Source: Bernardetia sp. ABR2-2B
GTDB taxonomy: Bacteria > Bacteroidota > Bacteroidia > Cytophagales > Bernardetiaceae
NCBI RefSeq assembly: GCF_037126435.1
Contig: NZ_CP147020.1
Coordinates: 4,973,001 to 5,037,000 of the forward strand
Direction: 5' to 3'
DNA: 64,000 bases
Shown here: positions 1 through 64,000 of the stretch, piece after piece
How the letters are laid out: every line of letters starts with the position of its first letter
How positions within the stretch are numbered: the stretch's first letter is position 1
The notes under the pieces: generated by a model
What the model was told of the DNA's origin: nothing
What the model saw: the letters and a program-made list of their open reading frames with translations, nothing else
Database searches by the model: none
Translations under genes and position numbers: made by a program

Positions 1-1
1 A

Positions 2-91
2 AAAATTGCTGATTTGATTCGTCCTATTGCACGACCAAACTCGCCCAAAAATTTGAAAGTAGAGAATAAAGAAATTACTGAACAAAAATAG
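2..91 (+). CDS. C-terminal end of a gene cut by the window
   Basis: An open frame enters from the left edge and stops at TAG 89-91, giving a 29-residue tail ending NKEITEQK. The tail is lysine-rich and hydrophilic, as many C-termini are. No family can be named from this piece, and a chance open frame is possible because the start lies outside the window. Confidence 0.35.
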   Translation, partial: KIADLIRPIARPNSPKNLKVENKEITEQK

Positions 92-110
92 TAACTGATT
101 TTACACAGTC

Positions 111-207
111 AAACGAAACCCATAACTTTAGTTATGGGAAAATAAAATGTGCTGTTTTCTATCCTTCTTTAGCTATTTTACCACAATTAAAATCGTGGGT
201 TTCGTTT
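111..207. repeat. 12-bp inverted repeat enclosing an 8-bp hairpin
   Basis: AAACGAAACCCA (111-122) is exactly inverted as TGGGTTTCGTTT (196-207). Inside it, 119-138 forms a perfect 8-bp stem (CCCATAAC / GTTATGGG) with loop TTTA. No gene is seen in the 73-bp interior. It lies between the 3' ends of the partial gene and the leftward regulator, so a transcription end or a remnant of a small REP/IS200-type element are both possible. Confidence 0.5.
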
Positions 208-266
208 GCAGAAATTTTATTCTTGCGTAAATATCAGTAGTAATTTCTTTATCTATATTTTTGACT

Positions 267-578
267 TTATGCTCTAGCCTTTTTAATAAGTTCTTCCATT
301 TGCTGCAAGTGGTGTTCGAAGGCACGCCTTCCTGTTTGAGTGATTTTATAGGAAGTATTCGGACGTTTACCAATGAATTTTTTACGAACTTCCATATAGC
401 CACAGTTTTCTAAAGCAGCGACATGACTAGCCAAGTTTCCATCAGTAAGGTCTAAAAGATGTTTCATGGTCTTAAATTCTATCCAATCTTCTATCATCAT
501 CGCTGCCATAAGTCCTAAGCGAATACGATTATTGAATTCTTTGTCCATGTCTGTAATAATACTGCGTAAATCTGCCAT
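267..578 (-). CDS. winged-helix transcriptional regulator (HTH_34/MarR-like)
   Basis: This 103-residue protein looks like a compact winged-helix DNA-binding protein. Residues about 15-95 hold helix, recognition helix and wing: a turn at LTDGNLASHVAALE, then the wing GKRPNTSYKITQTGR. This is the arrangement of the PF13601-type regulators that often control membrane or stress genes in Bacteroidota. The open frame extends 35 codons further upstream, but ATG at 578 (MADLRS) is preferred because the extra segment is low-complexity and hydrophobic. Target genes cannot be told from context. Confidence 0.75.
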   Translation of the reverse strand: MADLRSIITDMDKEFNNRIRLGLMAAMMIEDWIEFKTMKHLLDLTDGNLASHVAALENCGYMEVRKKFIGKRPNTSYKITQTGRRAFEHHLQQMEELIKKARA

Positions 579-724
579 AATTATTGAAAATTTATTGAGA
601 ATTAATGTATAAATTTTATAAAGTCTATTTAATTTGAATATTGTTTGATAAACAAAGTAAAAGATTAGAATCCAAATTTGCAAGTATTTTGAGCAAAAAA
701 CTAAAATAAATTACACTTTTTTTA

Positions 725-1492
725 TTAGAAAATAAGATAGAAGTCTTTTAAAAGATTGACAAATTCGTCTGTATAACCTCTATTCAAATGAATATCTTTC
801 TCATTTTTTGATTTGTAGATAACGAAATTACTTATTGAATTTTCATTTTCTTTATCTTCTTCAAATTTATGTCTCTCAAATCTCGTTATTACTCTAAATA
901 TACTTTTCTCTTTTCTAGTATAAACATTCAACCTCTTTTTTACGAATAAATTTTTAAGCTTTGCCTTTTTAATAAAAATATCCATTTCATAGGCAGGAAG
1001 TAAAATATCACATTTTCCATCTTGAGAGAGAAGTTTTTCAATAGCATCTATGAGTTCATCAAAAGAAAGAGCTTCACTATGCAAAGCGAGGTTTTTAGAA
1101 ACGTTTTTTGTTTTTGACTGATGAAGGAAAAAAGGAGGATTGCTTATAATATGGTCAAATGTAGAAGAGGTGTTTTTCGAAAACTCTTGAATAGAAGTAT
1201 GATAGATTTTTAACCTAGAGGTATAATTGCTGTTCTCAAAATTATTTTGAGCTGCCCAAAAAGCATTTTTTTCTATTTCTATGGCAGTGATTATTGGCTT
1301 TTGTATGAAATTACTTGAAACATTATCTGTTCGTTGAGCAATCATGAGAGATAAAAGACCTGTTCCTGTTCCAATATCTAAAATAGTTTTGCTTTCAGAA
1401 ATATCAATATAACCACCAAAAATACAAGCATCTGTACAGATTTTCATTGCACAATTATCTTGATTTATACCAAACTTTTTAAATTGAAACAT
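725..1492 (-). CDS. trmN6: tRNA1(Val) A37 N6-methyltransferase, TrmN6/YfiC-like
   Basis: A 255-residue class I SAM-dependent methyltransferase. The SAM-binding motif I DIGTGTG is at residues 39-45 and the adenine N6-methylase signature NPPF at 118-121. The N-terminal stretch FKKFGINQDNCAMKICTDA matches the opening of the YfiC/TrmN6 family, which modifies A37 of tRNA1(Val). Length is normal for the family. It starts only about 30 bp from the rightward gene at 1520, so the two share a divergent promoter region. The motifs make the class secure; the exact substrate is by family. Confidence 0.85.
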   Translation of the reverse strand: MFQFKKFGINQDNCAMKICTDACIFGGYIDISESKTILDIGTGTGLLSLMIAQRTDNVSSNFIQKPIITAIEIEKNAFWAAQNNFENSNYTSRLKIYHTSIQEFSKNTSSTFDHIISNPPFFLHQSKTKNVSKNLALHSEALSFDELIDAIEKLLSQDGKCDILLPAYEMDIFIKKAKLKNLFVKKRLNVYTRKEKSIFRVITRFERHKFEEDKENENSISNFVIYKSKNEKDIHLNRGYTDEFVNLLKDFYLIF

Positions 1493-1519
1493 CTTTTATA
1501 AAATAATACTATTAAACTT

Positions 1520-2494
1520 ATGAACACTAAAAACACACTTTTATTCTTACTTTTTTTTACTGCCTTCGGAGCTGCTTCTTGTAGTTTTGATTCTAAAAAA
1601 GTAAAAAAAGGTTATTCTACTGAAATTGAAAACAAGACTACGGATACAATTAAAGATACTTTGGTTGATGAAAAGCTAAATTCTAACTCTTCTAATCAAG
1701 TCCAAACGCAAGTCCAAAATCAAGCTCAAATAACGGAAAAAATAGACGAAATCTATCAAGTTCCGTTGCCTCAAAATTACACTAGAGAAACTGTTTCTTC
1801 AACTTCTTTTGCTTATTATCTTCGTCATCTTTCACTAAAACCAAAAGACACACCAGTAAAACTGTATAATGGAGAACTCAAAAATTATCAACAAGTTCAT
1901 TATAGAGTGTTAGATGTTTCTGTTGGAAAGCGAGATTTGCAACAATGTGCCGATGCCGTGATGCGCCTTCGTGCTGAATATTTATTCAAAACGAATCAAA
2001 AAGAAAAAATTGCATTTAATTATACAAGTGGAGATGCAGCTATTTATCAAAAGTGGGCTAAAGGCTATCGTCCTTCTATAAAAGGAAATAAAGTGAGCTG
2101 GAGCTTGAAAGCTAAGGCAGATACAAGTTATACCAATTTTTTGAAGTATATGGATAATGTTTTTATGTATGCAGGTTCGGCTTCTTTGAGTAAAGAATTA
2201 AAACCTAAAAACATAGAAAATATTGAAATAGGAGATGTTTTTATACAAGGAGGTTTCCCTGGTCATGCTGTTTTGGTAGTAGATGTAGCAATAAATTCTA
2301 AGACAAATAAAAAACTGTTTTTAGTAGCCCAAAGTTATATGCCCGCACAGGATATTCATATTTTGAAAAATTTCACTACTACGACTAATAATGAGAATAT
2401 AAGTCCGTGGTATGAAGTTCCGACAGATATATCAGATAAAATAGAGACTCCTCAATGGACATTTGAGCAAACGGACTTAATGAGTTTTGACTAA
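1520..2494 (+). CDS. DUF4846 lipoprotein
   Basis: A 324-residue lipoprotein. A hydrophobic signal at residues 5-20 ends in the lipobox AASC with Cys21 as the lipidation site. Then comes a polar Gln/Asn/Thr-rich linker to about residue 75, and a globular DUF4846-type domain at about 80-310. Recognisable blocks are HLSLKPKDTPVKLY, VGKRDLQQCADAVMRLRAEY and GDVFIQGGFPGHAVLVVD. The last resembles a papain-like or NlpC-type His loop, but no enzymatic role is established for the family. Probably anchored to the outer membrane. Confidence 0.8.
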   Translation: MNTKNTLLFLLFFTAFGAASCSFDSKKVKKGYSTEIENKTTDTIKDTLVDEKLNSNSSNQVQTQVQNQAQITEKIDEIYQVPLPQNYTRETVSSTSFAYYLRHLSLKPKDTPVKLYNGELKNYQQVHYRVLDVSVGKRDLQQCADAVMRLRAEYLFKTNQKEKIAFNYTSGDAAIYQKWAKGYRPSIKGNKVSWSLKAKADTSYTNFLKYMDNVFMYAGSASLSKELKPKNIENIEIGDVFIQGGFPGHAVLVVDVAINSKTNKKLFLVAQSYMPAQDIHILKNFTTTTNNENISPWYEVPTDISDKIETPQWTFEQTDLMSFD

Positions 2495-2535
2495 AAGAAG
2501 TACAATAATTACCTTGATTTATTTTAAATTTATTT

Positions 2536-2566
2536 TTTGAATTGTTTTTGCAAAAAGCTATCTTAG
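2536..2566 (+). promoter_or_regulatory. candidate Bacteroidota promoter for the FIST gene
   Basis: TTTG at 2536-2539, 19 bp spacing, then TATCTTAG at 2559-2566. This fits the Bacteroidota -33/-7 consensus TTTG-N19-TAnnTTTG with one mismatch. The expected transcript start is about 40 nt before ATG 2615. Confidence 0.5.
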
Positions 2567-2614
2567 TAATTCTTATTTCTCAATAACACCATCACAAACT
2601 CTAATCTTTTTTCT

Positions 2615-3736
2615 ATGCAAGCAAAAAACTTTAACGCTGATTCATTTTCCTCTTTAGAAAATCAACTTCAAAAACACACAGCAGCAGATTTTAATCCTAC
2701 ATTAGCTTTTGTTTTTGCTTCAGTTGCTCACGATATTGATGCTATTTCAAGTCTTTTTGATAAATATGATATTCAGCTTGTGGGTTGTACTACTTCTGGC
2801 GAGTTTGTAAATGATGAGGTAAGTGATGAAGCAATAGCTATTTTGCTTTTGGATATGAAAAAAGAAAACTTTTCGGTGCATATATCTGAGGAAGAAGATA
2901 CGGTTTTAGCTGCCAAAAATGCAACAACAGAAGTAATAGAAAAATTTGAAAACCCTGCACTTATTGTTTTTTCAGGTGGACTTGCAACTAATGGCGACGA
3001 CATCATAAAAGGAGTGAATAAGATAGGAAACTATCCTCTTTTTGGTGGGTTAGCTGGAGATGATTTCAAAATGCAAGCTTCCTATGTTTTTACAAATAAT
3101 AAAAAATCAGATAAGGCTCTTTTATTCTTAGCAGTTGATAAAGAAAACGTAGATATTACAGGACTAGCTACAAGTGGTTGGAAAGCTGTCGGAACTCCAA
3201 AAATTGCTACAAAAGCAGAAGGGAATATTCTTTATACGATTGATAACGAACCTGCTTTAGATGTTTTCTTAAAGTATTTTGATATTCCTGCACCTGCCGA
3301 CCGTCGTAAAGATATTGTGGCAGAAGTAGGAATGAAATATCCTTTACAGCTTCAAAGAGATGGATATACTACGCTTCGTGCGCCACTTATGGCAAATGAT
3401 GATGGTGCACTTATTTTGGCTGGGGAAGTTCCAGAAGGAGCTTCAATGTTTTTTTCTATGCCACCTGACTTTGATGTAATTGACCAATCAGTTGAAGATT
3501 TGGGTTCTTTGAAAGATAATTTTCCAGAAGCTGATGCAATGGTTTTGGTCTCTTGTATTGCTCGTCATTTAGCACTAGGGCCAATGATAGAAGGAGAATT
3601 AGAAGGGCTTCAAAAACTTTGGAATGCGCCACTTATTGGTTTCTTTTCTTATGGAGAGATTGGAACTTTAAACGGAACAACTGTTTGTGACTTGCATAAT
3701 GAAACTGTTTCTTTGATTCTTCTGAAAGAAAAATAA
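2615..3736 (+). CDS. FIST domain signal-transduction protein
   Basis: A 373-residue cytoplasmic FIST protein with an N-terminal FIST_N domain (about residues 25-205) and a FIST_C domain (about 210-355). Family hallmarks are VGCTTSGEF at 56-64, FGGLAGDD at 143-150 and the C-terminal FFSYGEIG. FIST modules are thought to sense small ligands such as amino acids and pass the signal to kinases, cyclases or chemoreceptors; this protein has no output domain of its own. The next gene, 67 bp downstream, is a SpoIIE-type phosphatase, so the two probably form an input-output pair. Confidence 0.88.
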   Translation: MQAKNFNADSFSSLENQLQKHTAADFNPTLAFVFASVAHDIDAISSLFDKYDIQLVGCTTSGEFVNDEVSDEAIAILLLDMKKENFSVHISEEEDTVLAAKNATTEVIEKFENPALIVFSGGLATNGDDIIKGVNKIGNYPLFGGLAGDDFKMQASYVFTNNKKSDKALLFLAVDKENVDITGLATSGWKAVGTPKIATKAEGNILYTIDNEPALDVFLKYFDIPAPADRRKDIVAEVGMKYPLQLQRDGYTTLRAPLMANDDGALILAGEVPEGASMFFSMPPDFDVIDQSVEDLGSLKDNFPEADAMVLVSCIARHLALGPMIEGELEGLQKLWNAPLIGFFSYGEIGTLNGTTVCDLHNETVSLILLKEK

Positions 3737-3803
3737 ATTAAAATTTTTATAAACTATCTGTTACTAATTTATACTTTACGATTGATTATTAATTTTTTTA
3801 GAT

Positions 3804-4934
3804 TTGAATTTAGCTAAATATCTTGAAGCATTTAAAGCTCATGTTCCTGAAAGTTCGCTATCAGAAGAGCAAGGCAAAGAACTGTCTCAACTTATAAAAA
3901 AAGTAGAGAGAGAGATTAAAATGGCTAATTTTAAGTACGAAAGAACAGCAAAAGAAAAAAAATCATTAGAAAAGCTTTTAGAACAAACCATCAAAGAATT
4001 AGAAACTAAAAACGAAAATTTAGCTGAAACAAATGCTCAACTCTCTTCAATGGAAGAAGAGCTGAGGCAAAACTCAGAAGAGCTACTGATTTTAAACGAA
4101 AGACTAGAAGAACGAGTTGAAAAAGCTGTTTCTAATATAGAAAACCAAAAAGAGCTTTTAGAAGTCAAGAATAAGCATATTTTGGATAGCATTAATTATG
4201 CAAAAAGAATTCAGAGAGCAATGCTATTATCTGAAAAAGAAGTAGCATCAATTTTCCCAAACAGTTTTATCTTTTTTTCTCCAAAAGACATAGTTTCAGG
4301 TGATTTTTACTGGCTTGCTAAAGTAGAAGAATATCGTTTTGTGGCTGTAATTGATTGTACTGGGCACGGAGTTCCAGGAGCTTTTATGAGTCTGATTCTT
4401 AATGATGGACTTAATGAAATCGTCAAGCTAAGAAAAATAGTAGAACCTGCAAAAGTTTTGGAGGAACTAAATATTTATGTAATTAGTGCGCTAAGGCAAA
4501 AGGGAAGCGCAAATCGTGACGGTGCAGATATGTCATTGTGTGTCATCGATGATAAACAAAATACACTTACGTTTGCAGGAGCTAGACAAAATTTAGTTTT
4601 TTGTAGAGATAATGAACTGATAGAAGTAAAAGCAAATCGTAAATCTATTGGTGGGTATATCAAGAACAAAGATACGCAGAAGTTTGTCTCACACGTCATA
4701 AATTTAGATTCTTATAAAGATTATTATTTTTATCTTTCTTCTGATGGTTTTGCTGACCAATTTGGAGGACAAAGTGGGGGTAAGTTATTACGTCAGAACT
4801 TTAAAAAGAAGCTTCAAGAAATCTGTAAAAAAGAATGTAATAGACAGTATAAAGAACTCAAAAAGCACTTTCAAGATTGGAAAGGAAAACAAGAACAAAT
4901 TGATGATGTTTTGGTAATTGGCTTCAAACCATAA
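3804..4934 (+). CDS. coiled-coil SpoIIE/PP2C-type serine phosphatase
   Basis: A 376-residue protein with a coiled coil at about residues 25-125 and a SpoIIE (PPM) phosphatase domain at about 145-376. Metal-binding motifs are visible: VSGDFYW at 164-170, DCTGHGVPGAF at 184-194, GADMSL, and SSDGFADQFGG near the end. The start is uncertain. The frame opens just after a TGA at 3783 and holds no ATG before residue 40, so TTG 3804 is used here; ATG at codon 40 would keep the catalytic domain. It follows the FIST gene and probably dephosphorylates an anti-sigma antagonist or similar partner. Confidence 0.82.
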   Translation: MNLAKYLEAFKAHVPESSLSEEQGKELSQLIKKVEREIKMANFKYERTAKEKKSLEKLLEQTIKELETKNENLAETNAQLSSMEEELRQNSEELLILNERLEERVEKAVSNIENQKELLEVKNKHILDSINYAKRIQRAMLLSEKEVASIFPNSFIFFSPKDIVSGDFYWLAKVEEYRFVAVIDCTGHGVPGAFMSLILNDGLNEIVKLRKIVEPAKVLEELNIYVISALRQKGSANRDGADMSLCVIDDKQNTLTFAGARQNLVFCRDNELIEVKANRKSIGGYIKNKDTQKFVSHVINLDSYKDYYFYLSSDGFADQFGGQSGGKLLRQNFKKKLQEICKKECNRQYKELKKHFQDWKGKQEQIDDVLVIGFKP

Positions 4935-4958
4935 AATTGAATTGTAATATAAGAGAAA

Positions 4959-4997
4959 CTAGCCTTTGTTGATATTTTAGCGCAGTGACATCAAGAA
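4959..4997. repeat. REP-like palindromic repeat, copy A
   Basis: A 39-bp intergenic sequence beginning CTAGCCTTTGTTGAT and containing the core TTTTAGCG. It matches the reverse complement of 15014-15052 at 35 of 39 positions and is related to 17071-17105. Short arms (TTGAT...) can pair with the distal ATCAA. Confidence 0.65.
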
Positions 4998-5134
4998 ATA
5001 CATAAAAATCTTTGCTATCAAAACACTTCAAAAAATAACTTTTTATAAGAACAACTCCTTTTTATAAAAACTACCTTTGTCATTCGTTCAAAGTGAATAA
5101 TTTCTTCTGTAAAAAAGGTAATTTTACTCTTCTT

Positions 5135-6070
5135 ATGAAAAGCTCTACTTCTACTCAAAATCCTCTGTTTTTATCTTGGTTCTTACTGATACTACTTGCT
5201 CTTATTTGGGGAAGTTCTTTTATTTTGATGAAAAGAGGTTTGCTTGTTTTTTCTCCTTTAGAAATTGGTGCGCTTCGTATTTCATCTGCTTTTATTGCCT
5301 TATTGCCTTTTGCTGTTTTCCACGCAAGAAAAATCCCTAAATCGAAATGGAAATATTTACTTATTTCTGGGCTTTTGGGAAACGCAATTCCTGCTGTTCT
5401 TTTTCCTCTTGCACAAACTCGTCTTTTGAGTTCGGTTACAGGAGTTTTGAATGGGCTTACCCCTCTTTTTACAGTTATGGTAGGTGCGCTTTTCTTTAGT
5501 CAGAAATTAAAATACAAACAACTTATAGGTCTCGGAATTGCTTTTTTGGGAGCAGGACTTTTGAGTATTGCCAAAAAAGGAGGAGGTTTTGGAGACATAA
5601 ATAGTTATGTTTTGCTTGTTGTTTTGGCTTCTTTGTTTTACGGAATTAGTTTGAATGTTATCAAGAGTAAACTCTCCGAAGTTGCTTCTTTTCCAATTGC
5701 TTCGTGTGCTTTTCTTACGGTGGGTATTCCTTCTATTTTGTTTCTTCTTTTTGGAACTCCTTTTCTATCTCATTTTCAAGATGCACAAGAAATAACAACG
5801 CAAACAACACTAGTTTCTCCTATCTATTTAGTTTGGAAGTCATTTTTTTATATCGTTATTCTAGGAGTTATCGGAACGGCAATCGCTCTTATTATTTTTA
5901 ATAAAGTAATTCAACTCAACGATGCTGTTTTTGCCAGTACAGTAACTTATTTTATTCCAATTGTAGCTATATTTTGGGGAGTAATTGATGACGAACCACT
6001 CCAAGTAGAACATTTTATTGGAATGGCAATGATTATTTTTGGTGTTTTTGTGGCGAATAGGTGGAAATAA
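5135..6070 (+). CDS. EamA/DMT-family transporter
   Basis: About 311 residues with ten hydrophobic segments, forming two tandem EamA repeats typical of drug/metabolite exporters of the inner membrane. The first repeat includes LIWGSSFILMKRG and the second ends near IFGVFVANRWK. The frame extends 14 codons upstream to GTG 5093, but ATG 5135 (MKSSTST) is the better start because the first transmembrane helix follows about 10 residues later. A -7-like box TACCTTTG lies at 5072-5079. The substrate is unknown. Confidence 0.85.
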   Translation: MKSSTSTQNPLFLSWFLLILLALIWGSSFILMKRGLLVFSPLEIGALRISSAFIALLPFAVFHARKIPKSKWKYLLISGLLGNAIPAVLFPLAQTRLLSSVTGVLNGLTPLFTVMVGALFFSQKLKYKQLIGLGIAFLGAGLLSIAKKGGGFGDINSYVLLVVLASLFYGISLNVIKSKLSEVASFPIASCAFLTVGIPSILFLLFGTPFLSHFQDAQEITTQTTLVSPIYLVWKSFFYIVILGVIGTAIALIIFNKVIQLNDAVFASTVTYFIPIVAIFWGVIDDEPLQVEHFIGMAMIIFGVFVANRWK

Positions 6071-6139
6071 ATTTTTCTACAATAAATTCTCAAAAAATCA
6101 CTAAATTAGTAGCACCTCAATTATAAACACAAGCTTCTT

Positions 6140-7564
6140 ATGACCAACCTAGAATACCTAAAACAAAATCCTTATTTTCAAGAAGTACCTGAAAGTCAAT
6201 TAGAATGGCTTTTGGAAGAAGCAGAATGTCAAGACTTGGAAGAAGGAGAGTTTTTGTTTCAGCCTAATCAAGAAATAACATGTATGTATATTGTTTTGTG
6301 TGGTAGGATTCGTCTTTATATTTCTCAAAAAGGACAAATGCGACAACTTGCCATCTATGAGCCTCACGAAATTACAGGACAGCTCCCTTACTCTCGTATG
6401 ACAAAGTCGTCAGGGTATGGGATTGCACTAGAACCTACTAAGTTACTATGTTTTGATAAGTCAAAATTTCAAACATTGATAAAGGAAAATTATGAGCTTA
6501 CAGAAGCTCTCGTCAGAAGAATGACAACCCGAGTAAGAGAGTTTACCAAAAATCAGCAGATGACTGAAAAAATGGTTTCGCTTGGCAAACTTTCAGCAGG
6601 ACTTGCTCACGAACTCAATAACCCAGCTTCAGCAGTTGTCAGAAGTGCAGAATCTCTCCAAAAACATCTTCAAAATACACCAGAACAGTTTAAAGATGTA
6701 ATTTCTATCAAAGTAACTCCAAAGCAAGTAGATGAGATTAATGATTTTTTGTTTGAAAAGATGAACAATCATCAAAACAGAGATAAAAATACCTCTAAAA
6801 AGACAAAGAAGTCTATTCTTCAAAAAAGTAATTTGGAAGATGAGCTTTTAGATTATATGGAAGATAGAGAAGTAAGAGATGCCTTTGACCTTGCACCTAC
6901 TTTTGTAGAATATGATTTTGAAATTAAGGACTTGGAAAAAGTAGAGAAAATTGTGTCAGAAGTACATTTAAGTCCTGTTTTGAATTGGATTTGTAATAAT
7001 CTGATTACTGAAAAAACGATTCAAGAAATAAAAGATGCCTCTGAAAGAATTGGTCATTTGGTTCAATCTATCAAGTCTTATACACATATGGACAAAGGAA
7101 CAGATGCCACACAAGTTTCGATAGTAGAAGGAATAGAAAATACTTTGACTTTGCTTAATCATAAAATAAAAGTCAAAAAAATAGATGTAGAATTAGATTT
7201 TGAAGATAATCTACCAAAGATACAAGGACAGGCAGGAGAAATCAATCAAGTTTGGACAAATATTATAGATAATGCGCTTGATGTACTACCAGAAAATGGA
7301 GAAGGAAAACTAAAGATTGAAAGTAAAAATGACCATGATTTTATTCTGACAAAAATCATAGATAATGGGGGAGGAATCCCTAAAGAAATAATAAATAATA
7401 TTTTTGACCCATTTTTTACTACAAAAGAAGTTGGAAAAGGAACTGGTTTAGGATTGGATATTACACACCGAATTATCCAACAGCATAAAGGAAGCATAAA
7501 AGTAAACTCTGAGAATGGACAAACTATTTTTGAGATTTGTATTCCAATAAAACAGCAGTCTTAG
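6140..7564 (+). CDS. cNMP-binding-domain sensor histidine kinase
   Basis: A 474-residue soluble two-component kinase. Residues about 8-125 form a cyclic-nucleotide-binding/Crp-type beta barrel (EEGEFLFQPNQEITCMYIV). Residues about 145-165 carry the H box LSAGLAHELNNPAS with phospho-acceptor His157. The C-terminal HATPase domain has N box (QVWTNIIDNALD), G1 (DNGGGIP) and G2 (GTGLGLDI). Between them is a charged insert (about 180-240) and a long helical linker. There are no membrane segments and no response regulator next to it, so the partner is encoded elsewhere. Confidence 0.88.
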   Translation: MTNLEYLKQNPYFQEVPESQLEWLLEEAECQDLEEGEFLFQPNQEITCMYIVLCGRIRLYISQKGQMRQLAIYEPHEITGQLPYSRMTKSSGYGIALEPTKLLCFDKSKFQTLIKENYELTEALVRRMTTRVREFTKNQQMTEKMVSLGKLSAGLAHELNNPASAVVRSAESLQKHLQNTPEQFKDVISIKVTPKQVDEINDFLFEKMNNHQNRDKNTSKKTKKSILQKSNLEDELLDYMEDREVRDAFDLAPTFVEYDFEIKDLEKVEKIVSEVHLSPVLNWICNNLITEKTIQEIKDASERIGHLVQSIKSYTHMDKGTDATQVSIVEGIENTLTLLNHKIKVKKIDVELDFEDNLPKIQGQAGEINQVWTNIIDNALDVLPENGEGKLKIESKNDHDFILTKIIDNGGGIPKEIINNIFDPFFTTKEVGKGTGLGLDITHRIIQQHKGSIKVNSENGQTIFEICIPIKQQS

Positions 7565-7662
7565 ACCAAAATCAGTTTTATCCAAAACAAAAACTCTCAA
7601 AATTCACTTTAGTAGATAAGAAATTACCATTTTTTAAACTTTAATTTTTAAATACTATTACT

Positions 7663-8067
7663 ATGGACAATAAAAAGGAAACTCAAAAGCAACAACAGAA
7701 AGAAGACAGGATTGTATTAGAAGAGTTGCAACATAACAACACCAATTCTGACCCAAATTCTCCCATGCATACACTTGATACATTGAGCGAAACAATGAAT
7801 GCGCTTAAAAACAAAGGATATTCTACAGATTTTAATCTCAAAAAAGATTGCTTGGTGTGTCAGAAGGAAGGAAAAGAAATCCATGTCTATCCTTCCGAAT
7901 TTGAAATTGAAGATACATTTCGTTTTGAGGGAGAAACGAATCCTTCTGATGCCTCTATTTTATATGCCATCAAATCTGAAAAACATAATTTAAAAGGCGT
8001 TTTGGTAAATGCCTATGGTGTTTATGCCAATGATATGGCTGGAGAAATGGCAAAGAAATTTAAGTAA
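7663..8067 (+). CDS. small conserved protein of the mislabelled PRPP-synthetase-like family
   Basis: A 134-residue protein whose C-terminal 95 residues carry a pattern widespread in Bacteroidota: DTLSETMNALKNKGY, FEIEDTFRFEGETNPSD and AILYAI followed by LKGVLVNAYGVYAND. Database entries often call this family phosphoribosylpyrophosphate synthetase, but it is far too short and lacks the PRPP-binding motif, so that name should not be trusted. The first 35 residues are a Lys/Gln-rich tail. The function is unknown. Confidence 0.72.
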   Translation: MDNKKETQKQQQKEDRIVLEELQHNNTNSDPNSPMHTLDTLSETMNALKNKGYSTDFNLKKDCLVCQKEGKEIHVYPSEFEIEDTFRFEGETNPSDASILYAIKSEKHNLKGVLVNAYGVYANDMAGEMAKKFK

Positions 8068-8088
8068 TTTCAATCAGATTTAATCATT

Positions 8089-8128
8089 AAAGGGAGTTTA
8101 TTTTCATTCAAAATAAATTCCCTTTTTT
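8089..8128 (+). terminator. strong intrinsic terminator
   Basis: A 16-bp stem (AAAGGGAGTTTATTTT with its complement, one G-U pair) around loop CATTC, followed by a T run. It sits 22 bp after the stop at 8067 and before the convergent gene ending at 8140. Confidence 0.85.
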
Positions 8129-8139
8129 TATAAATGAGT

Positions 8140-8883
8140 TTAATTTCTGACAAAAAACCATTTTACAGTTTTATATAAACCTACCCCAACATAGCCCAAA
8201 ACACCTAATTTTGCTTTTTCTTTAATAGAGATTGTAATTGTTGCAAACTCTTCTAAATTATCTAGCTTATTGATTTGTCCTTTCAAAAGGTCTATATCTT
8301 GCGTAATTCTTGCCAGTTCTCGTTCTACCAATATAGCCTCCTCTACATTTCTTGCCATTTTCAAAAGTTCAATATAACGTTTTCTAGTTTCCAAGGCATT
8401 ATCCAGTCGTATTTGAGCATCCCAGTATTGTTCTGTTACGTCATTTCCATAAATGTTTTTACGTGTAACCTTTCCTAGTTGCTCAATTTCTTCCACAACT
8501 GTTTCAAAATATTCACTCTTAATTCTTATAGTTGTTTCAGTCGTACTCAACCTTCCTATATATCCATCGTATTTTTCTGTGATACTCTCTAATTGTGGAT
8601 TTATACTGTCTGGTAGTGTAGAAACAAGAGTTAGGTTGGCTGAATAGATTATTTTTCGTTTTTCTTTAGGTGTCTTTGGGTTTTTGGGGTCTTTAGGGTT
8701 TTTTTGAATTTTGTCTAACTCAACTTTTTCTAAACCTGCATGACTTATTTGTCCTGTTTGTCCCATCGTCGCATGAACCATTTTTGAGTGAGAGCTACAA
8801 GAACTAAACAAAATAAAGTTTATGAAAAGGATAAAAACGAGTGAGTTTTTTCTGATTAAGCATAATGAATTTCTAAAAATCAT
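8140..8883 (-). CDS. DUF4349 lipoprotein
   Basis: A 247-residue lipoprotein. The signal is at residues 13-28 with lipobox FSSC (Cys29). A Pro/Lys-rich repeat (NPKDPKNPKTPKEK, about residues 62-76) links to a DUF4349 domain covering about 78-215. Family features are the RKIIYSANL strand, the paired-helix segment DVTEQYWDAQIRLDNALETR and the coiled coil ILVERELARITQDIDLLKGQI. A short C-terminal hydrophobic stretch (226-245) may sit in a membrane. The family is unassigned but envelope-located. Confidence 0.82.
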   Translation of the reverse strand: MIFRNSLCLIRKNSLVFILFINFILFSSCSSHSKMVHATMGQTGQISHAGLEKVELDKIQKNPKDPKNPKTPKEKRKIIYSANLTLVSTLPDSINPQLESITEKYDGYIGRLSTTETTIRIKSEYFETVVEEIEQLGKVTRKNIYGNDVTEQYWDAQIRLDNALETRKRYIELLKMARNVEEAILVERELARITQDIDLLKGQINKLDNLEEFATITISIKEKAKLGVLGYVGVGLYKTVKWFFVRN

Positions 8884-9017
8884 AATAAAATTTTTTGATG
8901 AAGATAAATTGATTAATTTTTTATTTCATGATGCTTGAATTATTCTTTTTGCATAAATTTTATCTAATTTATTTTACCATTTTTTACAACCAATAACTTG
9001 GAGGAATTCTCTTAACC

Positions 9018-9049
9018 TTTGCTCTTTTACTGACAATAGCTTACCTTTG
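9018..9049 (+). promoter_or_regulatory. consensus Bacteroidota promoter
   Basis: TTTG at 9018-9021, exactly 20 bp, then TACCTTTG at 9042-9049, a full match to TTTG-N19/20-TAnnTTTG. Transcription should start near 9056 and read the ABC permease gene. Confidence 0.7.
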
Positions 9050-9108
9050 AAAGTATATTGGGCGAAAACATGCATACTCTATTTTCTAAAATCAACTGTA
9101 AAAAAATA

Positions 9109-10428
9109 ATGAATAAGATAAAAATAATTATAGAAAGAGAATATTTGACGAGAGTGCGTAAAAAGTCATTTATTGTTATGTCGCTTTTAGCACCTTTTTT
9201 AGTAATTGCTTTGATGGTTATTCCTGCGTGGCTTACTTCTTTAGATACAGGACAAACAGTAGTTCAAGTAGTTGATGAAGGAAACTTATTAGGTGGAATT
9301 TCAGAAATTGATAATGTAAAATTGATTTATCCTATTCAAAATAACCTTCAAGAAGCAAAAGAAAACCTGAAAGAAAAATCTAAGAGTTTTGATGCTTTAT
9401 TATTGATTCCTAGAGGAATAACAGCTGATAACACAGATGGTGTTTTGCTTTTGGCTGACAAAAATATTCCTATTCAGTTAGAAAAAAAGATTGAAAGGCA
9501 AATCGCCAAAAAATTAGAAGAAAAAAAATTAGTACAACTAGGAATGAATCCAGTTTTGATAAAAGAAGCTAAGACAAAAGTAAAACTGACCGTTACCCCT
9601 CTCTATTCAGCAGAAACTCGTACCGATTCGACAGTTGCTAGTATTGTTGCCTATTTGAGTGCTGTGATGATTTATTTCTTCATTTTCTTATATGGAGCGC
9701 AAGTTATGCGTGGTGTAATGGAAGAAAAAACAAACCGAATTGTAGAAGTAATCATTTCTTCTGTAAAGCCTTTTGAGCTTATGTTAGGCAAAATTATCGG
9801 TGTTGCTTTTGTAGCTTTCACACAGTTTTTGATTTGGATTGTGCTTGGTTTAGTTCTGTTTATTGTCGTCTCTTCTGTTTTCTCCTTAGAAAATAATATG
9901 ACTCAAGAAGAGGCACAAGCTATTATTGCACAATCTGGAGGAATGGCAGGACAACTAGAAACTAATTTAGCTGTTCAAAATATCTTAGAAACTGTCCAAA
10001 CGCTTAATTTTCCTCTTATTATTAGTGCATTCGGATTTTATTTTATAATGGGTTATTTGGTGTATGGTGCGCTTTATGGGGCTGTCGGTTCGATTGTAGA
10101 TAATCAAACAGACACGCAACAATTTATGCTTCCTATCACAATTCCACTCATTACTGCTATCGGAATTATTGGTTTAGTTGTTAATGATCCAGACGGAACA
10201 GTTGCTTTTTGGGCTTCGATGTTTCCTCTCACTTCGCCTATTATTATGATGGTTAGGATTCCATTTGAGCCACCTCTTTGGGAAGTTTTTTTATCAATGA
10301 CTATTTTATTTCTGACTTTTTTAGGAATAACTTGGCTTGTAGGACGAATTTATAGAATAGGAATTTTGATGTATGGAAAAAAACCAACGTACAGAGAAGT
10401 TTCGAAATGGCTTTTTTATAAGGCATAG
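9109..10428 (+). CDS. ABC-2 type transporter permease
   Basis: About 439 residues. One N-terminal membrane helix (about 21-43) is followed by a large extracytoplasmic domain (about 45-170) and then five or six helices to the C-terminus. This is the layout of NatB/ABC-2 permeases that export Na+, lipids or antibiotics with an ATPase partner. ATG 9109 (MNKIKIIIEREYLTRVRKKSF) is the family-typical start; TTG 9058 and ATG 9070 also lie in frame, close to the predicted transcript start. The usual ATP-binding gene is not adjacent; upstream is the divergent DUF4349 gene. Confidence 0.83.
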   Translation: MNKIKIIIEREYLTRVRKKSFIVMSLLAPFLVIALMVIPAWLTSLDTGQTVVQVVDEGNLLGGISEIDNVKLIYPIQNNLQEAKENLKEKSKSFDALLLIPRGITADNTDGVLLLADKNIPIQLEKKIERQIAKKLEEKKLVQLGMNPVLIKEAKTKVKLTVTPLYSAETRTDSTVASIVAYLSAVMIYFFIFLYGAQVMRGVMEEKTNRIVEVIISSVKPFELMLGKIIGVAFVAFTQFLIWIVLGLVLFIVVSSVFSLENNMTQEEAQAIIAQSGGMAGQLETNLAVQNILETVQTLNFPLIISAFGFYFIMGYLVYGALYGAVGSIVDNQTDTQQFMLPITIPLITAIGIIGLVVNDPDGTVAFWASMFPLTSPIIMMVRIPFEPPLWEVFLSMTILFLTFLGITWLVGRIYRIGILMYGKKPTYREVSKWLFYKA

Positions 10429-10474
10429 ATTTTTGGGAAATGGGAATGAGGAAATGGAGATTGGGGAATAAAAA

Positions 10475-10825
10475 TTACTCTTTTACCTCATGTTTTTCCA
10501 AAATAAAATCTATTACTTTAATCATCATTTCAAAAAAGTATGGAGAGGGAATTCTGTTATTTTTCTCTTCGCTTTCTATTATATAGTCTCGGTGTAAACC
10601 TCTTTTTTGATGACTGATTTGTAGTTGGCACAAATCTTTACAAACAACTTTATTGGTTTGCTTTATATATGAATTCGCTAGTTTATTAAATTTATCTAAC
10701 TCATCATACATAAAATCATGATTACTTTCTGTAAAAATCTGATTATCAAACTTAAAAGCAATCTTTCTTAATTCTTCTAGTTTGCTTCTTTCTATTTTTG
10801 GCTTAAATATTTTTTTGAAAAACAT
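10475..10825 (-). CDS. hypothetical protein, 116 aa
   Basis: A charged, helix-rich protein beginning MFFKKIFKPKIERSKLEELR with no recognisable motif. Its ATG (10823-10825) lies only 5 bp from the ATG of the divergent gene at 10831, so at least one promoter must lie inside the neighbouring coding sequence, or one start is further downstream. Confidence 0.55.
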   Translation of the reverse strand: MFFKKIFKPKIERSKLEELRKIAFKFDNQIFTESNHDFMYDELDKFNKLANSYIKQTNKVVCKDLCQLQISHQKRGLHRDYIIESEEKNNRIPSPYFFEMMIKVIDFILEKHEVKE

Positions 10826-10830
10826 GACGT

Positions 10831-11352
10831 ATGGATAAAGATAACAAATTTGATTTTTCTGAAATAGTTTATCAAAGTAATGAGTATGGACTTATCACAA
10901 CAAAAAAGATATACATTCCTGCTATTAATTTTGAAACAGAAATTTGGATTAATAAAGAACGCAAGAATCAAGTTAATTTTAGTCAAAAACAAAAACTATC
11001 CTTTGAAAAGTTTTTGAGGATAAGCAAAAAAGAAATGTCTTTAATGCAAAAAGAACTAGAGAAATATGCTCAAGAATTGATTCAAGAAAATAAAATTACT
11101 AAAAAGAGCCTCAAATCTAAAAAAGCATTTGATTTGGAATATAGAGCTATAATAGTTCCTCAACAATCAAAAACACCTAAAAATTATATTCTAGTTTTGG
11201 CAGATACCAAATGGAAAATAAAGAGAAGTGAATATGTATTAGAAGTTGAGATACTGTTTGAAAATAATGAATTTAGTTTTTTACAAGAATATGCAGGGCT
11301 TTGGACAAGACTAGAGTGGAATGATGAGTATAATATAAAAGAAAACGTGTAA
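10831..11352 (+). CDS. hypothetical protein, 173 aa
   Basis: Lys/Glu-rich. The N-terminal half looks beta-rich (YGLITTKKIYIPAINFETEIWI), a helix spans about 60-100, and the C-terminal half has strands (KNYILVLADTKWKIKRSEYVLEVEILFENNEFSF). It loosely resembles Bacteroidota DUF6985-like proteins, but that is only an impression. Divergent with the gene at 10475-10825. Confidence 0.55.
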   Translation: MDKDNKFDFSEIVYQSNEYGLITTKKIYIPAINFETEIWINKERKNQVNFSQKQKLSFEKFLRISKKEMSLMQKELEKYAQELIQENKITKKSLKSKKAFDLEYRAIIVPQQSKTPKNYILVLADTKWKIKRSEYVLEVEILFENNEFSFLQEYAGLWTRLEWNDEYNIKENV

Positions 11353-11416
11353 TTATACTAATTTGAAGCCAGTATTTTGGAGAAAGAATAGAGCATATGA
11401 ACATAATAGCATGAAA

Positions 11417-11450
11417 AAAACGCTTTACATTTTATAATGCAAAGCGTTTT
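11417..11450. terminator. bidirectional terminator between convergent genes
   Basis: A hairpin with outer stem AAAACGCTTT / AAAGCGTTTT and an inner ACATT/AATGC pairing with one mismatch, with A and T runs on both sides. It serves the rightward gene ending at 11352 and the leftward etfA ending at 11476. Confidence 0.75.
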
Positions 11451-11475
11451 GGTGTTTTTTTATAACTTTTTAGAG

Positions 11476-12432
11476 TTAAACTCCAGCTTTTTCTAAAGCA
11501 GCTTGTAATTTAGGAACTACATCAAAAGCATCTCCAACAATACCATAATCAGCCGATTTGAAGAAAGGAGCTTCTCCATCTTTATTGATTACAACAATAG
11601 TTTTAGAAGAATTTACACCTGCTAAGTGCTGAATTGCTCCCGAAATACCTACTGCGATATACAATGAAGGAGCAACTTTAATTCCTGTCTGACCAACATG
11701 TTCGTGGTGAGGTCTCCAATCCATATCTGAAACTGGTTTCGAACAAGCTGTTGCTGCGCCTAAAGTTTTAGCTAACTCATCAATCATTCCCCAGTTTTCA
11801 GGACCTTTCAAGCCACGACCAGCAGAAACAACTAAATCAGCTTCTGGCAATAAAATATCGCCTTCTTGTTTTTTTACATCTGTTACTTTTACAGCAAAAT
11901 CTTTAGCTCCATATTCTGGACTAAATGCTTCTACAGTAGCCGAGCCACCAGCAGAATCATCAACTGCAAGTGCATTTTTGGCAATTGTAAGCACTTTATT
12001 TTCGCCTTCTAATTTCGTATCAGCAAATGCTTTTCCAGTAAAAACACCTCTGCGAACTACAAATCCTGCATCTGTTTGAGGAAGTGCAATCACATTTGAT
12101 GCAACTGTTGCTTTCATTTTTACGCCTACTCGTGGTGCTGCTGCATCAACGGTAGAAGAGCGAGACATCACTACTACATTAGCTCCTGCTTTTTGCGCTG
12201 CACCTGCAATCGCACTAGCAATCGCACCCACAGGACGAGTAGAAAGATTATCATCACTTACTTGCAAAACAGTTTTGACACCATACTTTCCAAGGTCTTC
12301 TAAGTTTTCGGCTTTATCTGTAACTAAAGCAGTTACATCACCTGCATTCATTTTGGCAGCATACGTAAGAGCCTCTAAAGAAGACTTTTTTACTGCATTG
12401 TTATCTGCTTCTATATATACTAAAACTGACAT
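11476..12432 (-). CDS. etfA: electron transfer flavoprotein alpha subunit
   Basis: A 318-residue FAD-carrying subunit of the EtfAB heterodimer, which passes electrons from acyl-CoA and related dehydrogenases to the quinone pool. The N-terminal adenine-nucleotide alpha-hydrolase-like domain (about 1-185) precedes the conserved C-terminal FAD domain: VVSAGRGLKGPENW (201-214), WRPHHEHVGQTG (239-250) and VGISGAIQH (261-269). It lies 132 bp downstream of etfB on the same strand, so the two are probably co-transcribed etfB-etfA. Confidence 0.95.
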   Translation of the reverse strand: MSVLVYIEADNNAVKKSSLEALTYAAKMNAGDVTALVTDKAENLEDLGKYGVKTVLQVSDDNLSTRPVGAIASAIAGAAQKAGANVVVMSRSSTVDAAAPRVGVKMKATVASNVIALPQTDAGFVVRRGVFTGKAFADTKLEGENKVLTIAKNALAVDDSAGGSATVEAFSPEYGAKDFAVKVTDVKKQEGDILLPEADLVVSAGRGLKGPENWGMIDELAKTLGAATACSKPVSDMDWRPHHEHVGQTGIKVAPSLYIAVGISGAIQHLAGVNSSKTIVVINKDGEAPFFKSADYGIVGDAFDVVPKLQAALEKAGV

Positions 12433-12473
12433 AGTTTTATTTGTTTTATGTTTTTGATACTATTTTTTTGTGT

Positions 12474-12496
12474 CGTTCGTGAGGACACGAGCAACG
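12474..12496. repeat. small hairpin in the etfB-etfA gap
   Basis: CGTTCGTG can pair with CACGAGCAACG, leaving a 3-nt bulge and loop AGGA. There is no T run, so it may act as a stabilising or processing structure in the etfB-etfA transcript. Confidence 0.35.
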
Positions 12497-12564
12497 GTAG
12501 AACCGAATAAATGGTGGAAACTATCATTTGTATTCTCCAATTCCTAATTCCCATGTTCTCATTC

Positions 12565-13296
12565 CTAAATAACTTTTGCGTCTTCTTTCAATAGACGTAC
12601 AAGCTCGTCCATATTATCAGCATCAATCATTTTTACATTTCCACGAGAAGGAGGAAGTTCAAAATTTACAACTTCTGTTGGTGCTGATTGTGTAGTAGGT
12701 TCAATTACTTCTAAAGGCTTCTTACGTGCCATCATGATACCACGCATATTAGGGATTTTCCATTCTGCAATTGGCTCTTGACAACCTGCTACAAATGGCA
12801 TTTCGCATTCTACATATTCTTTTCCACCTTCAATTTCACGACCCATTTTAGCTGTCGTTCCATTTACTTCTAAAGTCATACAAGGAACTATACAAGGCAT
12901 ATCCAACATTTCGGCAACCATTCCGTGTACCTGTCCACCATTATAATCACTAGCTTCACGCCCCATCAAAATCATATCAAAGTTTTTGTCTTTTGCATAA
13001 GCTGCAATCTGTTCAGCTACAAAGTAAGCGTCTTTTGGATGTGCATTGATACGAACAGCATCATCTGCACCGATAGCTAACGCTTTACGGATAGTAGGTT
13101 CTGTATCTGCTTCTCCTACATTAAGAACCGTCAATTTTCCACCACTTGCGTCTTTTAATTCGACGGCACGAGCAAGTGCATAATCATCATAAGGACCAAT
13201 AATAAACTGGACACCATTTTTATCTAATTCTGTACCAGCAAATTTAATTTTTGTGGTTGTGTCAGGTACATGACAAATGCAAACTAATATATTCAT
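12565..13296 (-). CDS. etfB: electron transfer flavoprotein beta subunit
   Basis: A 243-residue beta subunit of the same electron carrier. It opens with MNILVCICHVPDTTTKI and carries the EtfB signature MGREASDYNGGQVHGMVAE, which contributes to AMP binding. The C-terminal recognition loop region (PTEVVNFELPPSRGNVKMIDADN) reaches toward EtfA and partner dehydrogenases. Full length for the family and first gene of the pair. Confidence 0.95.
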   Translation of the reverse strand: MNILVCICHVPDTTTKIKFAGTELDKNGVQFIIGPYDDYALARAVELKDASGGKLTVLNVGEADTEPTIRKALAIGADDAVRINAHPKDAYFVAEQIAAYAKDKNFDMILMGREASDYNGGQVHGMVAEMLDMPCIVPCMTLEVNGTTAKMGREIEGGKEYVECEMPFVAGCQEPIAEWKIPNMRGIMMARKKPLEVIEPTTQSAPTEVVNFELPPSRGNVKMIDADNMDELVRLLKEDAKVI

Positions 13297-13499
13297 ATAA
13301 AGAGATTGGTAAAAACGAGTTAAAAAATGAATAATTCCTTTTTCTTACTTTCTTAAATCTAATTAACTAGATTTTAATTCTTAAAAAGAAATGATTAACA
13401 AAATTGTTTGGAATGTGTGTGAATCTAACTGCGAATATACGGCATGTTATTTAAAAGCGCAATTTTGTACTGCATTGTCATCAGAAAATACATATTTGC

Positions 13500-14099
13500 T
13501 CAATTTTTTGATGCAAATTGATTCAATAAGTCATTATCTATCAGTTCTATAATTTCTCTAGCTGTTTGTACGTCAGGGCTTCCTTCTCTCAAAACATTTT
13601 TCAAACTATCTGTTGCTTTTTCGTTATATTCTCTTCCACAAGGAGTTTCTAGGTTTGCGCCATTTTTAATGAGTAAATCCAGACAAGCAATAAAGTCTTC
13701 ATTTATTTCCATTGGAAAATCAATTCTCTTTTGTTCGTACTTAGAATAAATTGCGTAAAAAAGAGGTGTTTGTTTGATTTTATAAGGATATGTTTTTGGA
13801 TTTTTATAAGTGAATTTTTTCTCCACTTCTGCCCCGTTTTCTAATAAGAATGTTACCATATCTACATCTCCTATCTTTGTAGAATAAGCTAAAAACGGAT
13901 AAGGACAACCATAATCTACTGATATAGAACCATCCAAAATTTTTGCTTTTATAATCTCTATATCTCCACTTGTATATTCATTACAGGTAGATTCTCTCTG
14001 ATAAGTGGTGATTCCCAAATAACTAATCGTTCCAACAATGCCTATAAATATAGAGGCAATGATACTGATAGCTAGAATAGTTGTTATCTTTTCGCTCAT
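13500..14099 (-). CDS. membrane-anchored ankyrin-repeat-like protein
   Basis: A 199-residue protein with one N-terminal membrane helix (about 7-30) and an extracytoplasmic domain containing two to three degenerate ankyrin units: PFLAYSTKIGDVDMVTFLLENGAEV, TPLFYAIYSKYE, and IACLDLLIKNGANLETP. Ankyrin stacks usually bind other proteins; no partner is evident. The neighbours are unrelated single genes. Confidence 0.65.
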   Translation of the reverse strand: MSEKITTILAISIIASIFIGIVGTISYLGITTYQRESTCNEYTSGDIEIIKAKILDGSISVDYGCPYPFLAYSTKIGDVDMVTFLLENGAEVEKKFTYKNPKTYPYKIKQTPLFYAIYSKYEQKRIDFPMEINEDFIACLDLLIKNGANLETPCGREYNEKATDSLKNVLREGSPDVQTAREIIELIDNDLLNQFASKN

Positions 14100-14163
14100 T
14101 ATTTCTTTAAAATTTCAAGTTTATGGTTCTTTATGAATTCGATTGCAATTTTCATTTTTGATG

Positions 14164-14252
14164 GGTCTGTACTGCAAGTCTGACCTATCAAAAATAAGTA
14201 TTTCTAATTCGAATAGCTTATTTTGTCCAAGTCAGACCGTCGGTACAGACTT
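14164..14252. repeat. long imperfect intergenic palindrome
   Basis: Two roughly 35-bp arms (14164-14198 and 14217-14252) are inverted copies with about three quarters of positions matching, sharing the blocks GTCTGTAC, GTCTGAC and CAAAATAAG. The centre contains the perfect 8-bp palindrome ATTCGAAT. Such a structure fits a MITE-like or REP-like element rather than a simple terminator. Confidence 0.55.
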
Positions 14253-14301
14253 GAACAAAATACAAGTTAAGGGTTGCAACTAAAATCATATAGAACCAAA
14301 T

Positions 14302-14805
14302 TTATTCTAAAATATCTAACAAATCATTAGGGATTTTATCATCATTGCGTTCGTTATACCAAGAAATAGACTGAATGAGCCAGTTTCCTTTTGCACAAAT
14401 AAGTTGAATGCTATTTATTCCTTTTGTAGTAGGTTCTCCATTTAATTCAACCTTATTAGTAAAGATACTAAAGCGTTGTGCTATTTTTCCAAAAATTTGA
14501 GTTCGGTGTGAAACCTCTTGTGTAAAGAGCTGAGGAATATCATTTTGTTCTATCTGACGTTGTAAAACCTGTGCAAACGTACGAACATCTAAAAACATAG
14601 GCGCATCAAGGTTTGCATTAATAAACTGTGCGCTACTTGTAAAGCAATCATGAAAATTTGACCAGTTTGGTGCTGTCCCTTCTGAAAAAGACATGCTTTT
14701 GTACAATAACTCTATTCGTTTCTGAATGGCTTCTTCTTTACTTTTATGTAATAACGAAAAATCAGTAGTTGGTTCTTTATCAGACTTTTGTCCAAGTTCT
14801 TTCAT
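14302..14805 (-). CDS. NTF2/SnoaL-like hypothetical protein, 167 aa
   Basis: After a 20-residue polar start, the protein shows the helix, curved beta-sheet pattern of NTF2-like folds: AIQKRIELLYKSMSF, WSNFHDCFTSSAQFINA, then strands QIFGKIAQRFSIFTNKV and INSIQLICAKGNWLIQSISWYNE. Members can be enzymes or ligand-binding proteins; no catalytic residues stand out. The fold is inferred from the pattern only. Confidence 0.6.
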   Translation of the reverse strand: MKELGQKSDKEPTTDFSLLHKSKEEAIQKRIELLYKSMSFSEGTAPNWSNFHDCFTSSAQFINANLDAPMFLDVRTFAQVLQRQIEQNDIPQLFTQEVSHRTQIFGKIAQRFSIFTNKVELNGEPTTKGINSIQLICAKGNWLIQSISWYNERNDDKIPNDLLDILE

Positions 14806-14939
14806 AGTCTAAATTTTATTTTATCTCTTTTGAAAAATACTCTTATTGAGGTGGAGTAAGAGAATAGATGTAAATTTAAGATAAAATTTACTTTGTTGTT
14901 TGATTTTCAACGTTAATTACTGTTTTTTTTATAAAAAAT

Positions 14940-14974
14940 AAAATCCTACTGAATAAATGATTCAATAGGATTTT
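14940..14974. terminator. hairpin terminator
   Basis: AAAATCCTA...GAAT pairs with ATTC...TAGGATTTT around AAATG, with one internal mismatch. It lies downstream (leftward) of the thioredoxin/SPOR gene ending at 15095 and upstream of the next leftward gene. Confidence 0.6.
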
Positions 14975-15013
14975 AGAATTGAAGCTGTTTAAGAATAGGT
15001 TTTATACGTGTAT

Positions 15014-15052
15014 TTGTTGGTGTCGCTACGCTAAAATATCAACAAAGGCTAG
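15014..15052. repeat. REP-like palindromic repeat, copy B
   Basis: The reverse complement of this 39-bp stretch matches 4959-4997 at 35 positions. Its own outer arms TTGTTG/CAACAA can pair. It lies in the intergenic region after the leftward gene ending at 15095. Confidence 0.65.
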
Positions 15053-15094
15053 AAATAGGATTTTTAAAATGCTTAAATTTTATTTCCTTAAATA

Positions 15095-16000
15095 CTATCT
15101 CTTATTTGGGTTTTCACTCTCAACGGGTGTTTCTATGTTTTCTAACAAATATTTATCTTTATTCTCTTCTGTAATTGGGTCAAAGTCTTCTAAGCTTACC
15201 AAAATACCACGTAATCCCATTTTTTCTTTTAAGTTTTTGTTATAAACTTCGGCATGTTCATAACTATAAAAAGGTCCTAGAAGTAATCTATATAACATTT
15301 TACCATCTATTTCTACGAAGGTTACTAGAATATTGTCGTGCCAATGTACTTCTAATTCAGAAACATTGTTTACTAAGTTCTGATAGTTTTCGAAAACACC
15401 TAGCTGAATTCCGATGGTCTTTTCCTCAACTCCATAAGGACGAATACTAAAATGGTAAACTTCTTGAATTTCTCCTTCTGTCTGTAATTTTAATGATAAT
15501 TCTGGGTTGGCAGCCTTTGCAAAAGCAGAAGCTCTATCATCTGGAGAGCCTGTTTTGCTTTCGTGCAATTTCAAACGAGCAATCATTTGTTTGGGACTAA
15601 GGTATGATGTAATTCTATCAACAAGTTTACCTTGAGGCGTAAAAATCAAAATTTGAGGGAAGCTTTTTACCTCGTACTTTTTTACGACATAATCAGCATA
15701 TAACGAAGGAGCTTGTAGCTTTTGAGCTAAATAACGCTTTTTTACGTACGTCTGAACATACTGATTAGCAAAAGTAACTGAATCGAATTTGTTGTTTTTT
15801 GCATGAACAAACACAAAATAAGGTGTATTTTTCTTCTTTCCTTCCTCTTGTAACTGGTCAAAAGAACCTGCAAAAAAAATCATTTTATTTACTGAAATTT
15901 GAGCAAAAGTAGGAGATAAACTAAGCAAGAAGCCTATAATAAAGAGTAATCCTGCTTTTTTATAAAGGAAATTGAATTTTAATGAATTGAAATGAGACAT
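15095..16000 (-). CDS. exported thioredoxin-fold/SPOR-like protein lacking CXXC
   Basis: A 301-residue protein with a signal peptide (residues 1-34, cleavage near TFA-QIS). A thioredoxin-like domain spans about 40-150 (YFVFVHAKNNKFDSVTFAN, VKSFPQILIFTPQGKLVDRI). The position of the catalytic CXXC holds AKNN, so thiol redox chemistry is not expected. A SPOR-like repeat spans about 205-275 (IGIQLGVFENYQNLVNNVSEL, YRLLLGPFYSYEHAEVYNKNL), a fold that binds denuded peptidoglycan. Likely a periplasmic envelope protein; its exact role is unknown. Confidence 0.7.
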   Translation of the reverse strand: MSHFNSLKFNFLYKKAGLLFIIGFLLSLSPTFAQISVNKMIFFAGSFDQLQEEGKKKNTPYFVFVHAKNNKFDSVTFANQYVQTYVKKRYLAQKLQAPSLYADYVVKKYEVKSFPQILIFTPQGKLVDRITSYLSPKQMIARLKLHESKTGSPDDRASAFAKAANPELSLKLQTEGEIQEVYHFSIRPYGVEEKTIGIQLGVFENYQNLVNNVSELEVHWHDNILVTFVEIDGKMLYRLLLGPFYSYEHAEVYNKNLKEKMGLRGILVSLEDFDPITEENKDKYLLENIETPVESENPNKR

Positions 16001-16223
16001 AAAAAATGAATTAGAGATGAAAAAATTTCTTTATTTTAATTAGGTAAGCAGACTTGTAGGAATGCTAGTAAATTAAGAATAAAGATAGGAATAATTTGTT
16101 TTGAGATAAAAAATATTCAAAAACTATTTTTCTATAAAACGGCAAAAGAATGAAAAGTGTTTTAAGAATAAGATAAACCTCAAGGAATTTTTTGTGTGGT
16201 TATATTACTATTTTTTATTCTGT

Positions 16224-16802
16224 TTACGGATAATCATCAATAATGAGTTGTTTTACATTTGATAGTCTGCCTTTATAATGATAAACAGATATAGACATTC
16301 CCTCTCTTAATTTATAATAAGGAGCATAAGTACCTTTTCTGTCACTCAGATATATTTCTTTTTCTTTTCCATTTTCATACCTTATTACACAATAGTAAGA
16401 TTTTGTCTTCTGTTTCCCCGAACTTATAGAAAAATGTTTATTTATTAATTTTGCTTTCTCTACTTTAGTATATTGAATATTATATAGACTAATTATATTG
16501 AGAATGTTAATTATAAAGAAAAGATAAGCCATAATAAGCATTAAAGAAAAGAAAAACACTTTTATACCGTCAGTTTTCTTTAGATTGTAATTTCTTAAAT
16601 AATACAGAGAAAACACGAAATGAATTAATATACTAATTCCAATAATATAATTATACATATCACCATTTTTGTCTATATAAAACCCTACATTATTCAGTTG
16701 ATTTGGATGCACATACTCAGGTAAATGAAATGCAATTATTCCATATGCAAGAGTTAGAACTATCACTATTGCTAATCTTATGTAACCTTTCGTTATTGTC
16801 AT
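16224..16802 (-). CDS. three-helix membrane protein with soluble C-terminal domain
   Basis: About 192 residues. Membrane segments lie near residues 7-28, 48-70 and 80-108, followed by a beta-rich C-terminal domain (SYYCVIRYENGKEKEIYLSDRKGTY) resembling DUF3592-type tails. The open frame reaches TTG 16823, but ATG at 16800-16802 (MTITKGYIRLAI) is the simpler start. No known function. Confidence 0.55.
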   Translation of the reverse strand: MTITKGYIRLAIVIVLTLAYGIIAFHLPEYVHPNQLNNVGFYIDKNGDMYNYIIGISILIHFVFSLYYLRNYNLKKTDGIKVFFFSLMLIMAYLFFIINILNIISLYNIQYTKVEKAKLINKHFSISSGKQKTKSYYCVIRYENGKEKEIYLSDRKGTYAPYYKLREGMSISVYHYKGRLSNVKQLIIDDYP

Positions 16803-16874
16803 ATCATAAATATTTATACTCAATAGAAAACCTTATTTATTTTTTCTGCAAATCAAATAAATAAAAACGTAAAA

Positions 16875-16906
16875 TTTGAAAACAATCTAAAAAAACACTA
16901 CCTTTT
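16875..16906 (+). promoter_or_regulatory. candidate promoter for the A2M gene
   Basis: TTTG at 16875-16878, 20 bp, then TACCTTTT(G) at 16899-16906. This matches the Bacteroidota promoter layout and predicts a leader of about 130 nt before ATG 17046. Confidence 0.5.
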
Positions 16907-17045
16907 GATATGCAATTTTTTGTTAAATGGCATCGTATTAATAATTAATTACGAGTTATGAATTATCAATTACGAATTTGAAATACAATATGGTCAAATT
17001 CGCCGTTGTTGCTGCACTCATCAATTACACAATTACCCAAATTTT

Positions 17046-20000
17046 ATGAATCACTTACTTAACAAAAGCCGTTGTTGGTGTTTTAGCGATAGCGACACCA
17101 ACAACCCAAAACTACTCAATATTTTTGCACTTGGATTTTTATTTTGGCTCGTTTCCTGTGCCTCTACGGAAAAGCTACAAGTCATCGACCAAAATTTTGG
17201 AGAGCAAATCGCCCTTCAACAAAACCTTACTTTTACATTCAATCAAGCCATTGCAAAACCAGAACAATTGGATGTTTGGCAGGAGATTGAATATTTAGAT
17301 ATAAATCCAAAAGTAAAAGGGAAGTTTAAGTGGACAAGTCCGACAACACTTATTTTTTCCCCAGATGAAGGATTTTCTCCTAATACAAAGTATCAAGTCA
17401 AACTTACTCAAAATCTGATTGCAGAACTTACAAAGAAAAATGTTGAGATTGATAAAGAAAAAAAGTTTGAATTTCATACGCCTTATCTTGACCTTTCGAC
17501 AGCACAAGCCTACTGGAGTACAGATGCCAAAGGTTCGCCAGAGTTACTTTTGAATCTACTTTTTAATTATGACATTAATCCTAGTGCATTGAATAGTTTG
17601 CTTTCACTTTCCACACTTGGAATGTCTGAAACAGGAAATGGAACAGCAGCAAATTATACCTTGAAAAGTAATGAAGCAGGGAAAAATATTCGTTTAGTTG
17701 TAAAACCTAATGTAAGCGATAGCAAAGAATTAGCAGGAAAAACGATTTCTATCAAAATAAAAGAAGGATTGAAGATGACAAAAGGCGACGGAACTGCTCC
17801 AGAGATGTCATTTAAAACAGATATTCCAGACCCACAAACTTTTGAAGTTACGCAAGTTTCTTCCTATAAAATGAATGGAAAAACAGTTGTACGAGTTCTA
17901 ACAAACCAAAGTGTGCAACAAAATGAAGCACAGATTAAAGATTTGATTTCGGTTACGCCACAGCTTCGTACAGAAATAGAAAAAACAGATGCAGGTTTTT
18001 TGGTAAAAGCCAATTTCAAAGATGAAACAAACTATCAGCTTACTATCAATCAAGATTTGAAGGGAGTTTTCGGAACAAAACTGACAGCCGAATATCAACA
18101 CGTTTTGCTCTTTGGTGGAGCGCAGCAAGAAATTTCTTTTGTAGATGGTAAGGCTTCTTATTTGACTTCAAAAGGTGAAAGAAATATAGGTGTAAATATT
18201 TACGGATTTGAGAAAGTAGAATTGGAAGTATATAAGATTTATGAAAATAATATTCAGCATTTTCTTAGAGAAGTAGTTGGTTTGTACGACTACTCTGATA
18301 TGGATAGTTATTTTTATGGCAACGATGAGAAAAATTATGGCGATGTAATTCTCAAAAAAGACATGAAAATTACAGATTTCAAAAAGGCTGGAAGTAGTTA
18401 TGCTATCGATATGCGTGAGGTAGTGGCAAATGATAGCCGTCCGTTTGAAGGAATGTATTATGTAGTGGTGCGTTCAAAAGATGACCGTTGGATAAAAGAC
18501 CGTCAGATTGTTTGTGTTTCAGATTTAGGATTCATTGTTCGTAGAAGTGATGATGAGATTTTTGTTTTTGCCAATTCGATTATGAATGCGACACCAGAAG
18601 AAGGAACACAAATGCGACTTATCAGTACAAGTAATCAGACTATCCAAACGACAAGAACAGATGCTGAAGGAGTAGCTAAATTTACAGGACTAAAAAAGCT
18701 AGGCGAAAAATATAATTTCCAGTTTATCACAGCTCAAAAAAATAACGATTTTAGTTATATCCATTTAAAGCAAAATCAAGTTTCTACGTATGGATTTGAA
18801 ACCGATGGAATTTATCCCACAGCAGGAAGTTATCAATCCTTTATTTATCCAGAGCGTAATTTGTACCGTCCAGATGAGAAAATTAGCTTTAAAGCTATTA
18901 TTAGAAATTGGGAAGATTGGAAAAGTGTAGGACAGATTCCTGTAAAATGGAAAATCTTGATGCCAAACGGCAGAACATTAGTAGAAAAACAAAACCGTCT
19001 TTCAGAAGAAGGAACTTTTGCAGCTACTATTCCTCTTCCAAGTACAAGCGTAACAGGAAGTTATACGATTGAAGTTTATACCTCAAATGATGTTTTGTTG
19101 GCTTCAAGAAATATAAATGTAGAGGAATTTATGCCACAGCGTATAAAAGTAGCTTCAAAACTCAATGAAGAATCTGTAAAGAGTGGGCAATCTATAAATT
19201 TAGAAGCAACAGCAACAAATCTTTTTGGTCCTCCAGCAGCCGACCGAAATTATGAAGTACGCTTAACCTACAACAAAAAAGCCTTTTCTTCAAAAGATGA
19301 GAAATATAAAGATTACAACTTTTATTTGAATATTGGAAATAATCAAATGCCTTCCTACGAAGATTATGAAAATACAGGAGAAACTAATTTGCAAGGCAAA
19401 GTAACAGAGAGCGTCAAAATACCGAATACATTTGAAAATATCGGACTGATGCAAGGAACTTTTTATACAACTGTTTTTGATGAAACAGGACGACCAGTAG
19501 GTTCAAGAAAGAGTTTTGATATAATTACGCAGCCTTATTTTATGGGCATAAAAAGATTAGATTATTATTGGATTGGTCTTAATCAACCTCTCAATTTTCC
19601 ACTCATTGCCCTTGATTATGATGGAACAGCGATTCCTGCAAACGCAAGAGTTCAAGTTGTTCGTTATGATTGGCACACGGCTTTAGAGAGAAGGTACAAC
19701 GGTCAGTATAGTTATGTTTCGAAGTATAAAGAAATAGTAGAGTATGATAAAGAAATGAAAGTCAATCCGTCTGGAACTTCCGTTACTTTTACACCAAAAA
19801 TTTCGGCTCGTTATGAGGTTCGTGTTTCTCTTCCAAATGCCGAAACATATGTAGCCACAACTTTCTATGCTTATTATTATGGTTCGGTTTCAAATTCTTC
19901 TTTTCAAGTAGATAAAGCAGGGCAGATTGATATTACACTCAATAAGAAAAAGTACAATGCAGGAGAAACAGCAAAGGTACTTTTCAAAGCTCCTTTTTCG

Positions 20001-22556
20001 GGTAGAATGCTCGTTACTTTAGAAAAAGATAATGTCATTGAACACAAATATATTGATGTAGAAAATCGTTCGGCTTCAATGGATATTCCGATTACAGATG
20101 AGCATTTACCAAATATTTATTTGAGTGCGACGCTTATTCGTCCACTTTCGAATAATGATGTTCCTCTTACAGTAGCTCATGGTTATATTCCGATTAGAGT
20201 AGAAAATGAAAAGGAACACAAAATTGATTTAGAAATTACAGTCCCAGAGCGTATGCGTTCTTCTCAAAAACAAAATATTCTTGTCAAGACAGGCAGACCA
20301 ATGGAAGATGTAGAAATTACGATTGCAGCCGTTGATGAAGGAATTTTACTGATAAAGAATTTCCAAACGCCAGACCCTTACAATTATTTCTTTCAAAAAA
20401 GAGCATTAGGCGTAAAAGCATTTGATATGTATGAACGTCTGTATCCAGAGTTTAAGGCAAATATTCAAAACTTCGGAGCAGGTGGGTATGATTTAGGAAA
20501 CCGTACCAATCCGATGGCAAACAAACGTGTAAAACCAGTTTCTTTTTGGTCAGGAACACTGAAAACAAACTCAAAAGGCGAAGTTAATTATACTATCGAT
20601 GTACCACAATTTTCAGGAGATTTGAGGATTATGGCTGTGGCTGTACAGGGTGCAAAATTTGGCAGCGCAACGGCAAATATGAAAGTGGCAGACCCTATCG
20701 TAATTTCGGCAGGTATTCCTCGTTTTCTTAGTCCAAAAGACAAAATTACGATGCCTGTAACGATGAGCAACACCACCGAAAAAGTAGCACAAGCAACCGT
20801 TACTTTAAAAACAAAAGGTGCAGTTTCTCCAGATGGAAAGACAACACAAACGGTTACTATTCAGCCAAATAGCGAAGCAAAAGTAGATTTCAAAATCAAT
20901 GCAATTGAAGCTGTCGGAACGGCAAATATTGATGTTGAAGTGGCAGCTTTAGGCGAAAAATTCAATCAAACGACTGATATTACGGTTCGTCCGTTTACTT
21001 CTCTTTTGAAAGAATCTGATGCAGGAAGCGTAGAAGGTGGAAAAAGCAAAACGCTTAGTTTCAAACACGATTATGTACCAACTTCGGCAGATGCAAAACT
21101 TGTTGTGAGTAAGTCGCCGATGGTTCAATTTGTGAAATCTTTAGATTATTTGGTGCGTTATCCGTATGGTTGTGTGGAGCAGACTACCTCAAGTGCTTTC
21201 CCTCAACTCTATGTAAAAGATATTGCCGAATCTATTGGGAAATCATTGAGTTATAATCTAAACCCTGATGAAAATGTACGTTTTGCAATCGGAAAACTAC
21301 AATCTATGCAGCTTTACGAAGGAGGACTAAGTTACTGGCAAGGTGGACATGAAGCGAGTTGGTGGGGAACAGTCTATGCAACGCATTTCTTGACAGAAGC
21401 TAAAAAAGCAGGGTATGAAGTAAATGATGAAGTTTTGGAAAAGGCACATGATTATCTACTTACCAAAATTAAATCAAAAGATACCGAACGTCTGTATTAT
21501 TATAATATCAACGGACAGCTCACGTCAAGACCAATTGCCAACAAATCTATTTTCTATTCTATGTATATTTTGGCAATGGCAGGAAAGCAAGATGCTTCGA
21601 CGATGAATTATTATAAAGCAAATAAGCATTTATTAGCGATTGATTCTCGTTATTTACTAGCTGCAACGTATAAATTATTGGGAGATAAGGCGAGTTATAC
21701 AACTGTTTTGCCTCCATCTTTTTCAGGAGAAAAATCTCAGCAGTCTTTGGGTGGAAATTTCTATTCTTATATACGTGACCAAGCTATTTCTTTGAACGTA
21801 TTGTTAGAGCAAGACCCAAAAAATCCACAAATAGGAACTCTTGCCAAACAATTATCTGAACAGTACAGAGCAAAACGTTATCTCAATACACAAGAACACG
21901 CTTTTACGTTTTTAGCTTTAGGAAAACTAGCACGAAAAGCAAATAATAGCAATATTACAGCTCAAATTTCGGCTGGAGGCTCTAACCTTTCGGCGTATGA
22001 AAACGGAACAGTTGTTCTTACAAAAAATCAAGTTTTGGATAAAGAAATAACTATCCAAACGAGTGGAGAAGGCGATTTGTATTATTTTTGGGAGAAAGAA
22101 GGAATAAGTCTGAAAGGCGATTACATACAAGAAGATAAAAATATTCGTGTTCGTCGTACATATTTAGACAAAAAAGGAAATGTAATTACTGGTAATGTCA
22201 AACAAAATCAATTAGTAGTTGTCAGAATAGAAGTGATTTCTACTTCGGTAGATGTCATTGAAAATGTAGTGATTACTGATATGCTTCCTGCTGGTTTGGA
22301 GATAGAAAACCCACGACTAGGAGGAGCGCAACAATTTGATTGGATAAAAAATGCTTCTTCGCCAGAACATTTTGACTTTAGAGATGATAGAGTAAATATT
22401 TTTACGGATGTCAGAAAGAAGAAGCCACAATATTATTATTATCAAACTCGTGCCGTTTCAAAAGGAAATTATAAAGTCGGTTTGATAAGTGCTGATGCGA
22501 TGTATGATGCTTCTTATCACTCTTATCACGGTGCTGGTAGCTTAGTGGTGGAGTAG
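17046..22556 (+). CDS. bacterial alpha-2-macroglobulin family lipoprotein
   Basis: An 1836-residue protease-trap protein of the periplasm. The lipobox LVSC puts the lipidated Cys at 38. Beta-sandwich MG domains fill most of the chain, the sequence SGTLKTNSKGEVNYTIDVPQF marks the region after the bait, and YPYGCVEQTTS holds the thioester motif CVEQ (1376-1379) at the start of the alpha/alpha-toroid domain. In proteobacteria such genes neighbour pbpC; no pbpC is next to this one. Codons 9-20 lie inside a REP-like palindrome, so the signal-peptide n-region is unusually long and Cys-rich. No in-frame ATG, GTG or TTG occurs between that repeat and the lipobox. Confidence 0.92.
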   Translation: MNHLLNKSRCWCFSDSDTNNPKLLNIFALGFLFWLVSCASTEKLQVIDQNFGEQIALQQNLTFTFNQAIAKPEQLDVWQEIEYLDINPKVKGKFKWTSPTTLIFSPDEGFSPNTKYQVKLTQNLIAELTKKNVEIDKEKKFEFHTPYLDLSTAQAYWSTDAKGSPELLLNLLFNYDINPSALNSLLSLSTLGMSETGNGTAANYTLKSNEAGKNIRLVVKPNVSDSKELAGKTISIKIKEGLKMTKGDGTAPEMSFKTDIPDPQTFEVTQVSSYKMNGKTVVRVLTNQSVQQNEAQIKDLISVTPQLRTEIEKTDAGFLVKANFKDETNYQLTINQDLKGVFGTKLTAEYQHVLLFGGAQQEISFVDGKASYLTSKGERNIGVNIYGFEKVELEVYKIYENNIQHFLREVVGLYDYSDMDSYFYGNDEKNYGDVILKKDMKITDFKKAGSSYAIDMREVVANDSRPFEGMYYVVVRSKDDRWIKDRQIVCVSDLGFIVRRSDDEIFVFANSIMNATPEEGTQMRLISTSNQTIQTTRTDAEGVAKFTGLKKLGEKYNFQFITAQKNNDFSYIHLKQNQVSTYGFETDGIYPTAGSYQSFIYPERNLYRPDEKISFKAIIRNWEDWKSVGQIPVKWKILMPNGRTLVEKQNRLSEEGTFAATIPLPSTSVTGSYTIEVYTSNDVLLASRNINVEEFMPQRIKVASKLNEESVKSGQSINLEATATNLFGPPAADRNYEVRLTYNKKAFSSKDEKYKDYNFYLNIGNNQMPSYEDYENTGETNLQGKVTESVKIPNTFENIGLMQGTFYTTVFDETGRPVGSRKSFDIITQPYFMGIKRLDYYWIGLNQPLNFPLIALDYDGTAIPANARVQVVRYDWHTALERRYNGQYSYVSKYKEIVEYDKEMKVNPSGTSVTFTPKISARYEVRVSLPNAETYVATTFYAYYYGSVSNSSFQVDKAGQIDITLNKKKYNAGETAKVLFKAPFSGRMLVTLEKDNVIEHKYIDVENRSASMDIPITDEHLPNIYLSATLIRPLSNNDVPLTVAHGYIPIRVENEKEHKIDLEITVPERMRSSQKQNILVKTGRPMEDVEITIAAVDEGILLIKNFQTPDPYNYFFQKRALGVKAFDMYERLYPEFKANIQNFGAGGYDLGNRTNPMANKRVKPVSFWSGTLKTNSKGEVNYTIDVPQFSGDLRIMAVAVQGAKFGSATANMKVADPIVISAGIPRFLSPKDKITMPVTMSNTTEKVAQATVTLKTKGAVSPDGKTTQTVTIQPNSEAKVDFKINAIEAVGTANIDVEVAALGEKFNQTTDITVRPFTSLLKESDAGSVEGGKSKTLSFKHDYVPTSADAKLVVSKSPMVQFVKSLDYLVRYPYGCVEQTTSSAFPQLYVKDIAESIGKSLSYNLNPDENVRFAIGKLQSMQLYEGGLSYWQGGHEASWWGTVYATHFLTEAKKAGYEVNDEVLEKAHDYLLTKIKSKDTERLYYYNINGQLTSRPIANKSIFYSMYILAMAGKQDASTMNYYKANKHLLAIDSRYLLAATYKLLGDKASYTTVLPPSFSGEKSQQSLGGNFYSYIRDQAISLNVLLEQDPKNPQIGTLAKQLSEQYRAKRYLNTQEHAFTFLALGKLARKANNSNITAQISAGGSNLSAYENGTVVLTKNQVLDKEITIQTSGEGDLYYFWEKEGISLKGDYIQEDKNIRVRRTYLDKKGNVITGNVKQNQLVVVRIEVISTSVDVIENVVITDMLPAGLEIENPRLGGAQQFDWIKNASSPEHFDFRDDRVNIFTDVRKKKPQYYYYQTRAVSKGNYKVGLISADAMYDASYHSYHGAGSLVVE
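17071..17105. repeat. REP-like palindromic repeat, copy C, inside the A2M reading frame
   Basis: GTTGTTGGTGT (17071-17081) is perfectly inverted as ACACCAACAAC (17095-17105) around TTTAGCGATAGCG. The core TTTTAGCG and flanking AGCC are shared with copies A (4959) and B (15014). Here it is translated as residues 9-20 of the A2M precursor. Confidence 0.75.
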
Positions 22557-22583
22557 GTTTTATGATTTTGGCTACAATTATTT

Positions 22584-22616
22584 AAACCCTAAGGGCTTCA
22601 AAACCTTTAGGGTTTT
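22584..22616 (+). terminator. intrinsic terminator after A2M
   Basis: AAACCCTAAGG pairs with CCTTTAGGGTTT (one-base bulge) around GCTTCAAAA and is followed by TTTTG. It lies about 30 bp after the A2M stop. Confidence 0.8.
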
Positions 22617-22679
22617 TGTTACAACTTTCATTTTCGTATCTTCGAAAAAGGATATAATAAACTCAATAGAGATAAAACT

Positions 22680-23306
22680 ATGATTACTTCACTAGACCAA
22701 TTAGACTTTAATAAAGTCTATTCATATTCTGACTACATAACATGGCAGTTTGACGGATTTGTAGAACTTATAAAAGGAAAAATATTTCCTATGTCTGCAC
22801 CTTCTCGTTTGCATCAAGAAATTTCAATAAATCTAAGTGCTTTGTTGAAAATATACTTAAAAAGTAATCATTTAGAGTGTAAAGTATATGCAGCTCCTTT
22901 TGATGTTCGTTTACTAAAAAATCCGAATGAGTCGTTAGAGCAAAGACTTGGCAAAACCGATAAAGAAATTTATACCGTTGTGCAGCCAGATATTTGTGTG
23001 GTCTGTGATTTAGAAAAACTAGATGACAGAGGATGTGTAGGTTCGCCAGATTTAATTATTGAAATTGTATCTGAAAAAAATGCAGCCAATGCAAAGAGAG
23101 ATATAAAAGACAAGTACGAAATTTATGCAGCCAATGCAGTAAAAGAATATTGGTTGGTTCGTCCGTTGGAAAAAACGGTGCAAAAGTTTGTTTTGAATGA
23201 TGCCAATAACAAGTACGAAGTAGCAGGTTTTTATGGAATAGATGATATTGTACCTTGCTACACTTTGCCTAATTTGGATATTGAAGTCAATGAGATTTTT
23301 GAATGA
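22680..23306 (+). CDS. Uma2/DUF820 family PD-(D/E)XK nuclease-like protein
   Basis: A 208-residue protein with the Uma2 pattern: FVELIKGKIFPMSAPSRLHQEI, then VVQPDICVVCD and GSPDLIIEIVSEKN with the later AKRDIKDKYEIYAANAVKEYWLV. The Glu of IEIV and Lys of DIKDKY fit a PD-(D/E)XK active site. Family members are abundant in Bacteroidota and cyanobacteria with no settled role. It is the last clear host gene before the prophage. Confidence 0.85.
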   Translation: MITSLDQLDFNKVYSYSDYITWQFDGFVELIKGKIFPMSAPSRLHQEISINLSALLKIYLKSNHLECKVYAAPFDVRLLKNPNESLEQRLGKTDKEIYTVVQPDICVVCDLEKLDDRGCVGSPDLIIEIVSEKNAANAKRDIKDKYEIYAANAVKEYWLVRPLEKTVQKFVLNDANNKYEVAGFYGIDDIVPCYTLPNLDIEVNEIFE

Positions 23307-23524
23307 TATTGGTGAGGTAGTTACAAAAATCTATCGGAGATTCTTTACTCCAAAACAGGATATTCAAATTTTATATTTAAGGGTATGTCTTCTACCTTAT
23401 TTTCATAATTCATACGCTGTACATTTAGTATTATGAATTTAATTATATCCCCTTTCTTTGCTTTTAGGTAGGGTAAATCAATAATTAAAGAAAGTAAAAA
23501 GAAAAAAAAGAAAATTTTTTATCA

Positions 23525-23559
23525 AAAATCGCCTTTTGTGTACAACGGAGGGCGATTTT
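23525..23559. terminator. hairpin near the left prophage boundary
   Basis: AAAATCGCC pairs with GGCGATTTT around a 17-nt loop and is followed by TTTG-rich sequence. It could terminate leftward phage repressor transcription or rightward host transcription. Confidence 0.5.
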
Positions 23560-23592
23560 GTTGTTTTCTATCAAAAATACTCAAAAAAAACG

Positions 23593-23606
23593 AAAATTAA
23601 AGTTTT
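23593..23606. repeat. left-end copy of the terminal inverted motif
   Basis: AAAATTAAAGTTTT is the exact reverse complement of the first 14 bp of both 17-bp repeats at the right end (63484 and 63507). Position and orientation fit transposase-binding end sites. Confidence 0.55.
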
Positions 23607-23733
23607 CGCTATTCGTTCGCTTTGACAGACCTTGTTCTTCTGCATTCGTTCCGATGGTAAATGACTGTTTTTGAGTGATTTAGCTAAAACAAATACTCAT
23701 TTTATGCACCTAATGCACGGAAACGCATTTTTC

Positions 23734-23819
23734 ACTAGCAAAACGCTATAAAACCTCTAATAACACACTAGCAGCGATTTATAGCCACTTTCTAGTAAAA
23801 AACTAGCAATATTCTAGTA
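23734..23819. repeat. cluster of five CTAG(C/T)A sites
   Basis: CTAGCA or CTAGTA occurs at 23734, 23768, 23792, 23803 and 23814, the last three spaced 11 bp, about one helical turn. Two of them are part of the longer word CACTAGCA. The cluster lies beyond the 3' end of the repressor gene, where a left-end transposase site array would be expected. Confidence 0.5.
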
Positions 23820-23858
23820 TAAATGTGAAAATACAGACCTTACACTATTCCTTACCCA

Positions 23859-24380
23859 TTATTCGCTGCTTTTATAGCCTTGTAGCTCCTTTTTAAGCCT
23901 ATCTACCTCATTGCGTAGCATTTTATTCAATTCCTCCTTATCAGTGATGCGCTGCTCAAGACTAGCAATGATACGCTCCTTATCTTCTAAGGACTTTCTC
24001 AAAGCCTCTATTTCATAGCTATTACCTTCTTTATGGGAAGTGTTATCGGATTTAGTATAAATGTCCCCCGCTTTGTCCCCCGCTTTGTCCCCCGCTTGTT
24101 TAATATCTTGCTTATAACGAGATTTTAGTTTAGCTTTTTCAACAAGTTCTTGATTAGTATTTTTATCAACTATATTCAAGAATTCATCTAAAGTTAAATC
24201 AAAAAAGTCTGCTGCTTTTTGAGCAAGTTCTAAAGTAGGTTGTTTACCATTTTCATAATGCGATATAGAGCCTCCTGAAACACCTAATGCTTTACCTAAA
24301 GCTCTTTGGCTCATATTATCATTTAGCTCTCTGCAATATTTTAAACTTATTCCGAATTGAGATATTTCTGTATTGTCCAT
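23859..24380 (-). CDS. XRE-type phage repressor with coiled-coil tail
   Basis: A 173-residue protein. A lambda-type HTH spans about residues 8-65 (MSQRALGKALGVSGGSISHYENGKQPTLELAQKAADFF). A linker follows with AGD-K repeats (about 96-107), then a C-terminal coiled coil (about 120-168) suited to dimerisation. It is the only leftward gene at the left end and diverges from the early operon, as does the Mu c repressor. The linker is encoded by a 12-bp tandem repeat (24063-24097), which could vary in copy number. Confidence 0.8.
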   Translation of the reverse strand: MDNTEISQFGISLKYCRELNDNMSQRALGKALGVSGGSISHYENGKQPTLELAQKAADFFDLTLDEFLNIVDKNTNQELVEKAKLKSRYKQDIKQAGDKAGDKAGDIYTKSDNTSHKEGNSYEIEALRKSLEDKERIIASLEQRITDKEELNKMLRNEVDRLKKELQGYKSSE

Positions 24381-24430
24381 TGTTTAGAATCATTATAAAT
24401 AGAAGTGATTTTTGATTAAAATTTTTAACG

Positions 24431-24452
24431 TTGAATATTTTTATTATATTTG
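24431..24452 (+). promoter_or_regulatory. candidate early promoter of the prophage
   Basis: TATATTTG at 24445-24452 is a perfect -7 box (TAnnTTTG) in the 120-bp region between the repressor start and the first early gene. The -33 region is poor (TTTT near 24422), which fits a promoter under repressor control. The predicted leader is about 45 nt. Confidence 0.45.
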
Positions 24453-24500
24453 TGTATCGGATAAGCGCAACAAAATATATCAAACAAAAAATTATCAACA

Positions 24501-24701
24501 ATGAGTAAAGTTTTAATCACAAATAAAATGGTAGGCGATATTGTCGGATTGAGTCCTGATACCGTAAGAGCCATTCGTAAAGGCAGAAGAAGAGATACAA
24601 GAGGCGTAAAGCAAGTTGTAGAAAAGCTGCGAGAATCTTTTGCAGAAGCAAAAGAAGAAGTCGCTCAAATCCATAAAGGAGAGCGTAATTTGACAAAGTA
24701 G
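24501..24701 (+). CDS. small HTH protein, Ner/Cro-like candidate
   Basis: A 66-residue basic protein whose first half reads as a helix-turn-helix (MVGDIVGLSPDTVRAIRKGRR), followed by a helix VKQVVEKLRESFAEAKEEV. It is the first gene of the early operon, opposite the repressor, the position of ner in Mu and cro in lambdoid phages. An anti-repressor-type or early-gene down-regulator role is inferred from place and fold. Confidence 0.6.
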   Translation: MSKVLITNKMVGDIVGLSPDTVRAIRKGRRRDTRGVKQVVEKLRESFAEAKEEVAQIHKGERNLTK

Positions 24702-24760
24702 TCATAGTTCAAAAAGTTATTCAATTAGATATTTTCTCAAAAATAAAAATTTTAATCGTT

Positions 24761-24976
24761 ATGGCACATACATTATCAAGATATATGAAAAAAAAGTATA
24801 TCCCATTTTCAGAACTAACAAAAACTCAAAGGAAGAAAGTAATCAAAACTCGTACACTTGAATTACTATCATTTGGAGATAATTCTAAGGCTTTTTCATT
24901 TCTGCAAGTTGCTAGAATGTACTACCACGAAGCTACAAGGGTAGATGAATTAATATGTCGCTCATTTTTCAACTAA
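24761..24976 (+). CDS. early hypothetical protein, 71 aa
   Basis: A small basic protein (KTQRKKVIKTRTLELLSF) without a recognisable motif. It lies between the HTH gene and the transposase, just before a hairpin at 25042-25069. The word TATTCAATTAGATA precedes both this gene (near 24719) and the next leader (near 25019). Confidence 0.5.
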   Translation: MAHTLSRYMKKKYIPFSELTKTQRKKVIKTRTLELLSFGDNSKAFSFLQVARMYYHEATRVDELICRSFFN

Positions 24977-25029
24977 AAAAACACACTCTTTAGAGGTATT
25001 TAATAAAGAAATTTAAGATTATTCAATTA

Positions 25030-25114
25030 GATAAGTGATAAAAACCCTCATTTACTGAATGAGGGCTTTATAAAAAAGGCTAATGAATATCTTATACAAT
25101 AATTATCACTTATC
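25030..25114 (+). promoter_or_regulatory. terminator inside a 12-bp inverted repeat, before the transposase
   Basis: GATAAGTGATAA (25030-25041) is perfectly inverted as TTATCACTTATC (25103-25114), ending 6 bp before the transposase ATG. Inside lies a terminator-like hairpin CCCTCATT-TACTG-AATGAGGG (25045-25065) followed by CTTTATAAAAAA. Formation of the outer stem would enclose the terminator and approach the start codon, an arrangement that could limit transposase expression. Confidence 0.5.
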
Positions 25115-25120
25115 AAGATT

Positions 25121-27229
25121 ATGAACAACTCAACTCAGAATATTGAATTAATGAACGATAGAATTATCGTTTCATACAAATTTTTAGAGAACTGGTACAC
25201 TCGTCCAAGAAGGGGAGTTGCTAAAGGTCTTTGGGAGTCTGCAAAAAAAGGCTGGGTATTCTTTGATAGTGTTATTGCTGCTAATAATAAAGTTTGTGCA
25301 GTAAAAGACAAAAAAGACTTACCTACTCTCAAAGAATTAGAAGCCATTTTAGCAGAGGAAGTAAAGAAGCCTTCTAAGAAGTTGCTAGATGAAGCTCGTA
25401 CTTGGGAAAAAGACAATGAACTGTCTTACTTCTTGTCTATGTATGAAACGACACAGGCTTATGAATATGCTGCCATATCAGCGTGGAAGCGAATGATATA
25501 CTTTTTGGGCGATAAGAAAAACAAAATCACACTTAAAGCAAAAGGCTTTAAGAACAAAAAATCATTCTTACAGGAGTGTGTAAAGTGTATTCAATCTTTG
25601 AATTTTACAAAATGGAATTGCAAAGACTTTGTAGTCTTGAATCAGCAGGTATTTGTACAGTATAAAAAGTTGGTTGAGCAGTTTGGAGATGATGCCTTTA
25701 GAAAAATTATTGATGAGCGCACGGAGGTTTCTTGTAAGAACTCTTCTAAGATAACGGAGCAAATACAGCAGGATTATTTGGTTTACTTAGCTTCTGACCA
25801 TCGTAAATTTAGCTTTGAGTTAATCACGGAATTGTACAATGCAAAAGCAGCCGAAAAAGGTTGGGAGGTTTTGAAAACGCCAGCTCCTGTAATTACATTT
25901 TTAGAGCAACCTTCTGTGAAGCCGATTTGGACAATGCAACGTGAGCCAAAACTCTACAATGACACATATATTCCTACGATTGGACGTAAAAAGCCCTCTT
26001 TTGCAGGTGCAATATGGGAATTTGACGGTACGATAGTAGATATTTATCATAGTGGAGGAGAAGATAAGCAGCAATTATACGCTCGTATTTATTGGATTGC
26101 AGTCATTGATGTAAAAACGGAGGCGATTATAGGCTATCATATCACTAATTCAGAAACTTCTGATGCAGTTGTGAAGGCTCTAAAGAGTGCCGTAAGCATA
26201 ACAAATACAGTTCCTCACCAAATCAGAACAGATAATTCATCAGCTGTTCAGTCGCTAATGAAGCAAGGTAAAAAAGAAGGAGGTAAAAACTTCTTTGAAA
26301 AACTAGCCAAATATGTAACTCCAGCAGCCGTCGGAAATGCACGAGCAAAAACGATTGAATCGGTTTTCAAACGCTTCCAAGATAGCTTAATGAGATTACA
26401 TCCATTTTGGGCAGGAATGAATTTGACTGTAAAGAAGGATTCTAACCGAATGAACAGAGTTTGGATACAAGCAAACATCAAAAATGCTCCTACTCACAAC
26501 GAGCTTATCTCACAACTTGAGCAGCTTGTAACGCTTTGGAATGCTGATACAATGAAAAAAGACACGACAAACGTATCAAGATGGCAGCAATACAAAAACG
26601 ATGCTGACCAACAAAGAACAGCATTAAGAGCAATTTTTAACGATGCTTTTTTAATATCTGCTCGTGGAGATGCCAAAACAGGATTGATTACTTATAGAAA
26701 CGCAGGATTAAAAATCACTTGGAATAAGCAAGAGCATATATTCAAAGTAGTTGATAGAGACATCAATAGCTCACTGATAGGAAAGAAATTCATAGTCAAG
26801 TTTGATGCTGATGATTTGAGTAAAATTTGGCTTTACAATGCTGATGGAACGCCTTTTACTTGGCAAGAAGAACATTTAAGTATTGATGCTTACGAAGCTG
26901 CACCCGATTATTTGGGAGATAGACAAGAAGGAGATGGTCAGCGCATCGCTGCAATGCAGGAAGAGCAGAAAGAAGTCAAACGTCAGCACAAAATAGAATA
27001 TTTAAAAACATTGGATAGACTGACTGCTGAAGACATGAAAGAATCTATCACAGCAGCATCTATTAAAAAGGACCTTATGAATGATGCCGAAATCATCGCT
27101 AAGGAAATGGGAATGAATGGTAAAGCTGTATCATTCAGACAATCAAAAGAGCGTCAAAAAGAATCCGAAAAAGAAGAAATGACTTTGGAGGAATACAGAA
27201 AACGTCAGCTTGAAAAAGCTGCATCTTAA
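25121..27229 (+). CDS. MuA-type DDE transposase
   Basis: A 702-residue transposase/integrase that would insert and replicate the phage genome. An N-terminal DNA-binding part (about 1-260, beginning like the Mu I-gamma region) is followed by an RNase H-like catalytic core. The likely triad is Asp302 (WEFDGT), Asp371 (IRTDNSS) and Glu413 (NARAKTIESVF). A beta-barrel domain lies near 520-590, and a charged C-terminal tail (about 620-702) could contact MuB. Length is close to Mu A (663 residues). It lies upstream of the MuB-like gene. Confidence 0.9.
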   Translation: MNNSTQNIELMNDRIIVSYKFLENWYTRPRRGVAKGLWESAKKGWVFFDSVIAANNKVCAVKDKKDLPTLKELEAILAEEVKKPSKKLLDEARTWEKDNELSYFLSMYETTQAYEYAAISAWKRMIYFLGDKKNKITLKAKGFKNKKSFLQECVKCIQSLNFTKWNCKDFVVLNQQVFVQYKKLVEQFGDDAFRKIIDERTEVSCKNSSKITEQIQQDYLVYLASDHRKFSFELITELYNAKAAEKGWEVLKTPAPVITFLEQPSVKPIWTMQREPKLYNDTYIPTIGRKKPSFAGAIWEFDGTIVDIYHSGGEDKQQLYARIYWIAVIDVKTEAIIGYHITNSETSDAVVKALKSAVSITNTVPHQIRTDNSSAVQSLMKQGKKEGGKNFFEKLAKYVTPAAVGNARAKTIESVFKRFQDSLMRLHPFWAGMNLTVKKDSNRMNRVWIQANIKNAPTHNELISQLEQLVTLWNADTMKKDTTNVSRWQQYKNDADQQRTALRAIFNDAFLISARGDAKTGLITYRNAGLKITWNKQEHIFKVVDRDINSSLIGKKFIVKFDADDLSKIWLYNADGTPFTWQEEHLSIDAYEAAPDYLGDRQEGDGQRIAAMQEEQKEVKRQHKIEYLKTLDRLTAEDMKESITAASIKKDLMNDAEIIAKEMGMNGKAVSFRQSKERQKESEKEEMTLEEYRKRQLEKAAS

Positions 27230-27237
27230 ACAAAAAA

Positions 27238-27274
27238 AGCCCCTGCACGACAACCAAATCGCTTTGCAAGGGCT
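27238..27274 (+). repeat. hairpin in the transposase/ATPase intergenic region
   Basis: AGCCCCTGC (27238-27246) pairs with GCAAGGGCT (27266-27274), one mismatch. The loop contains ACGACAACCAAA, part of the recurrent phage leader motif. There is no strong T run, so it may modulate the ratio of transposase to ATPase rather than end transcription. Confidence 0.45.
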
Positions 27275-27310
27275 AGAAAAATAAATTTCTAACATAAAAT
27301 TAACAAAAAA

Positions 27311-28336
27311 ATGGCAAAGCAGAAAATTCAACTCACAGATTACGAACAAAAAGTAGGTACAGAACTCAATAATTACTTACAAAGCACAGGTTTATCTTTG
27401 GCTGAGCTTATCTCTAGACACTCGCTAAATAGTGGCTATGTAAGAGCTATTGCAGGTTTTACTAAGATTGAAAGCAAGATAAAAGGAGGTACTGAGCTAT
27501 ATCCTAAGCTTTCTTACTATAAAAAAGTAGCTCGTATTATTGGCATAAAGGAAAATAACTTTTGGCATCACATAGATACTATTCAATACAAAAATGTTTT
27601 TGCTATCTGCGAGAAGGCTCAGTCTGATAAAGACTTGAGGCTCATAGACGGACAGCAGGGTTATGGCAAAACATACAGTTTGGAAAGCTACTGGAGAACA
27701 AACAATGAAGTAGCCTATGTAAAGATGATGAAGAAATGGAATAAAAAGACATTCCTTCAAAAAATTGCCAATAGTTTGAATATCAGAAAGGCTGACAGTT
27801 ATTCAATATCTGCAATTCAAGATAAGATAGTAGATGTTTTGAATAGTGAAGATTCAAACTGGTTACTCATTCTTGATGAGATGGAACAAGCATCTAAAAG
27901 TATGTGGGTAGGAGTTATCAAAGATTTGATTGATGATACTCAAATCGGCTCTCACGACAGGTTGTGTGGATTTGTTATCTGTGGAAGTGGAATAAATGAA
28001 AAAGTCAAAGGTTGGACACACTCAAGAACTGCAAAGCAAGGAGCGAATCAGCTTTGGGATAGGCTCTTTGGAAGCTGGCAATTATTAGAAGGCTTGAAAG
28101 AAGGTAAATATGCCCTTTCTGACTGGAAAGCTACTATCAAAATAGCACTTGACAATACAGGTGTAGAAATGGAGAATGAAAAAGATGTCATTGAATGGCT
28201 ATCACTTCTCAACACAAAACGCTCACTCTCAAAAGTAGTAGATAGAGCCTGTCAGTATGCTACTAAAAACAACAAACCTATATCAGCAGAAATGCTAGAT
28301 ATGCTTTACGGAAAGGAGTTGAGCTATGGCGAATGA
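27311..28336 (+). CDS. MuB-type AAA+ ATPase, transposition target selector
   Basis: A 341-residue protein. The N-terminal HTH-like domain (about 28-80) precedes an AAA+ domain with Walker A GQQGYGKT (114-121) and Walker B LLILDE (185-190). MuB proteins bind target DNA in ATP-dependent filaments and deliver it to the transposase. The downstream gene starts 11 bp inside this one, so translation is coupled. Confidence 0.88.
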   Translation: MAKQKIQLTDYEQKVGTELNNYLQSTGLSLAELISRHSLNSGYVRAIAGFTKIESKIKGGTELYPKLSYYKKVARIIGIKENNFWHHIDTIQYKNVFAICEKAQSDKDLRLIDGQQGYGKTYSLESYWRTNNEVAYVKMMKKWNKKTFLQKIANSLNIRKADSYSISAIQDKIVDVLNSEDSNWLLILDEMEQASKSMWVGVIKDLIDDTQIGSHDRLCGFVICGSGINEKVKGWTHSRTAKQGANQLWDRLFGSWQLLEGLKEGKYALSDWKATIKIALDNTGVEMENEKDVIEWLSLLNTKRSLSKVVDRACQYATKNNKPISAEMLDMLYGKELSYGE

Positions 28337-28859
28337 TAATCAAAAATACTACAAAATGGATTACAACGAATCAGAGGAGTTCATTTGTATAGCTTCTGAA
28401 TGGAGTGATGGAGCTTACCTTGCTTTTTTTGATGATTGTTTGAGTCATTTTTTAGAAATGACCTTTGAAGACAGAGAAGAAATAAGATACCTCAAAAACT
28501 CTTATGAGTTTAAAAAATGGTTCTCTGTCTATTTTAGTAAACGCAATCAGTTCATTGTAGAGGAAGTGATAAAATGGGATTATTTGCAAAACTGTTGGGT
28601 ATTCAAAGAGCAAATGGAATCTCATGTAGCTACTTACAAAGCTAGAAATTCAGCAGCTTTCAGAATGTATTATTCTTACTTAATCAAAGATTATAGCACT
28701 GTAGATTTTGATAAAGAACACTACTTGAGACTTCAAAAAACAGCAGAAATTAAAGTAGTAGAAGAACAAACACTTCTTGTAGCTCACGAAGCAAAACAAG
28801 AAAAAACGCAATCAATTTTCACTTGGATTTTCGCTCAACTAATGAGCTTTATTATATAA
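28326..28859 (+). CDS. early hypothetical protein, 177 aa
   Basis: Acidic and aromatic-rich (NESEEFICIASEWSDGAYLAFFDDCL) with a hydrophobic amphipathic C-terminus (IFTWIFAQLMSFII). It overlaps the MuB-like gene by 11 bp. No family is recognised; position suggests a role in replication or transposition. Confidence 0.6.
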   Translation: MANDNQKYYKMDYNESEEFICIASEWSDGAYLAFFDDCLSHFLEMTFEDREEIRYLKNSYEFKKWFSVYFSKRNQFIVEEVIKWDYLQNCWVFKEQMESHVATYKARNSAAFRMYYSYLIKDYSTVDFDKEHYLRLQKTAEIKVVEEQTLLVAHEAKQEKTQSIFTWIFAQLMSFII

Positions 28860-28897
28860 ATCAATTATTTATTCACTCTTAATTTTTAATTAAAATT

Positions 28898-29461
28898 ATG
28901 GCAAAGGCAACTGAAGTAGTAGAAGAAAAAATCATAAGCAAAAACGAAGCTGTTGATGCTTTTAGAGCTTACAACGAAGTTTTAGAAAAGGAAAATCAAC
29001 TTGATGCACGTACAGAAACTCGTAGAAAAGAAGAACTGGCTGATTATGCTGATGTGATTAATGAAATCACAGAAATCACAAAAGGCATTGCAGAAGAACA
29101 CGCAGCAGAACTCAAAGAGCTTGACGAAGAAAAGAAAATAGCTGCTCTGACCGTACAGCAATATCTAACTCAAATATCTTCTGAAAGTACAGAGTTTGCA
29201 GGGTTGGGAAAAGCTGTTTTTGTAGAGAAGGGACGTACTTACTCTATCAATGAAGACAAAGATATGGTAGAGGTTCTTGAGCTTTTTAAGTCTAAATACC
29301 CAGATTCTTACGAAGGGTATTTTACTGAATATCCAAAATTTGCTTTCAAAAAAATGGATGGTCTTATAAGCCTTGGGTTAGGCTCAAAAGAAGAGTTCAA
29401 AAAAATGGGTATTGATTACTCTTCTGAAAGAGAGTTTCAATTAAAACCAATCAAAAAGTAA
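28898..29461 (+). CDS. gam: Gam-like host-nuclease inhibitor
   Basis: A 187-residue protein built like Mu Gam: a long charged helical hairpin (about 10-95), then a beta/alpha end domain (FAGLGKAVFVEKGRTYSI and DMVEVLELFKSKYPDSYEGYF) ending in a GI...EREFQLKPI block that parallels the C-terminus of Mu Gam. Gam binds DNA ends, is a Ku homologue, and protects phage DNA from RecBCD-type nucleases. Position after MuA and MuB supports this. Assignment rests on pattern and order, not an alignment. Confidence 0.62.
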   Translation: MAKATEVVEEKIISKNEAVDAFRAYNEVLEKENQLDARTETRRKEELADYADVINEITEITKGIAEEHAAELKELDEEKKIAALTVQQYLTQISSESTEFAGLGKAVFVEKGRTYSINEDKDMVEVLELFKSKYPDSYEGYFTEYPKFAFKKMDGLISLGLGSKEEFKKMGIDYSSEREFQLKPIKK

Positions 29462-29469
29462 TCAAAAAC

Positions 29470-29507
29470 ACCTTTCTAGCTAACTACTAGATAGCAGCTA
29501 GAAAGGT
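29470..29507. terminator. 12-bp hairpin before the tRNA gene
   Basis: ACCTTTCTAGCT (29470-29481) and AGCTAGAAAGGT (29496-29507) pair perfectly around a 14-nt loop that itself contains CTAG. It has no long T run. It ends 5 bp before the tRNA, so it could be a processing signal or a weak terminator. Confidence 0.5.
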
Positions 29508-29512
29508 AATAA

Positions 29513-29584
29513 GGGCGTGTAGTGAGTGGTTAAACGGTTCGTTTGCAAAACGAAAAATCGGGGGTTCGAATCCCTCCACGCCTT
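29513..29584 (+). tRNA. tRNA-Cys(GCA) inside the prophage early region
   Basis: The cloverleaf can be traced. Acceptor 29513-29519 pairs with 29577-29583 (one G-U). The anticodon stem is 29538-29542 with 29550-29554, and the loop TTGCAAA gives anticodon GCA (29545-29547). The T stem is 29560-29564 with 29572-29576 around TTCGAAT. The variable loop has 5 nt. The D arm is irregular, with only two clear pairs. CCA is not encoded; the 3' end reads TTCA. Codon supply during lytic growth is the usual explanation for phage tRNAs. Confidence 0.85.
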
Positions 29585-29593
29585 CAAAAATTC

Positions 29594-29607
29594 AAACGAC
29601 AACCAAA
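29594..29607 (+). promoter_or_regulatory. phage leader motif, copy 1
   Basis: AAACGACAACCAAA, ending 12 bp before ATG 29620. The identical 14-mer precedes the starts at 34130 and, on the other strand, 41883. Confidence 0.5.
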
Positions 29608-29619
29608 CTAAATAAAACT

Positions 29620-29985
29620 ATGAATTTCAATCTCAAAAAACCGTGCAAAAATTGTCCTTTTCGTAAGGATTGTAAGAAAGGATGGTTAGGTGAAAATAGA
29701 GCTACAGAAGTAGCAAACTCACCTTTTTCGGATACCACTTTTGCGTGTCATGAAACAACTGGAGTAAAAAAGGGAATAGATAAACCTATTCAAGAACACT
29801 CTCAGTGCGCTGGTGCAATGCTCTTACTAGATAAGGAGCAGGGCGTGGATAGCAATATGATGTTTCGTTTAGCTACTTATGCTTTTGGTTTTGATGCTGA
29901 AAAATTACAAGGTTACGAACTTGTATTTGATAGTAGAAATGAAATGATTGAACACCATACAACTAGGAATTATGAAACTACTTGA
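29620..29985 (+). CDS. Cys/His-rich phage protein, DUF6283-like
   Basis: A 121-residue protein with a probable metal-binding N-terminus. CKNCPFR (Cys9, Cys12) is followed by CKKGW, then FACHETTG and a later QCAGAM. This CxxCPFR ... CH ... QCAG layout is that of the DUF6283 phage family, whose function is unknown. It starts the block of small middle genes downstream of the tRNA. Confidence 0.65.
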   Translation: MNFNLKKPCKNCPFRKDCKKGWLGENRATEVANSPFSDTTFACHETTGVKKGIDKPIQEHSQCAGAMLLLDKEQGVDSNMMFRLATYAFGFDAEKLQGYELVFDSRNEMIEHHTTRNYETT

Positions 29986-30151
29986 AATCACAGCGCAGCA
30001 TTGGAATACTTTCTATAATCTAGCAAATGATATAGTTGTAGGGACTTTAGTAATTAGTATTCTAATCACAATAGCAATGGATTTGATTGATTCGGATTCG
30101 TTGATTAGATGGCTTTTTAAATTTATTCACTCTTTATTTTCAGATAAATGA
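29972..30151 (+). CDS. small single-helix membrane protein, 59 aa
   Basis: Starts at ATG 29972 (MKLLEITAQHW), overlapping the previous gene by 14 bp; an upstream in-frame ATG at 29948 is possible. One hydrophobic segment (DIVVGTLVISILITIAMDLI) would span the inner membrane. Function unknown. Confidence 0.5.
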   Translation: MKLLEITAQHWNTFYNLANDIVVGTLVISILITIAMDLIDSDSLIRWLFKFIHSLFSDK

Positions 30152-30513
30152 AGCATACTATCACAACAGCAGGAAAGGTTTCTTTGAAACTCACAGCAAA
30201 GCAAATGACAGCTTTATCGTTTGATATTTCGCATACGAATGATTTGGATTTATCAGAGGCTACATGTCAGAACTTTCAGTATTTGGTTATACAAAGGCTT
30301 TCATTTAATAAATTCAATAAAGTAGATTATAACTACAAAAAAATACATTCTGTTGCTCTTGAGCCTTTTGAATGTGCAGCTCTTGCAAATAATCTTCCAA
30401 TTGATGAATCTCCTTTATGTGAGTCTATTGGAGATTATTTACAAGATGTTCTAAAGGAGTTGGATATTCTATTTGTAGCTCCACAACCTCAAAAGGAAGA
30501 AAATGAATCGTAA
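30148..30513 (+). CDS. hypothetical protein, 121 aa
   Basis: Starts with a 4-bp ATGA overlap with the preceding gene and ends in an overlap with the next, so it belongs to a tightly coupled operon. It contains a helical stretch LTAKQMTALSFDIS and an acidic C-terminus. No family recognised. Confidence 0.55.
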   Translation: MKHTITTAGKVSLKLTAKQMTALSFDISHTNDLDLSEATCQNFQYLVIQRLSFNKFNKVDYNYKKIHSVALEPFECAALANNLPIDESPLCESIGDYLQDVLKELDILFVAPQPQKEENES

Positions 30514-31004
30514 TGGCATACTATCGTGAACCTGCAAGTCCAAATTATCGAAACGAAGTGAAAGAGCTTTCACTTCCATTGACTCAAGAAATCAATAAAA
30601 TCAAAAAAAAGATGGAACAGACTAACAATGCACAAGCGTTCAAAAAAACACCAAAAGTTTTGACAAATCAGCATATCAAACCTGCTGAAAAGCCAAAGAA
30701 AATTCACGAGTTGTGTAATGCCAAAAACTACGAAATAAAAAGAGTTGGCGATACTTATACAATTAAGGAAGTAGATTCTGAAAGCTCTCAAGAACTCGGT
30801 TTTGTAATGTATAAGGCTTTTGCTCAATCAGATTTTATGGAAAAGTTTGATGAGATGATGCAGGCTCAACTGGAATATTGGAATGCTGTAAAGACAAATC
30901 ATCCAAGTAAAAACGATTTACTTATCAGATGCAAAAGGATAGAAGCTGAAATGAGAGAGCTTCGTGCAAAACTTCTCAATTATATACAAAAAGAACTCTT
31001 TTGA
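30513..31004 (+). CDS. hypothetical protein, 163 aa
   Basis: A basic, partly coiled-coil protein. A helix covers about residues 20-40, a linker of lysines and prolines follows, then a small strand pair (YEIKRVGDTYTIKEVD) and a C-terminal helical region ending RCKRIEAEMRELRAKLLNYIQ. The start overlaps the previous stop by one base (TAATG). Function unknown. Confidence 0.55.
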   Translation: MAYYREPASPNYRNEVKELSLPLTQEINKIKKKMEQTNNAQAFKKTPKVLTNQHIKPAEKPKKIHELCNAKNYEIKRVGDTYTIKEVDSESSQELGFVMYKAFAQSDFMEKFDEMMQAQLEYWNAVKTNHPSKNDLLIRCKRIEAEMRELRAKLLNYIQKELF

Positions 31005-31007
31005 ACT

Positions 31008-31220
31008 ATGCTAGAAATCACGCCCAATACCAACTTCGTGAGAAAACAGAAAGAGGAAACTCAAACCTGTACTTGTAAGCTAAAAGAAGCTGCAATCAAA
31101 CTGCGAAAAGCACAAAACGCACTTGCAAAGTGTAAACAGGCTTATGTAAGACGACAACTAGCAATAGATGTAGTCAAGCTGCAAAATTCATTTGATAAAA
31201 TGATAGGTCTTAAATCTTAA
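31008..31220 (+). CDS. small basic Cys-containing protein, 70 aa
   Basis: Lys/Arg-rich, with TCTCK near residue 22 and a single long helix (KEAAIKLRKAQNALAKCKQAY). It lies 3 bp after the preceding gene. No family recognised. Confidence 0.5.
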   Translation: MLEITPNTNFVRKQKEETQTCTCKLKEAAIKLRKAQNALAKCKQAYVRRQLAIDVVKLQNSFDKMIGLKS

Positions 31221-31226
31221 CTCAAA

Positions 31227-31445
31227 ATGAAATACTACTGTATAGCCAAACTGCCAAAAAATGAGAGTAAACATACTCTTAATACGCTTTTTACAGCTAA
31301 CAGTGGTATTTCTAAAACTTACCTTGGTAATGGCGAGTACCAAGTTTCTTTTCCTTCTTTACTCACATTTAATCTATTTGTGAACGCTTGCCACAGGAGA
31401 AGGATTTTTATTACTCAAACTTATTCAGAAGATGGACAAATTTAA
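31227..31445 (+). CDS. hypothetical protein, 72 aa
   Basis: A small basic beta-alpha-like protein (KYYCIAKLPKNESKHTLNTL ... YQVSFPSLLTFNLFV). The next gene starts 14 bp inside it. Function unknown. Confidence 0.5.
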   Translation: MKYYCIAKLPKNESKHTLNTLFTANSGISKTYLGNGEYQVSFPSLLTFNLFVNACHRRRIFITQTYSEDGQI

Positions 31446-31677
31446 TTTAGAAGCTCAATATCAAAAATATCTTGAATTGATGCGCTTAGATGAAAAACAG
31501 ATGCCTCCTATTCAGCAGCAAGAAACAAGAAGAGCTTTCTTTGGTGCTTGTGGTCAGATGCTCAGATTAATGACTGAAGACATTGCAGATTTGGAAGAAG
31601 TTGAGGCTGTAGGAACTATTATAAATCTGAAAAATCAAGTTTCAGAATACTTTATGAAGCAACTAGAGCAGCTATGA
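31432..31677 (+). CDS. hypothetical helical protein, 81 aa
   Basis: A predicted all-helical acidic protein (EAQYQKYLELMRLDEKQMPP, then TEDIADLEEVEAVGTIINLK). It overlaps both neighbours. The size and helical make-up resemble small Mu-like middle genes of unknown function. Confidence 0.5.
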   Translation: MDKFNLEAQYQKYLELMRLDEKQMPPIQQQETRRAFFGACGQMLRLMTEDIADLEEVEAVGTIINLKNQVSEYFMKQLEQL

Positions 31678-32189
31678 AAACAGCCACTCCAAAACAAATA
31701 CAAAAGTTCCACGCCCTGCTCAATGAGTTGGGGCTGATGCAACACAAAAAGGACTTAGTAAGTGAGTTTTCAGAAGGAAAAGCAACCTCATCAAAGCAAC
31801 TCACAATGGAACAAATGAAACTAGCAATAGAGCATTTGGAAGGAATGAAAGAACAATCAGTAGCTACAAAACCCAAACGAGATACATCTTTGGACAGACA
31901 AAGAAAGAAAATCATTGCTTTTTGTAGAGAAATGGATATGGAAGTGGAAGTGAGAGGCGAAATGGTGGCAGATATGCACAATATTTACAAGTTTATTCTG
32001 AAAATAGGCTATCTGAAAAAGGATTTGAATGACTATAATTCTGAAGAAATGCCAAAATTAGTTACTCAAATTAAAATTGTCAGAGATAATGTCGTACCAA
32101 AATTTCAAGACGAAAAGCGTGGAAATTGGACGGTAACAAATTCTGAAACTGGAGAAACTAAGAAAGCTAAAGACATTTTGAAGAAATGA
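31674..32189 (+). CDS. GemA/Gp16-like phage regulatory protein (DUF1018-like)
   Basis: A 171-residue protein. Residues 4-58 fit the DUF1018 pattern of Mu GemA: TPKQIQKFHALLNELGL, then SEGKATSSKQLTMEQMKLAIEHLEG. A second helical part (about 80-150) ends in KFILKIGYLKKDLNDY and VTQIKIVRDNVVPKF. GemA proteins alter host gene expression and supercoiling. The ATGA overlap with neighbours keeps it in the middle operon. Assignment is by pattern. Confidence 0.5.
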   Translation: MKTATPKQIQKFHALLNELGLMQHKKDLVSEFSEGKATSSKQLTMEQMKLAIEHLEGMKEQSVATKPKRDTSLDRQRKKIIAFCREMDMEVEVRGEMVADMHNIYKFILKIGYLKKDLNDYNSEEMPKLVTQIKIVRDNVVPKFQDEKRGNWTVTNSETGETKKAKDILKK

Positions 32190-32575
32190 AAGAAGATTTT
32201 ATGTATGCTAACTTATCAGATGTTCAAATTATTTATGCTGTTCATAAAAAAAACAAACGTAAAATAGTAGAAACCTTTGTTGATTTTAGCGCAAGTCGTA
32301 AACTTAAGATTTTCTCCTATAAAATATTACTTATCCGACCAGCAACTGAAAAAGATGTTTCTATTTTGAGAAAAATTGATGAAGAAGACAAAGCAAAAGG
32401 CTATTCAATTACTCGTTTCATTCAGCGTTTTTGGTGTCATCCTTACAAAACTTTATCACAACTCATAGATGATGATAAAGATTTAGTAGATGAAAAGATG
32501 CTTGAAAAAATTATAGAAGCTACTAAAAATGAGTTCTTAAAACTTAATAAAAATCAACTTGAAATTTTATTCTAA
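32186..32575 (+). CDS. hypothetical protein, 129 aa
   Basis: A mixed alpha/beta protein with a basic first half (VHKKNKRKIVETFVDF) and an acidic helical end (DDDKDLVDEKMLEKIIEATKNEFL). It starts with a 4-bp overlap. No family recognised. Confidence 0.55.
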   Translation: MKEDFMYANLSDVQIIYAVHKKNKRKIVETFVDFSASRKLKIFSYKILLIRPATEKDVSILRKIDEEDKAKGYSITRFIQRFWCHPYKTLSQLIDDDKDLVDEKMLEKIIEATKNEFLKLNKNQLEILF

Positions 32576-32601
32576 TCAACCACAATAAACCAAACTAGAA
32601 A

Positions 32602-32913
32602 ATGGAAGCATCAAAAGTAGAATATATAAAGCAGTTTTTAAGTTACAATGGATATCAAGATAATCAAAATAATACTGTTGTAGATTCAGACTTTACAATG
32701 AATAAAAATGGAATTACAGTTTCATTGAGCGATGAGCAAATACGCTTTGAGATAGGCAAGTCGATAAACGATGGTTATGATGAGATTATAGATAGTGGTA
32801 TGTTTTTACTTGATACAAATATAATTATTTATGTTAGTCCCTACTGCCTAACTCATAATTTAGGTGTTATTGAAGAATCTTTATATAGTTCACTTGACCA
32901 AATTACCATATAA
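32602..32913 (+). CDS. hypothetical protein, 103 aa
   Basis: Acidic, with alternating strand-like segments (NGITVSLSDEQIRFEIGKSI, FLLDTNIIIYVSPYCL). The leader CAACCACAATAAACCAAAC is a degenerate relative of the recurrent phage leader motif. The next gene starts on its last base. Confidence 0.5.
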   Translation: MEASKVEYIKQFLSYNGYQDNQNNTVVDSDFTMNKNGITVSLSDEQIRFEIGKSINDGYDEIIDSGMFLLDTNIIIYVSPYCLTHNLGVIEESLYSSLDQITI

Positions 32914-33563
32914 TGCACTACAACATCAAATCAACAAAAGAAGGCAGGGCGAAAACCTTGCTTTTTTTATGTATAAATAAAGATAAATCTATCACGAAAA
33001 TAGACTTGAAAGTAGATTTACAAATGAAACACTTGTTTATTCTACTCAATCTAGTCAATGACCAGCTCCTTGCTAGTGATTCGCTAGGAAGTGATAAAAT
33101 CGCTTTATCTGACACAGTTTATGCCAAGCGCAAAAAAGTCAGAACAGTTGAGCAGAATGAAACATTAGGCTATAATTCTAATCTTTGGAGACAGCTTTAC
33201 AAAAAGTATCGTCCGAACTCTACAAAAATAGAGTTCCGACCTGCAGAAGTAAAAATGATGAGTTTTGAGAAATGGAATCCTGTAGAGTTACAAGCCTTTT
33301 TTGATTCGGATTACTTCCTTTTCAAAATCAAATCTATACGTGTTTTTACATCAAAAATATCAGAATTGCGTGATTGGATGCTGGCTAAGGAGCAGGGCGA
33401 GGAAATCAAAACAGCACACCCAAACACTTGGGATAGCAAACACTACAAAACACTAAAAACAGGTAAGGAAATTACGGAATATAGACAGCATCTGATAAAT
33501 CTTGGCTTTACACCTGTCAAATCAGATAGAGGCACTTTGATAGGGTATGAAAAGAAATTATAA
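32913..33563 (+). CDS. hypothetical protein, 216 aa, last gene of the middle operon
   Basis: A basic protein (KYRPNSTKIEFRPAEVKMMS, VFTSKISELRDWMLAKEQG) with a possible small DNA-binding end domain at the C-terminus (TEYRQHLINLGFTPVKSDRGTLIGY). As last gene before the strand switch to virion genes it sits where Mu places its late activators Mor/C, but no HTH signature is clear, so this is only a positional hint. Confidence 0.55.
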   Translation: MHYNIKSTKEGRAKTLLFLCINKDKSITKIDLKVDLQMKHLFILLNLVNDQLLASDSLGSDKIALSDTVYAKRKKVRTVEQNETLGYNSNLWRQLYKKYRPNSTKIEFRPAEVKMMSFEKWNPVELQAFFDSDYFLFKIKSIRVFTSKISELRDWMLAKEQGEEIKTAHPNTWDSKHYKTLKTGKEITEYRQHLINLGFTPVKSDRGTLIGYEKKL

Positions 33564-33747
33564 AATTACTATATAAATGTAATTTTTGTTTTTTTTATTT
33601 ATCTAAAATAAAATAGCATTAACTTTGTTATGTGGTTAGTTTATAGACGAAAAAAGTATTTTTGTCTAATATAATTAGCAGCAAAACAATATACTATATA
33701 ATTTTACTCGTTATATAACTAAAATTAATAGCACAAATTTAACCTCT

Positions 33748-33978
33748 ATGGAAAATAACCAAACAAATACCGTTATAAACCTAACTTTAACGGAAAAAGA
33801 TGCTAAAGCAATCATATTAGGTAGAAAGTTACTCACATTCGCCTCAGAAAAGGACATTTCTAATATAATAGACAATGCAATAAGAGTCGTAAATACTCAA
33901 GATAAGTTAGAAAACTTGCGAGTATCACCAAAAGAGCTATCAGCCGATTTGTATCAAATAAGAGATTTATTTGATTAA
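33748..33978 (+). CDS. small accessory protein, 76 aa
   Basis: An isolated small gene with its own leader (184 bp gap upstream, containing TAACTTTG at 33620-33627) and its own terminator at 33991-34027. The polar N-terminus leads into helices (EKDAKAIILGRKLLTFASEK, ISNIIDNAIRVVNTQDK). The layout suggests a separately expressed moron; function unknown. Confidence 0.5.
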   Translation: MENNQTNTVINLTLTEKDAKAIILGRKLLTFASEKDISNIIDNAIRVVNTQDKLENLRVSPKELSADLYQIRDLFD

Positions 33979-33990
33979 ACTTATAGCTCA

Positions 33991-34027
33991 AAAAAAGCCT
34001 TCAAAAATACATTTTGAAGGCTTTTTT
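33991..34027 (+). terminator. strong intrinsic terminator
   Basis: AAAAAAGCCTTCAAAA pairs with TTTTGAAGGCTTTTTT around ATACA. It follows the stop at 33978. Confidence 0.85.
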
Positions 34028-34062
34028 GTGTCTAAATCTTTCTTCATTTTCTTTCGGAAACA

Positions 34063-34117
34063 TCGTAACCATTCACTTCGTGTGTCGTGTACACAGTGTG
34101 ATTAAACGACAACCAAA
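34063..34117 (+). repeat. 55-bp control element, copy 1
   Basis: The element begins TCGTAACCATTC, holds the palindrome GTGTACAC near its middle and ends ATTAAACGACAACCAAA, 12 bp before ATG 34130. Its reverse complement at 41895-41949 has the same length and matches 51 of 55 positions. It probably carries promoter or operator plus leader signals of the accessory gene behind it. Confidence 0.75.
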
Positions 34118-34129
34118 TCAATTTTTATT

Positions 34130-34420
34130 ATGAACACGACAGTAATAACATTCATACACGAAGACTTACAGCACGAAGCTATTTTAGTAAAGCACAAAGG
34201 AAGCTCTAACAAACTTAGAGATACCTTAACTAGACAATTTGAGGAGGAGCGCAGAACAATAACTTTAGTAGATGTAGTTATTTTTCTTATGAAAAACTCA
34301 AAAAAATATCAAATCATACAAAATGAATATTTTTGGAATGAATCAGAATTTAGGAAAAGTGAACTTTTCAAATCAGCAAATAATGAAATAGAATTTGCAT
34401 CTGATATGTTTTTTAACTAA
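34130..34420 (+). CDS. accessory protein, 96 aa, under the 55-bp element
   Basis: A small protein with a beta-like start (NTTVITFIHEDLQHEAILVKH) and a helical remainder. It is transcriptionally isolated between the 55-bp element and a terminator at 34428-34468, a typical moron arrangement. No family recognised. Confidence 0.5.
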   Translation: MNTTVITFIHEDLQHEAILVKHKGSSNKLRDTLTRQFEEERRTITLVDVVIFLMKNSKKYQIIQNEYFWNESEFRKSELFKSANNEIEFASDMFFN

Positions 34421-34427
34421 AAGCAAT

Positions 34428-34468
34428 AAAAAAACACTCTCTAGTAAGTTACTAGAGAGTGTTTTTTT
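34428..34468. terminator. 19-bp-stem terminator
   Basis: AAAAAACACTCTCTAGTAA pairs with TTACTAGAGAGTGTTTTTT around a single G, with A and T runs on both sides. A CTAGTA word lies in the arm, as in the terminators at 41142 and 41638. Confidence 0.85.
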
Positions 34469-34482
34469 TATATCTTTAGGCT

Positions 34483-34665
34483 ATGAAATTCCTAAAAAAC
34501 ATATTCAAGAAAAAAGAGAAGGACTACGATGACCGTTTTTTCAGAACCTATGAAGACAAGCGAAACGAATCAATGGGAATGGGTTTGCTTATAGGTTTGA
34601 TTTTTTTGGTCATTGCTGTAATTGTTGGCTTGATTAGAGATTATGTATTGCCTTTATTTGGTTAA
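34483..34665 (+). CDS. small membrane protein, 60 aa
   Basis: A basic cytoplasmic start (KFLKNIFKKKEKDYDDRFFR) is followed by one membrane helix (MGLLIGLIFLVIAVIVGLI). It overlaps the convergent lipoprotein gene by 12 bp at the 3' ends. Function unknown; small phage membrane proteins of this kind can act in superinfection immunity. Confidence 0.5.
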   Translation: MKFLKNIFKKKEKDYDDRFFRTYEDKRNESMGMGLLIGLIFLVIAVIVGLIRDYVLPLFG

Positions 34666-35109
34666 TACTATTGTTCCTTTGAAGCCTAAACCGTCCCTAT
34701 CTCCAAAAACTAAAGTTAGTTTCCCTTCTTCTTCATTTTTAAACAAGTCGTGTCCTTTATTAGCTCTTAACCTCCAAGTATCTTTTCCTTTTATGGACAC
34801 ATCTAAAAATTTTAAAATTTTAGGGTCAGATTCGTTATAATAACTAATTTTCATAATTCCGTCTGGGTCTTTTATTTCTACACCACCCATTTCTTTCTGA
34901 AACTCTTGAATAAAAAGACAAGCATCTGTTGTTTTTGAATTTATGATTTTGTCTGTCCCAAATTCATAAAGTGTGATTTCTAGTTTGTTATAATCACAAT
35001 CTGCATATTCCGTTTCTTCTTCTGCACTTTGCTTTTGAGAATTTGAAGAACAAGAAGAAAAAGCAAATAAAAATAGCAAAATAGATATAAATGAAAATAA
35101 TTTTAGCAT
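34654..35109 (-). CDS. phage-encoded lipoprotein, 151 aa
   Basis: A signal sequence with lipobox FSSC (Cys20) is followed by a polar linker (NSQKQSAEEETEYADC) and a small domain with several strands (KLEITLYEFGTDKI, IMKISYYNESDPKILKFLDV, KLTLVFGDRDGLGFKGTIVL). A lipoprotein inside a prophage is a candidate for surface change or superinfection exclusion in the lysogen. No family recognised. Confidence 0.65.
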   Translation of the reverse strand: MLKLFSFISILLFLFAFSSCSSNSQKQSAEEETEYADCDYNKLEITLYEFGTDKIINSKTTDACLFIQEFQKEMGGVEIKDPDGIMKISYYNESDPKILKFLDVSIKGKDTWRLRANKGHDLFKNEEEGKLTLVFGDRDGLGFKGTIVLTK

Positions 35110-35156
35110 AATAATATTGAATTAAATTGGAAGATATATTTAATTCAAATATAAAA

Positions 35157-35309
35157 TTATTTTTTGTTATTCTTATTGTGTTGCTTTTCCATTTGCACTC
35201 TTACTTTTTCAGAAGCATCATACCGAGCTACCAAAAAAGATAGGTATTCCTGCACAGAATAGGCGTTTATTCGGTCTATGATAAGTGGATTGTCGTCTGA
35301 AATTATCAT
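35157..35309 (-). CDS. small open frame, possible -1 extension of the upstream gene
   Basis: From ATG 35309 this encodes 50 residues (MIISDDNPLI ... EKQHNKNNKK). The frame stays open upstream without another ATG, through the 3' end of the gene 35366-35935, where it lies in the -1 frame. The residues look protein-like (INAYSVQEYLSFLVARYDAS), so the segment is probably translated, either from this ATG, by coupling, or by frameshifting. Confidence 0.45.
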   Translation of the reverse strand: MIISDDNPLIIDRINAYSVQEYLSFLVARYDASEKVRVQMEKQHNKNNKK

Positions 35310-35365
35310 TCTTTCGACGTTACAATTTTCAAAGAAAATTTGTTGATAAGTGCTAGGCTTACGTT

Positions 35366-35935
35366 CTATATCGTATTTACGGCTTTCGCCCTTAGGTAGT
35401 TTTTGAGTTCTTGAGGAGATATATTGGCAGAGTCTCTTATGATATTCAAAACAAAAGCATAAAAAAAAACCTTGCTATCTTCATCTTGCGCTAAGAGTTT
35501 ACGCTTTTTGGTTTGCCATTCTTGTTGGATATCGTCTGGCTCTCCGTCCAAGACGAGCATTGTTAGAGCAGCCTGTTCTAAAAGTGGAATGTTTACGATA
35601 TTTTCAGAACGCTCTTTGATATTCTCAAACTGATAAATCAAACTATTTTTTACATCATTTATATTAGAACTGCCTAATGCGTGGACAGTTTCAGAAGCAT
35701 TTGAAAGTAATTTTTGAAGCTGTTCATTATCAATACCTACAGCCATTTGGTTTAAGATAGCTTGCATATAAACTGCACGAGCATCGGGTAAGTCTTGCAT
35801 TTTGTAAGCATACCAAGTGTTCCCATTTTTGTCGGTACGCAAAACAGACACCTTTTTGGAGCGTTTGGGTTGCTCTAATTTAGCTTTGAAAAACTCTAAA
35901 AGACTAATTATTTTGGTAAGGATAATCTTCTTCAT
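35366..35935 (-). CDS. phage protein of unknown function, 189 aa
   Basis: Basic start (LTKIISLLEFFKAKLEQPKRSKK), then a mostly helical body (DARAVYMQAILNQMAVGI, LLEQAALTMLVLDGEPDDIQQEW). It lies downstream of the terminase genes on the same strand and overlaps the gene before it by 32 bp. The shape and the open -1 frame after it recall tail-assembly chaperone pairs, but its location away from the tape measure argues against that. Confidence 0.55.
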   Translation of the reverse strand: MKKIILTKIISLLEFFKAKLEQPKRSKKVSVLRTDKNGNTWYAYKMQDLPDARAVYMQAILNQMAVGIDNEQLQKLLSNASETVHALGSSNINDVKNSLIYQFENIKERSENIVNIPLLEQAALTMLVLDGEPDDIQQEWQTKKRKLLAQDEDSKVFFYAFVLNIIRDSANISPQELKNYLRAKAVNTI

Positions 35936-36212
35936 ATTTTTTGAAATGGTAAATTTTTAATTTGATGTAAAACTCCAAACCAAGCCAAACAAAAGCTCGG
36001 TAAGTAGGTATTTGGACTTTTTGAGTTGGCTCAAATAGTGTGTTGGTTTCCAAAAAGCATTGCCACATTATCACGCTCAAAAGCTCAAAAGAAAAAGGAA
36101 TGACAGCTTTTTGTATTCCTACTTCTACAAGTGGAATATTACCTTTTTTGAAAGTATATTTTATAGTTCTAATTTTTATTTTCGGAAACTTTAATCCATT
36201 CAAAATCTTCAT
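35904..36212 (-). CDS. hypothetical phage protein, 102 aa
   Basis: Basic, with hydrophobic segments (AVIPFSFELLSVIMWQCFL, AFVWLGLEFYIKLKIYHF) that may be membrane-associated. It overlaps both neighbours (44 and 32 bp), as in a compact operon. No family recognised. Confidence 0.5.
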   Translation of the reverse strand: MKILNGLKFPKIKIRTIKYTFKKGNIPLVEVGIQKAVIPFSFELLSVIMWQCFLETNTLFEPTQKVQIPTYRAFVWLGLEFYIKLKIYHFKKYEEDYPYQNN

Positions 36213-36597
36213 TCTCTATTATTCTTTTGAGTATTATATAATCTACCATTGCTTCATACTTTTCATTTGTCTTTGAAATAGGTAGATTAAAATGTATTTG
36301 CTTGACAAATTTTACTTTCGATAAAACAGAAAAAGAGATTTTGTAGAATGTCTTATAGACAGTATTTAGATGAATTGTATTATCAGTTTCATTGTAATTA
36401 AACCAGTCTAAAAACTCATCTTTACCTGTTGGAGCAACTTTGTTTTTAGCAGGATTAAATTTTCTGTATTCAGCGAATGACTGGTAGAAATCTATTTTCA
36501 AAATATCATTGCTTAGAGTTATCTTTTTAATAAAATAACTTGCTGCTGTTGATTGATTGACTATTTTCTCAACTTTCTTTTTATAGATTGCTTGCAT
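36169..36597 (-). CDS. hypothetical phage protein, 142 aa
   Basis: Basic and rich in Lys and aromatic residues, with alternating strand patterns (FIKKITLSNDILKIDFYQSF). It begins 12 bp after the large terminase gene. Not recognised. Confidence 0.5.
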   Translation of the reverse strand: MQAIYKKKVEKIVNQSTAASYFIKKITLSNDILKIDFYQSFAEYRKFNPAKNKVAPTGKDEFLDWFNYNETDNTIHLNTVYKTFYKISFSVLSKVKFVKQIHFNLPISKTNEKYEAMVDYIILKRIIENEDFEWIKVSENKN

Positions 36598-36609
36598 AGT
36601 TGTTTTGGT

Positions 36610-38235
36610 TTATTTTTTTGTTCTAGTTCTTTTATTTTTGCCTTTTTTATACCTTGAATAATCTGAATAAAATAACCTACAAATTAAATAATCTAAAGCA
36701 TCTGATGTATGACCATACTCTTCATATCTTTTGCCTGTATTTTTATCTTCTACTTTCTTTTTTAGTTTAGTTCCATCTGTATCTTCCTTTACATACGATA
36801 AATCTGCTATCAGTTTTTTGCATCTTGGATGTATATAAACTCTAATAGTTGGATGTTTGAGTTCAAGTATTATATTAATGAAATTCACTCTAGTAGACAC
36901 TCCCGGGTGGCTTTTACCTACTTTTATTTTTACACCTCCTAATTCACGTACTATTGAGCTGATGATGAGATAGTCATTTCTTTTTTCATACTTCTTAGAT
37001 CTCCTTGTATCGTCATTATTACCTGAAGGGTCTCCAAACACCCAAACACTTTCTCTATGTGTACTATATCTACTAACAACTTCCTCTGCTGCGTGTTCTG
37101 TTGTGTTCTTTGGAGGCTCAGAGCATACCTCATCTATGATAAATAAATTTTGAATCCCATTGAAATTATATACTTGAGCAATGAGACATGTAACATAAGG
37201 GTTTACATTAAAATCCCAAGATAAAAGCAAAGGTCGTGATGGTATGTAATCAAAATCTTTGATGTTTCGTTGTCTATCAAATCCTGTGTAAATTTCTCCT
37301 CCAGCTTTTGAAAACGGATCGCCATAGATAAGCATATCTATCAAATGTGAAGGCAGCGTATTTTTTTGATTTTCTATATAGTTCGCTGGCAGATTCTTTT
37401 TATTATGATAGGCAGACGAAATAACTACAAAGTGTGAAGAGGTAGTTTTTTTGTAAAAAAAATCAGTTTCTGAAAATATTTTACTCTTTATTTCTAATTC
37501 AAACTTTTCCAGTTTAAACCATTCAACGAGCCATTGCTCTCTAGCAGGAGAAGTAACGATATACAAGGGATTGAAAGGAGTTTTAGTTACTTTAGTAGTA
37601 ATCTTTCCAGTTTTGGTAAGATACATGCCTTTCTGTCTGTTACGACCTAAAACAACTTCCTTGACAGCAGCTTCTTTTGTATCTTTTGTTTCGTCAAGCA
37701 GCGTCCAACCGACTTCCATTCCATCAATCGCCTTGAAATTGTCAAGCGAACGAGTAAAAATGACAGCTCCCCAACGGAAAGAGATAATATTATTATAACG
37801 TTTGAAATTATGATTGTCCGTATTAAATTCTTTCGGAGGCTGACGGTTCACAACATAATCGCCCTGCCCTGTAACCTCATCATATTCTATAATTCCTAGC
37901 TCTTCCCAAACTTCTCTAATTCTGTATAATGTAGAGTCGTTTAGCTGTGAATAGGTGTTTGCAGCGATAAGACCAAAAACATTAGGAAAGTTTGTTGCCA
38001 AGAAAAGAGAAAGCACACCTAATATATGAGACTTGCCAGCTCCTTGCCCTGCAAAGTATAGGTTTACTCTGTTACGAGCATTGAAAAATGCTTGCTGAGG
38101 ATCTGAAAGTCCGTTTTCTACTTGCTTCCAGTTGATGCGATTTTTAGGGTTTGGGTTTAAATCTAACTTATGAAAAGTTCCTTTTTCTAAACTATCTTTT
38201 ATCGCATCCCATTCTCTACTTACCTGTATCTCCAT
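36610..38235 (-). CDS. terminase large subunit
   Basis: The 541-residue DNA-packaging motor. ATPase part: Walker A AGQGAGKS (62-69) and Walker B WTLLDE (177-182). C-terminal RNase H-like nuclease: LLLSWDFN with Asp341, the IIDEV strand with Asp368 and GDPSGN with Asp402, plus the late SDALDYL helix. It follows the small-subunit gene with a 20-bp overlap. In Mu the equivalent is gp28; here it is leftward, opposite to the early genes. Confidence 0.92.
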   Translation of the reverse strand: MEIQVSREWDAIKDSLEKGTFHKLDLNPNPKNRINWKQVENGLSDPQQAFFNARNRVNLYFAGQGAGKSHILGVLSLFLATNFPNVFGLIAANTYSQLNDSTLYRIREVWEELGIIEYDEVTGQGDYVVNRQPPKEFNTDNHNFKRYNNIISFRWGAVIFTRSLDNFKAIDGMEVGWTLLDETKDTKEAAVKEVVLGRNRQKGMYLTKTGKITTKVTKTPFNPLYIVTSPAREQWLVEWFKLEKFELEIKSKIFSETDFFYKKTTSSHFVVISSAYHNKKNLPANYIENQKNTLPSHLIDMLIYGDPFSKAGGEIYTGFDRQRNIKDFDYIPSRPLLLSWDFNVNPYVTCLIAQVYNFNGIQNLFIIDEVCSEPPKNTTEHAAEEVVSRYSTHRESVWVFGDPSGNNDDTRRSKKYEKRNDYLIISSIVRELGGVKIKVGKSHPGVSTRVNFINIILELKHPTIRVYIHPRCKKLIADLSYVKEDTDGTKLKKKVEDKNTGKRYEEYGHTSDALDYLICRLFYSDYSRYKKGKNKRTRTKK

Positions 38236-38656
38236 TTTTAATGCGATATTTTAAGAAGTTGTCAATTAGATTTAAAGCTACTTTTACATATCTTTTTTGG
38301 TCAGTTTCAAACAAATACCTAAAGAAATCATACGCTACTTGTGTCATTGTACCGATATGAGATTTCCCTTTATTGAATCTATCTAAAAAAGCACCTGCTT
38401 TAGACAAGTCATCCCAACTTGGAGCTTCTTTTTGTAATTCGGTTTCTATTTTACGATATGTAGTAATAACAATGCGAGACTGAACAATAGGAATATCTTC
38501 AGCATCTTGCCTTTTTTCATCCCACTTACCTTCATTTTTCCAATTTAGAATTGTTCTTTCGGCATAACCAAGCTCATCTGCTATATCTTTTTGTGATTTA
38601 TGCAAATAGATATAGTAGTTTTCGGCTATTTTTTTATCTCTTTCTTGTCTATTCAT
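38216..38656 (-). CDS. terminase small subunit
   Basis: A 146-residue protein with an N-terminal HTH (residues about 15-42: KSQKDIADELGYAERTILNWKNEGKW) followed by a helical oligomerisation part and a C-terminal tail. This fits phage small terminases that bind the packaging start. It directly precedes and overlaps the large subunit gene, and is the first gene of the leftward unit behind the late control block. Confidence 0.8.
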   Translation of the reverse strand: MNRQERDKKIAENYYIYLHKSQKDIADELGYAERTILNWKNEGKWDEKRQDAEDIPIVQSRIVITTYRKIETELQKEAPSWDDLSKAGAFLDRFNKGKSHIGTMTQVAYDFFRYLFETDQKRYVKVALNLIDNFLKYRIKNGDTGK

Positions 38657-38693
38657 ACTTCAAAAGTCTAAAATAATTAGCATATTTTTTGAC

Positions 38694-38739
38694 ATTCGGT
38701 CAAAACGACAGGATAAAAAATAACATTTTGATAACTTTG
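38694..38739 (+). promoter_or_regulatory. late control block plus -7 box, copy 1
   Basis: ATTCGGTCAAAACGACAGG (38694-38712), then exactly 19 bp, then TAACTTTG (38732-38739) inside the palindrome GATAACTTTGTTATC. There is no TTTG at -33; the block takes its place. The same layout occurs at 55417-55462. The block is between divergent genes 38656 and 38778, and on the other strand its TTTTGACC could serve the terminase side. Confidence 0.65.
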
Positions 38740-38777
38740 TTATCATTATTTATTATTTTACCAAAAAAAATAGCAAA

Positions 38778-39203
38778 ATGGCAAAAGTATTTTATTTAAA
38801 CATTGTAGAAGGTAAAAAAGAATATTCGTCTGCTGATTTAAAATCGTTAGATGGAAACACCTTCCAAAAAGTTTTGGGAACGCCACAGCATCAAAAGCAA
38901 ATGAATGTAGTTGTTTTAGAAGCTGAAACGGTCAAAAAACTGCAAAAAGGAGAGAAGCTCAATAAACTACAACTTGGAGAAGCAACACAAAATGAAGTAA
39001 AATCTCTTAGTTCTAAAAACGAGCTTTTGAAGTCTGAAAATGAGGAGCAGAAGTCTGAAATAGAGAAGTTACAAGCTAAGGTCAAAGAGCTTGAGGCACA
39101 GCAGAAAGAAGCAACTAAAGAGGAAGACAAAGCAACATCTCAAGAGGATGCTACCAAAGAAGAAACAAAAACAACAAGTAAAAAAACAGCAACAAAGAAA
39201 TAG
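38778..39203 (+). CDS. coiled-coil phage protein, 141 aa
   Basis: The N-terminal 60 residues form a small domain (MAKVFYLNIVEGKKEYSSADL), then a long coiled coil (KNELLKSENEEQKSEIEKLQ) and a Lys/Glu/Thr-rich tail. First gene of a rightward unit behind a late-type control block and before the scaffold-like gene, so a structural or assembly role is likely. Confidence 0.6.
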   Translation: MAKVFYLNIVEGKKEYSSADLKSLDGNTFQKVLGTPQHQKQMNVVVLEAETVKKLQKGEKLNKLQLGEATQNEVKSLSSKNELLKSENEEQKSEIEKLQAKVKELEAQQKEATKEEDKATSQEDATKEETKTTSKKTATKK

Positions 39204-39268
39204 ATACTCGCTAGTTGTTGTTTAATAGCCTGTTAGAAAATATTTTTCCACATTAAAATTTATAAATT

Positions 39269-40066
39269 TTGGATTACGAAAAAGGATATAGAAAATTCAA
39301 AACTATTTGGGAAAGGCTTGGTGGTAGTGTTTCTGAATCAGATGAAGGTATAGAAATTGATGAGAATCAAATTATCACTTCTATACTTTCAGACGAAAAC
39401 AAAACAAAAACAATCATCGAAGAAGCTGCTCAAAAAAGAGAAAGTTTACTAATAAGTAAACTACGCAAAGAAGCTGCAAACTTGGGCGTTGAGGGCATTG
39501 ATGAAGAAAAAGACATCAAAAAAATTATTTCTGCTACAAGCTCTCATCTGACTAAATCGGCTGGTAGTGATAAGCAAGAACTTTCAAAACTTAATTCAGA
39601 ATTACAAACTCAGCTTCAAGAAACCAAAAAATTACTTGAGCAAAAAGATGTTGAGGTTCAAACTACTATTGATGAAATCAAGAATCAATCTGAATTGCAA
39701 AAACAGCGTCTTGACAGAAATTACGCTGCGATGAATAAGCTAACATCACTAAACTTAACAGACGCTGCAAAGGCAAATAGCTCAAGGCTTGTTGATTCTT
39801 TCATTTCTAATACTTTAGATAAGTATGAATTTAAAGAAGAAAACGGAAAGCAAGTAGCTTATAAAGATGGCAAAAAGCAGTTTAAGAGCGATTTGATAGG
39901 AGGCGAAACTTCGTCCGAATTAGTTACAATGGACGACATCGTAGAATATGAAGCTAAGACTCTTGGCTTCATAAAAAGCACAGATGCAAAAGGAGGAGGT
40001 AATTTGGATACACCTCCAATACCTGCAACTGCTCATCAAATCAATGATCCAAGTCCAGGCGTCTGA
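39269..40066 (+). CDS. scaffold-like capsid assembly protein
   Basis: A 265-residue, highly charged and helical protein. The central coiled coil runs from about 95 to 150 (ELSKLNSELQTQLQETKKLL), and the C-terminal part ends in a flexible Pro/Gly-rich tail (GGGNLDTPPIPATA). This is the make-up of phage scaffolding proteins (GP20-like). Only TTG 39269 is available as a start near the beginning of the frame. A prohead protease is not recognised beside it. Confidence 0.55.
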   Translation: MDYEKGYRKFKTIWERLGGSVSESDEGIEIDENQIITSILSDENKTKTIIEEAAQKRESLLISKLRKEAANLGVEGIDEEKDIKKIISATSSHLTKSAGSDKQELSKLNSELQTQLQETKKLLEQKDVEVQTTIDEIKNQSELQKQRLDRNYAAMNKLTSLNLTDAAKANSSRLVDSFISNTLDKYEFKEENGKQVAYKDGKKQFKSDLIGGETSSELVTMDDIVEYEAKTLGFIKSTDAKGGGNLDTPPIPATAHQINDPSPGV

Positions 40067-40102
40067 CAAATGACCAGCAACAAAAAAACTAAAAAATAAA
40101 AA

Positions 40103-40681
40103 ATGAAAACTTACGCTACTCAAAATCCGATTGCCAAAACAGCGATGTTGTTTGGAAGAGAACCTGCTAGAAGCTGCTTTAAAAATGTTCATATTAGGAC
40201 ATTTCAGAGAAAGACAAAAGCAGTTAGAGAAATTGAGCTAAAAAAAAGAAATGATAAAATATTCTTTTTATTTAATCAAGGTTTTAGTATCAATAAAATC
40301 TCTAAAATAGTAGAATTGGACTGGCATTGGTGCAAGAAGATTCTTCAAAAAGAAGGGCTTGTCCCTGCAAAAGTCGATACAGAAAAAGTATTGTCTGAGT
40401 TTTACTTAGTTGATTTACCAAACCGAACGAAAACTTCTGAAATTTTAGAAGCTGAAAAAAAATATAAAGAATCAGGTAAAAACCTTCAAAAACTCATAAA
40501 AAAGTGTGAGAAGGAAAAGGTTGATAACAGATTATTTAGGCAAAAATATAAGCAATACAAATTTCAAGTTGAGGTAAAAGGACGTAGAGCATCTGTCAAT
40601 AGACTTGCAGAGCTTTTGGGCTGGAGTAGTGTAAAAACAAAAAAAGTAGCGAAAAGGCTACGATTACAAATTTTTATTTAA
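40103..40681 (+). CDS. HTH DNA-binding protein, candidate late regulator
   Basis: A 192-residue strongly basic protein with two HTH-like segments: residues about 53-80 (LFNQGFSINKISKIVELDWHW) and about 165-190 (RLAELLGWSSVKTKKVAKRL). It could be a transcription activator for late genes or a DNA-packaging accessory; neither can be decided from sequence. It lies in the rightward unit with the scaffold-like gene. Confidence 0.55.
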   Translation: MKTYATQNPIAKTAMLFGREPARSCFKNVHIRTFQRKTKAVREIELKKRNDKIFFLFNQGFSINKISKIVELDWHWCKKILQKEGLVPAKVDTEKVLSEFYLVDLPNRTKTSEILEAEKKYKESGKNLQKLIKKCEKEKVDNRLFRQKYKQYKFQVEVKGRRASVNRLAELLGWSSVKTKKVAKRLRLQIFI

Positions 40682-40697
40682 TCTTTAAATTTATATT

Positions 40698-41114
40698 ATG
40701 GAAACTCCTAAAAAGTTAGGTACTGCAAATTTGATTTTCTTGCTCACATTCCTTGTTGTTATCGCAAAAAAAGTAGAAGAAGGAGCTGCTGACGGAAAAC
40801 TCTCAAGAACCGAAATAATGGGTATTATTTGGTTTGCTCTTATGAATGGAGGCTTGGGAGCTGTAAACAAACTTTCAGATGCTGGACAAGAGGCTTTGGA
40901 TTTGGATGAGCAGGAAAAAGAAGAAATCAATATTCATTTTAAAAATGAATTTGATTTATCGAATGAAGAAACAGAAGTCTTAGTGGAAAATATATTTGGA
41001 TTATTGCTTCAAATATTCTCTTTCTATTTAAAAGTTCGTTCTATGTTTGGTAACAAAAAAGCAAAAGAAGTTCAATTAAAATTAGAAAAACTTGATTTGA
41101 AAAAAATCGCTTAG
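40698..41114 (+). CDS. membrane-associated phage protein, 138 aa
   Basis: Hydrophobic segments at about residues 10-25 (ANLIFLLTFLVVIAKK), 41-56 (IIWFALMNGGLGAV) and 100-118 (VENIFGLLLQIFSFYLKV) surround an acidic middle. Two or three short helices could make this a holin or another membrane protein. It ends the unit before terminator 41142-41176. Confidence 0.5.
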   Translation: METPKKLGTANLIFLLTFLVVIAKKVEEGAADGKLSRTEIMGIIWFALMNGGLGAVNKLSDAGQEALDLDEQEKEEINIHFKNEFDLSNEETEVLVENIFGLLLQIFSFYLKVRSMFGNKKAKEVQLKLEKLDLKKIA

Positions 41115-41141
41115 TGCGTTTTAGTAGTTAAGTTGAATAAT

Positions 41142-41176
41142 AAATCCCCTGCTAGTATGGTACTAGCAGGGGATTT
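41142..41176. terminator. perfect bidirectional terminator, copy 1
   Basis: A 16-bp perfect stem, AAATCCCCTGCTAGTA and its complement, around loop TGG, followed by TTG. The whole 35-bp structure is repeated identically at 41638-41672. Confidence 0.9.
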
Positions 41177-41240
41177 TTGCAAAATTCTATTTATATTTGA
41201 TTTTGTTGATAATTTTAGCTTATTATTTAAATAAAAAACT

Positions 41241-41633
41241 ATGAACCTACAATTAGAAGAGCTTAGAAAGCTATATGAATACTTAAAAGATTATTTTCCT
41301 AATCTTTCTATGATTATATTAAGTCATAATCATAAAGTTGAAAAATTCCCAAATCAAAGAGTTTATGTAGAAAGACAGTTCTTAGATAGTAATATGGTAA
41401 GATTACAATTACTATATACAAGTAGAATATCAAATACAAGAATTGTAACTGAATTACAATTTTTGCCAATAAAAAGTGATTACTCTTCTTCTGTAAATTT
41501 AGATAGTGGAGGGCTTCATCAAAAAAACATACAATTTGGTTTGATAGATAAAGAGTTTTTGAAAGAAGATATGGCGCATAGAGAAGTAGATTTTTTAAGA
41601 AAGATTTATGATAAACCAATAATAGAAAGTTAA
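41241..41633 (+). CDS. accessory protein, 130 aa, between twin terminators
   Basis: A charged protein beginning MNLQLEELRKLYEYLKDYFP, with strand patterns (MIILSHNHKVEKF, QLLYTSRISNTRIVTELQF) and an acidic end. It stands alone between two identical terminators, so it is expressed separately from the virion genes; a moron. Function unknown. Confidence 0.5.
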   Translation: MNLQLEELRKLYEYLKDYFPNLSMIILSHNHKVEKFPNQRVYVERQFLDSNMVRLQLLYTSRISNTRIVTELQFLPIKSDYSSSVNLDSGGLHQKNIQFGLIDKEFLKEDMAHREVDFLRKIYDKPIIES

Positions 41634-41637
41634 AAAA

Positions 41638-41672
41638 AATCCCCTGCTAGTATGGTACTAGCAGGGGATTTT
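41638..41672. terminator. perfect bidirectional terminator, copy 2
   Basis: The same 35-bp hairpin as at 41142-41176, without a change. It serves the rightward gene ending at 41633 and the leftward gene ending at 41677. Confidence 0.9.
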
Positions 41673-41676
41673 TGTT

Positions 41677-41883
41677 TTAATCAGCTTTTTCAATTTTTAT
41701 GAGTACATCTTCATACTCTCTAATTAAATTTAACATCTGATTATTTTTAGCTTTTCTTTTCTTATGAAAATCTAAATCTAATTTTGAGGTTTTGTTATTA
41801 GCTTCTCTAATAACGTCTAATGTAGATTCTAGTGATTTTTTTAAGAGTTCTATTTCTCTTTCATTGAAATTTGTAATGTACAT
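41677..41883 (-). CDS. accessory protein, 68 aa, under the 55-bp element
   Basis: A small helical protein (MYITNFNEREIELLKKSLES ... MLNLIREYEDVLIKIEKAD). Its start lies 11 bp from the inverted copy of the 55-bp element, so it shares the leader of the gene at 34130 although the proteins are not visibly similar. Confidence 0.5.
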   Translation of the reverse strand: MYITNFNEREIELLKKSLESTLDVIREANNKTSKLDLDFHKKRKAKNNQMLNLIREYEDVLIKIEKAD

Positions 41884-41894
41884 AATGTAAAAGT

Positions 41895-41949
41895 TTTGGT
41901 TGTCGTTTAATTACACTGTGTACACGATACACAAAGGGAATGGTTACGA
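41895..41949 (-). repeat. 55-bp control element, copy 2 (inverted)
   Basis: The reverse complement matches 34063-34117 at 51 of 55 positions, including GTGTACAC and the terminal AAACGACAACCAAA. It is oriented toward the leftward gene starting at 41883. The two copies face each other across 7.8 kb. Confidence 0.75.
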
Positions 41950-41978
41950 GTTTCTAGACTTTTTTTTAAAAAAAATAT

Positions 41979-41986
41979 TATATTTG
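41979..41986 (+). promoter_or_regulatory. -7 box candidate for the gene at 42010
   Basis: TATATTTG matches TAnnTTTG and lies 23 bp before ATG 42010. No clear TTTG is at -33. Confidence 0.35.
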
Positions 41987-42009
41987 TTTACAACCTAAAT
42001 TAAAATTAT

Positions 42010-42393
42010 ATGTGTTTAATACCTATATCTATAAAAGATATTAATATTATTGATAATCATATTTCTCCTTCAGTTTCTTCTTTGAAAATAGTTTCAGATA
42101 AGAAAGAGACTAATTTACAAGTTTTTAACTTGAAAATTTACCCAATAGAAAAGCATGATGAGGAAAATGACCTAATGTTTATAGAAAAAGTAGTTAGCTT
42201 TGAAATGGCTAATTTTAGGGTGTTTTATCAAGAAGATAATAGTATAGAAATAAAAATTTATACACCTAAAGGTAACTTTAAGCTTGGTTACTTTGAAATA
42301 AATGAAAAAGTCAATATTACTGTATCAAATATTTCTTTAGTAGAATTTTTAGTAAATGAAAGTCGTGGAGGTTATATAGAATCAATAAAATAG
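42010..42393 (+). CDS. accessory protein, 127 aa
   Basis: Strand-rich, with repeated short beta segments (FLIKKVVSF-like EKVVSFEMANFRVFYQEDN, SIEIKIYTPKGNFKLGYFEI). It ends 1 bp before the stop of the convergent head-protein gene with no terminator between. An isolated rightward gene among leftward virion genes; function unknown. Confidence 0.5.
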   Translation: MCLIPISIKDINIIDNHISPSVSSLKIVSDKKETNLQVFNLKIYPIEKHDEENDLMFIEKVVSFEMANFRVFYQEDNSIEIKIYTPKGNFKLGYFEINEKVNITVSNISLVEFLVNESRGGYIESIK

Positions 42394-42394
42394 A

Positions 42395-43216
42395 TTATTC
42401 TATTATAATAGGTATGGCTCTATGTCTGCAATTCCACCCTCCACGCTTTACAATGAAATTATTTTCATTTGTGTTTGGCTTCATTCCACTGCCATTTCTG
42501 TAAGCCCATTTTATTTCTTTATCTAAGTTCTCTATTTTGAGAACTTTTTTTCTATGCCATTTTTCGCATTGTGGTCTTGAGTCTTTTACTAATCCTCCTA
42601 CATATCTATAAGCATTCATATCGTATTCGATGGCTATAGTTTGGTTTACAACTCCATCATATTCATAAAGAGCATCACGAGCTATTTGATTGACATACCT
42701 TCCAATAGCTCCTTCACTTTCCATTCCTACAATTCTTTCTCTTAATAGTTTGGTAGCTCTCTGCGTACCAAAACCAAGCTCTATACTTTCTAATAATATA
42801 CGTCGGATTGGAGCAATGGCATTGGCATTTACATTTGAAGTGGAAAGACTAGCAGATACGGCATTGACAGCAAGTTCTTTTGATTTAGCTATATTATTAA
42901 TAATAGTTTCAGTAAATTCTATCTTATTAAGAGATGCATGTATGGCTTGATTGTTTTCTACTATCTTATCAAAAGAACTCAAAAGCTGTGAAGTAAGTGA
43001 CTCAAACTTTTTTGATTTTGCTATTTTCTCTAGCTTTTTAACAGCTTCTAAAATAGCTTCTCTGTTTGATGAATTTTTTGTATATTTATTCTCGTTGTCT
43101 GATTCTAATTTTTTGAGCAGTTTTTCTACCTCACTCATCAACTCTTTGTCAATTTTTTTAGCATCACGAAGTAGCAATTCTATCAAAACTTCTATTTCTT
43201 CAAATAATTTTTTCAT
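42395..43216 (-). CDS. phage head morphogenesis protein, Mu gpF/SPP1 gp7 family
   Basis: 273 residues. The N-terminal half is helical coiled coil (about 1-115). The C-terminal half holds the family signature: RDALYEYDGVVNQTIAIEYD, then SRPQCEKWHRK and GGWNCRHRAIPI, with Cys217/His221 and Cys263/His265 as probable metal ligands. Such proteins are minor head components required for capsid assembly. It lies after the portal gene, the usual order, but is separated from it by a hairpin (43255-43282). Confidence 0.8.
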   Translation of the reverse strand: MKKLFEEIEVLIELLLRDAKKIDKELMSEVEKLLKKLESDNENKYTKNSSNREAILEAVKKLEKIAKSKKFESLTSQLLSSFDKIVENNQAIHASLNKIEFTETIINNIAKSKELAVNAVSASLSTSNVNANAIAPIRRILLESIELGFGTQRATKLLRERIVGMESEGAIGRYVNQIARDALYEYDGVVNQTIAIEYDMNAYRYVGGLVKDSRPQCEKWHRKKVLKIENLDKEIKWAYRNGSGMKPNTNENNFIVKRGGWNCRHRAIPIIIE

Positions 43217-43254
43217 CGTCTATTATAATTAGCAATTAAAACGCACTCTAAAAA

Positions 43255-43282
43255 AAGTTTAGCAAGTTGCTAATAAACTTTG
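43255..43282 (-). terminator. hairpin between portal and head protein genes
   Basis: AAAGTTTAGCAA pairs with TTGCTAATAAACTTT (3-nt bulge) around G. Read leftward it is followed by a T run, so portal transcripts may end or be attenuated here. Confidence 0.55.
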
Positions 43283-43334
43283 TTTGTTTTTTTGATATAA
43301 TGTATATCTGCTAATTTTAATAGCTTAAAACGCA

Positions 43335-44972
43335 TTAAATCAACTCGCCTAAATCATCTCTTTCTTGTACAGTTTGAGGTAGCTTCATCAGCTTACTTAC
43401 TTCATCTGTAATTTGGCTGTCATTCATTTTCAAAAACCCCATTTCATCACGATATGCGATTTGTTGTAAAACAGGAGAAAGCTGTATAGAATATTCAAAA
43501 TCTTCATCATTACTGGCTGCCAATCTTTTTTCATTTACAGAAGCATAAAGATGTAGTTTGTCGTAAGTGATTTGGTAGATGTTTATTTTATAAGCTACTA
43601 AATCTTTTTGATACATCATTTTGTATAATTTTCTATACGCAGTCGATAAAACAGAAAGAGGTACTCCTTTTTCTTTGAGTTCGGAAATAATCTCAAGTTG
43701 AGCAGAAATAGTTACTTTTCTGAAATCGTCTGGAATTGTAACCCTTACAATTTCTCTTTTATTTAGAATGTTTCTAAAATCTTGGCAGATTTGAAAACAA
43801 AATTCAACTACAGAAAAAACACGCTCACCAATCACATTGACTAGAGCATCTTTACCTTTCATATCAAGGTCCTTTGCAGCTCCTGATTGATTGAGATAAA
43901 TATCATTGATATTGAGAGCTTTTTCCATTCTCGCTAAATCTCTTTCAATAATCTCATCTTTCATTTTGATACCTTCTACTGGAGGAGTAGCGTATTTTAC
44001 TATATCCTCAATGGAAATATCATTCATAAAGTCTTGATGTTCAAAATCAAGATACATCACATCATTTATATTAGATGTTATTTTTTGAACGCCTGTACCT
44101 TGACAGGTTGGGCATTGTTTCTTTTGGTCATCTTCATAGATATAACCTTGGTTACAAGAATCGTTATCACAAGGTTTGCGCTTCATAAGCGTAAGCAAGT
44201 GATGAACTAATATCTCAAGCTGCCAGTCCGACTTGTTTTTTGTAGCTAGATTTGCGTGAGCAAATGCAGGGCTTAAGAATGATTTATAATAATTCACTCC
44301 ATCTTTTTCTCTTAACAGTCCACCTAACTTTTTGGCTGGAATATTTTTGAGTGGAGCTTCTGAAAAATCTACGAAATAATAATTTGGATCATTTGGATTA
44401 TTAGCAACTACCCAATTACTATTTTTTCTGTAAAAACGAGTGGCGTAATTTTTAGTAACTATATAATATAGAGTAAAATCTTGGTTTACTTGTTTTTTGA
44501 AAACAATATGCTCGGAAGAGAAATCTACAACATTTTTATAATTGACAATCCAAAACTGAACAGCTAGTGGTTTGCTAGAGTCTATAAATTGAGGCATTGC
44601 AACTACAAAAGCGTTTGGATCATCAAGTGTTGTTGGTATAATCTTATTATATAGAGTTTGCCAAAAAGAAATTTCGTTCATGTAAAGAGTTGTATCCTCT
44701 TTGCACTCTATATTTATAAGTTTATAATCTAGCGCATTATTTAAAGCTCGTAAAGTGTCTCCAAAAGCATATTCTGTAATAGGCTCATAGAGTTCTATTC
44801 TCCTTTTTAAAACTGAATTCTTTTCTGTAATTCGATAGTTCTTCAAAAGAGGCTCAATACTTTCTCCTTGCGTATGTATTATAGCCCTTTCATAGTCTTT
44901 GTTTATTTTATCAAAAACAGGAGGGCGTTTATCGCTTTCGAAAGACTTCAAGTAAGTTGCTAAATCAAACAT
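43335..44972 (-). CDS. portal-like protein with a zinc-ribbon insertion
   Basis: 545 residues. Size, position between head-morphogenesis and tail genes, and the segment order (helical start, beta-rich wing, the stem-like EIIERDLARMEKALNINDIYL, then a C-terminal helical crown) fit a phage portal; no alignment could be run. An unusual insertion has Cys268, Cys273, Cys287 and Cys290 in the pattern C-x4-C-x13-C-x2-C followed by GTG, like a DnaJ zinc ribbon. The metal site could stabilise the ring or contact the terminase. Confidence 0.6.
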   Translation of the reverse strand: MFDLATYLKSFESDKRPPVFDKINKDYERAIIHTQGESIEPLLKNYRITEKNSVLKRRIELYEPITEYAFGDTLRALNNALDYKLINIECKEDTTLYMNEISFWQTLYNKIIPTTLDDPNAFVVAMPQFIDSSKPLAVQFWIVNYKNVVDFSSEHIVFKKQVNQDFTLYYIVTKNYATRFYRKNSNWVVANNPNDPNYYFVDFSEAPLKNIPAKKLGGLLREKDGVNYYKSFLSPAFAHANLATKNKSDWQLEILVHHLLTLMKRKPCDNDSCNQGYIYEDDQKKQCPTCQGTGVQKITSNINDVMYLDFEHQDFMNDISIEDIVKYATPPVEGIKMKDEIIERDLARMEKALNINDIYLNQSGAAKDLDMKGKDALVNVIGERVFSVVEFCFQICQDFRNILNKREIVRVTIPDDFRKVTISAQLEIISELKEKGVPLSVLSTAYRKLYKMMYQKDLVAYKINIYQITYDKLHLYASVNEKRLAASNDEDFEYSIQLSPVLQQIAYRDEMGFLKMNDSQITDEVSKLMKLPQTVQERDDLGELI

Positions 44973-44988
44973 AATTTTGTTCTAATAA

Positions 44989-45020
44989 AAAAGTCCGTCC
45001 ACATCGTGGTACGGACTTTT
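44989..45020 (-). terminator. strong hairpin terminator just upstream of the portal gene
   Basis: AAAAGTCCGT pairs with ACGGACTTTT, with the inner stem CCAC/GTGG around ATC. Read leftward it ends in TTTTTTAT. It lies only 16 bp before the portal start and 36 bp after the tail-tube-like gene, so readthrough or an internal promoter must supply portal mRNA. Confidence 0.75.
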
Positions 45021-45056
45021 GACTAAAAAATAAAAAATGAACCAAAACAAAAATTC

Positions 45057-45656
45057 TTAATACGCTACAGCAGCAAGTGCCTTGTACAAACCTGCTAAAC
45101 GTCTTGGAGTAGGGATTCCAACACCATCCCAAACTAAATCAAAAACGATTTCAAACTTTTCAATTTCCCCTTCGTTTGCAATATCTCCTGTATTTGCCAT
45201 AGAAATTTCACAACGATAAAGGCGTAAATCATCATTTTTTGTAACTGTGAAAATGTGAAGCTGACGATTGTTAGCAACACGTTTCATTTCATTAAAGAAA
45301 TCATATTCTGTTGCAGTTGCTTGACGCTTGTCATATTCATAAGTTAGTGTCAAGTTAGCTCCTACTTCAACGTCATTCAATCCTGTTCCACGTGAGATTG
45401 TACGAGGTGTTTGTTTCGGACGAGCTTTGGTAATTGCTTTCAAAACTTTCAAATCACCTGCTGTAATATCAGCTTGAAAATCAGCAATGGCAGCCCAAGC
45501 TAATGTTGCTTCGTGATTACAATGAAAAAAACCGATTACCGTTTCAGCTCCTACTTCTAGGGTTTCTGCATCACAGGGTACAATCGTTGTTGTGAAAGCG
45601 TCTATTGTACAGTTGTCTGCACAAGTATTATTTGAAATGTCATCTACTGTAAACAT
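45057..45656 (-). CDS. candidate major tail tube protein
   Basis: A 199-residue acidic, beta-rich protein. The start carries several Cys (NNTCADNCTIDAFTTTIVPCD), then a body with long strands (VGANLTLTYEYDKRQA, QLHIFTVTKNDDLRLYRCEI, KFEIVFDLVWDGVG). Size and composition suit a tail tube or similar abundant virion protein, and a strong terminator follows. The name is an inference from context. Confidence 0.45.
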   Translation of the reverse strand: MFTVDDISNNTCADNCTIDAFTTTIVPCDAETLEVGAETVIGFFHCNHEATLAWAAIADFQADITAGDLKVLKAITKARPKQTPRTISRGTGLNDVEVGANLTLTYEYDKRQATATEYDFFNEMKRVANNRQLHIFTVTKNDDLRLYRCEISMANTGDIANEGEIEKFEIVFDLVWDGVGIPTPRRLAGLYKALAAVAY

Positions 45657-45668
45657 AGCTGTAAAAAT

Positions 45669-46463
45669 TTAAGTGCAAATAAAGTCTTGTTCACAAGCCA
45701 ATGTTTTCAATCTAAGTACAGGATACCAATCGCTAATCACGTTTTGACTTGCTTCTATATTTCCTTCAAATTTCTCAAATTCAAAATGCTTATCTACTGT
45801 TTCGGTTAAAACGACAGCTCCACGCATCACTGATTTAGTAAAATGAGCGTGTAACCAAGTCCCTGGAATAAGTCCGAATCCTTGACGATTAAAAGAGAGT
45901 TGATAGACATCTCTTATTTCTTCAGATATGATTTTATCATCACTTTTTACAGTTTCAGATTCATTTGCTACGTGTTCTAAGAGCGCATAAATACGAATTT
46001 GATTAGAATAGCTGCCTGTATAATTATTCCCTAAACAATCGCTAGTGTCGTAATAGCTGCTTATTAGAATCGTACTATCATGGCAATCGACACCTACTCT
46101 TTCATACGCAAACTCAAAACAGCAGAAAGAACCATCTTTTCTTTCTAACTCTATATAAAAACATCTTTCGTTGCTAGGAATATCAGCAAAAGTAATGGTA
46201 AGTATATTGTTGGAAGCCCAAGAGTTTTGAAGTTGAATAAGACTATTATCTATCCTTTTCAAACGAACATTTACTATTTTAAAATCTACTGCAATAGTAA
46301 AAATATCGCTATCCAAAAAAGGCATTTTGTAGCGAATACAAGGAGGGCAAGAAGTACAAGGTGTAATGCTTACACATTCGTATAATTCTGTAATATCTCT
46401 AGTTCTTGTAACTGTTCCAGTTTCTATTTTAGTGTCTGTTAGACTATATGAAAAAGTCGCCAT
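45669..46463 (-). CDS. virion protein of unknown function, 264 aa
   Basis: Beta-rich with many cysteines (CVSITPCTSCPPCIRYKMPF, CFYIELERKDGSFCCFEFAY). It overlaps the preceding gene by 20 bp and precedes the tail-tube-like gene, so it is a probable tail component. A copy of the 17-bp late word (45801-45817) falls within its coding sequence. Confidence 0.5.
   Translation of the reverse strand: MATFSYSLTDTKIETGTVTRTRDITELYECVSITPCTSCPPCIRYKMPFLDSDIFTIAVDFKIVNVRLKRIDNSLIQLQNSWASNNILTITFADIPSNERCFYIELERKDGSFCCFEFAYERVGVDCHDSTILISSYYDTSDCLGNNYTGSYSNQIRIYALLEHVANESETVKSDDKIISEEIRDVYQLSFNRQGFGLIPGTWLHAHFTKSVMRGAVVLTETVDKHFEFEKFEGNIEASQNVISDWYPVLRLKTLACEQDFICT
45801..45817. repeat. intragenic copy of the late control word
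   Basis: TTCGGTTAAAACGACAG is identical to 17 consecutive bases of the block at 55417-55435 and differs by one base from the block at 38694-38712. No -7-like box lies 19 bp further. It is read as VVLTE by the gene on the other strand. Confidence 0.6.
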
Positions 46464-46746
46464 CGCCTTGAATTTTAGGATGTGGGAATTTCTTTAAGAA
46501 TGCTTCTGCGCTTTCGCAGACAATAGCATTCATTTTTTGTATTACTTTCTGTCTTTCTAAATATACAGATTCTCTTAGTTCAATTTGTATATAGTCTCCA
46601 TACCAACCTTTATGATATTCTGTTGGATCAATTTTTACTTTATTACCTCCAACATTTGGTAAAGTCTCTCCAAACATACGAAAATATCTTTTGTGTACTT
46701 CGTTGTTTGGGATTAGTATGTATAAGTTATTTTCTTCTGTTTGCAT
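46444..46746 (-). CDS. virion-operon hypothetical protein, 100 aa
   Basis: A small protein (NLYILIPNNEVHKRYFRMFG ... YGDYIQIELRESVYLERQKV). It lies 4 bp after the large tail gene and overlaps the next by 20 bp, so it is co-translated with tail genes. Not recognised. Confidence 0.5.
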   Translation of the reverse strand: MQTEENNLYILIPNNEVHKRYFRMFGETLPNVGGNKVKIDPTEYHKGWYGDYIQIELRESVYLERQKVIQKMNAIVCESAEAFLKKFPHPKIQGDGDFFI

Positions 46747-46750
46747 ATTT

Positions 46751-49700
46751 TTATAACAAATTGTTTGTAAAGTTTTTAAAATTCTTTAAAATTAATTTAT
46801 TTGTAGTGTCTCCTAATGTACCAATATTATTTATCTCTCTATAAGATGGGTTTACATTAATTTGCAAGTTATCATATATAAAAGCATGTTGATTTCTATC
46901 AACTTGATCTGCATCCAAAAAATAACTTGCCATCGATTCTTTATTTATAGGATTATCTGAAATAGATATACCTAATTCTCTAATAGATTTTGGGACAAAA
47001 TTAGTTGGCTGATTATTATTAGAAGTTCCAAATTCTAATATATCTGTTAATCTTCCTGTTAAAACAGGGAATGGGGCTGATGGTGTTCCTGAATTACTTA
47101 TCACACCTTCGTAGAATAAATTATTTACACATAATATAGGTTCTGAAAATGTAGTTAAAGCATTTGTTGTATTACCTATTTTTTTTATTGACATTGAACA
47201 TTTATAGATTCCATTTTCGGCTAAAGGTGTTTCAAATATACATCTCAAACTTTGAACTCCTCCCGAAAGAGCACTTACACCTGTTTGTAAAAAGAAGCCA
47301 AAACCTTGTGTAGATGCATTTATGTTAAATGTTGTAACTAGCATAAATCTAGCATTTATGTTTGCGCCATCAGTGCTAGAAAAACTTATTATTCTTTGCC
47401 CTCCTGCAACTAATTTAATTTTAACGATAAAATCTATATTTATATATTTATCATTTAGTATGGACGCAAAATCAATAAGATTTTTAAAATCATTATTTTC
47501 TTGTTCAAATAAATCATTTACGCCATCAGGTTCACAAGATTGTACATTTGTCCCATCTCCTGTAATTGGATAAGCGAAATTATAAAGAGGCAATGCAGGG
47601 AAACCTACTTCTACATTTGGAGCTTCTATTTGATTAACTGTTAGACTTACGCTTATAGCTGTTGTGCTTGTTCTTGCAAAATAAAGATGAGGCACAAAAG
47701 AGTTATTAGGACTATTTGCACCGCCTAAACCATTTGAGTAAGTTACCAAATCTTCATTATCAGCAATCTCTGTAAATGTTCTTTTTGCAGATGATGATGT
47801 TGCTGTGCCTCCTATATACGTAACAAATGTGAAATTCATATTCAACCCTGTGAAAAGCATCATATCGCCCGCAGATATATTCAATTCAACTGGAATATTT
47901 AATGTTTTCGGATTTACTGCCACTTCGCTAAATCGCATCTCTAAATACCCTGCAATATTCAACTGTTCCGTTTCAGCAGGTTGCGTTCCTATATAACGAA
48001 CCATTATCCTTGTTCCTGCTGTAATAGAAAGAGCTGCAAAAGCTGCAAAAGTCAAATCCGAAAAAGCAGCCCAAGCATTATCATTTGCGTTCAGAGGTGT
48101 AGTATCTGTACCAACTCTAAACAAGAAATCATCGCTTTCAAAACCGTTTACGGCTGCAAAACTTTTCCCTGCACCATAATCATATTCAGCTTCAAACACG
48201 ACATTACGTCCTGTTTTAGTAGTAGCTTGAAAAGGGTGGCGAATAAATGATATAGGCAAAGGAGGTGGATAACCTATCATTCCAACTTCTCCTGTCGTAA
48301 CTTCATTTGTAATTTTATGATTTACAACATTATCAGGCAATACAGTGTCAAATTGTATTTCTACATCTGACTGGAAAGCATTACTAGCTTGAGTAAAAAC
48401 AGAAATAGGACTCCACGCCTCCTCTTCATATACATTGCCATTTTCATCTTTCCAAATAGCAGCTTGTGCATAATTTACGCTTTCGGCTGTTTTAATGGTT
48501 TCTACTCGCAGGAAATTAGCATCACAAGCTGTATCTCCTTCTTCCAATAATTCCACTCCATTTTTATACAATTTAATTTCTGTCAAATTTGGAATTGCTT
48601 TATTTTGCTCCATTTGTGTAACAGAAATTCTTTGTGGAAAAGCAATGGTAGTATATTCTACATTAAAGTTTATATTCCATAATATGTCAATTTCGGAGTT
48701 TTGCCATTCTTCTTTTACTCTTAAATAAAAACGAATAATTAGAGAGCCAGAAGAATCTGAAAAAACAAAGCGATTAGAGTTTTCGAAACTACCTTGGTTG
48801 TTTTTGCCAATAAAATTAAATGTTTCGCCTCCGATTTTTACATTTCCTCCCAAATATGCAGCATCAAATCCTGTATATTTATCTAAAGTGATTTCGCAAC
48901 AAAGTCGTTGTAAAGGAGAAACTTCTAAATAGTTTGTAAAGAAATTAGCTACTAGGCTATATATTGTACCTGTTATGCTAGGAGTTAAAAACTTCACATC
49001 AGTTACAAGAATAGCATCACTTATATATGAAGCTACATATTCATTTGCAGAATCGTAATAAACTGCAATAATGAAATATCTACCTCCACTATTCAGTCTA
49101 TTTTTATCAATAACAAATGATGTTTCGTAAGTATTCCCTCCAACATTTACAGGCACAGGAACAGAAAAATAGTTTGTCGGCTGATAACCATAGGATTTTT
49201 TAAAATCTAGCCTTTGAACTGTATTATCAGCATCAATAACCCAAACTTTTGCGTTAGAAATCGCACTTGAATGGTCAATTCTAAGAGTTACATCAGTGTC
49301 TTCAAAAGTTGCAAATTCAGTTTCTATATCTCCATTTCTTGAAAGCTCAAAGACAGGATTTGTCATTGTTCCTTCATTCAAAAAGACAAATTCAGCATTT
49401 ATCCATGCATCTGAATATTCGTATCGACTTGGTATTATTGAAGTAGGTTGTGGGCAATATATTTCATATTCCCAAGCAGTTCCAGACTTACCAGCCACAC
49501 GCACAACTATTTCATCTCCAGCTTGGCAATTAACCCAAATTATTTGCTGATAGTTACCAAGTGTAGCTGATGAAATACCTGTATTTGCTATAAAGTCTGC
49601 TAAACGATCATCAAAAGGGCTTGCATTTTGACCAATAAACCAAAAATTAGGGTTAGGGACAACAACTGGGTTTGGATGACTTCCTAACGGATAACCTGCA

Positions 49701-50452
49701 CCTGCATTACCGTCAAAACCATCAACTGCACCGAAGTTATTTCCTGCACTTACACCTGAGCTTGCTGTAAGGTTTCCATTTACAAATATTTCTAATTTAT
49801 CAACAACTCCATACGCTTGAAATCTAACAGCAAAAAGCTCTCCTTCTGCAATGTATTTATTTTCAGTTATTCCATCTTTTCCTCTATTTCCCTTCGTGCC
49901 ACACAACCTTGATAATTCAGGCACTTTAATTCCTGTATGTATTCCAATTCCTTTTGAGTTGGAATTGTAAACAGAATCTTCTAAGTTTTCTAATTCAGCA
50001 GCATTTTTAGTGTTTCCTAGTAATCGAATAGAATTATCAATGCCATTATCATTTAAAAAAGTCAAAATATCAGCAGTAAGAAAACAAGTAAGACGAATTT
50101 TGAACGATAATCTATCAGCGTTTAATTCAAAAGTAACTGAACTATTGCGCTCACTTGCGTTTGAATTTAGCAAATTCATTGTATGTTCTACTCCTGTAGT
50201 TGTAGAAGCCGTTACCTTATACCAATAGCTTATATCAGGAGGCAAAGTTTGACTTTGCTCTAATATTATACCTTGTTCTACAAAAAGCGCAGGATTGAAA
50301 TATATTTCACAATCATTCAAAGACTGGTCAAAAGAGTAATCTAAAGTCAATATTCTTTCTTCTCCAAATGATCCATTCAGAACACCTGTAGTAACTGGAG
50401 TTAAAAAACTATCTTTATCCTGCCAAGATTTTCCATTAAGTATTAAAGCCAT
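46751..50452 (-). CDS. large tail fibre/receptor-binding candidate, 1233 aa
   Basis: A long Ser/Thr/Asn-rich, beta-strand-dominated protein. The N-terminal part (LILNGKSWQDKDSFLTPV, GVLNGSFGEERILTLDYSFD) probably attaches to the tail. The C-terminal roughly 270 residues look like a concanavalin/LamG-type sandwich (DYINIDFIVKIKLVAGGQRI-like pattern, FGFFLQTGVSALSGG). Position next to the baseplate-like gene and its size suggest host recognition. The exact fold was not tested. Confidence 0.6.
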   Translation of the reverse strand: MALILNGKSWQDKDSFLTPVTTGVLNGSFGEERILTLDYSFDQSLNDCEIYFNPALFVEQGIILEQSQTLPPDISYWYKVTASTTTGVEHTMNLLNSNASERNSSVTFELNADRLSFKIRLTCFLTADILTFLNDNGIDNSIRLLGNTKNAAELENLEDSVYNSNSKGIGIHTGIKVPELSRLCGTKGNRGKDGITENKYIAEGELFAVRFQAYGVVDKLEIFVNGNLTASSGVSAGNNFGAVDGFDGNAGAGYPLGSHPNPVVVPNPNFWFIGQNASPFDDRLADFIANTGISSATLGNYQQIIWVNCQAGDEIVVRVAGKSGTAWEYEIYCPQPTSIIPSRYEYSDAWINAEFVFLNEGTMTNPVFELSRNGDIETEFATFEDTDVTLRIDHSSAISNAKVWVIDADNTVQRLDFKKSYGYQPTNYFSVPVPVNVGGNTYETSFVIDKNRLNSGGRYFIIAVYYDSANEYVASYISDAILVTDVKFLTPSITGTIYSLVANFFTNYLEVSPLQRLCCEITLDKYTGFDAAYLGGNVKIGGETFNFIGKNNQGSFENSNRFVFSDSSGSLIIRFYLRVKEEWQNSEIDILWNINFNVEYTTIAFPQRISVTQMEQNKAIPNLTEIKLYKNGVELLEEGDTACDANFLRVETIKTAESVNYAQAAIWKDENGNVYEEEAWSPISVFTQASNAFQSDVEIQFDTVLPDNVVNHKITNEVTTGEVGMIGYPPPLPISFIRHPFQATTKTGRNVVFEAEYDYGAGKSFAAVNGFESDDFLFRVGTDTTPLNANDNAWAAFSDLTFAAFAALSITAGTRIMVRYIGTQPAETEQLNIAGYLEMRFSEVAVNPKTLNIPVELNISAGDMMLFTGLNMNFTFVTYIGGTATSSSAKRTFTEIADNEDLVTYSNGLGGANSPNNSFVPHLYFARTSTTAISVSLTVNQIEAPNVEVGFPALPLYNFAYPITGDGTNVQSCEPDGVNDLFEQENNDFKNLIDFASILNDKYINIDFIVKIKLVAGGQRIISFSSTDGANINARFMLVTTFNINASTQGFGFFLQTGVSALSGGVQSLRCIFETPLAENGIYKCSMSIKKIGNTTNALTTFSEPILCVNNLFYEGVISNSGTPSAPFPVLTGRLTDILEFGTSNNNQPTNFVPKSIRELGISISDNPINKESMASYFLDADQVDRNQHAFIYDNLQINVNPSYREINNIGTLGDTTNKLILKNFKNFTNNLL

Positions 50453-50458
50453 AATCTA

Positions 50459-52024
50459 CTATATTATTCCTGCAACTGTAATTTCTTTTGCAGATGCGTT
50501 GATTTCAATTTTTAAGTTTTTTCCGATTCCAAAGCCTGTTCTGACTTGTTTATCTTTGGCATTTAACCAAGTTTGATAGTTCTCACAATCCAAATTAAAT
50601 TTTGATGTAAAAGAGAATCTTGGATAGCCACTTGAGCGTGGATTATCGATTGCTAGAAAGTCATTATATACATTCTCAGCGTACCAAGCTTTGTTGAAGT
50701 CTTTGATGATGTTTCTGCGTTCATTCCAGTCTAAAATTTTAGGGTTGAAGGCTATCCCATTATGAAGTAATAGCCAATTTTTATACTTACCTGTATTTAT
50801 TTTGAATAAATCCAAGAGAAAAATATCATATCTTTCATATACCGTATTTCTTATTTTATCTCCAATCTGACGGTGTGGACTGAAAGTAATTGGATACTCT
50901 TTCTTTCCTTCTTGTAAATCAGAAACTGGCAAATTCCATTCTTGAATATGCCTATACCATTCGCCTTTAGATTCGTTTCCAACCAAGTCAGTTCCATCTT
51001 CTAAAAATTGCACAAAGGCAAAAGCTGGAGGTTTTTCATCTAATGTTTGATAGCATGTAACAGTATCATTAGGAAGTTCTAATAGCTCAGTGGTATCAAA
51101 AAAATCTTTACGTTCTACAAAGAGTGTATAACCTGCTGGAGTTTCGACGACTCTCCAATCTATATTCATTGTAGCAAAATCATTCAAAAAATCTTCAGCA
51201 GTTTTTAGAGGCAAATTCTCACGAATTACACCTGTAAAACTATTTCTTTCTGTACCTTCTTTTGTTTGTGCTGCGAAATAAATACTATTGTAATACTTAC
51301 TACCAACACTATTAAAAATGGTGCTTGAAAGTGTCGCACCACATGTATCACAGAAGTCTTGTAAATACGTGCGAATGTATGGGCTTGGATGTTTGCGATT
51401 GCAAGGAAACATTACTTTCTTTAACTCATTTACGAGCGTGCTGTACAAACGAAGTTCTTTTTTTACATTTAATTCTCTACCTCCAATCAAGTCTGAAATA
51501 GCTCCAACAATTACAGCAATAATAGTAATAGCAGGAGATAGAACAGTAAGAATAAGAATAGCAATCAATCCTAAAACGATAATTACATCGTGTAAAAACT
51601 GAGGTCTTCCTTCATTACAATAAGGAATAAGAGGATGTTTTTCATTTTTGATTTTATTGCCATCTCCAATAAAATGCTGACGTAAACAAAGTGTTATTTT
51701 ATCTTCTTCTGTTTTTTCGTAAGCCACAGCTGTAACAGAACATTCGTTATCACACCATTCTAATGCATCACCTCTTATTTCTCCAATAAAAAAATCAACA
51801 TCTTGAGCGCAACAATCGTCTATTATCTTAATAGAAAGTGTTTTGATTTGACCTAAAGAATCATTTATCAACTCATCAAAAATCATATCATAAGCCACTC
51901 CAAAAAAAGTGAACTCTTGAGTTACGCTTGTCTGTCTATCTTTTCTTGCAGCAATTTCTTTTGTAAAATCGCTAGTTTGATAATCAGATTTTGAGAGTAA
52001 TATATTGTTTAAATATACTTTCAT
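50459..52024 (-). CDS. tail tip/baseplate protein with a hydrophobic hairpin, 521 aa
   Basis: Residues 1-115 are a beta-rich start (MKVYLNNILLSKSDYQTSDF), typical of distal-tail proteins. Residues 147-181 form a long hydrophobic segment (VIIVLGLIAILILTVLSPAI). The rest is mixed, with SVGSKYYNSIYFAAQTKEG and a C-terminal strand region. It starts 4 bp inside the tape-measure gene end (ATGA overlap). The hydrophobic segment could insert in the host membrane during DNA injection; this is inferred. Confidence 0.55.
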   Translation of the reverse strand: MKVYLNNILLSKSDYQTSDFTKEIAARKDRQTSVTQEFTFFGVAYDMIFDELINDSLGQIKTLSIKIIDDCCAQDVDFFIGEIRGDALEWCDNECSVTAVAYEKTEEDKITLCLRQHFIGDGNKIKNEKHPLIPYCNEGRPQFLHDVIIVLGLIAILILTVLSPAITIIAVIVGAISDLIGGRELNVKKELRLYSTLVNELKKVMFPCNRKHPSPYIRTYLQDFCDTCGATLSSTIFNSVGSKYYNSIYFAAQTKEGTERNSFTGVIRENLPLKTAEDFLNDFATMNIDWRVVETPAGYTLFVERKDFFDTTELLELPNDTVTCYQTLDEKPPAFAFVQFLEDGTDLVGNESKGEWYRHIQEWNLPVSDLQEGKKEYPITFSPHRQIGDKIRNTVYERYDIFLLDLFKINTGKYKNWLLLHNGIAFNPKILDWNERRNIIKDFNKAWYAENVYNDFLAIDNPRSSGYPRFSFTSKFNLDCENYQTWLNAKDKQVRTGFGIGKNLKIEINASAKEITVAGII

Positions 52025-55000
52025 CGTTTTGTATTCCTCCTTTCTATTTTTCTCTTGACTTTAGAAGTCATTTCAAAAACACCTTCTTTGGAAATACCCA
52101 TATTATTTTGAACATCTACTTTCACAGCTTCAGTCAAACCCTCTACTTTTGTATTTAGCATATCTAAACGCTCTTCCATTCCACGCATATCAGCACCAAC
52201 TGGCATATACATTTCAGGTGTTAACGTGTAGTTTGGTGTATTAAAAATATCTCTATCAGTTAGTTTGCCTTCATTTATGAGTTTTAAAGCTCCTTTTGCA
52301 TTACGAGTACCCTTTGCTGTAATGATAGATTCACGGTTTGAAATAGCTACAATATTAGAGTCTGAACGTTCTCCTCCCTTACCTTTGAAATCAACAACAC
52401 CATCTTTAAATGCGCCAGAAACAATTTGAGTAATAGCAACTATACCAGCTCCTACACCTCCGATAACAGCAGCGATACCAGCCAAACCTCCTTGAGCTGC
52501 TCCTTGTACAATAGCAGAGATAGCATTTATGAGAGCCTCGGCTGCTGCAATACCTCTTTGCCTTTCTACACTTCTTTGCCTTTTTGCTTCAAGCTCGTCA
52601 AGTCTTTTTTGTTCTTGCTCAAGAAGTGCTGCATTTCCTTTTTCTGCTATTTTTTCAGCATCTTCTACACGCTTACGCTGTCTATCTGTAAGCTCGTCAA
52701 GTGCTTCAATCTGCTGAGAAACTAATTCATTTAAAACTGAAAAGATAGCGCCGAAAGTCTCCTCTACAATAGCTAGTGTTTCTTGTAGCTTTGATTGTTT
52801 TTCATCCTCAGCTTTCTTTTGATTTTCAACATCCTCTTCATACAAATCATTGCGAAGCTGCTGAACTTCAATAGCAATCTCACGCTTACGAGCTGCGCTA
52901 GTAGATTCTAATTCTTCTTCACTATTTAGCGTTTCGATGAGCTGCTCAACTCTGAACTTACGAGTTTCAAGAAGTGCATCACGATATTGCCTTTCTGTTA
53001 GTTCGCCTGTCAATAACTTTTCACGCAAAAGTTCTTCTTCCAAAGCCAATCCATCTTCCACGATAGAACGAGCATTTTCAACACTATCCAAATTTATTTG
53101 TTGAACATCTTGTGCCGTTTGAGAATAGATGTCTTTGCGTTTGGCAGCAAACTCTAAATCAAGTTTTTCAAAAAGAATATTTTTGAGTTCTTCATCTTCA
53201 ATATTTTCATCTAGCAACCTTCTAGCTTCTTGCTGTTCCTTATCTAGCAACTCTATTTCAGCCTGTGTATTAGCTGCCAAAAGTTGTAAACGCTCACTTT
53301 CAGAACGCTCGGTATCTGAAAGAATCTCATCATTTGCTTTTTTGAAACGAGCAACACGAAGTTTATCGACTTCTAAGAAAGCAGCCGAAATATCATTGGC
53401 TATTTTCTTAATGCCTTTGCTAAGTGTTTTTTCTGTCAAATCAATCTGACTAGCTAGTAAGTCTTCACGAAGCCTTATACCTGCCTCAATTTCCACCTCT
53501 GAAAGTCCTGCTGACTTAGCTTTTTCTTTAAACTCTTTTATAGAATTACTATACTCAGACAATAGTTTGTCTGTATCTAACTGAAATTGTAATTCTAAAC
53601 TTTCTTCATTATTTGGTAATAAATCAATTTTATTCTGACGAAGCTGAAATTCTAATGTTTGTGTCAAATCTGATAGAGCTTGTCTTGCTTCTTTTAGTTT
53701 TTTGATTTGGTCATCAGTAAGTTTATTACCTTCTTTTTTTGCATCATTATTTTGATTAGATGCCTTTGTATTCAAATCGATATTTGAAGAAGTAAATCCT
53801 AGAGCAGAACGCAAACCCTTCAATGTTTCTTCTTGAAGTTTTATACTTTTGTCTAATGCGTCAGCTTCATTTCTGAATTTTACTAATTTTATTGGATTGT
53901 AAGTTTCATCGATGAGCTTCTCATATTGTTTTGCTTGTTTGAGTTGTCGCTCTAATATTGCTTCTCTATCTTTTATCTGTTCTTCTAATTGCTCTCTAGT
54001 TAGTTTATTTACATTTGCTAAGTTATTAGAAACTGATTTTTTGACAATCGCATCAAATAAATCTAAAGTCTGAATAACAGAATTAAGAAATTCTATTCCA
54101 TTTGCTTTTGCGTTTTTATAGAACTCGTCTATATTTTTACTCAAACCTTCAAAAGTTGCTGCTAGTTCAGCTTCCTCTTTTGCTAATCTACGAGCAGTCT
54201 CTAATTCTTTCTGCTGTTTTTTACCCAACTCATCAAGTGAGTCAAGATTTGAATTTTGAGCTTTTGTGATTAATTCATACGCTTTTTCTAACCCTCCCAA
54301 ATCTTCAAGCGCACCACCACCCAAATCAGCAATAAGTTTTTGAGTCTGTTGAGTAGTCAAACCTACTTTTTGAGCTTCATCTACTATAGATTTGAATATA
54401 GAGATTATATCTTTTTCGCCTTTTGCTAAGTCTTTTTGAATTTGATTACTGAAATTTTTACCCAAAGGACTAAGAGCTTCTAGTTGAGCTTTATCTAGCT
54501 CACGAAGCCTTAAGCCTAGCTCTTTAATGGTATCGGGTAATTTGTCTGCAATAAACGAACTACCTGTTTGTGCGCCAGTAGAAACAGTTTTAATAAAATC
54601 TTGAGCCGAAACATTTGCATTTTTAAATTGAACAGGATATTCTTCTAAAAGAGATAGAAAATCTCCTGTTGTATCTGCTCCTTTCAAAAAACCTTTTTCT
54701 ACCAAATCCAATGCTTCAGTAAAAGAAATGCCATAAGCATCAGCAAAATTCTTTGTAGATTTCAGAATTTCATCTTCTGTTTTTCCATACGTTTCTGCAA
54801 GTGCTACTACATCGCTAGTGGCGTTTTGTAAAGTTGTTCCCTGTAATCCAGAGAAACGTTGTACAGTAGCAAAAAGAGTAGAGTATTTTTTATCAATATC
54901 TACTAAATAACGTCCAAACTCTAAAGCCTTCTCTCCTACAAATAAAGCAGCTCCTACTAAACCTGCTTTGGTAGCAAGTCCTCCCAAACTTGAGCCAAGT

Positions 55001-55380
55001 CCGTTGCTACTTTTTGAAGTCTTGCCTAATGATTCTTGGTAAGAATCTAAAGACTTCTTTTTCTTGTTTATTTGGTCTTCATAATCTTTAAATTGCTTCC
55101 TTCCTTTTTCGGTAGATAAATCTAATTTTCTTTGTGCTTTTGTAAGGTCAGAAATAGAGTTTTCTAATCCATCTATGCTGTTTTCACTTGCCCTTACAGC
55201 TTTAGCTAGTTTTTCTTGTAGCTTTTCAGACTTACGCATAGCTTCAGTCCACTCCAAAGAACCTTCTTTTGATTCGTTGATGGTTTTGTTGAGCTTTTTG
55301 AGATATTCTTCAGCGTTTTTTATTGCCGTATCATCTACTTTAAACTCAAATTCTGATAGTATTTTTGCGAAATCTGCCAT
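52021..55380 (-). CDS. tail tape measure protein
   Basis: 1119 residues, the largest helical virion protein. Coiled coil covers about 15-120 and much of 380-960 (Lys/Glu/Leu-rich repeats). A hydrophobic Gly/Ala stretch lies near 125-155 (GLGSSLGGLATKAGLVGAALFVG) and another near 960-1010 (GGLAGIAAVIGGVGAGIVAI), the usual layout of tape measures that set tail length and form the injection channel. A long flexible tail is therefore predicted. It begins the leftward tail operon at the second late control region. Confidence 0.85.
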   Translation of the reverse strand: MADFAKILSEFEFKVDDTAIKNAEEYLKKLNKTINESKEGSLEWTEAMRKSEKLQEKLAKAVRASENSIDGLENSISDLTKAQRKLDLSTEKGRKQFKDYEDQINKKKKSLDSYQESLGKTSKSSNGLGSSLGGLATKAGLVGAALFVGEKALEFGRYLVDIDKKYSTLFATVQRFSGLQGTTLQNATSDVVALAETYGKTEDEILKSTKNFADAYGISFTEALDLVEKGFLKGADTTGDFLSLLEEYPVQFKNANVSAQDFIKTVSTGAQTGSSFIADKLPDTIKELGLRLRELDKAQLEALSPLGKNFSNQIQKDLAKGEKDIISIFKSIVDEAQKVGLTTQQTQKLIADLGGGALEDLGGLEKAYELITKAQNSNLDSLDELGKKQQKELETARRLAKEEAELAATFEGLSKNIDEFYKNAKANGIEFLNSVIQTLDLFDAIVKKSVSNNLANVNKLTREQLEEQIKDREAILERQLKQAKQYEKLIDETYNPIKLVKFRNEADALDKSIKLQEETLKGLRSALGFTSSNIDLNTKASNQNNDAKKEGNKLTDDQIKKLKEARQALSDLTQTLEFQLRQNKIDLLPNNEESLELQFQLDTDKLLSEYSNSIKEFKEKAKSAGLSEVEIEAGIRLREDLLASQIDLTEKTLSKGIKKIANDISAAFLEVDKLRVARFKKANDEILSDTERSESERLQLLAANTQAEIELLDKEQQEARRLLDENIEDEELKNILFEKLDLEFAAKRKDIYSQTAQDVQQINLDSVENARSIVEDGLALEEELLREKLLTGELTERQYRDALLETRKFRVEQLIETLNSEEELESTSAARKREIAIEVQQLRNDLYEEDVENQKKAEDEKQSKLQETLAIVEETFGAIFSVLNELVSQQIEALDELTDRQRKRVEDAEKIAEKGNAALLEQEQKRLDELEAKRQRSVERQRGIAAAEALINAISAIVQGAAQGGLAGIAAVIGGVGAGIVAITQIVSGAFKDGVVDFKGKGGERSDSNIVAISNRESIITAKGTRNAKGALKLINEGKLTDRDIFNTPNYTLTPEMYMPVGADMRGMEERLDMLNTKVEGLTEAVKVDVQNNMGISKEGVFEMTSKVKRKIERRNTKR

Positions 55381-55416
55381 ACCACAAAAATACTCTGATG
55401 TGCCTCCATTCTTTGT

Positions 55417-55462
55417 ATTCGGTTAAAACGACAGGCTTTGAGATATTTTTTACTCAAATTTG
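55417..55462 (+). promoter_or_regulatory. late control block plus -7-like box, copy 2
   Basis: ATTCGGTTAAAACGACAGG (55417-55435), then exactly 19 bp, then CAAATTTG (55455-55462), one mismatch from TAnnTTTG. The layout is identical to 38694-38739. It lies between the divergent tape-measure (start 55380) and capsid (start 55576) genes. The leader of the capsid gene would be about 110 nt. Confidence 0.65.
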
Positions 55463-55575
55463 TATCAATCTTAAATGTCTAAGATTATTGTTTTTGGCAG
55501 GTGCAGCCAGTCCTTTTTTGCACGCCCGATATGTCTCGGTTTTCTGATTAAACGAATCTTAAAACTTTTATAATT

Positions 55576-56652
55576 ATGCCTGCATTAACAGACTTTTGGC
55601 AGAGATATGCTCCTACAAATGGAGGTGTTGCTACACTTCTTAAAAAGAACGCAACTCGTGCGCCTCAAATTGGAATGATTGACGCTGTAGTTGGGAGCGA
55701 AAACAAAGGAGGTTTTCAGCAAGATTTTAACGCTCTTACTGGAGGTGCTGGAGACTCAAAGAAAAAAATTGCAATGTTCAAGTATCATACTCGTGGAGTA
55801 GATGCTGACACATTAGATGAAACGGATGCAGAGTTGAATTACTGTAATCCTGCTCGTACAAATGAGTTTTTACAAACTGAGCAAGAGGTAACTCGTTATG
55901 TTTCTCGTCAGTTCAAAATCGCAGATAACAAAGTTAGAAACTTTGACGAAACTGCAAGACAGCATTTTGAAATGGAGTTGGAGATGGAAGCTGTTAAACT
56001 TGTGACAGACTTGAATAAGAGAATGATTGCTCTTTATGAAGCTGTAAGAGGAAACACAAGTGCAGGAACAACAGCAGCCCTTACAGCTCAAGCATTTTCA
56101 TCAGGTGCAGATTATAAAGCAAACATTGCTTGGCAGGAATCTATCCGTAGAGAGTTTAGAAAAATTCAAAGTGGAGGTAAATTGATGATGGTAGGTGATG
56201 GACTTGCAGAATCTTACGCAAATGTACTTGGTTATGGTCAAGTGAATGATTTTGGGCAGCGTGTCGATTTGCAGCCTTTCGATAATCGCTTTGCCTTCTT
56301 TGGAGATGCTACCTTGGATAGTGTAATTGACGGAACTGGTACAGTTACAGACAATGCTTTAGTGTGGGAACCAGGGGCTTTCCAAATGCTTCATTGGTAT
56401 CAGAACCGTGGAGATTTCAGAACAATGCGTGATGATGCTATCAATGATACTATTGCTATCAACGTAAATGGTACTCGTCATGTATTTGATGTATTTATCA
56501 GATACTCTGACTGCCAAGATAGCACGGCTGGTATGCACGTAACCTTGAAAAAATGGTTTGATGTATGGAATTATCCTACTGATATTTTCAAAGGAACTGA
56601 TGCTCTAAACGGAGTGAACTTCCTTGAGCGTTGGATTGCAACGGCAGCTTAG
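55576..56652 (+). CDS. major capsid protein candidate
   Basis: 358 residues with the HK97-type make-up: an N-terminal arm, a long helical segment (ETARQHFEMELEMEAVKLVT) resembling the spine helix, then mixed domains (WQESIRREFRKIQSGGKLMM, FFGDATLDSVIDGTG) and the C-terminal FIRYSDCQDSTAGMHVTLKKW. It is the first gene of a rightward unit with its own control block and is followed by a strong hairpin, as expected of the most abundant virion gene. No capsid protease is seen nearby. Confidence 0.68.
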   Translation: MPALTDFWQRYAPTNGGVATLLKKNATRAPQIGMIDAVVGSENKGGFQQDFNALTGGAGDSKKKIAMFKYHTRGVDADTLDETDAELNYCNPARTNEFLQTEQEVTRYVSRQFKIADNKVRNFDETARQHFEMELEMEAVKLVTDLNKRMIALYEAVRGNTSAGTTAALTAQAFSSGADYKANIAWQESIRREFRKIQSGGKLMMVGDGLAESYANVLGYGQVNDFGQRVDLQPFDNRFAFFGDATLDSVIDGTGTVTDNALVWEPGAFQMLHWYQNRGDFRTMRDDAINDTIAINVNGTRHVFDVFIRYSDCQDSTAGMHVTLKKWFDVWNYPTDIFKGTDALNGVNFLERWIATAA

Positions 56653-56671
56653 AAATAGAAACCTTGCAAGT

Positions 56672-56710
56672 GAAGTAGCCATAAGCAAAAGGCAAACTGG
56701 CTACTTCTTT
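56672..56710 (+). terminator. hairpin after the capsid gene
   Basis: GAAGTAGCCA (56672-56681) pairs perfectly with TGGCTACTTC (56698-56707) and is followed by TTT. It would lower expression of the genes downstream of the capsid gene. Confidence 0.75.
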
Positions 56711-56744
56711 ACTATTATTTACTCTAAATCCCTTTTTACTAACT

Positions 56745-57857
56745 ATGAAAAAGTATATTTTTCTCACACTCATTTTATTATTCTCATTCAACCTAAACGC
56801 TATGGATTGCTTAGATAATCAAAAGTTGCTCGGTGTTCGTGCCGATTGTTCAGATGAAGTTTCTTACAAAATTTATCTTGACGATGTAGAAGGTTTGGAT
56901 TTGAAGAAAGTATCAAATGTTGCTTCTAATTCAACAGGTTTGGAGCTGATGCGAAAAGCAATCAAGCAAGGATTTGAACTTACACTTGAGGATGCTATCA
57001 ATAATGATACAGGCTCAGTAATTTCACGAAACTATACCGAACTTTATTTTCAGAATAAATTTACATCAAGGCAGGTAACAGCAGAAGCTGACCAAGTCAG
57101 AGGAATTAGTTTTGAAATTCAACACCCTCAAAAGTATCAGTTTAGTGAAATACGAATACAAAATTTGTATGTCAAAACTTTATCAAATTTAGATGATGCA
57201 CAAATTTTAATCATCACAAATGAAAAAGAGTTTTTGCTAACTGCTGATAGTCGAATTTTAGAAGTTGAAGCCAAGACAGGCAATACAGTAGATACAGTTA
57301 TCGACGAAGAAGGAACTTCTATTCCTGTTAGTTCTCTAACCTTACCAAATTTAGTAGCCAATGAAACCTATTCATTTCATAATCTCAATTTTGATACAAA
57401 TTCATATAAAGTTGAAATCGCCTTTGACCAAACAAGTACAGATGTATCACAAGCCTATTTACCATCAACAGGTTGTACTTCCTGTGGAGGAGGTAGTGTA
57501 AATGTTTTAGATGTTTACAATGGTCTGAAAATTAGGGGAGGTTATGGAGTGTCAGCAGATGTGGCTGTAGCGTGTGATATGGAACGAGTGAAATGTTTTA
57601 TGCTCAATGAACTTGCTTATGTGGCTCGTTATAGGGCAGTAATGTATCTCATTCAAGATGCTGCGCTTACTGATAGAATGAATTTCTTTGCTCAAAATGC
57701 TCAAGAAGATTTGGAGGCTTTTGGTAAGCATATTTCAAGTAAATATTATAGCCTTTTGAATCGTAAAATTGTTCATTTGAAGTCTTTACTTTCTCAACAA
57801 GATAAAAATTGCTTTGCGTGTAGTACAGGTGTAAAAAGAGGCACTATCATCGTCTAG
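56745..57857 (+). CDS. virion-operon protein with a signal-peptide-like start, 370 aa
   Basis: From ATG 56745 the first 19 residues are a classical signal sequence (MKKYIFLTLILLFSFNLNA); a second in-frame ATG at 56802 (MDCLDNQ) starts right after it, so a cytoplasmic form is equally possible. The body is mixed, with LELMRKAIKQGFELTLEDAI and IQHPQKYQFSEIRIQNLYV, and a Cys-rich part (STGCTSCGGGS, DKNCFACSTGVKRG). Position after the capsid gene suggests a head or head-tail component. Unrecognised. Confidence 0.55.
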   Translation: MKKYIFLTLILLFSFNLNAMDCLDNQKLLGVRADCSDEVSYKIYLDDVEGLDLKKVSNVASNSTGLELMRKAIKQGFELTLEDAINNDTGSVISRNYTELYFQNKFTSRQVTAEADQVRGISFEIQHPQKYQFSEIRIQNLYVKTLSNLDDAQILIITNEKEFLLTADSRILEVEAKTGNTVDTVIDEEGTSIPVSSLTLPNLVANETYSFHNLNFDTNSYKVEIAFDQTSTDVSQAYLPSTGCTSCGGGSVNVLDVYNGLKIRGGYGVSADVAVACDMERVKCFMLNELAYVARYRAVMYLIQDAALTDRMNFFAQNAQEDLEAFGKHISSKYYSLLNRKIVHLKSLLSQQDKNCFACSTGVKRGTIIV

Positions 57858-57910
57858 CATTAGTCTAGCAGCTTATTAAAACTATTTAACAATACTTTAT
57901 AAATCAAAAA

Positions 57911-58654
57911 ATGGCGACAAAGGTAAGAAAAATAGGTAGCGAATTTTGGCAAATCTTAGAGAATGATATTACTACTAAAATCATTCCTCAAGATAGTGTG
58001 GAGTTTCGCTTTAAAGATGGCGAAATAGCAGTTGCGAATGCAAATGACGATAGAGCTTATACTTCATTTTTACCTTTGTCAGATTTTCAAGATGAGCAGG
58101 GTAATACTTTTGCTACGATTGAAGATTTTATTTTATCAATTACAGGACAAGCAACTTCAAATATTATGAATGATACGGGGTTTGGTTTTTATGCCGATGG
58201 ACAATATGTAGAAGCTGCTCCCTTCTCGTTGGCAGCAAATACATTGATTAATTTACCTAACAATGCTTCAACTACAAATGAGGCTAATTTGCCAAACGAT
58301 GTAAGCAGTTTTTATGATGGTACTAAAATCACTCCTAAAAATGAAGGAGATACTATAGACTTGAATATCAATCTTAATGTAAAAACTTCTGTAAATAATT
58401 CTTGGATTAGATTAGGAATAGATATAGGTGGCGCATTAGGGATTATTTTCCCTCAAGTATTTGTTCTTCCAAAAGAAACTAATGAAGAGCAACCTGTTAC
58501 ATTTGTTGTAAATGGGTTTTGTGGTTCTACGTTTGTTCCGAACGGTGGAGTGGTAAAAGTATTGTCTAACAACCCACTTATGATTTACGATATTTCTTAT
58601 GTGGTTTTAAGACATCATAGAAGCAAAACACACAATGGCACAACACCAATTTAA
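57911..58654 (+). CDS. virion protein of unknown function, 247 aa
   Basis: The N-terminal region (KIGSEFWQILENDITTKIIP) is followed by a linker and a C-terminal beta-sandwich-like domain (TIDLNINLNVKTSVNNSWIR, FVVNGFCGSTFVPNGG). A decoration or head-fibre protein would fit, but nothing proves it. The 36-residue gene starts within its 3' end. Confidence 0.5.
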   Translation: MATKVRKIGSEFWQILENDITTKIIPQDSVEFRFKDGEIAVANANDDRAYTSFLPLSDFQDEQGNTFATIEDFILSITGQATSNIMNDTGFGFYADGQYVEAAPFSLAANTLINLPNNASTTNEANLPNDVSSFYDGTKITPKNEGDTIDLNINLNVKTSVNNSWIRLGIDIGGALGIIFPQVFVLPKETNEEQPVTFVVNGFCGSTFVPNGGVVKVLSNNPLMIYDISYVVLRHHRSKTHNGTTPI

Positions 58655-58745
58655 ACGAAAGAGAATCAAAATTACTATCCGAAAACCGAAAACTATAATT
58701 ATTAAAAATTCTAACTCTAAAAAAAGTAAAGGCTGTGGTTGTTAA
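58635..58745 (+). CDS. 36-residue highly basic protein ending CGC
   Basis: ATG 58635 opens MAQHQFKRKRIKITIRKPKT and ends KSKGCGC, with almost half of residues Lys or Arg. It overlaps both neighbours by 20 and 11 bp, which supports translation by coupling. Tiny basic Cys-ending proteins in virion operons may bind DNA, but no role is known. Confidence 0.5.
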   Translation: MAQHQFKRKRIKITIRKPKTIIIKNSNSKKSKGCGC

Positions 58746-59316
58746 TTTACTATTTATTTTATTGGAAAACACTATTGCTAATGTAGCTCCAGAAGTTGGT
58801 ATTTGGAATATGGTTAGCGAGAAGATTTTGGATGGGCTAGTATCTGTAGTGATACTTCTTGTTATGTTTTGGTTTGCCAAAAAGTTCTTTGAGAAGTTTT
58901 TTGACATTTTTATTAAAAATGTAAACGACACTAGAGAAGAATATCAAGCTACTCTAAAAGTAAAGGAAGAACAAGTTTTATCTATCATCGATTCAAAGCA
59001 AGCTATTGTAAAGTCTGTTACAGATTCATTTAAAGAAAGTTTTGCTAAAATAGCATCTGAGCATACTAAGCAAATTGAAATTATTATCAATGATTCTAGA
59101 GTTGGAAGTGATAATGATAGAGAAGATAGAAAAAGTAAAGATGTTGATCTTATAAACTCATACACCAAGGCTTCTGAAATGATGCAAAAGTCTCAAGAAA
59201 TTATCAAAAATATTTTGGAAGAGCAAAGGCGTTTTCAAGAAGAAGAACGTGAGCAACTAGGTAAAATGATGCACGACATGGAAATGAGAATTAATCAAAA
59301 ATTACAAGCAAGATGA
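58735..59316 (+). CDS. membrane-anchored coiled-coil protein, 193 aa
   Basis: A hydrophobic segment at about residues 33-52 (LDGLVSVVILLVMFWFAKKF) is followed by a long charged coiled coil to the end. GTG 58735 is the start that fits the overlap with the gene before; ATG 58810 is an alternative. The shape resembles phage spanin- or holin-accessory proteins, yet it lies five genes from the amidase. Confidence 0.5.
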   Translation: MVVNLLFILLENTIANVAPEVGIWNMVSEKILDGLVSVVILLVMFWFAKKFFEKFFDIFIKNVNDTREEYQATLKVKEEQVLSIIDSKQAIVKSVTDSFKESFAKIASEHTKQIEIIINDSRVGSDNDREDRKSKDVDLINSYTKASEMMQKSQEIIKNILEEQRRFQEEEREQLGKMMHDMEMRINQKLQAR

Positions 59317-59720
59317 AGGAAGAATTTGACAAGATAGAACTAGAAACAAGAAGGCTTTTGAATGAAGCTGAAATTCGTCGTGTTGTTAATTTTGACAATC
59401 TGCCTGATTTGGCTATTGCTGTTCGTGTAGGTACAGGAGAGATAATGGCAGCATCCGATGAATGGAAAGGCAAACTCAAAATTGACAATCGCCTGATGGT
59501 AGGTTATCCATTTATTCAGTTCGTTGCAGAACAAGATAAGGAACGTACTTGGAATCTGTTTATAGGAATAGAAACAAGTGAGCCAAAAAAAGAAATTCAC
59601 GGAGATTATGACTTTAAGAATCATTATCTCAATTCAGAAGGAAAGCCTGTAGAATTAGCTTGGAAAAGCAGGCTGACTAAAAACGGTAAATATGTAATTG
59701 CTACTGCAAGAATTGTTTAG
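59313..59720 (+). CDS. PAS-like domain protein, 135 aa
   Basis: After a short helix, residues about 28-135 read as a single PAS fold: DLAIAVRVGTGEIMAASDEW, YPFIQFVAEQDKERTWNLF, a two-strand insert, then YLNSEGKPVELAWKSRLTKN and YVIATARIV. No output domain is attached. A stand-alone PAS in a virion operon is unusual. ATGA-type overlap joins it to the preceding gene. Confidence 0.55.
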   Translation: MKEEFDKIELETRRLLNEAEIRRVVNFDNLPDLAIAVRVGTGEIMAASDEWKGKLKIDNRLMVGYPFIQFVAEQDKERTWNLFIGIETSEPKKEIHGDYDFKNHYLNSEGKPVELAWKSRLTKNGKYVIATARIV

Positions 59721-59722
59721 AA

Positions 59723-60298
59723 ATGAAAAATATTGATTCAGCTTTAGATTTAGCAAGGTTGTTTGGGCAGTTTAGAGAATTGATTTTTCAGAATAAAGAA
59801 AGGATAACAATCATAGCTGCTAATGCTGTACTAGCAAGTCTTTTGGAGAGAATTTTTGAGAAAGGTAAGGCAACTGATGGAAGTAAAATAGGAAAGTACG
59901 ACACAAAAGAAATTTGGATAAGCATTCCTGTTGATGGAGTATCAAACTCTGGTCTGAAACGAATAGGAAAGCCAAAAGGAAAACCAAAGAAAGCTAAGGA
60001 AACTAAATCAACAATGTATTTTCCTAAAGGCTACAAAGAATTTAAAGACAAAACTGGTCGTCAGTCTAACAAAGTAAATCTGTATCTAACAGGTGATTTA
60101 TTTTTAAGTATCAAAGTTGGAAAAAATGGCGATGCAAATGTAATTGGAATCGTAGGAGAAGAGGAAAAGCGAAAAGCTGAAGGGAATGAAAAGCGATTCG
60201 GAAAAGATATTTTTAGCTTATCCAATAAGGAAAAGCAACTGTATTTCAGAACAATAAATAAAGAAGTTCAAAAACTATTTAAACAAATATTTCAATAA
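59723..60298 (+). CDS. virion morphogenesis protein, Mu gpG-like
   Basis: 191 basic residues matching the layout of Mu gpG/phage tail completion proteins: an N-terminal helix region, IFEKGKATDGSKIGKYDTK, then GYKEFKDKTGRQSNKVNLYL and TGDLFLSIKVGKNG. In Mu, gpG is a minor head/tail-completion protein. The next gene overlaps it by one base. Confidence 0.62.
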   Translation: MKNIDSALDLARLFGQFRELIFQNKERITIIAANAVLASLLERIFEKGKATDGSKIGKYDTKEIWISIPVDGVSNSGLKRIGKPKGKPKKAKETKSTMYFPKGYKEFKDKTGRQSNKVNLYLTGDLFLSIKVGKNGDANVIGIVGEEEKRKAEGNEKRFGKDIFSLSNKEKQLYFRTINKEVQKLFKQIFQ

Positions 60299-60675
60299 TG
60301 CTAGTAGTCTATTTTTTACCTTATGCCTTGATGATTTTGTTCTTTGCTTTTGCAAGTTCAAGTCTTACACGCTTCATTCATTTTTGTTTAGGAATTGACG
60401 GAGATGGAATTGCAATTGACCGTATTTTTTCAAAACTAGGTGTTTGGATATATACAAAGTATAATTATCAAGAAGATAAAAATGAAGGCGTAGGATTAAA
60501 TATTTGGTCAATCTTGACTTGTATAGTATGTTTCAATTTCTATGTAAATCTATTTATCTTTTTGCTTACTCTTTGGGGAGGTTTCTTTGTTGAAGTAAGA
60601 TGGTATTGGATATTTGTTTGGTTTATTTGCCAGTCTTCTATTTCTTCATTTTTTACTAGAAAATTTAGTTTATGA
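60298..60675 (+). CDS. membrane protein, candidate holin
   Basis: 125 residues with three hydrophobic segments: about 2-28, 65-88 and 95-115 (IWSILTCIVCFNFYVNLFIF, YWIFVWFICQSSISSFF). It directly precedes the amidase gene with an ATGA overlap, which is the classical position of a holin that opens the inner membrane for the endolysin. Proposed from position and topology. Confidence 0.55.
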   Translation: MLVVYFLPYALMILFFAFASSSLTRFIHFCLGIDGDGIAIDRIFSKLGVWIYTKYNYQEDKNEGVGLNIWSILTCIVCFNFYVNLFIFLLTLWGGFFVEVRWYWIFVWFICQSSISSFFTRKFSL

Positions 60676-61454
60676 AAAACCTTATCATTTTAGAAGAGCA
60701 AGTTGATGAGGCAAGAGGTTATTTGCAAAAGCTAGAGCAAATCCTTAGTAATCTCAATCAAGAAACTAAAGATACTCATTACCCAAAGCCAGATTCAAAG
60801 TATTGTGTATTTGTGGATGCAGGTCACGGAGCTATCAATCCAAACACTCAAAAATATGAGTGTATTGTTGGAGGTAAGCAGTTTACACACAAAGGAACTA
60901 GGCAGTTTCATAATCAAACTGATACCTATTTTGAGGGAGTTGGTAATCGTATTTTGGCAGAAAAGCTCATTCAGAAATTAAAAGAAAATGGTATTTCTTA
61001 TGTAAAGACTTATCACGAGTATTTAGATTATGGATTAGTTCAAAGAGCCTCTATTGCTAATGTGCATCACCGAACAAAGCAAAAGGGATTTGGCGAAAGT
61101 ATTCATTCTAATGCTTCACAAAATCATAAAGCTACTGGTTGGTGCGTATTTACAAGCCCAAGACAAACTGAATCTGATAGACTTGCTGACGAACTCTATC
61201 TTCGTACTAGAGATAGCATAGAAGAGTCTTATAAAGTAAAAATGAAAAGTGATAAGTGGAGTGATGGAGATTGGGATTGGGAGGCTAAGTTTACTATACT
61301 CACACGAACTGCAATGCCTTTTGTACTGTCGGAAAATATGTTTTTCGATTATCTGAAAGATGCTTTGCTTTTGATGGATTCTACATTTCAAGATAAATTA
61401 ATACAGCCTAAGTTAGAAGCTGTAATTTGGGGACAAGAAAACTTAGTGATATGA
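60672..61454 (+). CDS. N-acetylmuramoyl-L-alanine amidase (Amidase_3), endolysin
   Basis: 260 residues. A short coiled coil (1-35) precedes a zinc amidase domain: DAGHG (His52), GVGNRILAEKL (Glu89), SIHSNA (His145) and the catalytic Glu in LSENMF (Glu221). It cuts the bond between muramic acid and the stem peptide to release phage. There is no signal peptide, so it depends on a holin; the membrane protein upstream is the candidate. Confidence 0.88.
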   Translation: MKNLIILEEQVDEARGYLQKLEQILSNLNQETKDTHYPKPDSKYCVFVDAGHGAINPNTQKYECIVGGKQFTHKGTRQFHNQTDTYFEGVGNRILAEKLIQKLKENGISYVKTYHEYLDYGLVQRASIANVHHRTKQKGFGESIHSNASQNHKATGWCVFTSPRQTESDRLADELYLRTRDSIEESYKVKMKSDKWSDGDWDWEAKFTILTRTAMPFVLSENMFFDYLKDALLLMDSTFQDKLIQPKLEAVIWGQENLVI

Positions 61455-61732
61455 TACCTTACAAAAATGGTTTAGAAAAAACATTACATTATGAGAAAAT
61501 GGAAGAACTAACTTACAGTTTATATTCTCTACATAATGACAAAAATGGCAATCCAATCTTTTACCAGTCATCAAAATTATTATTGCCAGATGGACGTGTT
61601 GGAAAGTTGCTTTTTTGTTTTGGGCAACTTGAAGCATATTTTGCTGATTTAGAAGGATATGTTTTTGACGACTTAGAAGGAGTTAATAATGTAAACTCAT
61701 TTAACCTAAGAAATTGTGAAGTTATAAAATAA
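61451..61732 (+). CDS. hypothetical protein, 93 aa
   Basis: Begins at ATG 61451 within the ATGA overlap with the amidase stop; a TTG 24 bp upstream is less likely. Small acidic protein (YSLHNDKNGNPIFYQSSKLL, FADLEGYVFDDLEGVNNV). Not recognised. Confidence 0.5.
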   Translation: MIPYKNGLEKTLHYEKMEELTYSLYSLHNDKNGNPIFYQSSKLLLPDGRVGKLLFCFGQLEAYFADLEGYVFDDLEGVNNVNSFNLRNCEVIK

Positions 61733-61739
61733 CCCTTAT

Positions 61740-62240
61740 ATGTTAAATATCGCACAAAAAAAAATACAAAATGCACTTGACAATCTTCCTCAAGAGATTG
61801 TTTTTGATAATATCAATGCGATTTTGATAAAGTATGAAACTCCTGAAGGTCATTTATATTTACGATATATGAATGATACAGAATGTGAAGGTGTTGCTGA
61901 TAATATGGGTAATTATTGCTATGTGCGACTCAACGGTAATATCAAAGTAGATAAAATATTTGAGATTTATCCATTACGTTTGGTTATTTGTTTGCCTAAT
62001 TGTGCAAACATTGATGAGATTATTTTCTATATAGAAGCATATCTCAAAAGAGAGTTGAATTTGCTTGAAAACACTGTTGTGGAACTCAATAAACAAGTAG
62101 TCTTTAAAGCAGAAACTGGACGCAAAACAAAAGAACAAAGAAGTGAAGTTTCATTAGCTTATCTTGATTTCTCAATGAAAATAGTAAGAAATAAAAATTT
62201 AGAATGTATCACAATAAAATGCAATCCTTGTAATGATTAA
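61740..62240 (+). CDS. hypothetical protein, 166 aa, tail-completion candidate
   Basis: An alpha/beta protein (LNIAQKKIQNALDNLPQEIV, KIFEIYPLRLVICLPNCANI, YLDFSMKIVRNKNLECITI). Size and fold order recall tail terminator proteins, and it is near the gpG-like gene, but the link is weak. It overlaps the next gene by 8 bp. Confidence 0.5.
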   Translation: MLNIAQKKIQNALDNLPQEIVFDNINAILIKYETPEGHLYLRYMNDTECEGVADNMGNYCYVRLNGNIKVDKIFEIYPLRLVICLPNCANIDEIIFYIEAYLKRELNLLENTVVELNKQVVFKAETGRKTKEQRSEVSLAYLDFSMKIVRNKNLECITIKCNPCND

Positions 62241-62505
62241 TTTAGGCTGTTTTTCTCATTGTGATGAGATAGTTTTGAAAGATGAAAATGGAGTAGATAT
62301 TAATGCACCTGTTACTGGTGAGTATAAATTTCGTGCAAAATTTAATAAAAGATTGATAGTTAGAAAGATAGAAATTCAAGAAAATCAGCCTATAAAAATA
62401 TCTGCTTCAAATTTCAACGAAGACAGTTATTTTATCGTAAATGTGTATGATGCACAAGGCGCAAGTATTGGAATATTTACATTTAGTGTCTATGTTCGTA
62501 TATAG
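62233..62505 (+). CDS. small beta-rich protein, 90 aa
   Basis: Predicted strands throughout (EIVLKDENGVDINAPVTGEY, FIVNVYDAQGASIGIFTFSV), suggesting a small Ig- or OB-like domain. Probably a virion or host-interaction protein; not recognised. Confidence 0.5.
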   Translation: MINLGCFSHCDEIVLKDENGVDINAPVTGEYKFRAKFNKRLIVRKIEIQENQPIKISASNFNEDSYFIVNVYDAQGASIGIFTFSVYVRI

Positions 62506-62539
62506 AAGATATCACTAAATTTATTTATTCTAATTTTTT

Positions 62540-63409
62540 ATGGAAACGACTTTGCAAAAGGCTAAAGTTAAGAGAAAAGTACGTATCAAAACTCCTATTT
62601 CTTACTATGGAGGAAAACAGCAGATGCTTAAATATATTCTGCCATTGATACCAAAACACTTATGTTATACAGAAGCATTCTCAGGTGGGGCTGCTGTTTT
62701 TTGGGCGAAAGAACCTGCTAAAATTGAGGCTATCAATGACCTTAATGAAAACATTGTTACTTTTTGGGAGGTTTTGAAAACTGATTTTGACGCTTTAAAT
62801 GAGAAAGTTCAATCAACTCTACATTCTAATTTCAGCTACAAAAAAGCTAATATTATCTATAATACTTCAGATTATTATTCTAAATTAGATAGAGCTTGGG
62901 CATTGTGGGTTCTTACCTCTATGAGTTATGGTAGTATGCCAGGGGGTGGGTTTGCTTTTCAAAAACGTATAAAAAATGCTTGTGCTATAAAGGTTAAAAA
63001 TAAGAGATTGAATTTTATTCAAGAACTTTCTGATAGGCTAGAAACTACAACTATTGAACACGAAGATGCTTGTAAAATTATAAAAAGATATGATACTCGT
63101 GACTCTTTCCATTATGTCGATCCTCCTTATATAAATTCAAATCAAGGTCATTATGATGGTTATACAGAAGAACATTATAAAAAGCTATTATCCATTTTAG
63201 AAAAAGTAGAAGGTAAGTTTTTGCTTAGTAGCTATCCATCTGAGGTGTTAGCAGAGTTTGCTAAACGAAATAATTGGCAACAAATTGAAGTTAAAAGACA
63301 AATGTCAATGAGCAAAAATAGAAAAGTTAAAACAGAAGTTTTGACAGCAAACTATGATATTCATAAAGACTATTTACACTTTTCTAGCAATGTAATAGCA
63401 GTTGTCTAG
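62540..63409 (+). CDS. DNA adenine methyltransferase, D12/Dam class
   Basis: 289 residues with the class signature: SYYGGKQQML near the start, SAM motif FSGGAAVFW (48-55) and catalytic DPPY (194-197). It methylates N6 of adenine, most likely within GATC or another short site. No restriction partner is nearby, so it is an orphan methylase, commonly used by phages to avoid host restriction. It is the last gene of the rightward unit, and its stop lies inside a CTAGCA word of the right end. Confidence 0.9.
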   Translation: METTLQKAKVKRKVRIKTPISYYGGKQQMLKYILPLIPKHLCYTEAFSGGAAVFWAKEPAKIEAINDLNENIVTFWEVLKTDFDALNEKVQSTLHSNFSYKKANIIYNTSDYYSKLDRAWALWVLTSMSYGSMPGGGFAFQKRIKNACAIKVKNKRLNFIQELSDRLETTTIEHEDACKIIKRYDTRDSFHYVDPPYINSNQGHYDGYTEEHYKKLLSILEKVEGKFLLSSYPSEVLAEFAKRNNWQQIEVKRQMSMSKNRKVKTEVLTANYDIHKDYLHFSSNVIAVV

Positions 63410-63411
63410 CA
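63384..63411. repeat. pair of CTAGCA sites at the right end
   Basis: CTAGCA at 63384 and 63406, 22 bp apart, with TAGCA between them. In direct orientation the segment CACTTTTCTAGCAATG resembles CACTTTCTAGTAAAAA of the left cluster (from 23786). It supports this segment as right-end DNA of the phage. Confidence 0.45.
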
Positions 63412-63427
63412 CTGCTTTATTTCAAAC

Positions 63428-63466
63428 AAAAACGAGAGTAAATTATATTTTTACTCTCGTTTTTTT
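63428..63466. terminator. bidirectional terminator at the prophage right end
   Basis: AAAAACGAGAGTAAA pairs with TTTACTCTCGTTTTT, flanked by A and T runs. It separates the rightward Dam gene from the leftward gene that ends at 63532. Confidence 0.88.
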
Positions 63467-63483
63467 GTAGATTTGATTTTTCA

Positions 63484-63523
63484 AAAACTTTAATTTTTGA
63501 ATCTACAAAACTTTAATTTTTGA
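63484..63523. repeat. two 17-bp direct repeats, right-end motif
   Basis: AAAACTTTAATTTTTGA occurs at 63484-63500 and 63507-63523 (23-bp period). Its first 14 bases are the exact reverse complement of 23593-23606 at the left end. This is consistent with paired transposase sites; the phage end would be close to or just beyond 63523. Confidence 0.6.
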
Positions 63524-63531
63524 TTTTCGGT

Positions 63532-64000
63532 TTATACTTTTTCGATTAAACTTCCTATTTCTAATCTAGAATTTTCAGAAAGAACAGAATCTATTTTTTT
63601 TCCTTCACGCTCTAAGTAGGCTGAAAAATTATTTGCTCTGTACCACAAGTCTGGTTCTTTACCAATTAAAAAAGCTATTTTGTTATTATAAGGTGGATTG
63701 CTTTGTGCTATAATTGTGTTGTTTTTACGAGATAAATGAACAGAAATTTTTTTAGAGTTGTTTTTTCCATTTTCTCTCAATTCAATTGTAGGAGACGGAA
63801 GCAAAACAGCTTTATAATTCATAACTTGAACAGTATCATTTTCAGAGTTAGTAAGAGCGAGTTTTATAATACCTTCTTCTTTTGGTTCGATAAATAATGT
63901 GTTTTTATGTGTTGTATCTTTCCATATTTTTACTTCTGTTTTAGATAGAACAGTAATACTCAATGAACTATCACTTATAGTTTGAAAATTACGGCATCTT
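63532..64000 (-). CDS. C-terminal part of a host gene cut by the window
   Basis: The frame is open from the right edge to TAA at 63532-63534 (at least 155 residues). It is beta-rich (TEVKIWKDTTHKNTLFIEPK, ISVHLSRKNNTIIAQSNPPY) and ends GSLIEKV, suggesting an extracytoplasmic domain; an in-frame TTG at 63963 is not a necessary start. The stop lies 9 bp from the right-end repeat, so the phage may have inserted at the very 3' end of this gene. No family named. Confidence 0.6.
   Translation of the reverse strand, partial: RCRNFQTISDSSLSITVLSKTEVKIWKDTTHKNTLFIEPKEEGIIKLALTNSENDTVQVMNYKAVLLPSPTIELRENGKNNSKKISVHLSRKNNTIIAQSNPPYNNKIAFLIGKEPDLWYRANNFSAYLEREGKKIDSVLSENSRLEIGSLIEKV

Follow-up and report, generated by a model that had tools for sequence, protein, structure and literature searches.

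We found that a 19-bp block, ATTCGGTYAAAACGACAGG (where Y is C or T), lies between both divergent pairs of virion genes in a Mu-like prophage of Bernardetia, a marine bacterium, and this suggests that one phage protein controls the assembly genes in both directions. Judging from the sequence, we put at roughly one in two the probability that the block is bound by a protein which the phage itself encodes and which would co-regulate the late (virion) operons, probably as an activator with a geometry like that of Mor and C of phage Mu.

The prophage and the two intergenic regions

In the window (the whole stretch of 64,000 nucleotides that was analysed), the block occurs on the forward strand at 38694-38712 (site 1, ATTCGGTCAAAACGACAGG), between the leftward gene of the terminase small subunit (terS) and a rightward scaffold-like gene, and at 55417-55435 (site 2, ATTCGGTTAAAACGACAGG), between the leftward tape measure gene and a rightward putative capsid gene. 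Both the exact coordinates and the placing between divergent virion units had been claimed in the original prediction and were confirmed, with the scaffold and capsid labels given by position only. The terminase large subunit (TerL; 36610-38235, minus strand) matched the PHROG terminase large family (E 1.7e-22), terS (38216-38656, minus) scored over the cut-off for PF10668, and the tape measure (52021-55380, minus) matched its PHROG family at E 1.8e-10. The first gene to the right of site 1 (38778-39203, plus) had no Pfam match over the cut-off and no PHROG match under 1e-3, and the putative major capsid gene (55576-56652, plus) had neither a PHROG nor a Pfam match. The Mu-type transposase scored over the cut-off for rve and just below it for Mu-transpos_C (20.6 vs 21.7), and matched the PHROG transposase family at E 3.1e-39; its AAA partner was over the cut-off for AAA_22, and GemA was just below (26.8 vs 27). 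A 17-mer, a putative terminal repeat, is present at 63484 and 63507, with an inverted copy carrying 2 mismatches at 23590; TG...CA ends flanked by a duplication of 5-8 bp were searched for and not found.

Two prophages of the same genus served for comparison. One, G003, is a fragment of 3,838 bp (contig C140; TerL 72% identical) that holds site 1 only, and its counterpart of the 38778-39203 product is 84% identical over 112 aa. The other, C84, is a prophage contig (JAHDBD010000035.1) of Bernardetia sp. MAG-102 (genome G006; TerL 46%), with a 37% relative of the capsid-like protein.

Rarity of the block

At up to 3 mismatches, the block had 3 matches in the window against 0.03 expected, and none of 100 shuffles reached 3. 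Its 16-base core also had 3 matches, all exact, with a weaker control (0.68 expected at up to 3 mismatches, and 1 of 100 shuffles with 3). The third copy, TTTCGGTTAAAACGACAGC (45800-45818, plus; 17/19), is on the same strand as the other two and lies within a minus-strand gene of the tail operon (45669-46463); the residues encoded across it are not conserved in C84. The original prediction had omitted this copy, as well as the leftward boxes described below. The intergenic regions of sites 1 and 2 have 18/19 bases of the block in common, and 4,000 dinucleotide shuffles never reached 18 (maximum 17).

Across the 5.38-Mb genome, only sites 1 and 2 and copy 3 were found at up to 2 mismatches, and a site for a host regulator is not favoured, since the genome outside the prophage has no match at that level. 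At up to 3 mismatches there were six matches, all forward, with 2 and 1 for the reversed-pattern control. Among 39 genomes of relatives, including its own, four had a match at up to 2 mismatches, and the three others of these four had one match each, which is the level of the reversed control. Chance likeness of the copies might be expected in AT-rich DNA with several exact repeats of 17-18 nt, which also occur elsewhere in the phage, in coding DNA; with the shuffle, genome-wide and random-pair tests all against it, we consider this explanation very improbable.

Judged by eye, the putative 13-bp dyad of the block is imperfect, with 10/13 at sites 2 and 3 and 8/13 at site 1, and site 1 has a different and better inverted repeat that site 2 does not have. 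A second repeated element, GTCTAAWATAATTAGCA (38666-38682, plus), lies in the same intergenic region as site 1 and is identical in G003; further copies are at 33664-33680 (exact) and 43218-43234 (1 mismatch). Three copies on one strand, one of them in a coding region, could also point to a site for some other phage function, such as transposition, packaging or repressor immunity. No copy within 3 mismatches was found near either prophage end or the repressor gene, and by eye the block does not resemble the repeats at 63484, 63507 and 23590, for which reason a transposase or terminal-repeat site was rejected; such other functions seem improbable to us.

Promoter-like boxes on both sides of the block

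The promoter of the primary sigma factor of Bacteroidota carries TAnnTTTG at -12 to -5 (position from PMC9723704), and a -33 motif (TTTG) is not evident in F. johnsoniae (PMC7366714). To the right, a perfect -7 box, TAACTTTG (6/6; 38732-38739, plus), with a predicted start at 38744, follows block 1, and a -7-like box, CAAATTTG (5/6; 55455-55462, plus), with a predicted start at 55467, follows block 2. The separation of 19 bp that had been claimed at both sites is exact, and relative to each predicted rightward start the block spans -50 to -32. The palindrome TGATAACTTTGTTATCA (38729-38745) surrounds the rightward box of site 1 and is a hairpin in the predicted DNA fold. Rightward boxes are present only where rightward genes come next; copy 3 has none, with no TAnnTTTG match to its right.

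To the left, GACTTTTG (5/6; 38661-38668, minus) stands 25 bp from block 1 and TATTTTTG (6/6; 55385-55392, minus) 24 bp from block 2, with predicted starts at 38656 and 55380, which coincide with the A of the terS ATG and of the tape-measure ATG, respectively. The predicted divergent starts are thereby 88 bp (site 1) and 87 bp (site 2) apart. Such a start-on-ATG register was seen in 4 of 53 phage genes of the window vs 4 of 138 control ORFs. A further leftward box, GAAATTTG (5/6; 45767-45774, minus; predicted start 45762), is 25 bp from copy 3 and faces the gene at 45057-45656; it is weak evidence, because the coding stretch around it is rich in TTTG. Other 5/6 boxes are present at 8 and 53 bp on the right of site 2, and sites 1 and 3 each have a second one on the left.

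With a box threshold and a distance window chosen after the sites had been seen, the two-sided coincidence was matched by 68 of 100,000 random intergenic pairs, where overlapping draws were skipped yet counted in the denominator, and by 43 of 100,000 random phage pairs, and the triple coincidence by 206 of 100,000 random draws. The rightward spacing of 19 bp is a modest coincidence when taken alone (1,558 of 100,000 random intergenic pairs). The original prediction of a single rightward promoter per site was retained as a part of the picture: the rightward boxes are there, and those on the left fit no less well. Since the boxes are two-sided, control is probably exerted on divergent pairs and not on one rightward promoter each. 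A scan of site 2 for sigma-70 promoters gave one match against 1.3 expected, as befits a promoter of a different type, and this candidate was rejected.

By eye, we agree that neither rightward box has TTTG at -33; the motif is absent 17-23 bp upstream of both, and site 2 has one 14 bp away. This absence is weak evidence.

Conservation of the site in related prophages

The divergent region of G003 aligns with site 1 gap-free, and the box, the spacing and the right half of the block are kept. The right half, AAAACGACARG, is identical at 10/11 positions, the leader at 34/37, the stretch 38725-38747 (box and palindrome) at 23/23, and the leftward box of site 1 throughout. The left half is replaced and not conserved: 3/8 of its bases are identical, and 5/12 in the next 12 bp, in both cases about as many as at four-fold sites (14/33 and 77/143). 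The exact pattern AAAACGACARG-N23-TTTG, picked after G003 had been seen, had 3 matches in 11 genomes, namely site 1, site 2 and site 1 of G003; at up to 1 mismatch it had 48 matches vs 91 for the reversed control, and hence was no commoner. A search of G003 for its own form of the block gave no further copy, the remainder of that prophage being absent from the contig; three additional matches at 3 mismatches were chance-like.

C84 resembles the window phage in being Mu-like, related and from the same genus, and its terS and scaffold-like genes are likewise divergent. Unlike the window phage, it does not have the block (best match with at least 5 mismatches), its module order and orientation differ, and the boxes of its terS and scaffold-like genes are, by eye, much further apart. 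Its late regions share no block of their own: two of the three pairs exceeded most shuffles (3 and 5 of 500) due to A-rich and terminator-hairpin arms, and the third was not above shuffles (396/500). As C84 is without the block, the block is not general in this phage group, and the expectation that related prophages would carry it held for G003, in spacing and right half, but not for C84.

Differences in module order and orientation between C84 and the window phage would also be expected if the block were a short stretch of homology, retained or spread where modules join, that had no part of its own in regulation; site 2 is at a tape measure and capsid-like joint that is absent from C84, and copy 3 is within a gene. 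Against this, the boxes lie at identical distances to the left and to the right, G003 has kept the spacing and the right half against a background of about half identity at four-fold sites, and site 1 is not a joint, because the order of terS and the scaffold-like gene is the same in C84 and G003. We therefore regard a boundary sequence as an unlikely explanation of the block.

Further relatives were sought in several collections. TerL, at E 1e-20, matched only its own genome among 395 genomes of the phylum, and the capsid-like protein had 3 matches, including its own, in 291 genomes of the order. Two matches of the tape measure in five genomes of the same genus (29 and 35%) belong to different phages that do not carry the block, and a 1,233-aa tail protein was found in its own genome and G006 among 7 of the same genus. 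Five protein scans of IMG/VR gave no relative; one scan gave six relatives of TerL, all without the exact 16-base core, and a DNA scan with 17 bases gave two contigs (L019 and L020), of which L020 is GC-rich and unlike the window phage. One search of GTDB contigs returned nothing and another only the C84 contig. Phage records had no DNA match for 36610-40681, and their TerL matches (728 records) were all under 60% identity.

Candidate regulators

Two genes had been proposed to encode the regulator. The putative helix-turn-helix protein encoded at 40103-40681 (plus) is, from its sequence and position, a candidate for the protein that recognises the block: its 63% relative in G003 adjoins the partly conserved block, yet its gene is part of the late operon proposed as its target. 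HTH_38 was below the cut-off in the G003 copy and gave no match in the window copy. The protein had 3 matches in 291 genomes, including its own and a weak one at 21%, no protein match in phage records, and nothing in the PDB by sequence. At the matching place in C84 (7499-7798), BLASTP gave no relative and profile comparison gave E 0.021 with a probability of 2%, which we do not count as a relative. Its putative recognition segment is the least conserved stretch between the window and G003 (5/17 vs 80/117 identical; Fisher 0.0028); as 2,052 of 20,000 permutations contained a stretch as divergent, the joint change of protein and block is a hint only.

The other candidate, the last long gene of the early/middle run (32913-33563, plus), has a 30% relative in C84, which is without the block; it had no Pfam, PHROG or phage-record protein match, and 7 matches, including its own, in 291 genomes. 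A search for the Mor family (PF08765) found no protein over the cut-off in the three genomes G000, G003 and G006, with 1 of 14 controls over the cut-off.

The same site could be used with the opposite sign, by a repressor or late autoregulator that keeps the divergent late operons low or in balance; the 40103 protein, made from the promoter to the right of block 1, would be an example. The block overlaps the right-hand -33 position, the gene at 40103 is downstream of block 1 with its relative beside the G003 block, and the perfect -7 box of site 1 could fire unaided, as the -33 motif is not evident in the Flavobacterium promoters of PMC7366714. The two-sided distances near -42 and -46, however, fit activators and not typical operators placed over the start, and the region of the prophage repressor gene (23859-24380) has no block-like site among the 20 best window scores. 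Repression from this site is thus possible, but in our view doubtful.

Discussion

Late activators of phages are well known, and an activator remains our preferred reading of the block. A single protein, probably either dimeric or a monomer with two heads, would be bound in the middle of each divergent pair of promoters. Its distance to the rightward start would be about 42 bp and that to the leftward start 45-46 bp, upstream in both cases, and it would adjoin or cover the -33 position. Most likely it would aid the RNA polymerase of the host, working with the usual primary sigma factor. Leftward output would comprise the terminase and the tape measure with the tail, rightward output the scaffold-like and capsid-like genes, and copy 3 would serve a leftward promoter within the tail operon.

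We know of no divergent pairing among the late promoters of Mu. At Mu Pm, Mor binds a dyad centred at -43.5, as stated in PMC4287176. The block resembles this arrangement, as there described, in a site near -43, over or above -35, that feeds the host polymerase in a transposable phage; it differs in that no protein of the Mor family was over the cut-off, in the sigma type and -7 box of Bacteroidota, and in lying between two divergent promoters. At the Mu late promoters (lys, I, P and mom), one activator site for C is likewise repeated above the -35 of several late operons, according to the account in PMC4461284, but the block is unlike that site in sequence and no relative of C was found. The proposed analogy with Mu C is therefore borne out in the shared site and the geometry and not in the protein, and we infer the sign of regulation. 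Hankyphage of Bacteroides is, like the window phage, a transposable phage of Bacteroidota; PMC12135933 describes its CI-like repressor, and the words late gene and activator are absent from its main text.

A more speculative and rather unlikely elaboration is a compact two-sided late switch, in which one activator site amid a divergent pair of 87-88 bp would drive both directions at once, with leaderless terminase and tail messages to the left and messages with leaders on the capsid side. Its specificity would shift between sister phages, one half-site being retained and the other exchanged jointly at every site of a genome, as the regulator itself changes.

The literature searched yielded no account of how transposable phages of Bacteroidota control their late genes. 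With the same geometry twice, a site shared by the two halves of a divergent pair would make a clear and testable module for this phylum, which is unlike E. coli in its sigma factor and its promoters. Sister phages would provide a natural test of how the specificity of such a switch changes, should the left half of the site prove to change together with the regulator.

Block copies in a Mu-like prophage

A Mu-like prophage spans approximately 23.6 to 63.5 kb of the window. Family searches identified a Mu-type transposase with an AAA partner, and a GemA-like protein scored just below the cut-off. Repeats were found near both prophage ends; two direct copies at 63484-63523 (right end) and one inverted, imperfect copy at 23590-23606 (left end) are likely to be the terminal repeats. 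A tRNA-Cys (gca) gene lies within the prophage at 29513-29585. Family matches support the large (TerL) and small (terS) terminase subunits and the tape measure, and the labels scaffold-like and capsid-like were given by position only, both proteins being without a family match.

The original prediction placed a 19-bp block between divergent late genes at 38694-38712 (site 1, terS/scaffold-like) and 55417-55435 (site 2, tape measure/capsid-like), and we located it in both intergenic regions. A third copy (17/19 bases), missed in that two-site count, lies at 45800-45818 within a tail-run gene on the minus strand; the residues encoded there show no conservation in the related prophage C84. Block matches expected in the window at up to 3 mismatches numbered 0.03, and none of 4,000 shuffled pairs shared as many bases as the two intergenic regions; the shuffle test was weaker for the 16-base core. 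No further block was detected in the 5.38-Mb genome at up to 2 mismatches. Coding DNA in other parts of the prophage also contains exact repeats of 17-18 nt.

Predicted promoter geometry on both sides of the block

Every position was scored against the -7-like element TAnnTTTG, and 5 or 6 matches of 6 were taken as a box; the frequency of such boxes was 1.4% across phage positions and 2.2% within 13 chosen intergenic regions. Rightward boxes lie 19 bp from both block 1 (6/6) and block 2 (5/6), and this scoring found none for block 3. Leftward boxes lie at 25 bp (block 1, 5/6), 24 bp (block 2, 6/6) and 25 bp (block 3, 5/6). Block 2 has two more 5/6 boxes on its right, at 8 and 53 bp, and blocks 1 and 3 each have one more on the left, at 18 and 16 bp, respectively.

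An excerpt of PMC9723704 places the box at -12 to -5 relative to the start. On this spacing, leftward transcription is predicted to begin at the A of the ATG start codon both for terS (38656) and for the tape measure gene (55380), and the predicted divergent starts are 88 bp (site 1) and 87 bp (site 2) apart. This leaderless register was seen in 4/53 phage genes of the window, terS and tape measure being two of the four, and in 4/138 control ORFs.

In random pairs, with any distance of 0-59 allowed and a box threshold chosen after the sites were known, an equal right distance arose in 1,072/100,000 (whole phage) or 1,558/100,000 (intergenic), and equal right and left distances in 43/100,000 or 68/100,000, respectively. 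A one-sided triple coincidence arose by chance in 206/100,000.

Conservation in related prophages

Contig C140 (3,838 bp), a prophage fragment in the same-genus genome G003, encodes TerL (72% identical), terS (45%) and a scaffold-like protein (84% across 112 aa), together with the beginning of a relative (63%) of the protein encoded at 40103..40681 (+). Its divergent region aligns to the window without gaps. Four-fold sites, used as a yardstick, were identical at 14/33 (scaffold-like gene) and 77/143 (TerL). Identity was 34/37 in the leader with the leftward box, 10/11 in the block right half, 23/23 in the rightward box with its palindrome and 27/30 in the remainder of the leader, and fell to 3/8 in the block left half, 5/12 in the 12 bp next to the block and 38/57 at the terS start. 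The right half was thus conserved together with its spacing from the box, and the left half, uniform across all three copies in the window genome, was replaced in G003. The simplest explanation would be a binding protein that retained one contact and changed the other.

The exact pattern AAAACGACARG-N23-TTTG, devised after G003 was known, occurs three times in 11 family genomes, at site 1, site 2 and G003 site 1; with one mismatch allowed it matched 48 times, less often than a reversed control (91).

The C84 prophage, from Bernardetia sp. MAG-102, is also related, with identities of 46% for TerL, 72% for a tail protein and 37% for the capsid-like protein. The contig bears repeats AAACAAAAGGTTAAA close to either end, which suggests that the prophage (L014-L016) is nearly whole. 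The block was not found in C84 (best match, 5 mismatches), so the switch would belong to the window/G003 branch and not to the whole group. No common block was found among the late intergenic regions of C84 beyond A-rich and terminator arms. Its modules differ in order and orientation: tape-to-portal runs rightward adjoining the early genes, followed by terminase leftward, then scaffold-like and capsid-like rightward.

Other repeats

A second element, GTCTAAWATAATTAGCA, occurs at 33664-33680 and 38666-38682 (exact) and 43218-43234 (1 mismatch), its sole matches at 0-1 mismatch in its own genome, and the copy at site 1 has an identical counterpart in G003; the two exact places also share TAACTTTGTTA. 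A 55-bp inverted repeat (34063-34117 and 41895-41949, 93% complementary), directly upstream of two small ORFs, brackets the terminase and scaffold-like segment, which is placed differently in C84. ACGACAACCAAA occurs at 27247, 29596, 34106 and 41895 (minus), three of these copies shortly 5' of an ATG and one in a hairpin loop. A 38-bp exact terminator-type hairpin repeat (41142-41179 and 41637-41674) flanks gene 41241-41633.

Candidate regulators

Of the two activator candidates proposed originally, the 40103 protein tracks the block, being present in the window and G003 and not recognisable in C84 by sequence and profile comparison, but is encoded within the late operon itself. It resembles a helix-turn-helix protein by eye; the only Pfam match was HTH_38, below cut-off, in the G003 copy. 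Its least conserved stretch between the window and G003 is the putative recognition segment (5/17), which was not significant after scanning. The other candidate, 32913..33563 (+), the last long early/middle gene, has relatives in C84 and genome G004, and its distribution therefore does not track the block. A profile search of three genomes (the window genome, G003 and that of C84) with the cut-off applied found no Mor-family protein.

A possible two-sided late control site

The middle of the TCGGTYAAAACGA core lies upstream of the predicted starts by 42 bp (rightward) and by 45-46 bp (leftward), comparable to Mor, the Mu middle activator, at -43.5 (excerpt of PMC4287176). The repetition of the block at late promoters may likewise be compared with C, the Mu late activator, which an excerpt of PMC4461284 places above -35 at several late promoters. 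The core dyad is imperfect. A different inverted repeat, TTTTGAC-ATTCG-GTCAAAA, is present at site 1, where it gives a strong fold, with none at site 2; the symmetry is thus only a hint.

The repeats, geometry and conservation footprints, well supported by comparison with one relative (G003), indicate that the block is probably a real two-sided late control site. The late-activator reading is retained to that extent; the argument from a missing -33 element is weakened, and the activator is putative. In the most likely mechanism, a phage protein bound to the block would act from a position between the two promoters and, if its effect is positive, help the host polymerase start in both directions, and the packaging, tail, scaffold and capsid operons would thereby rise together.
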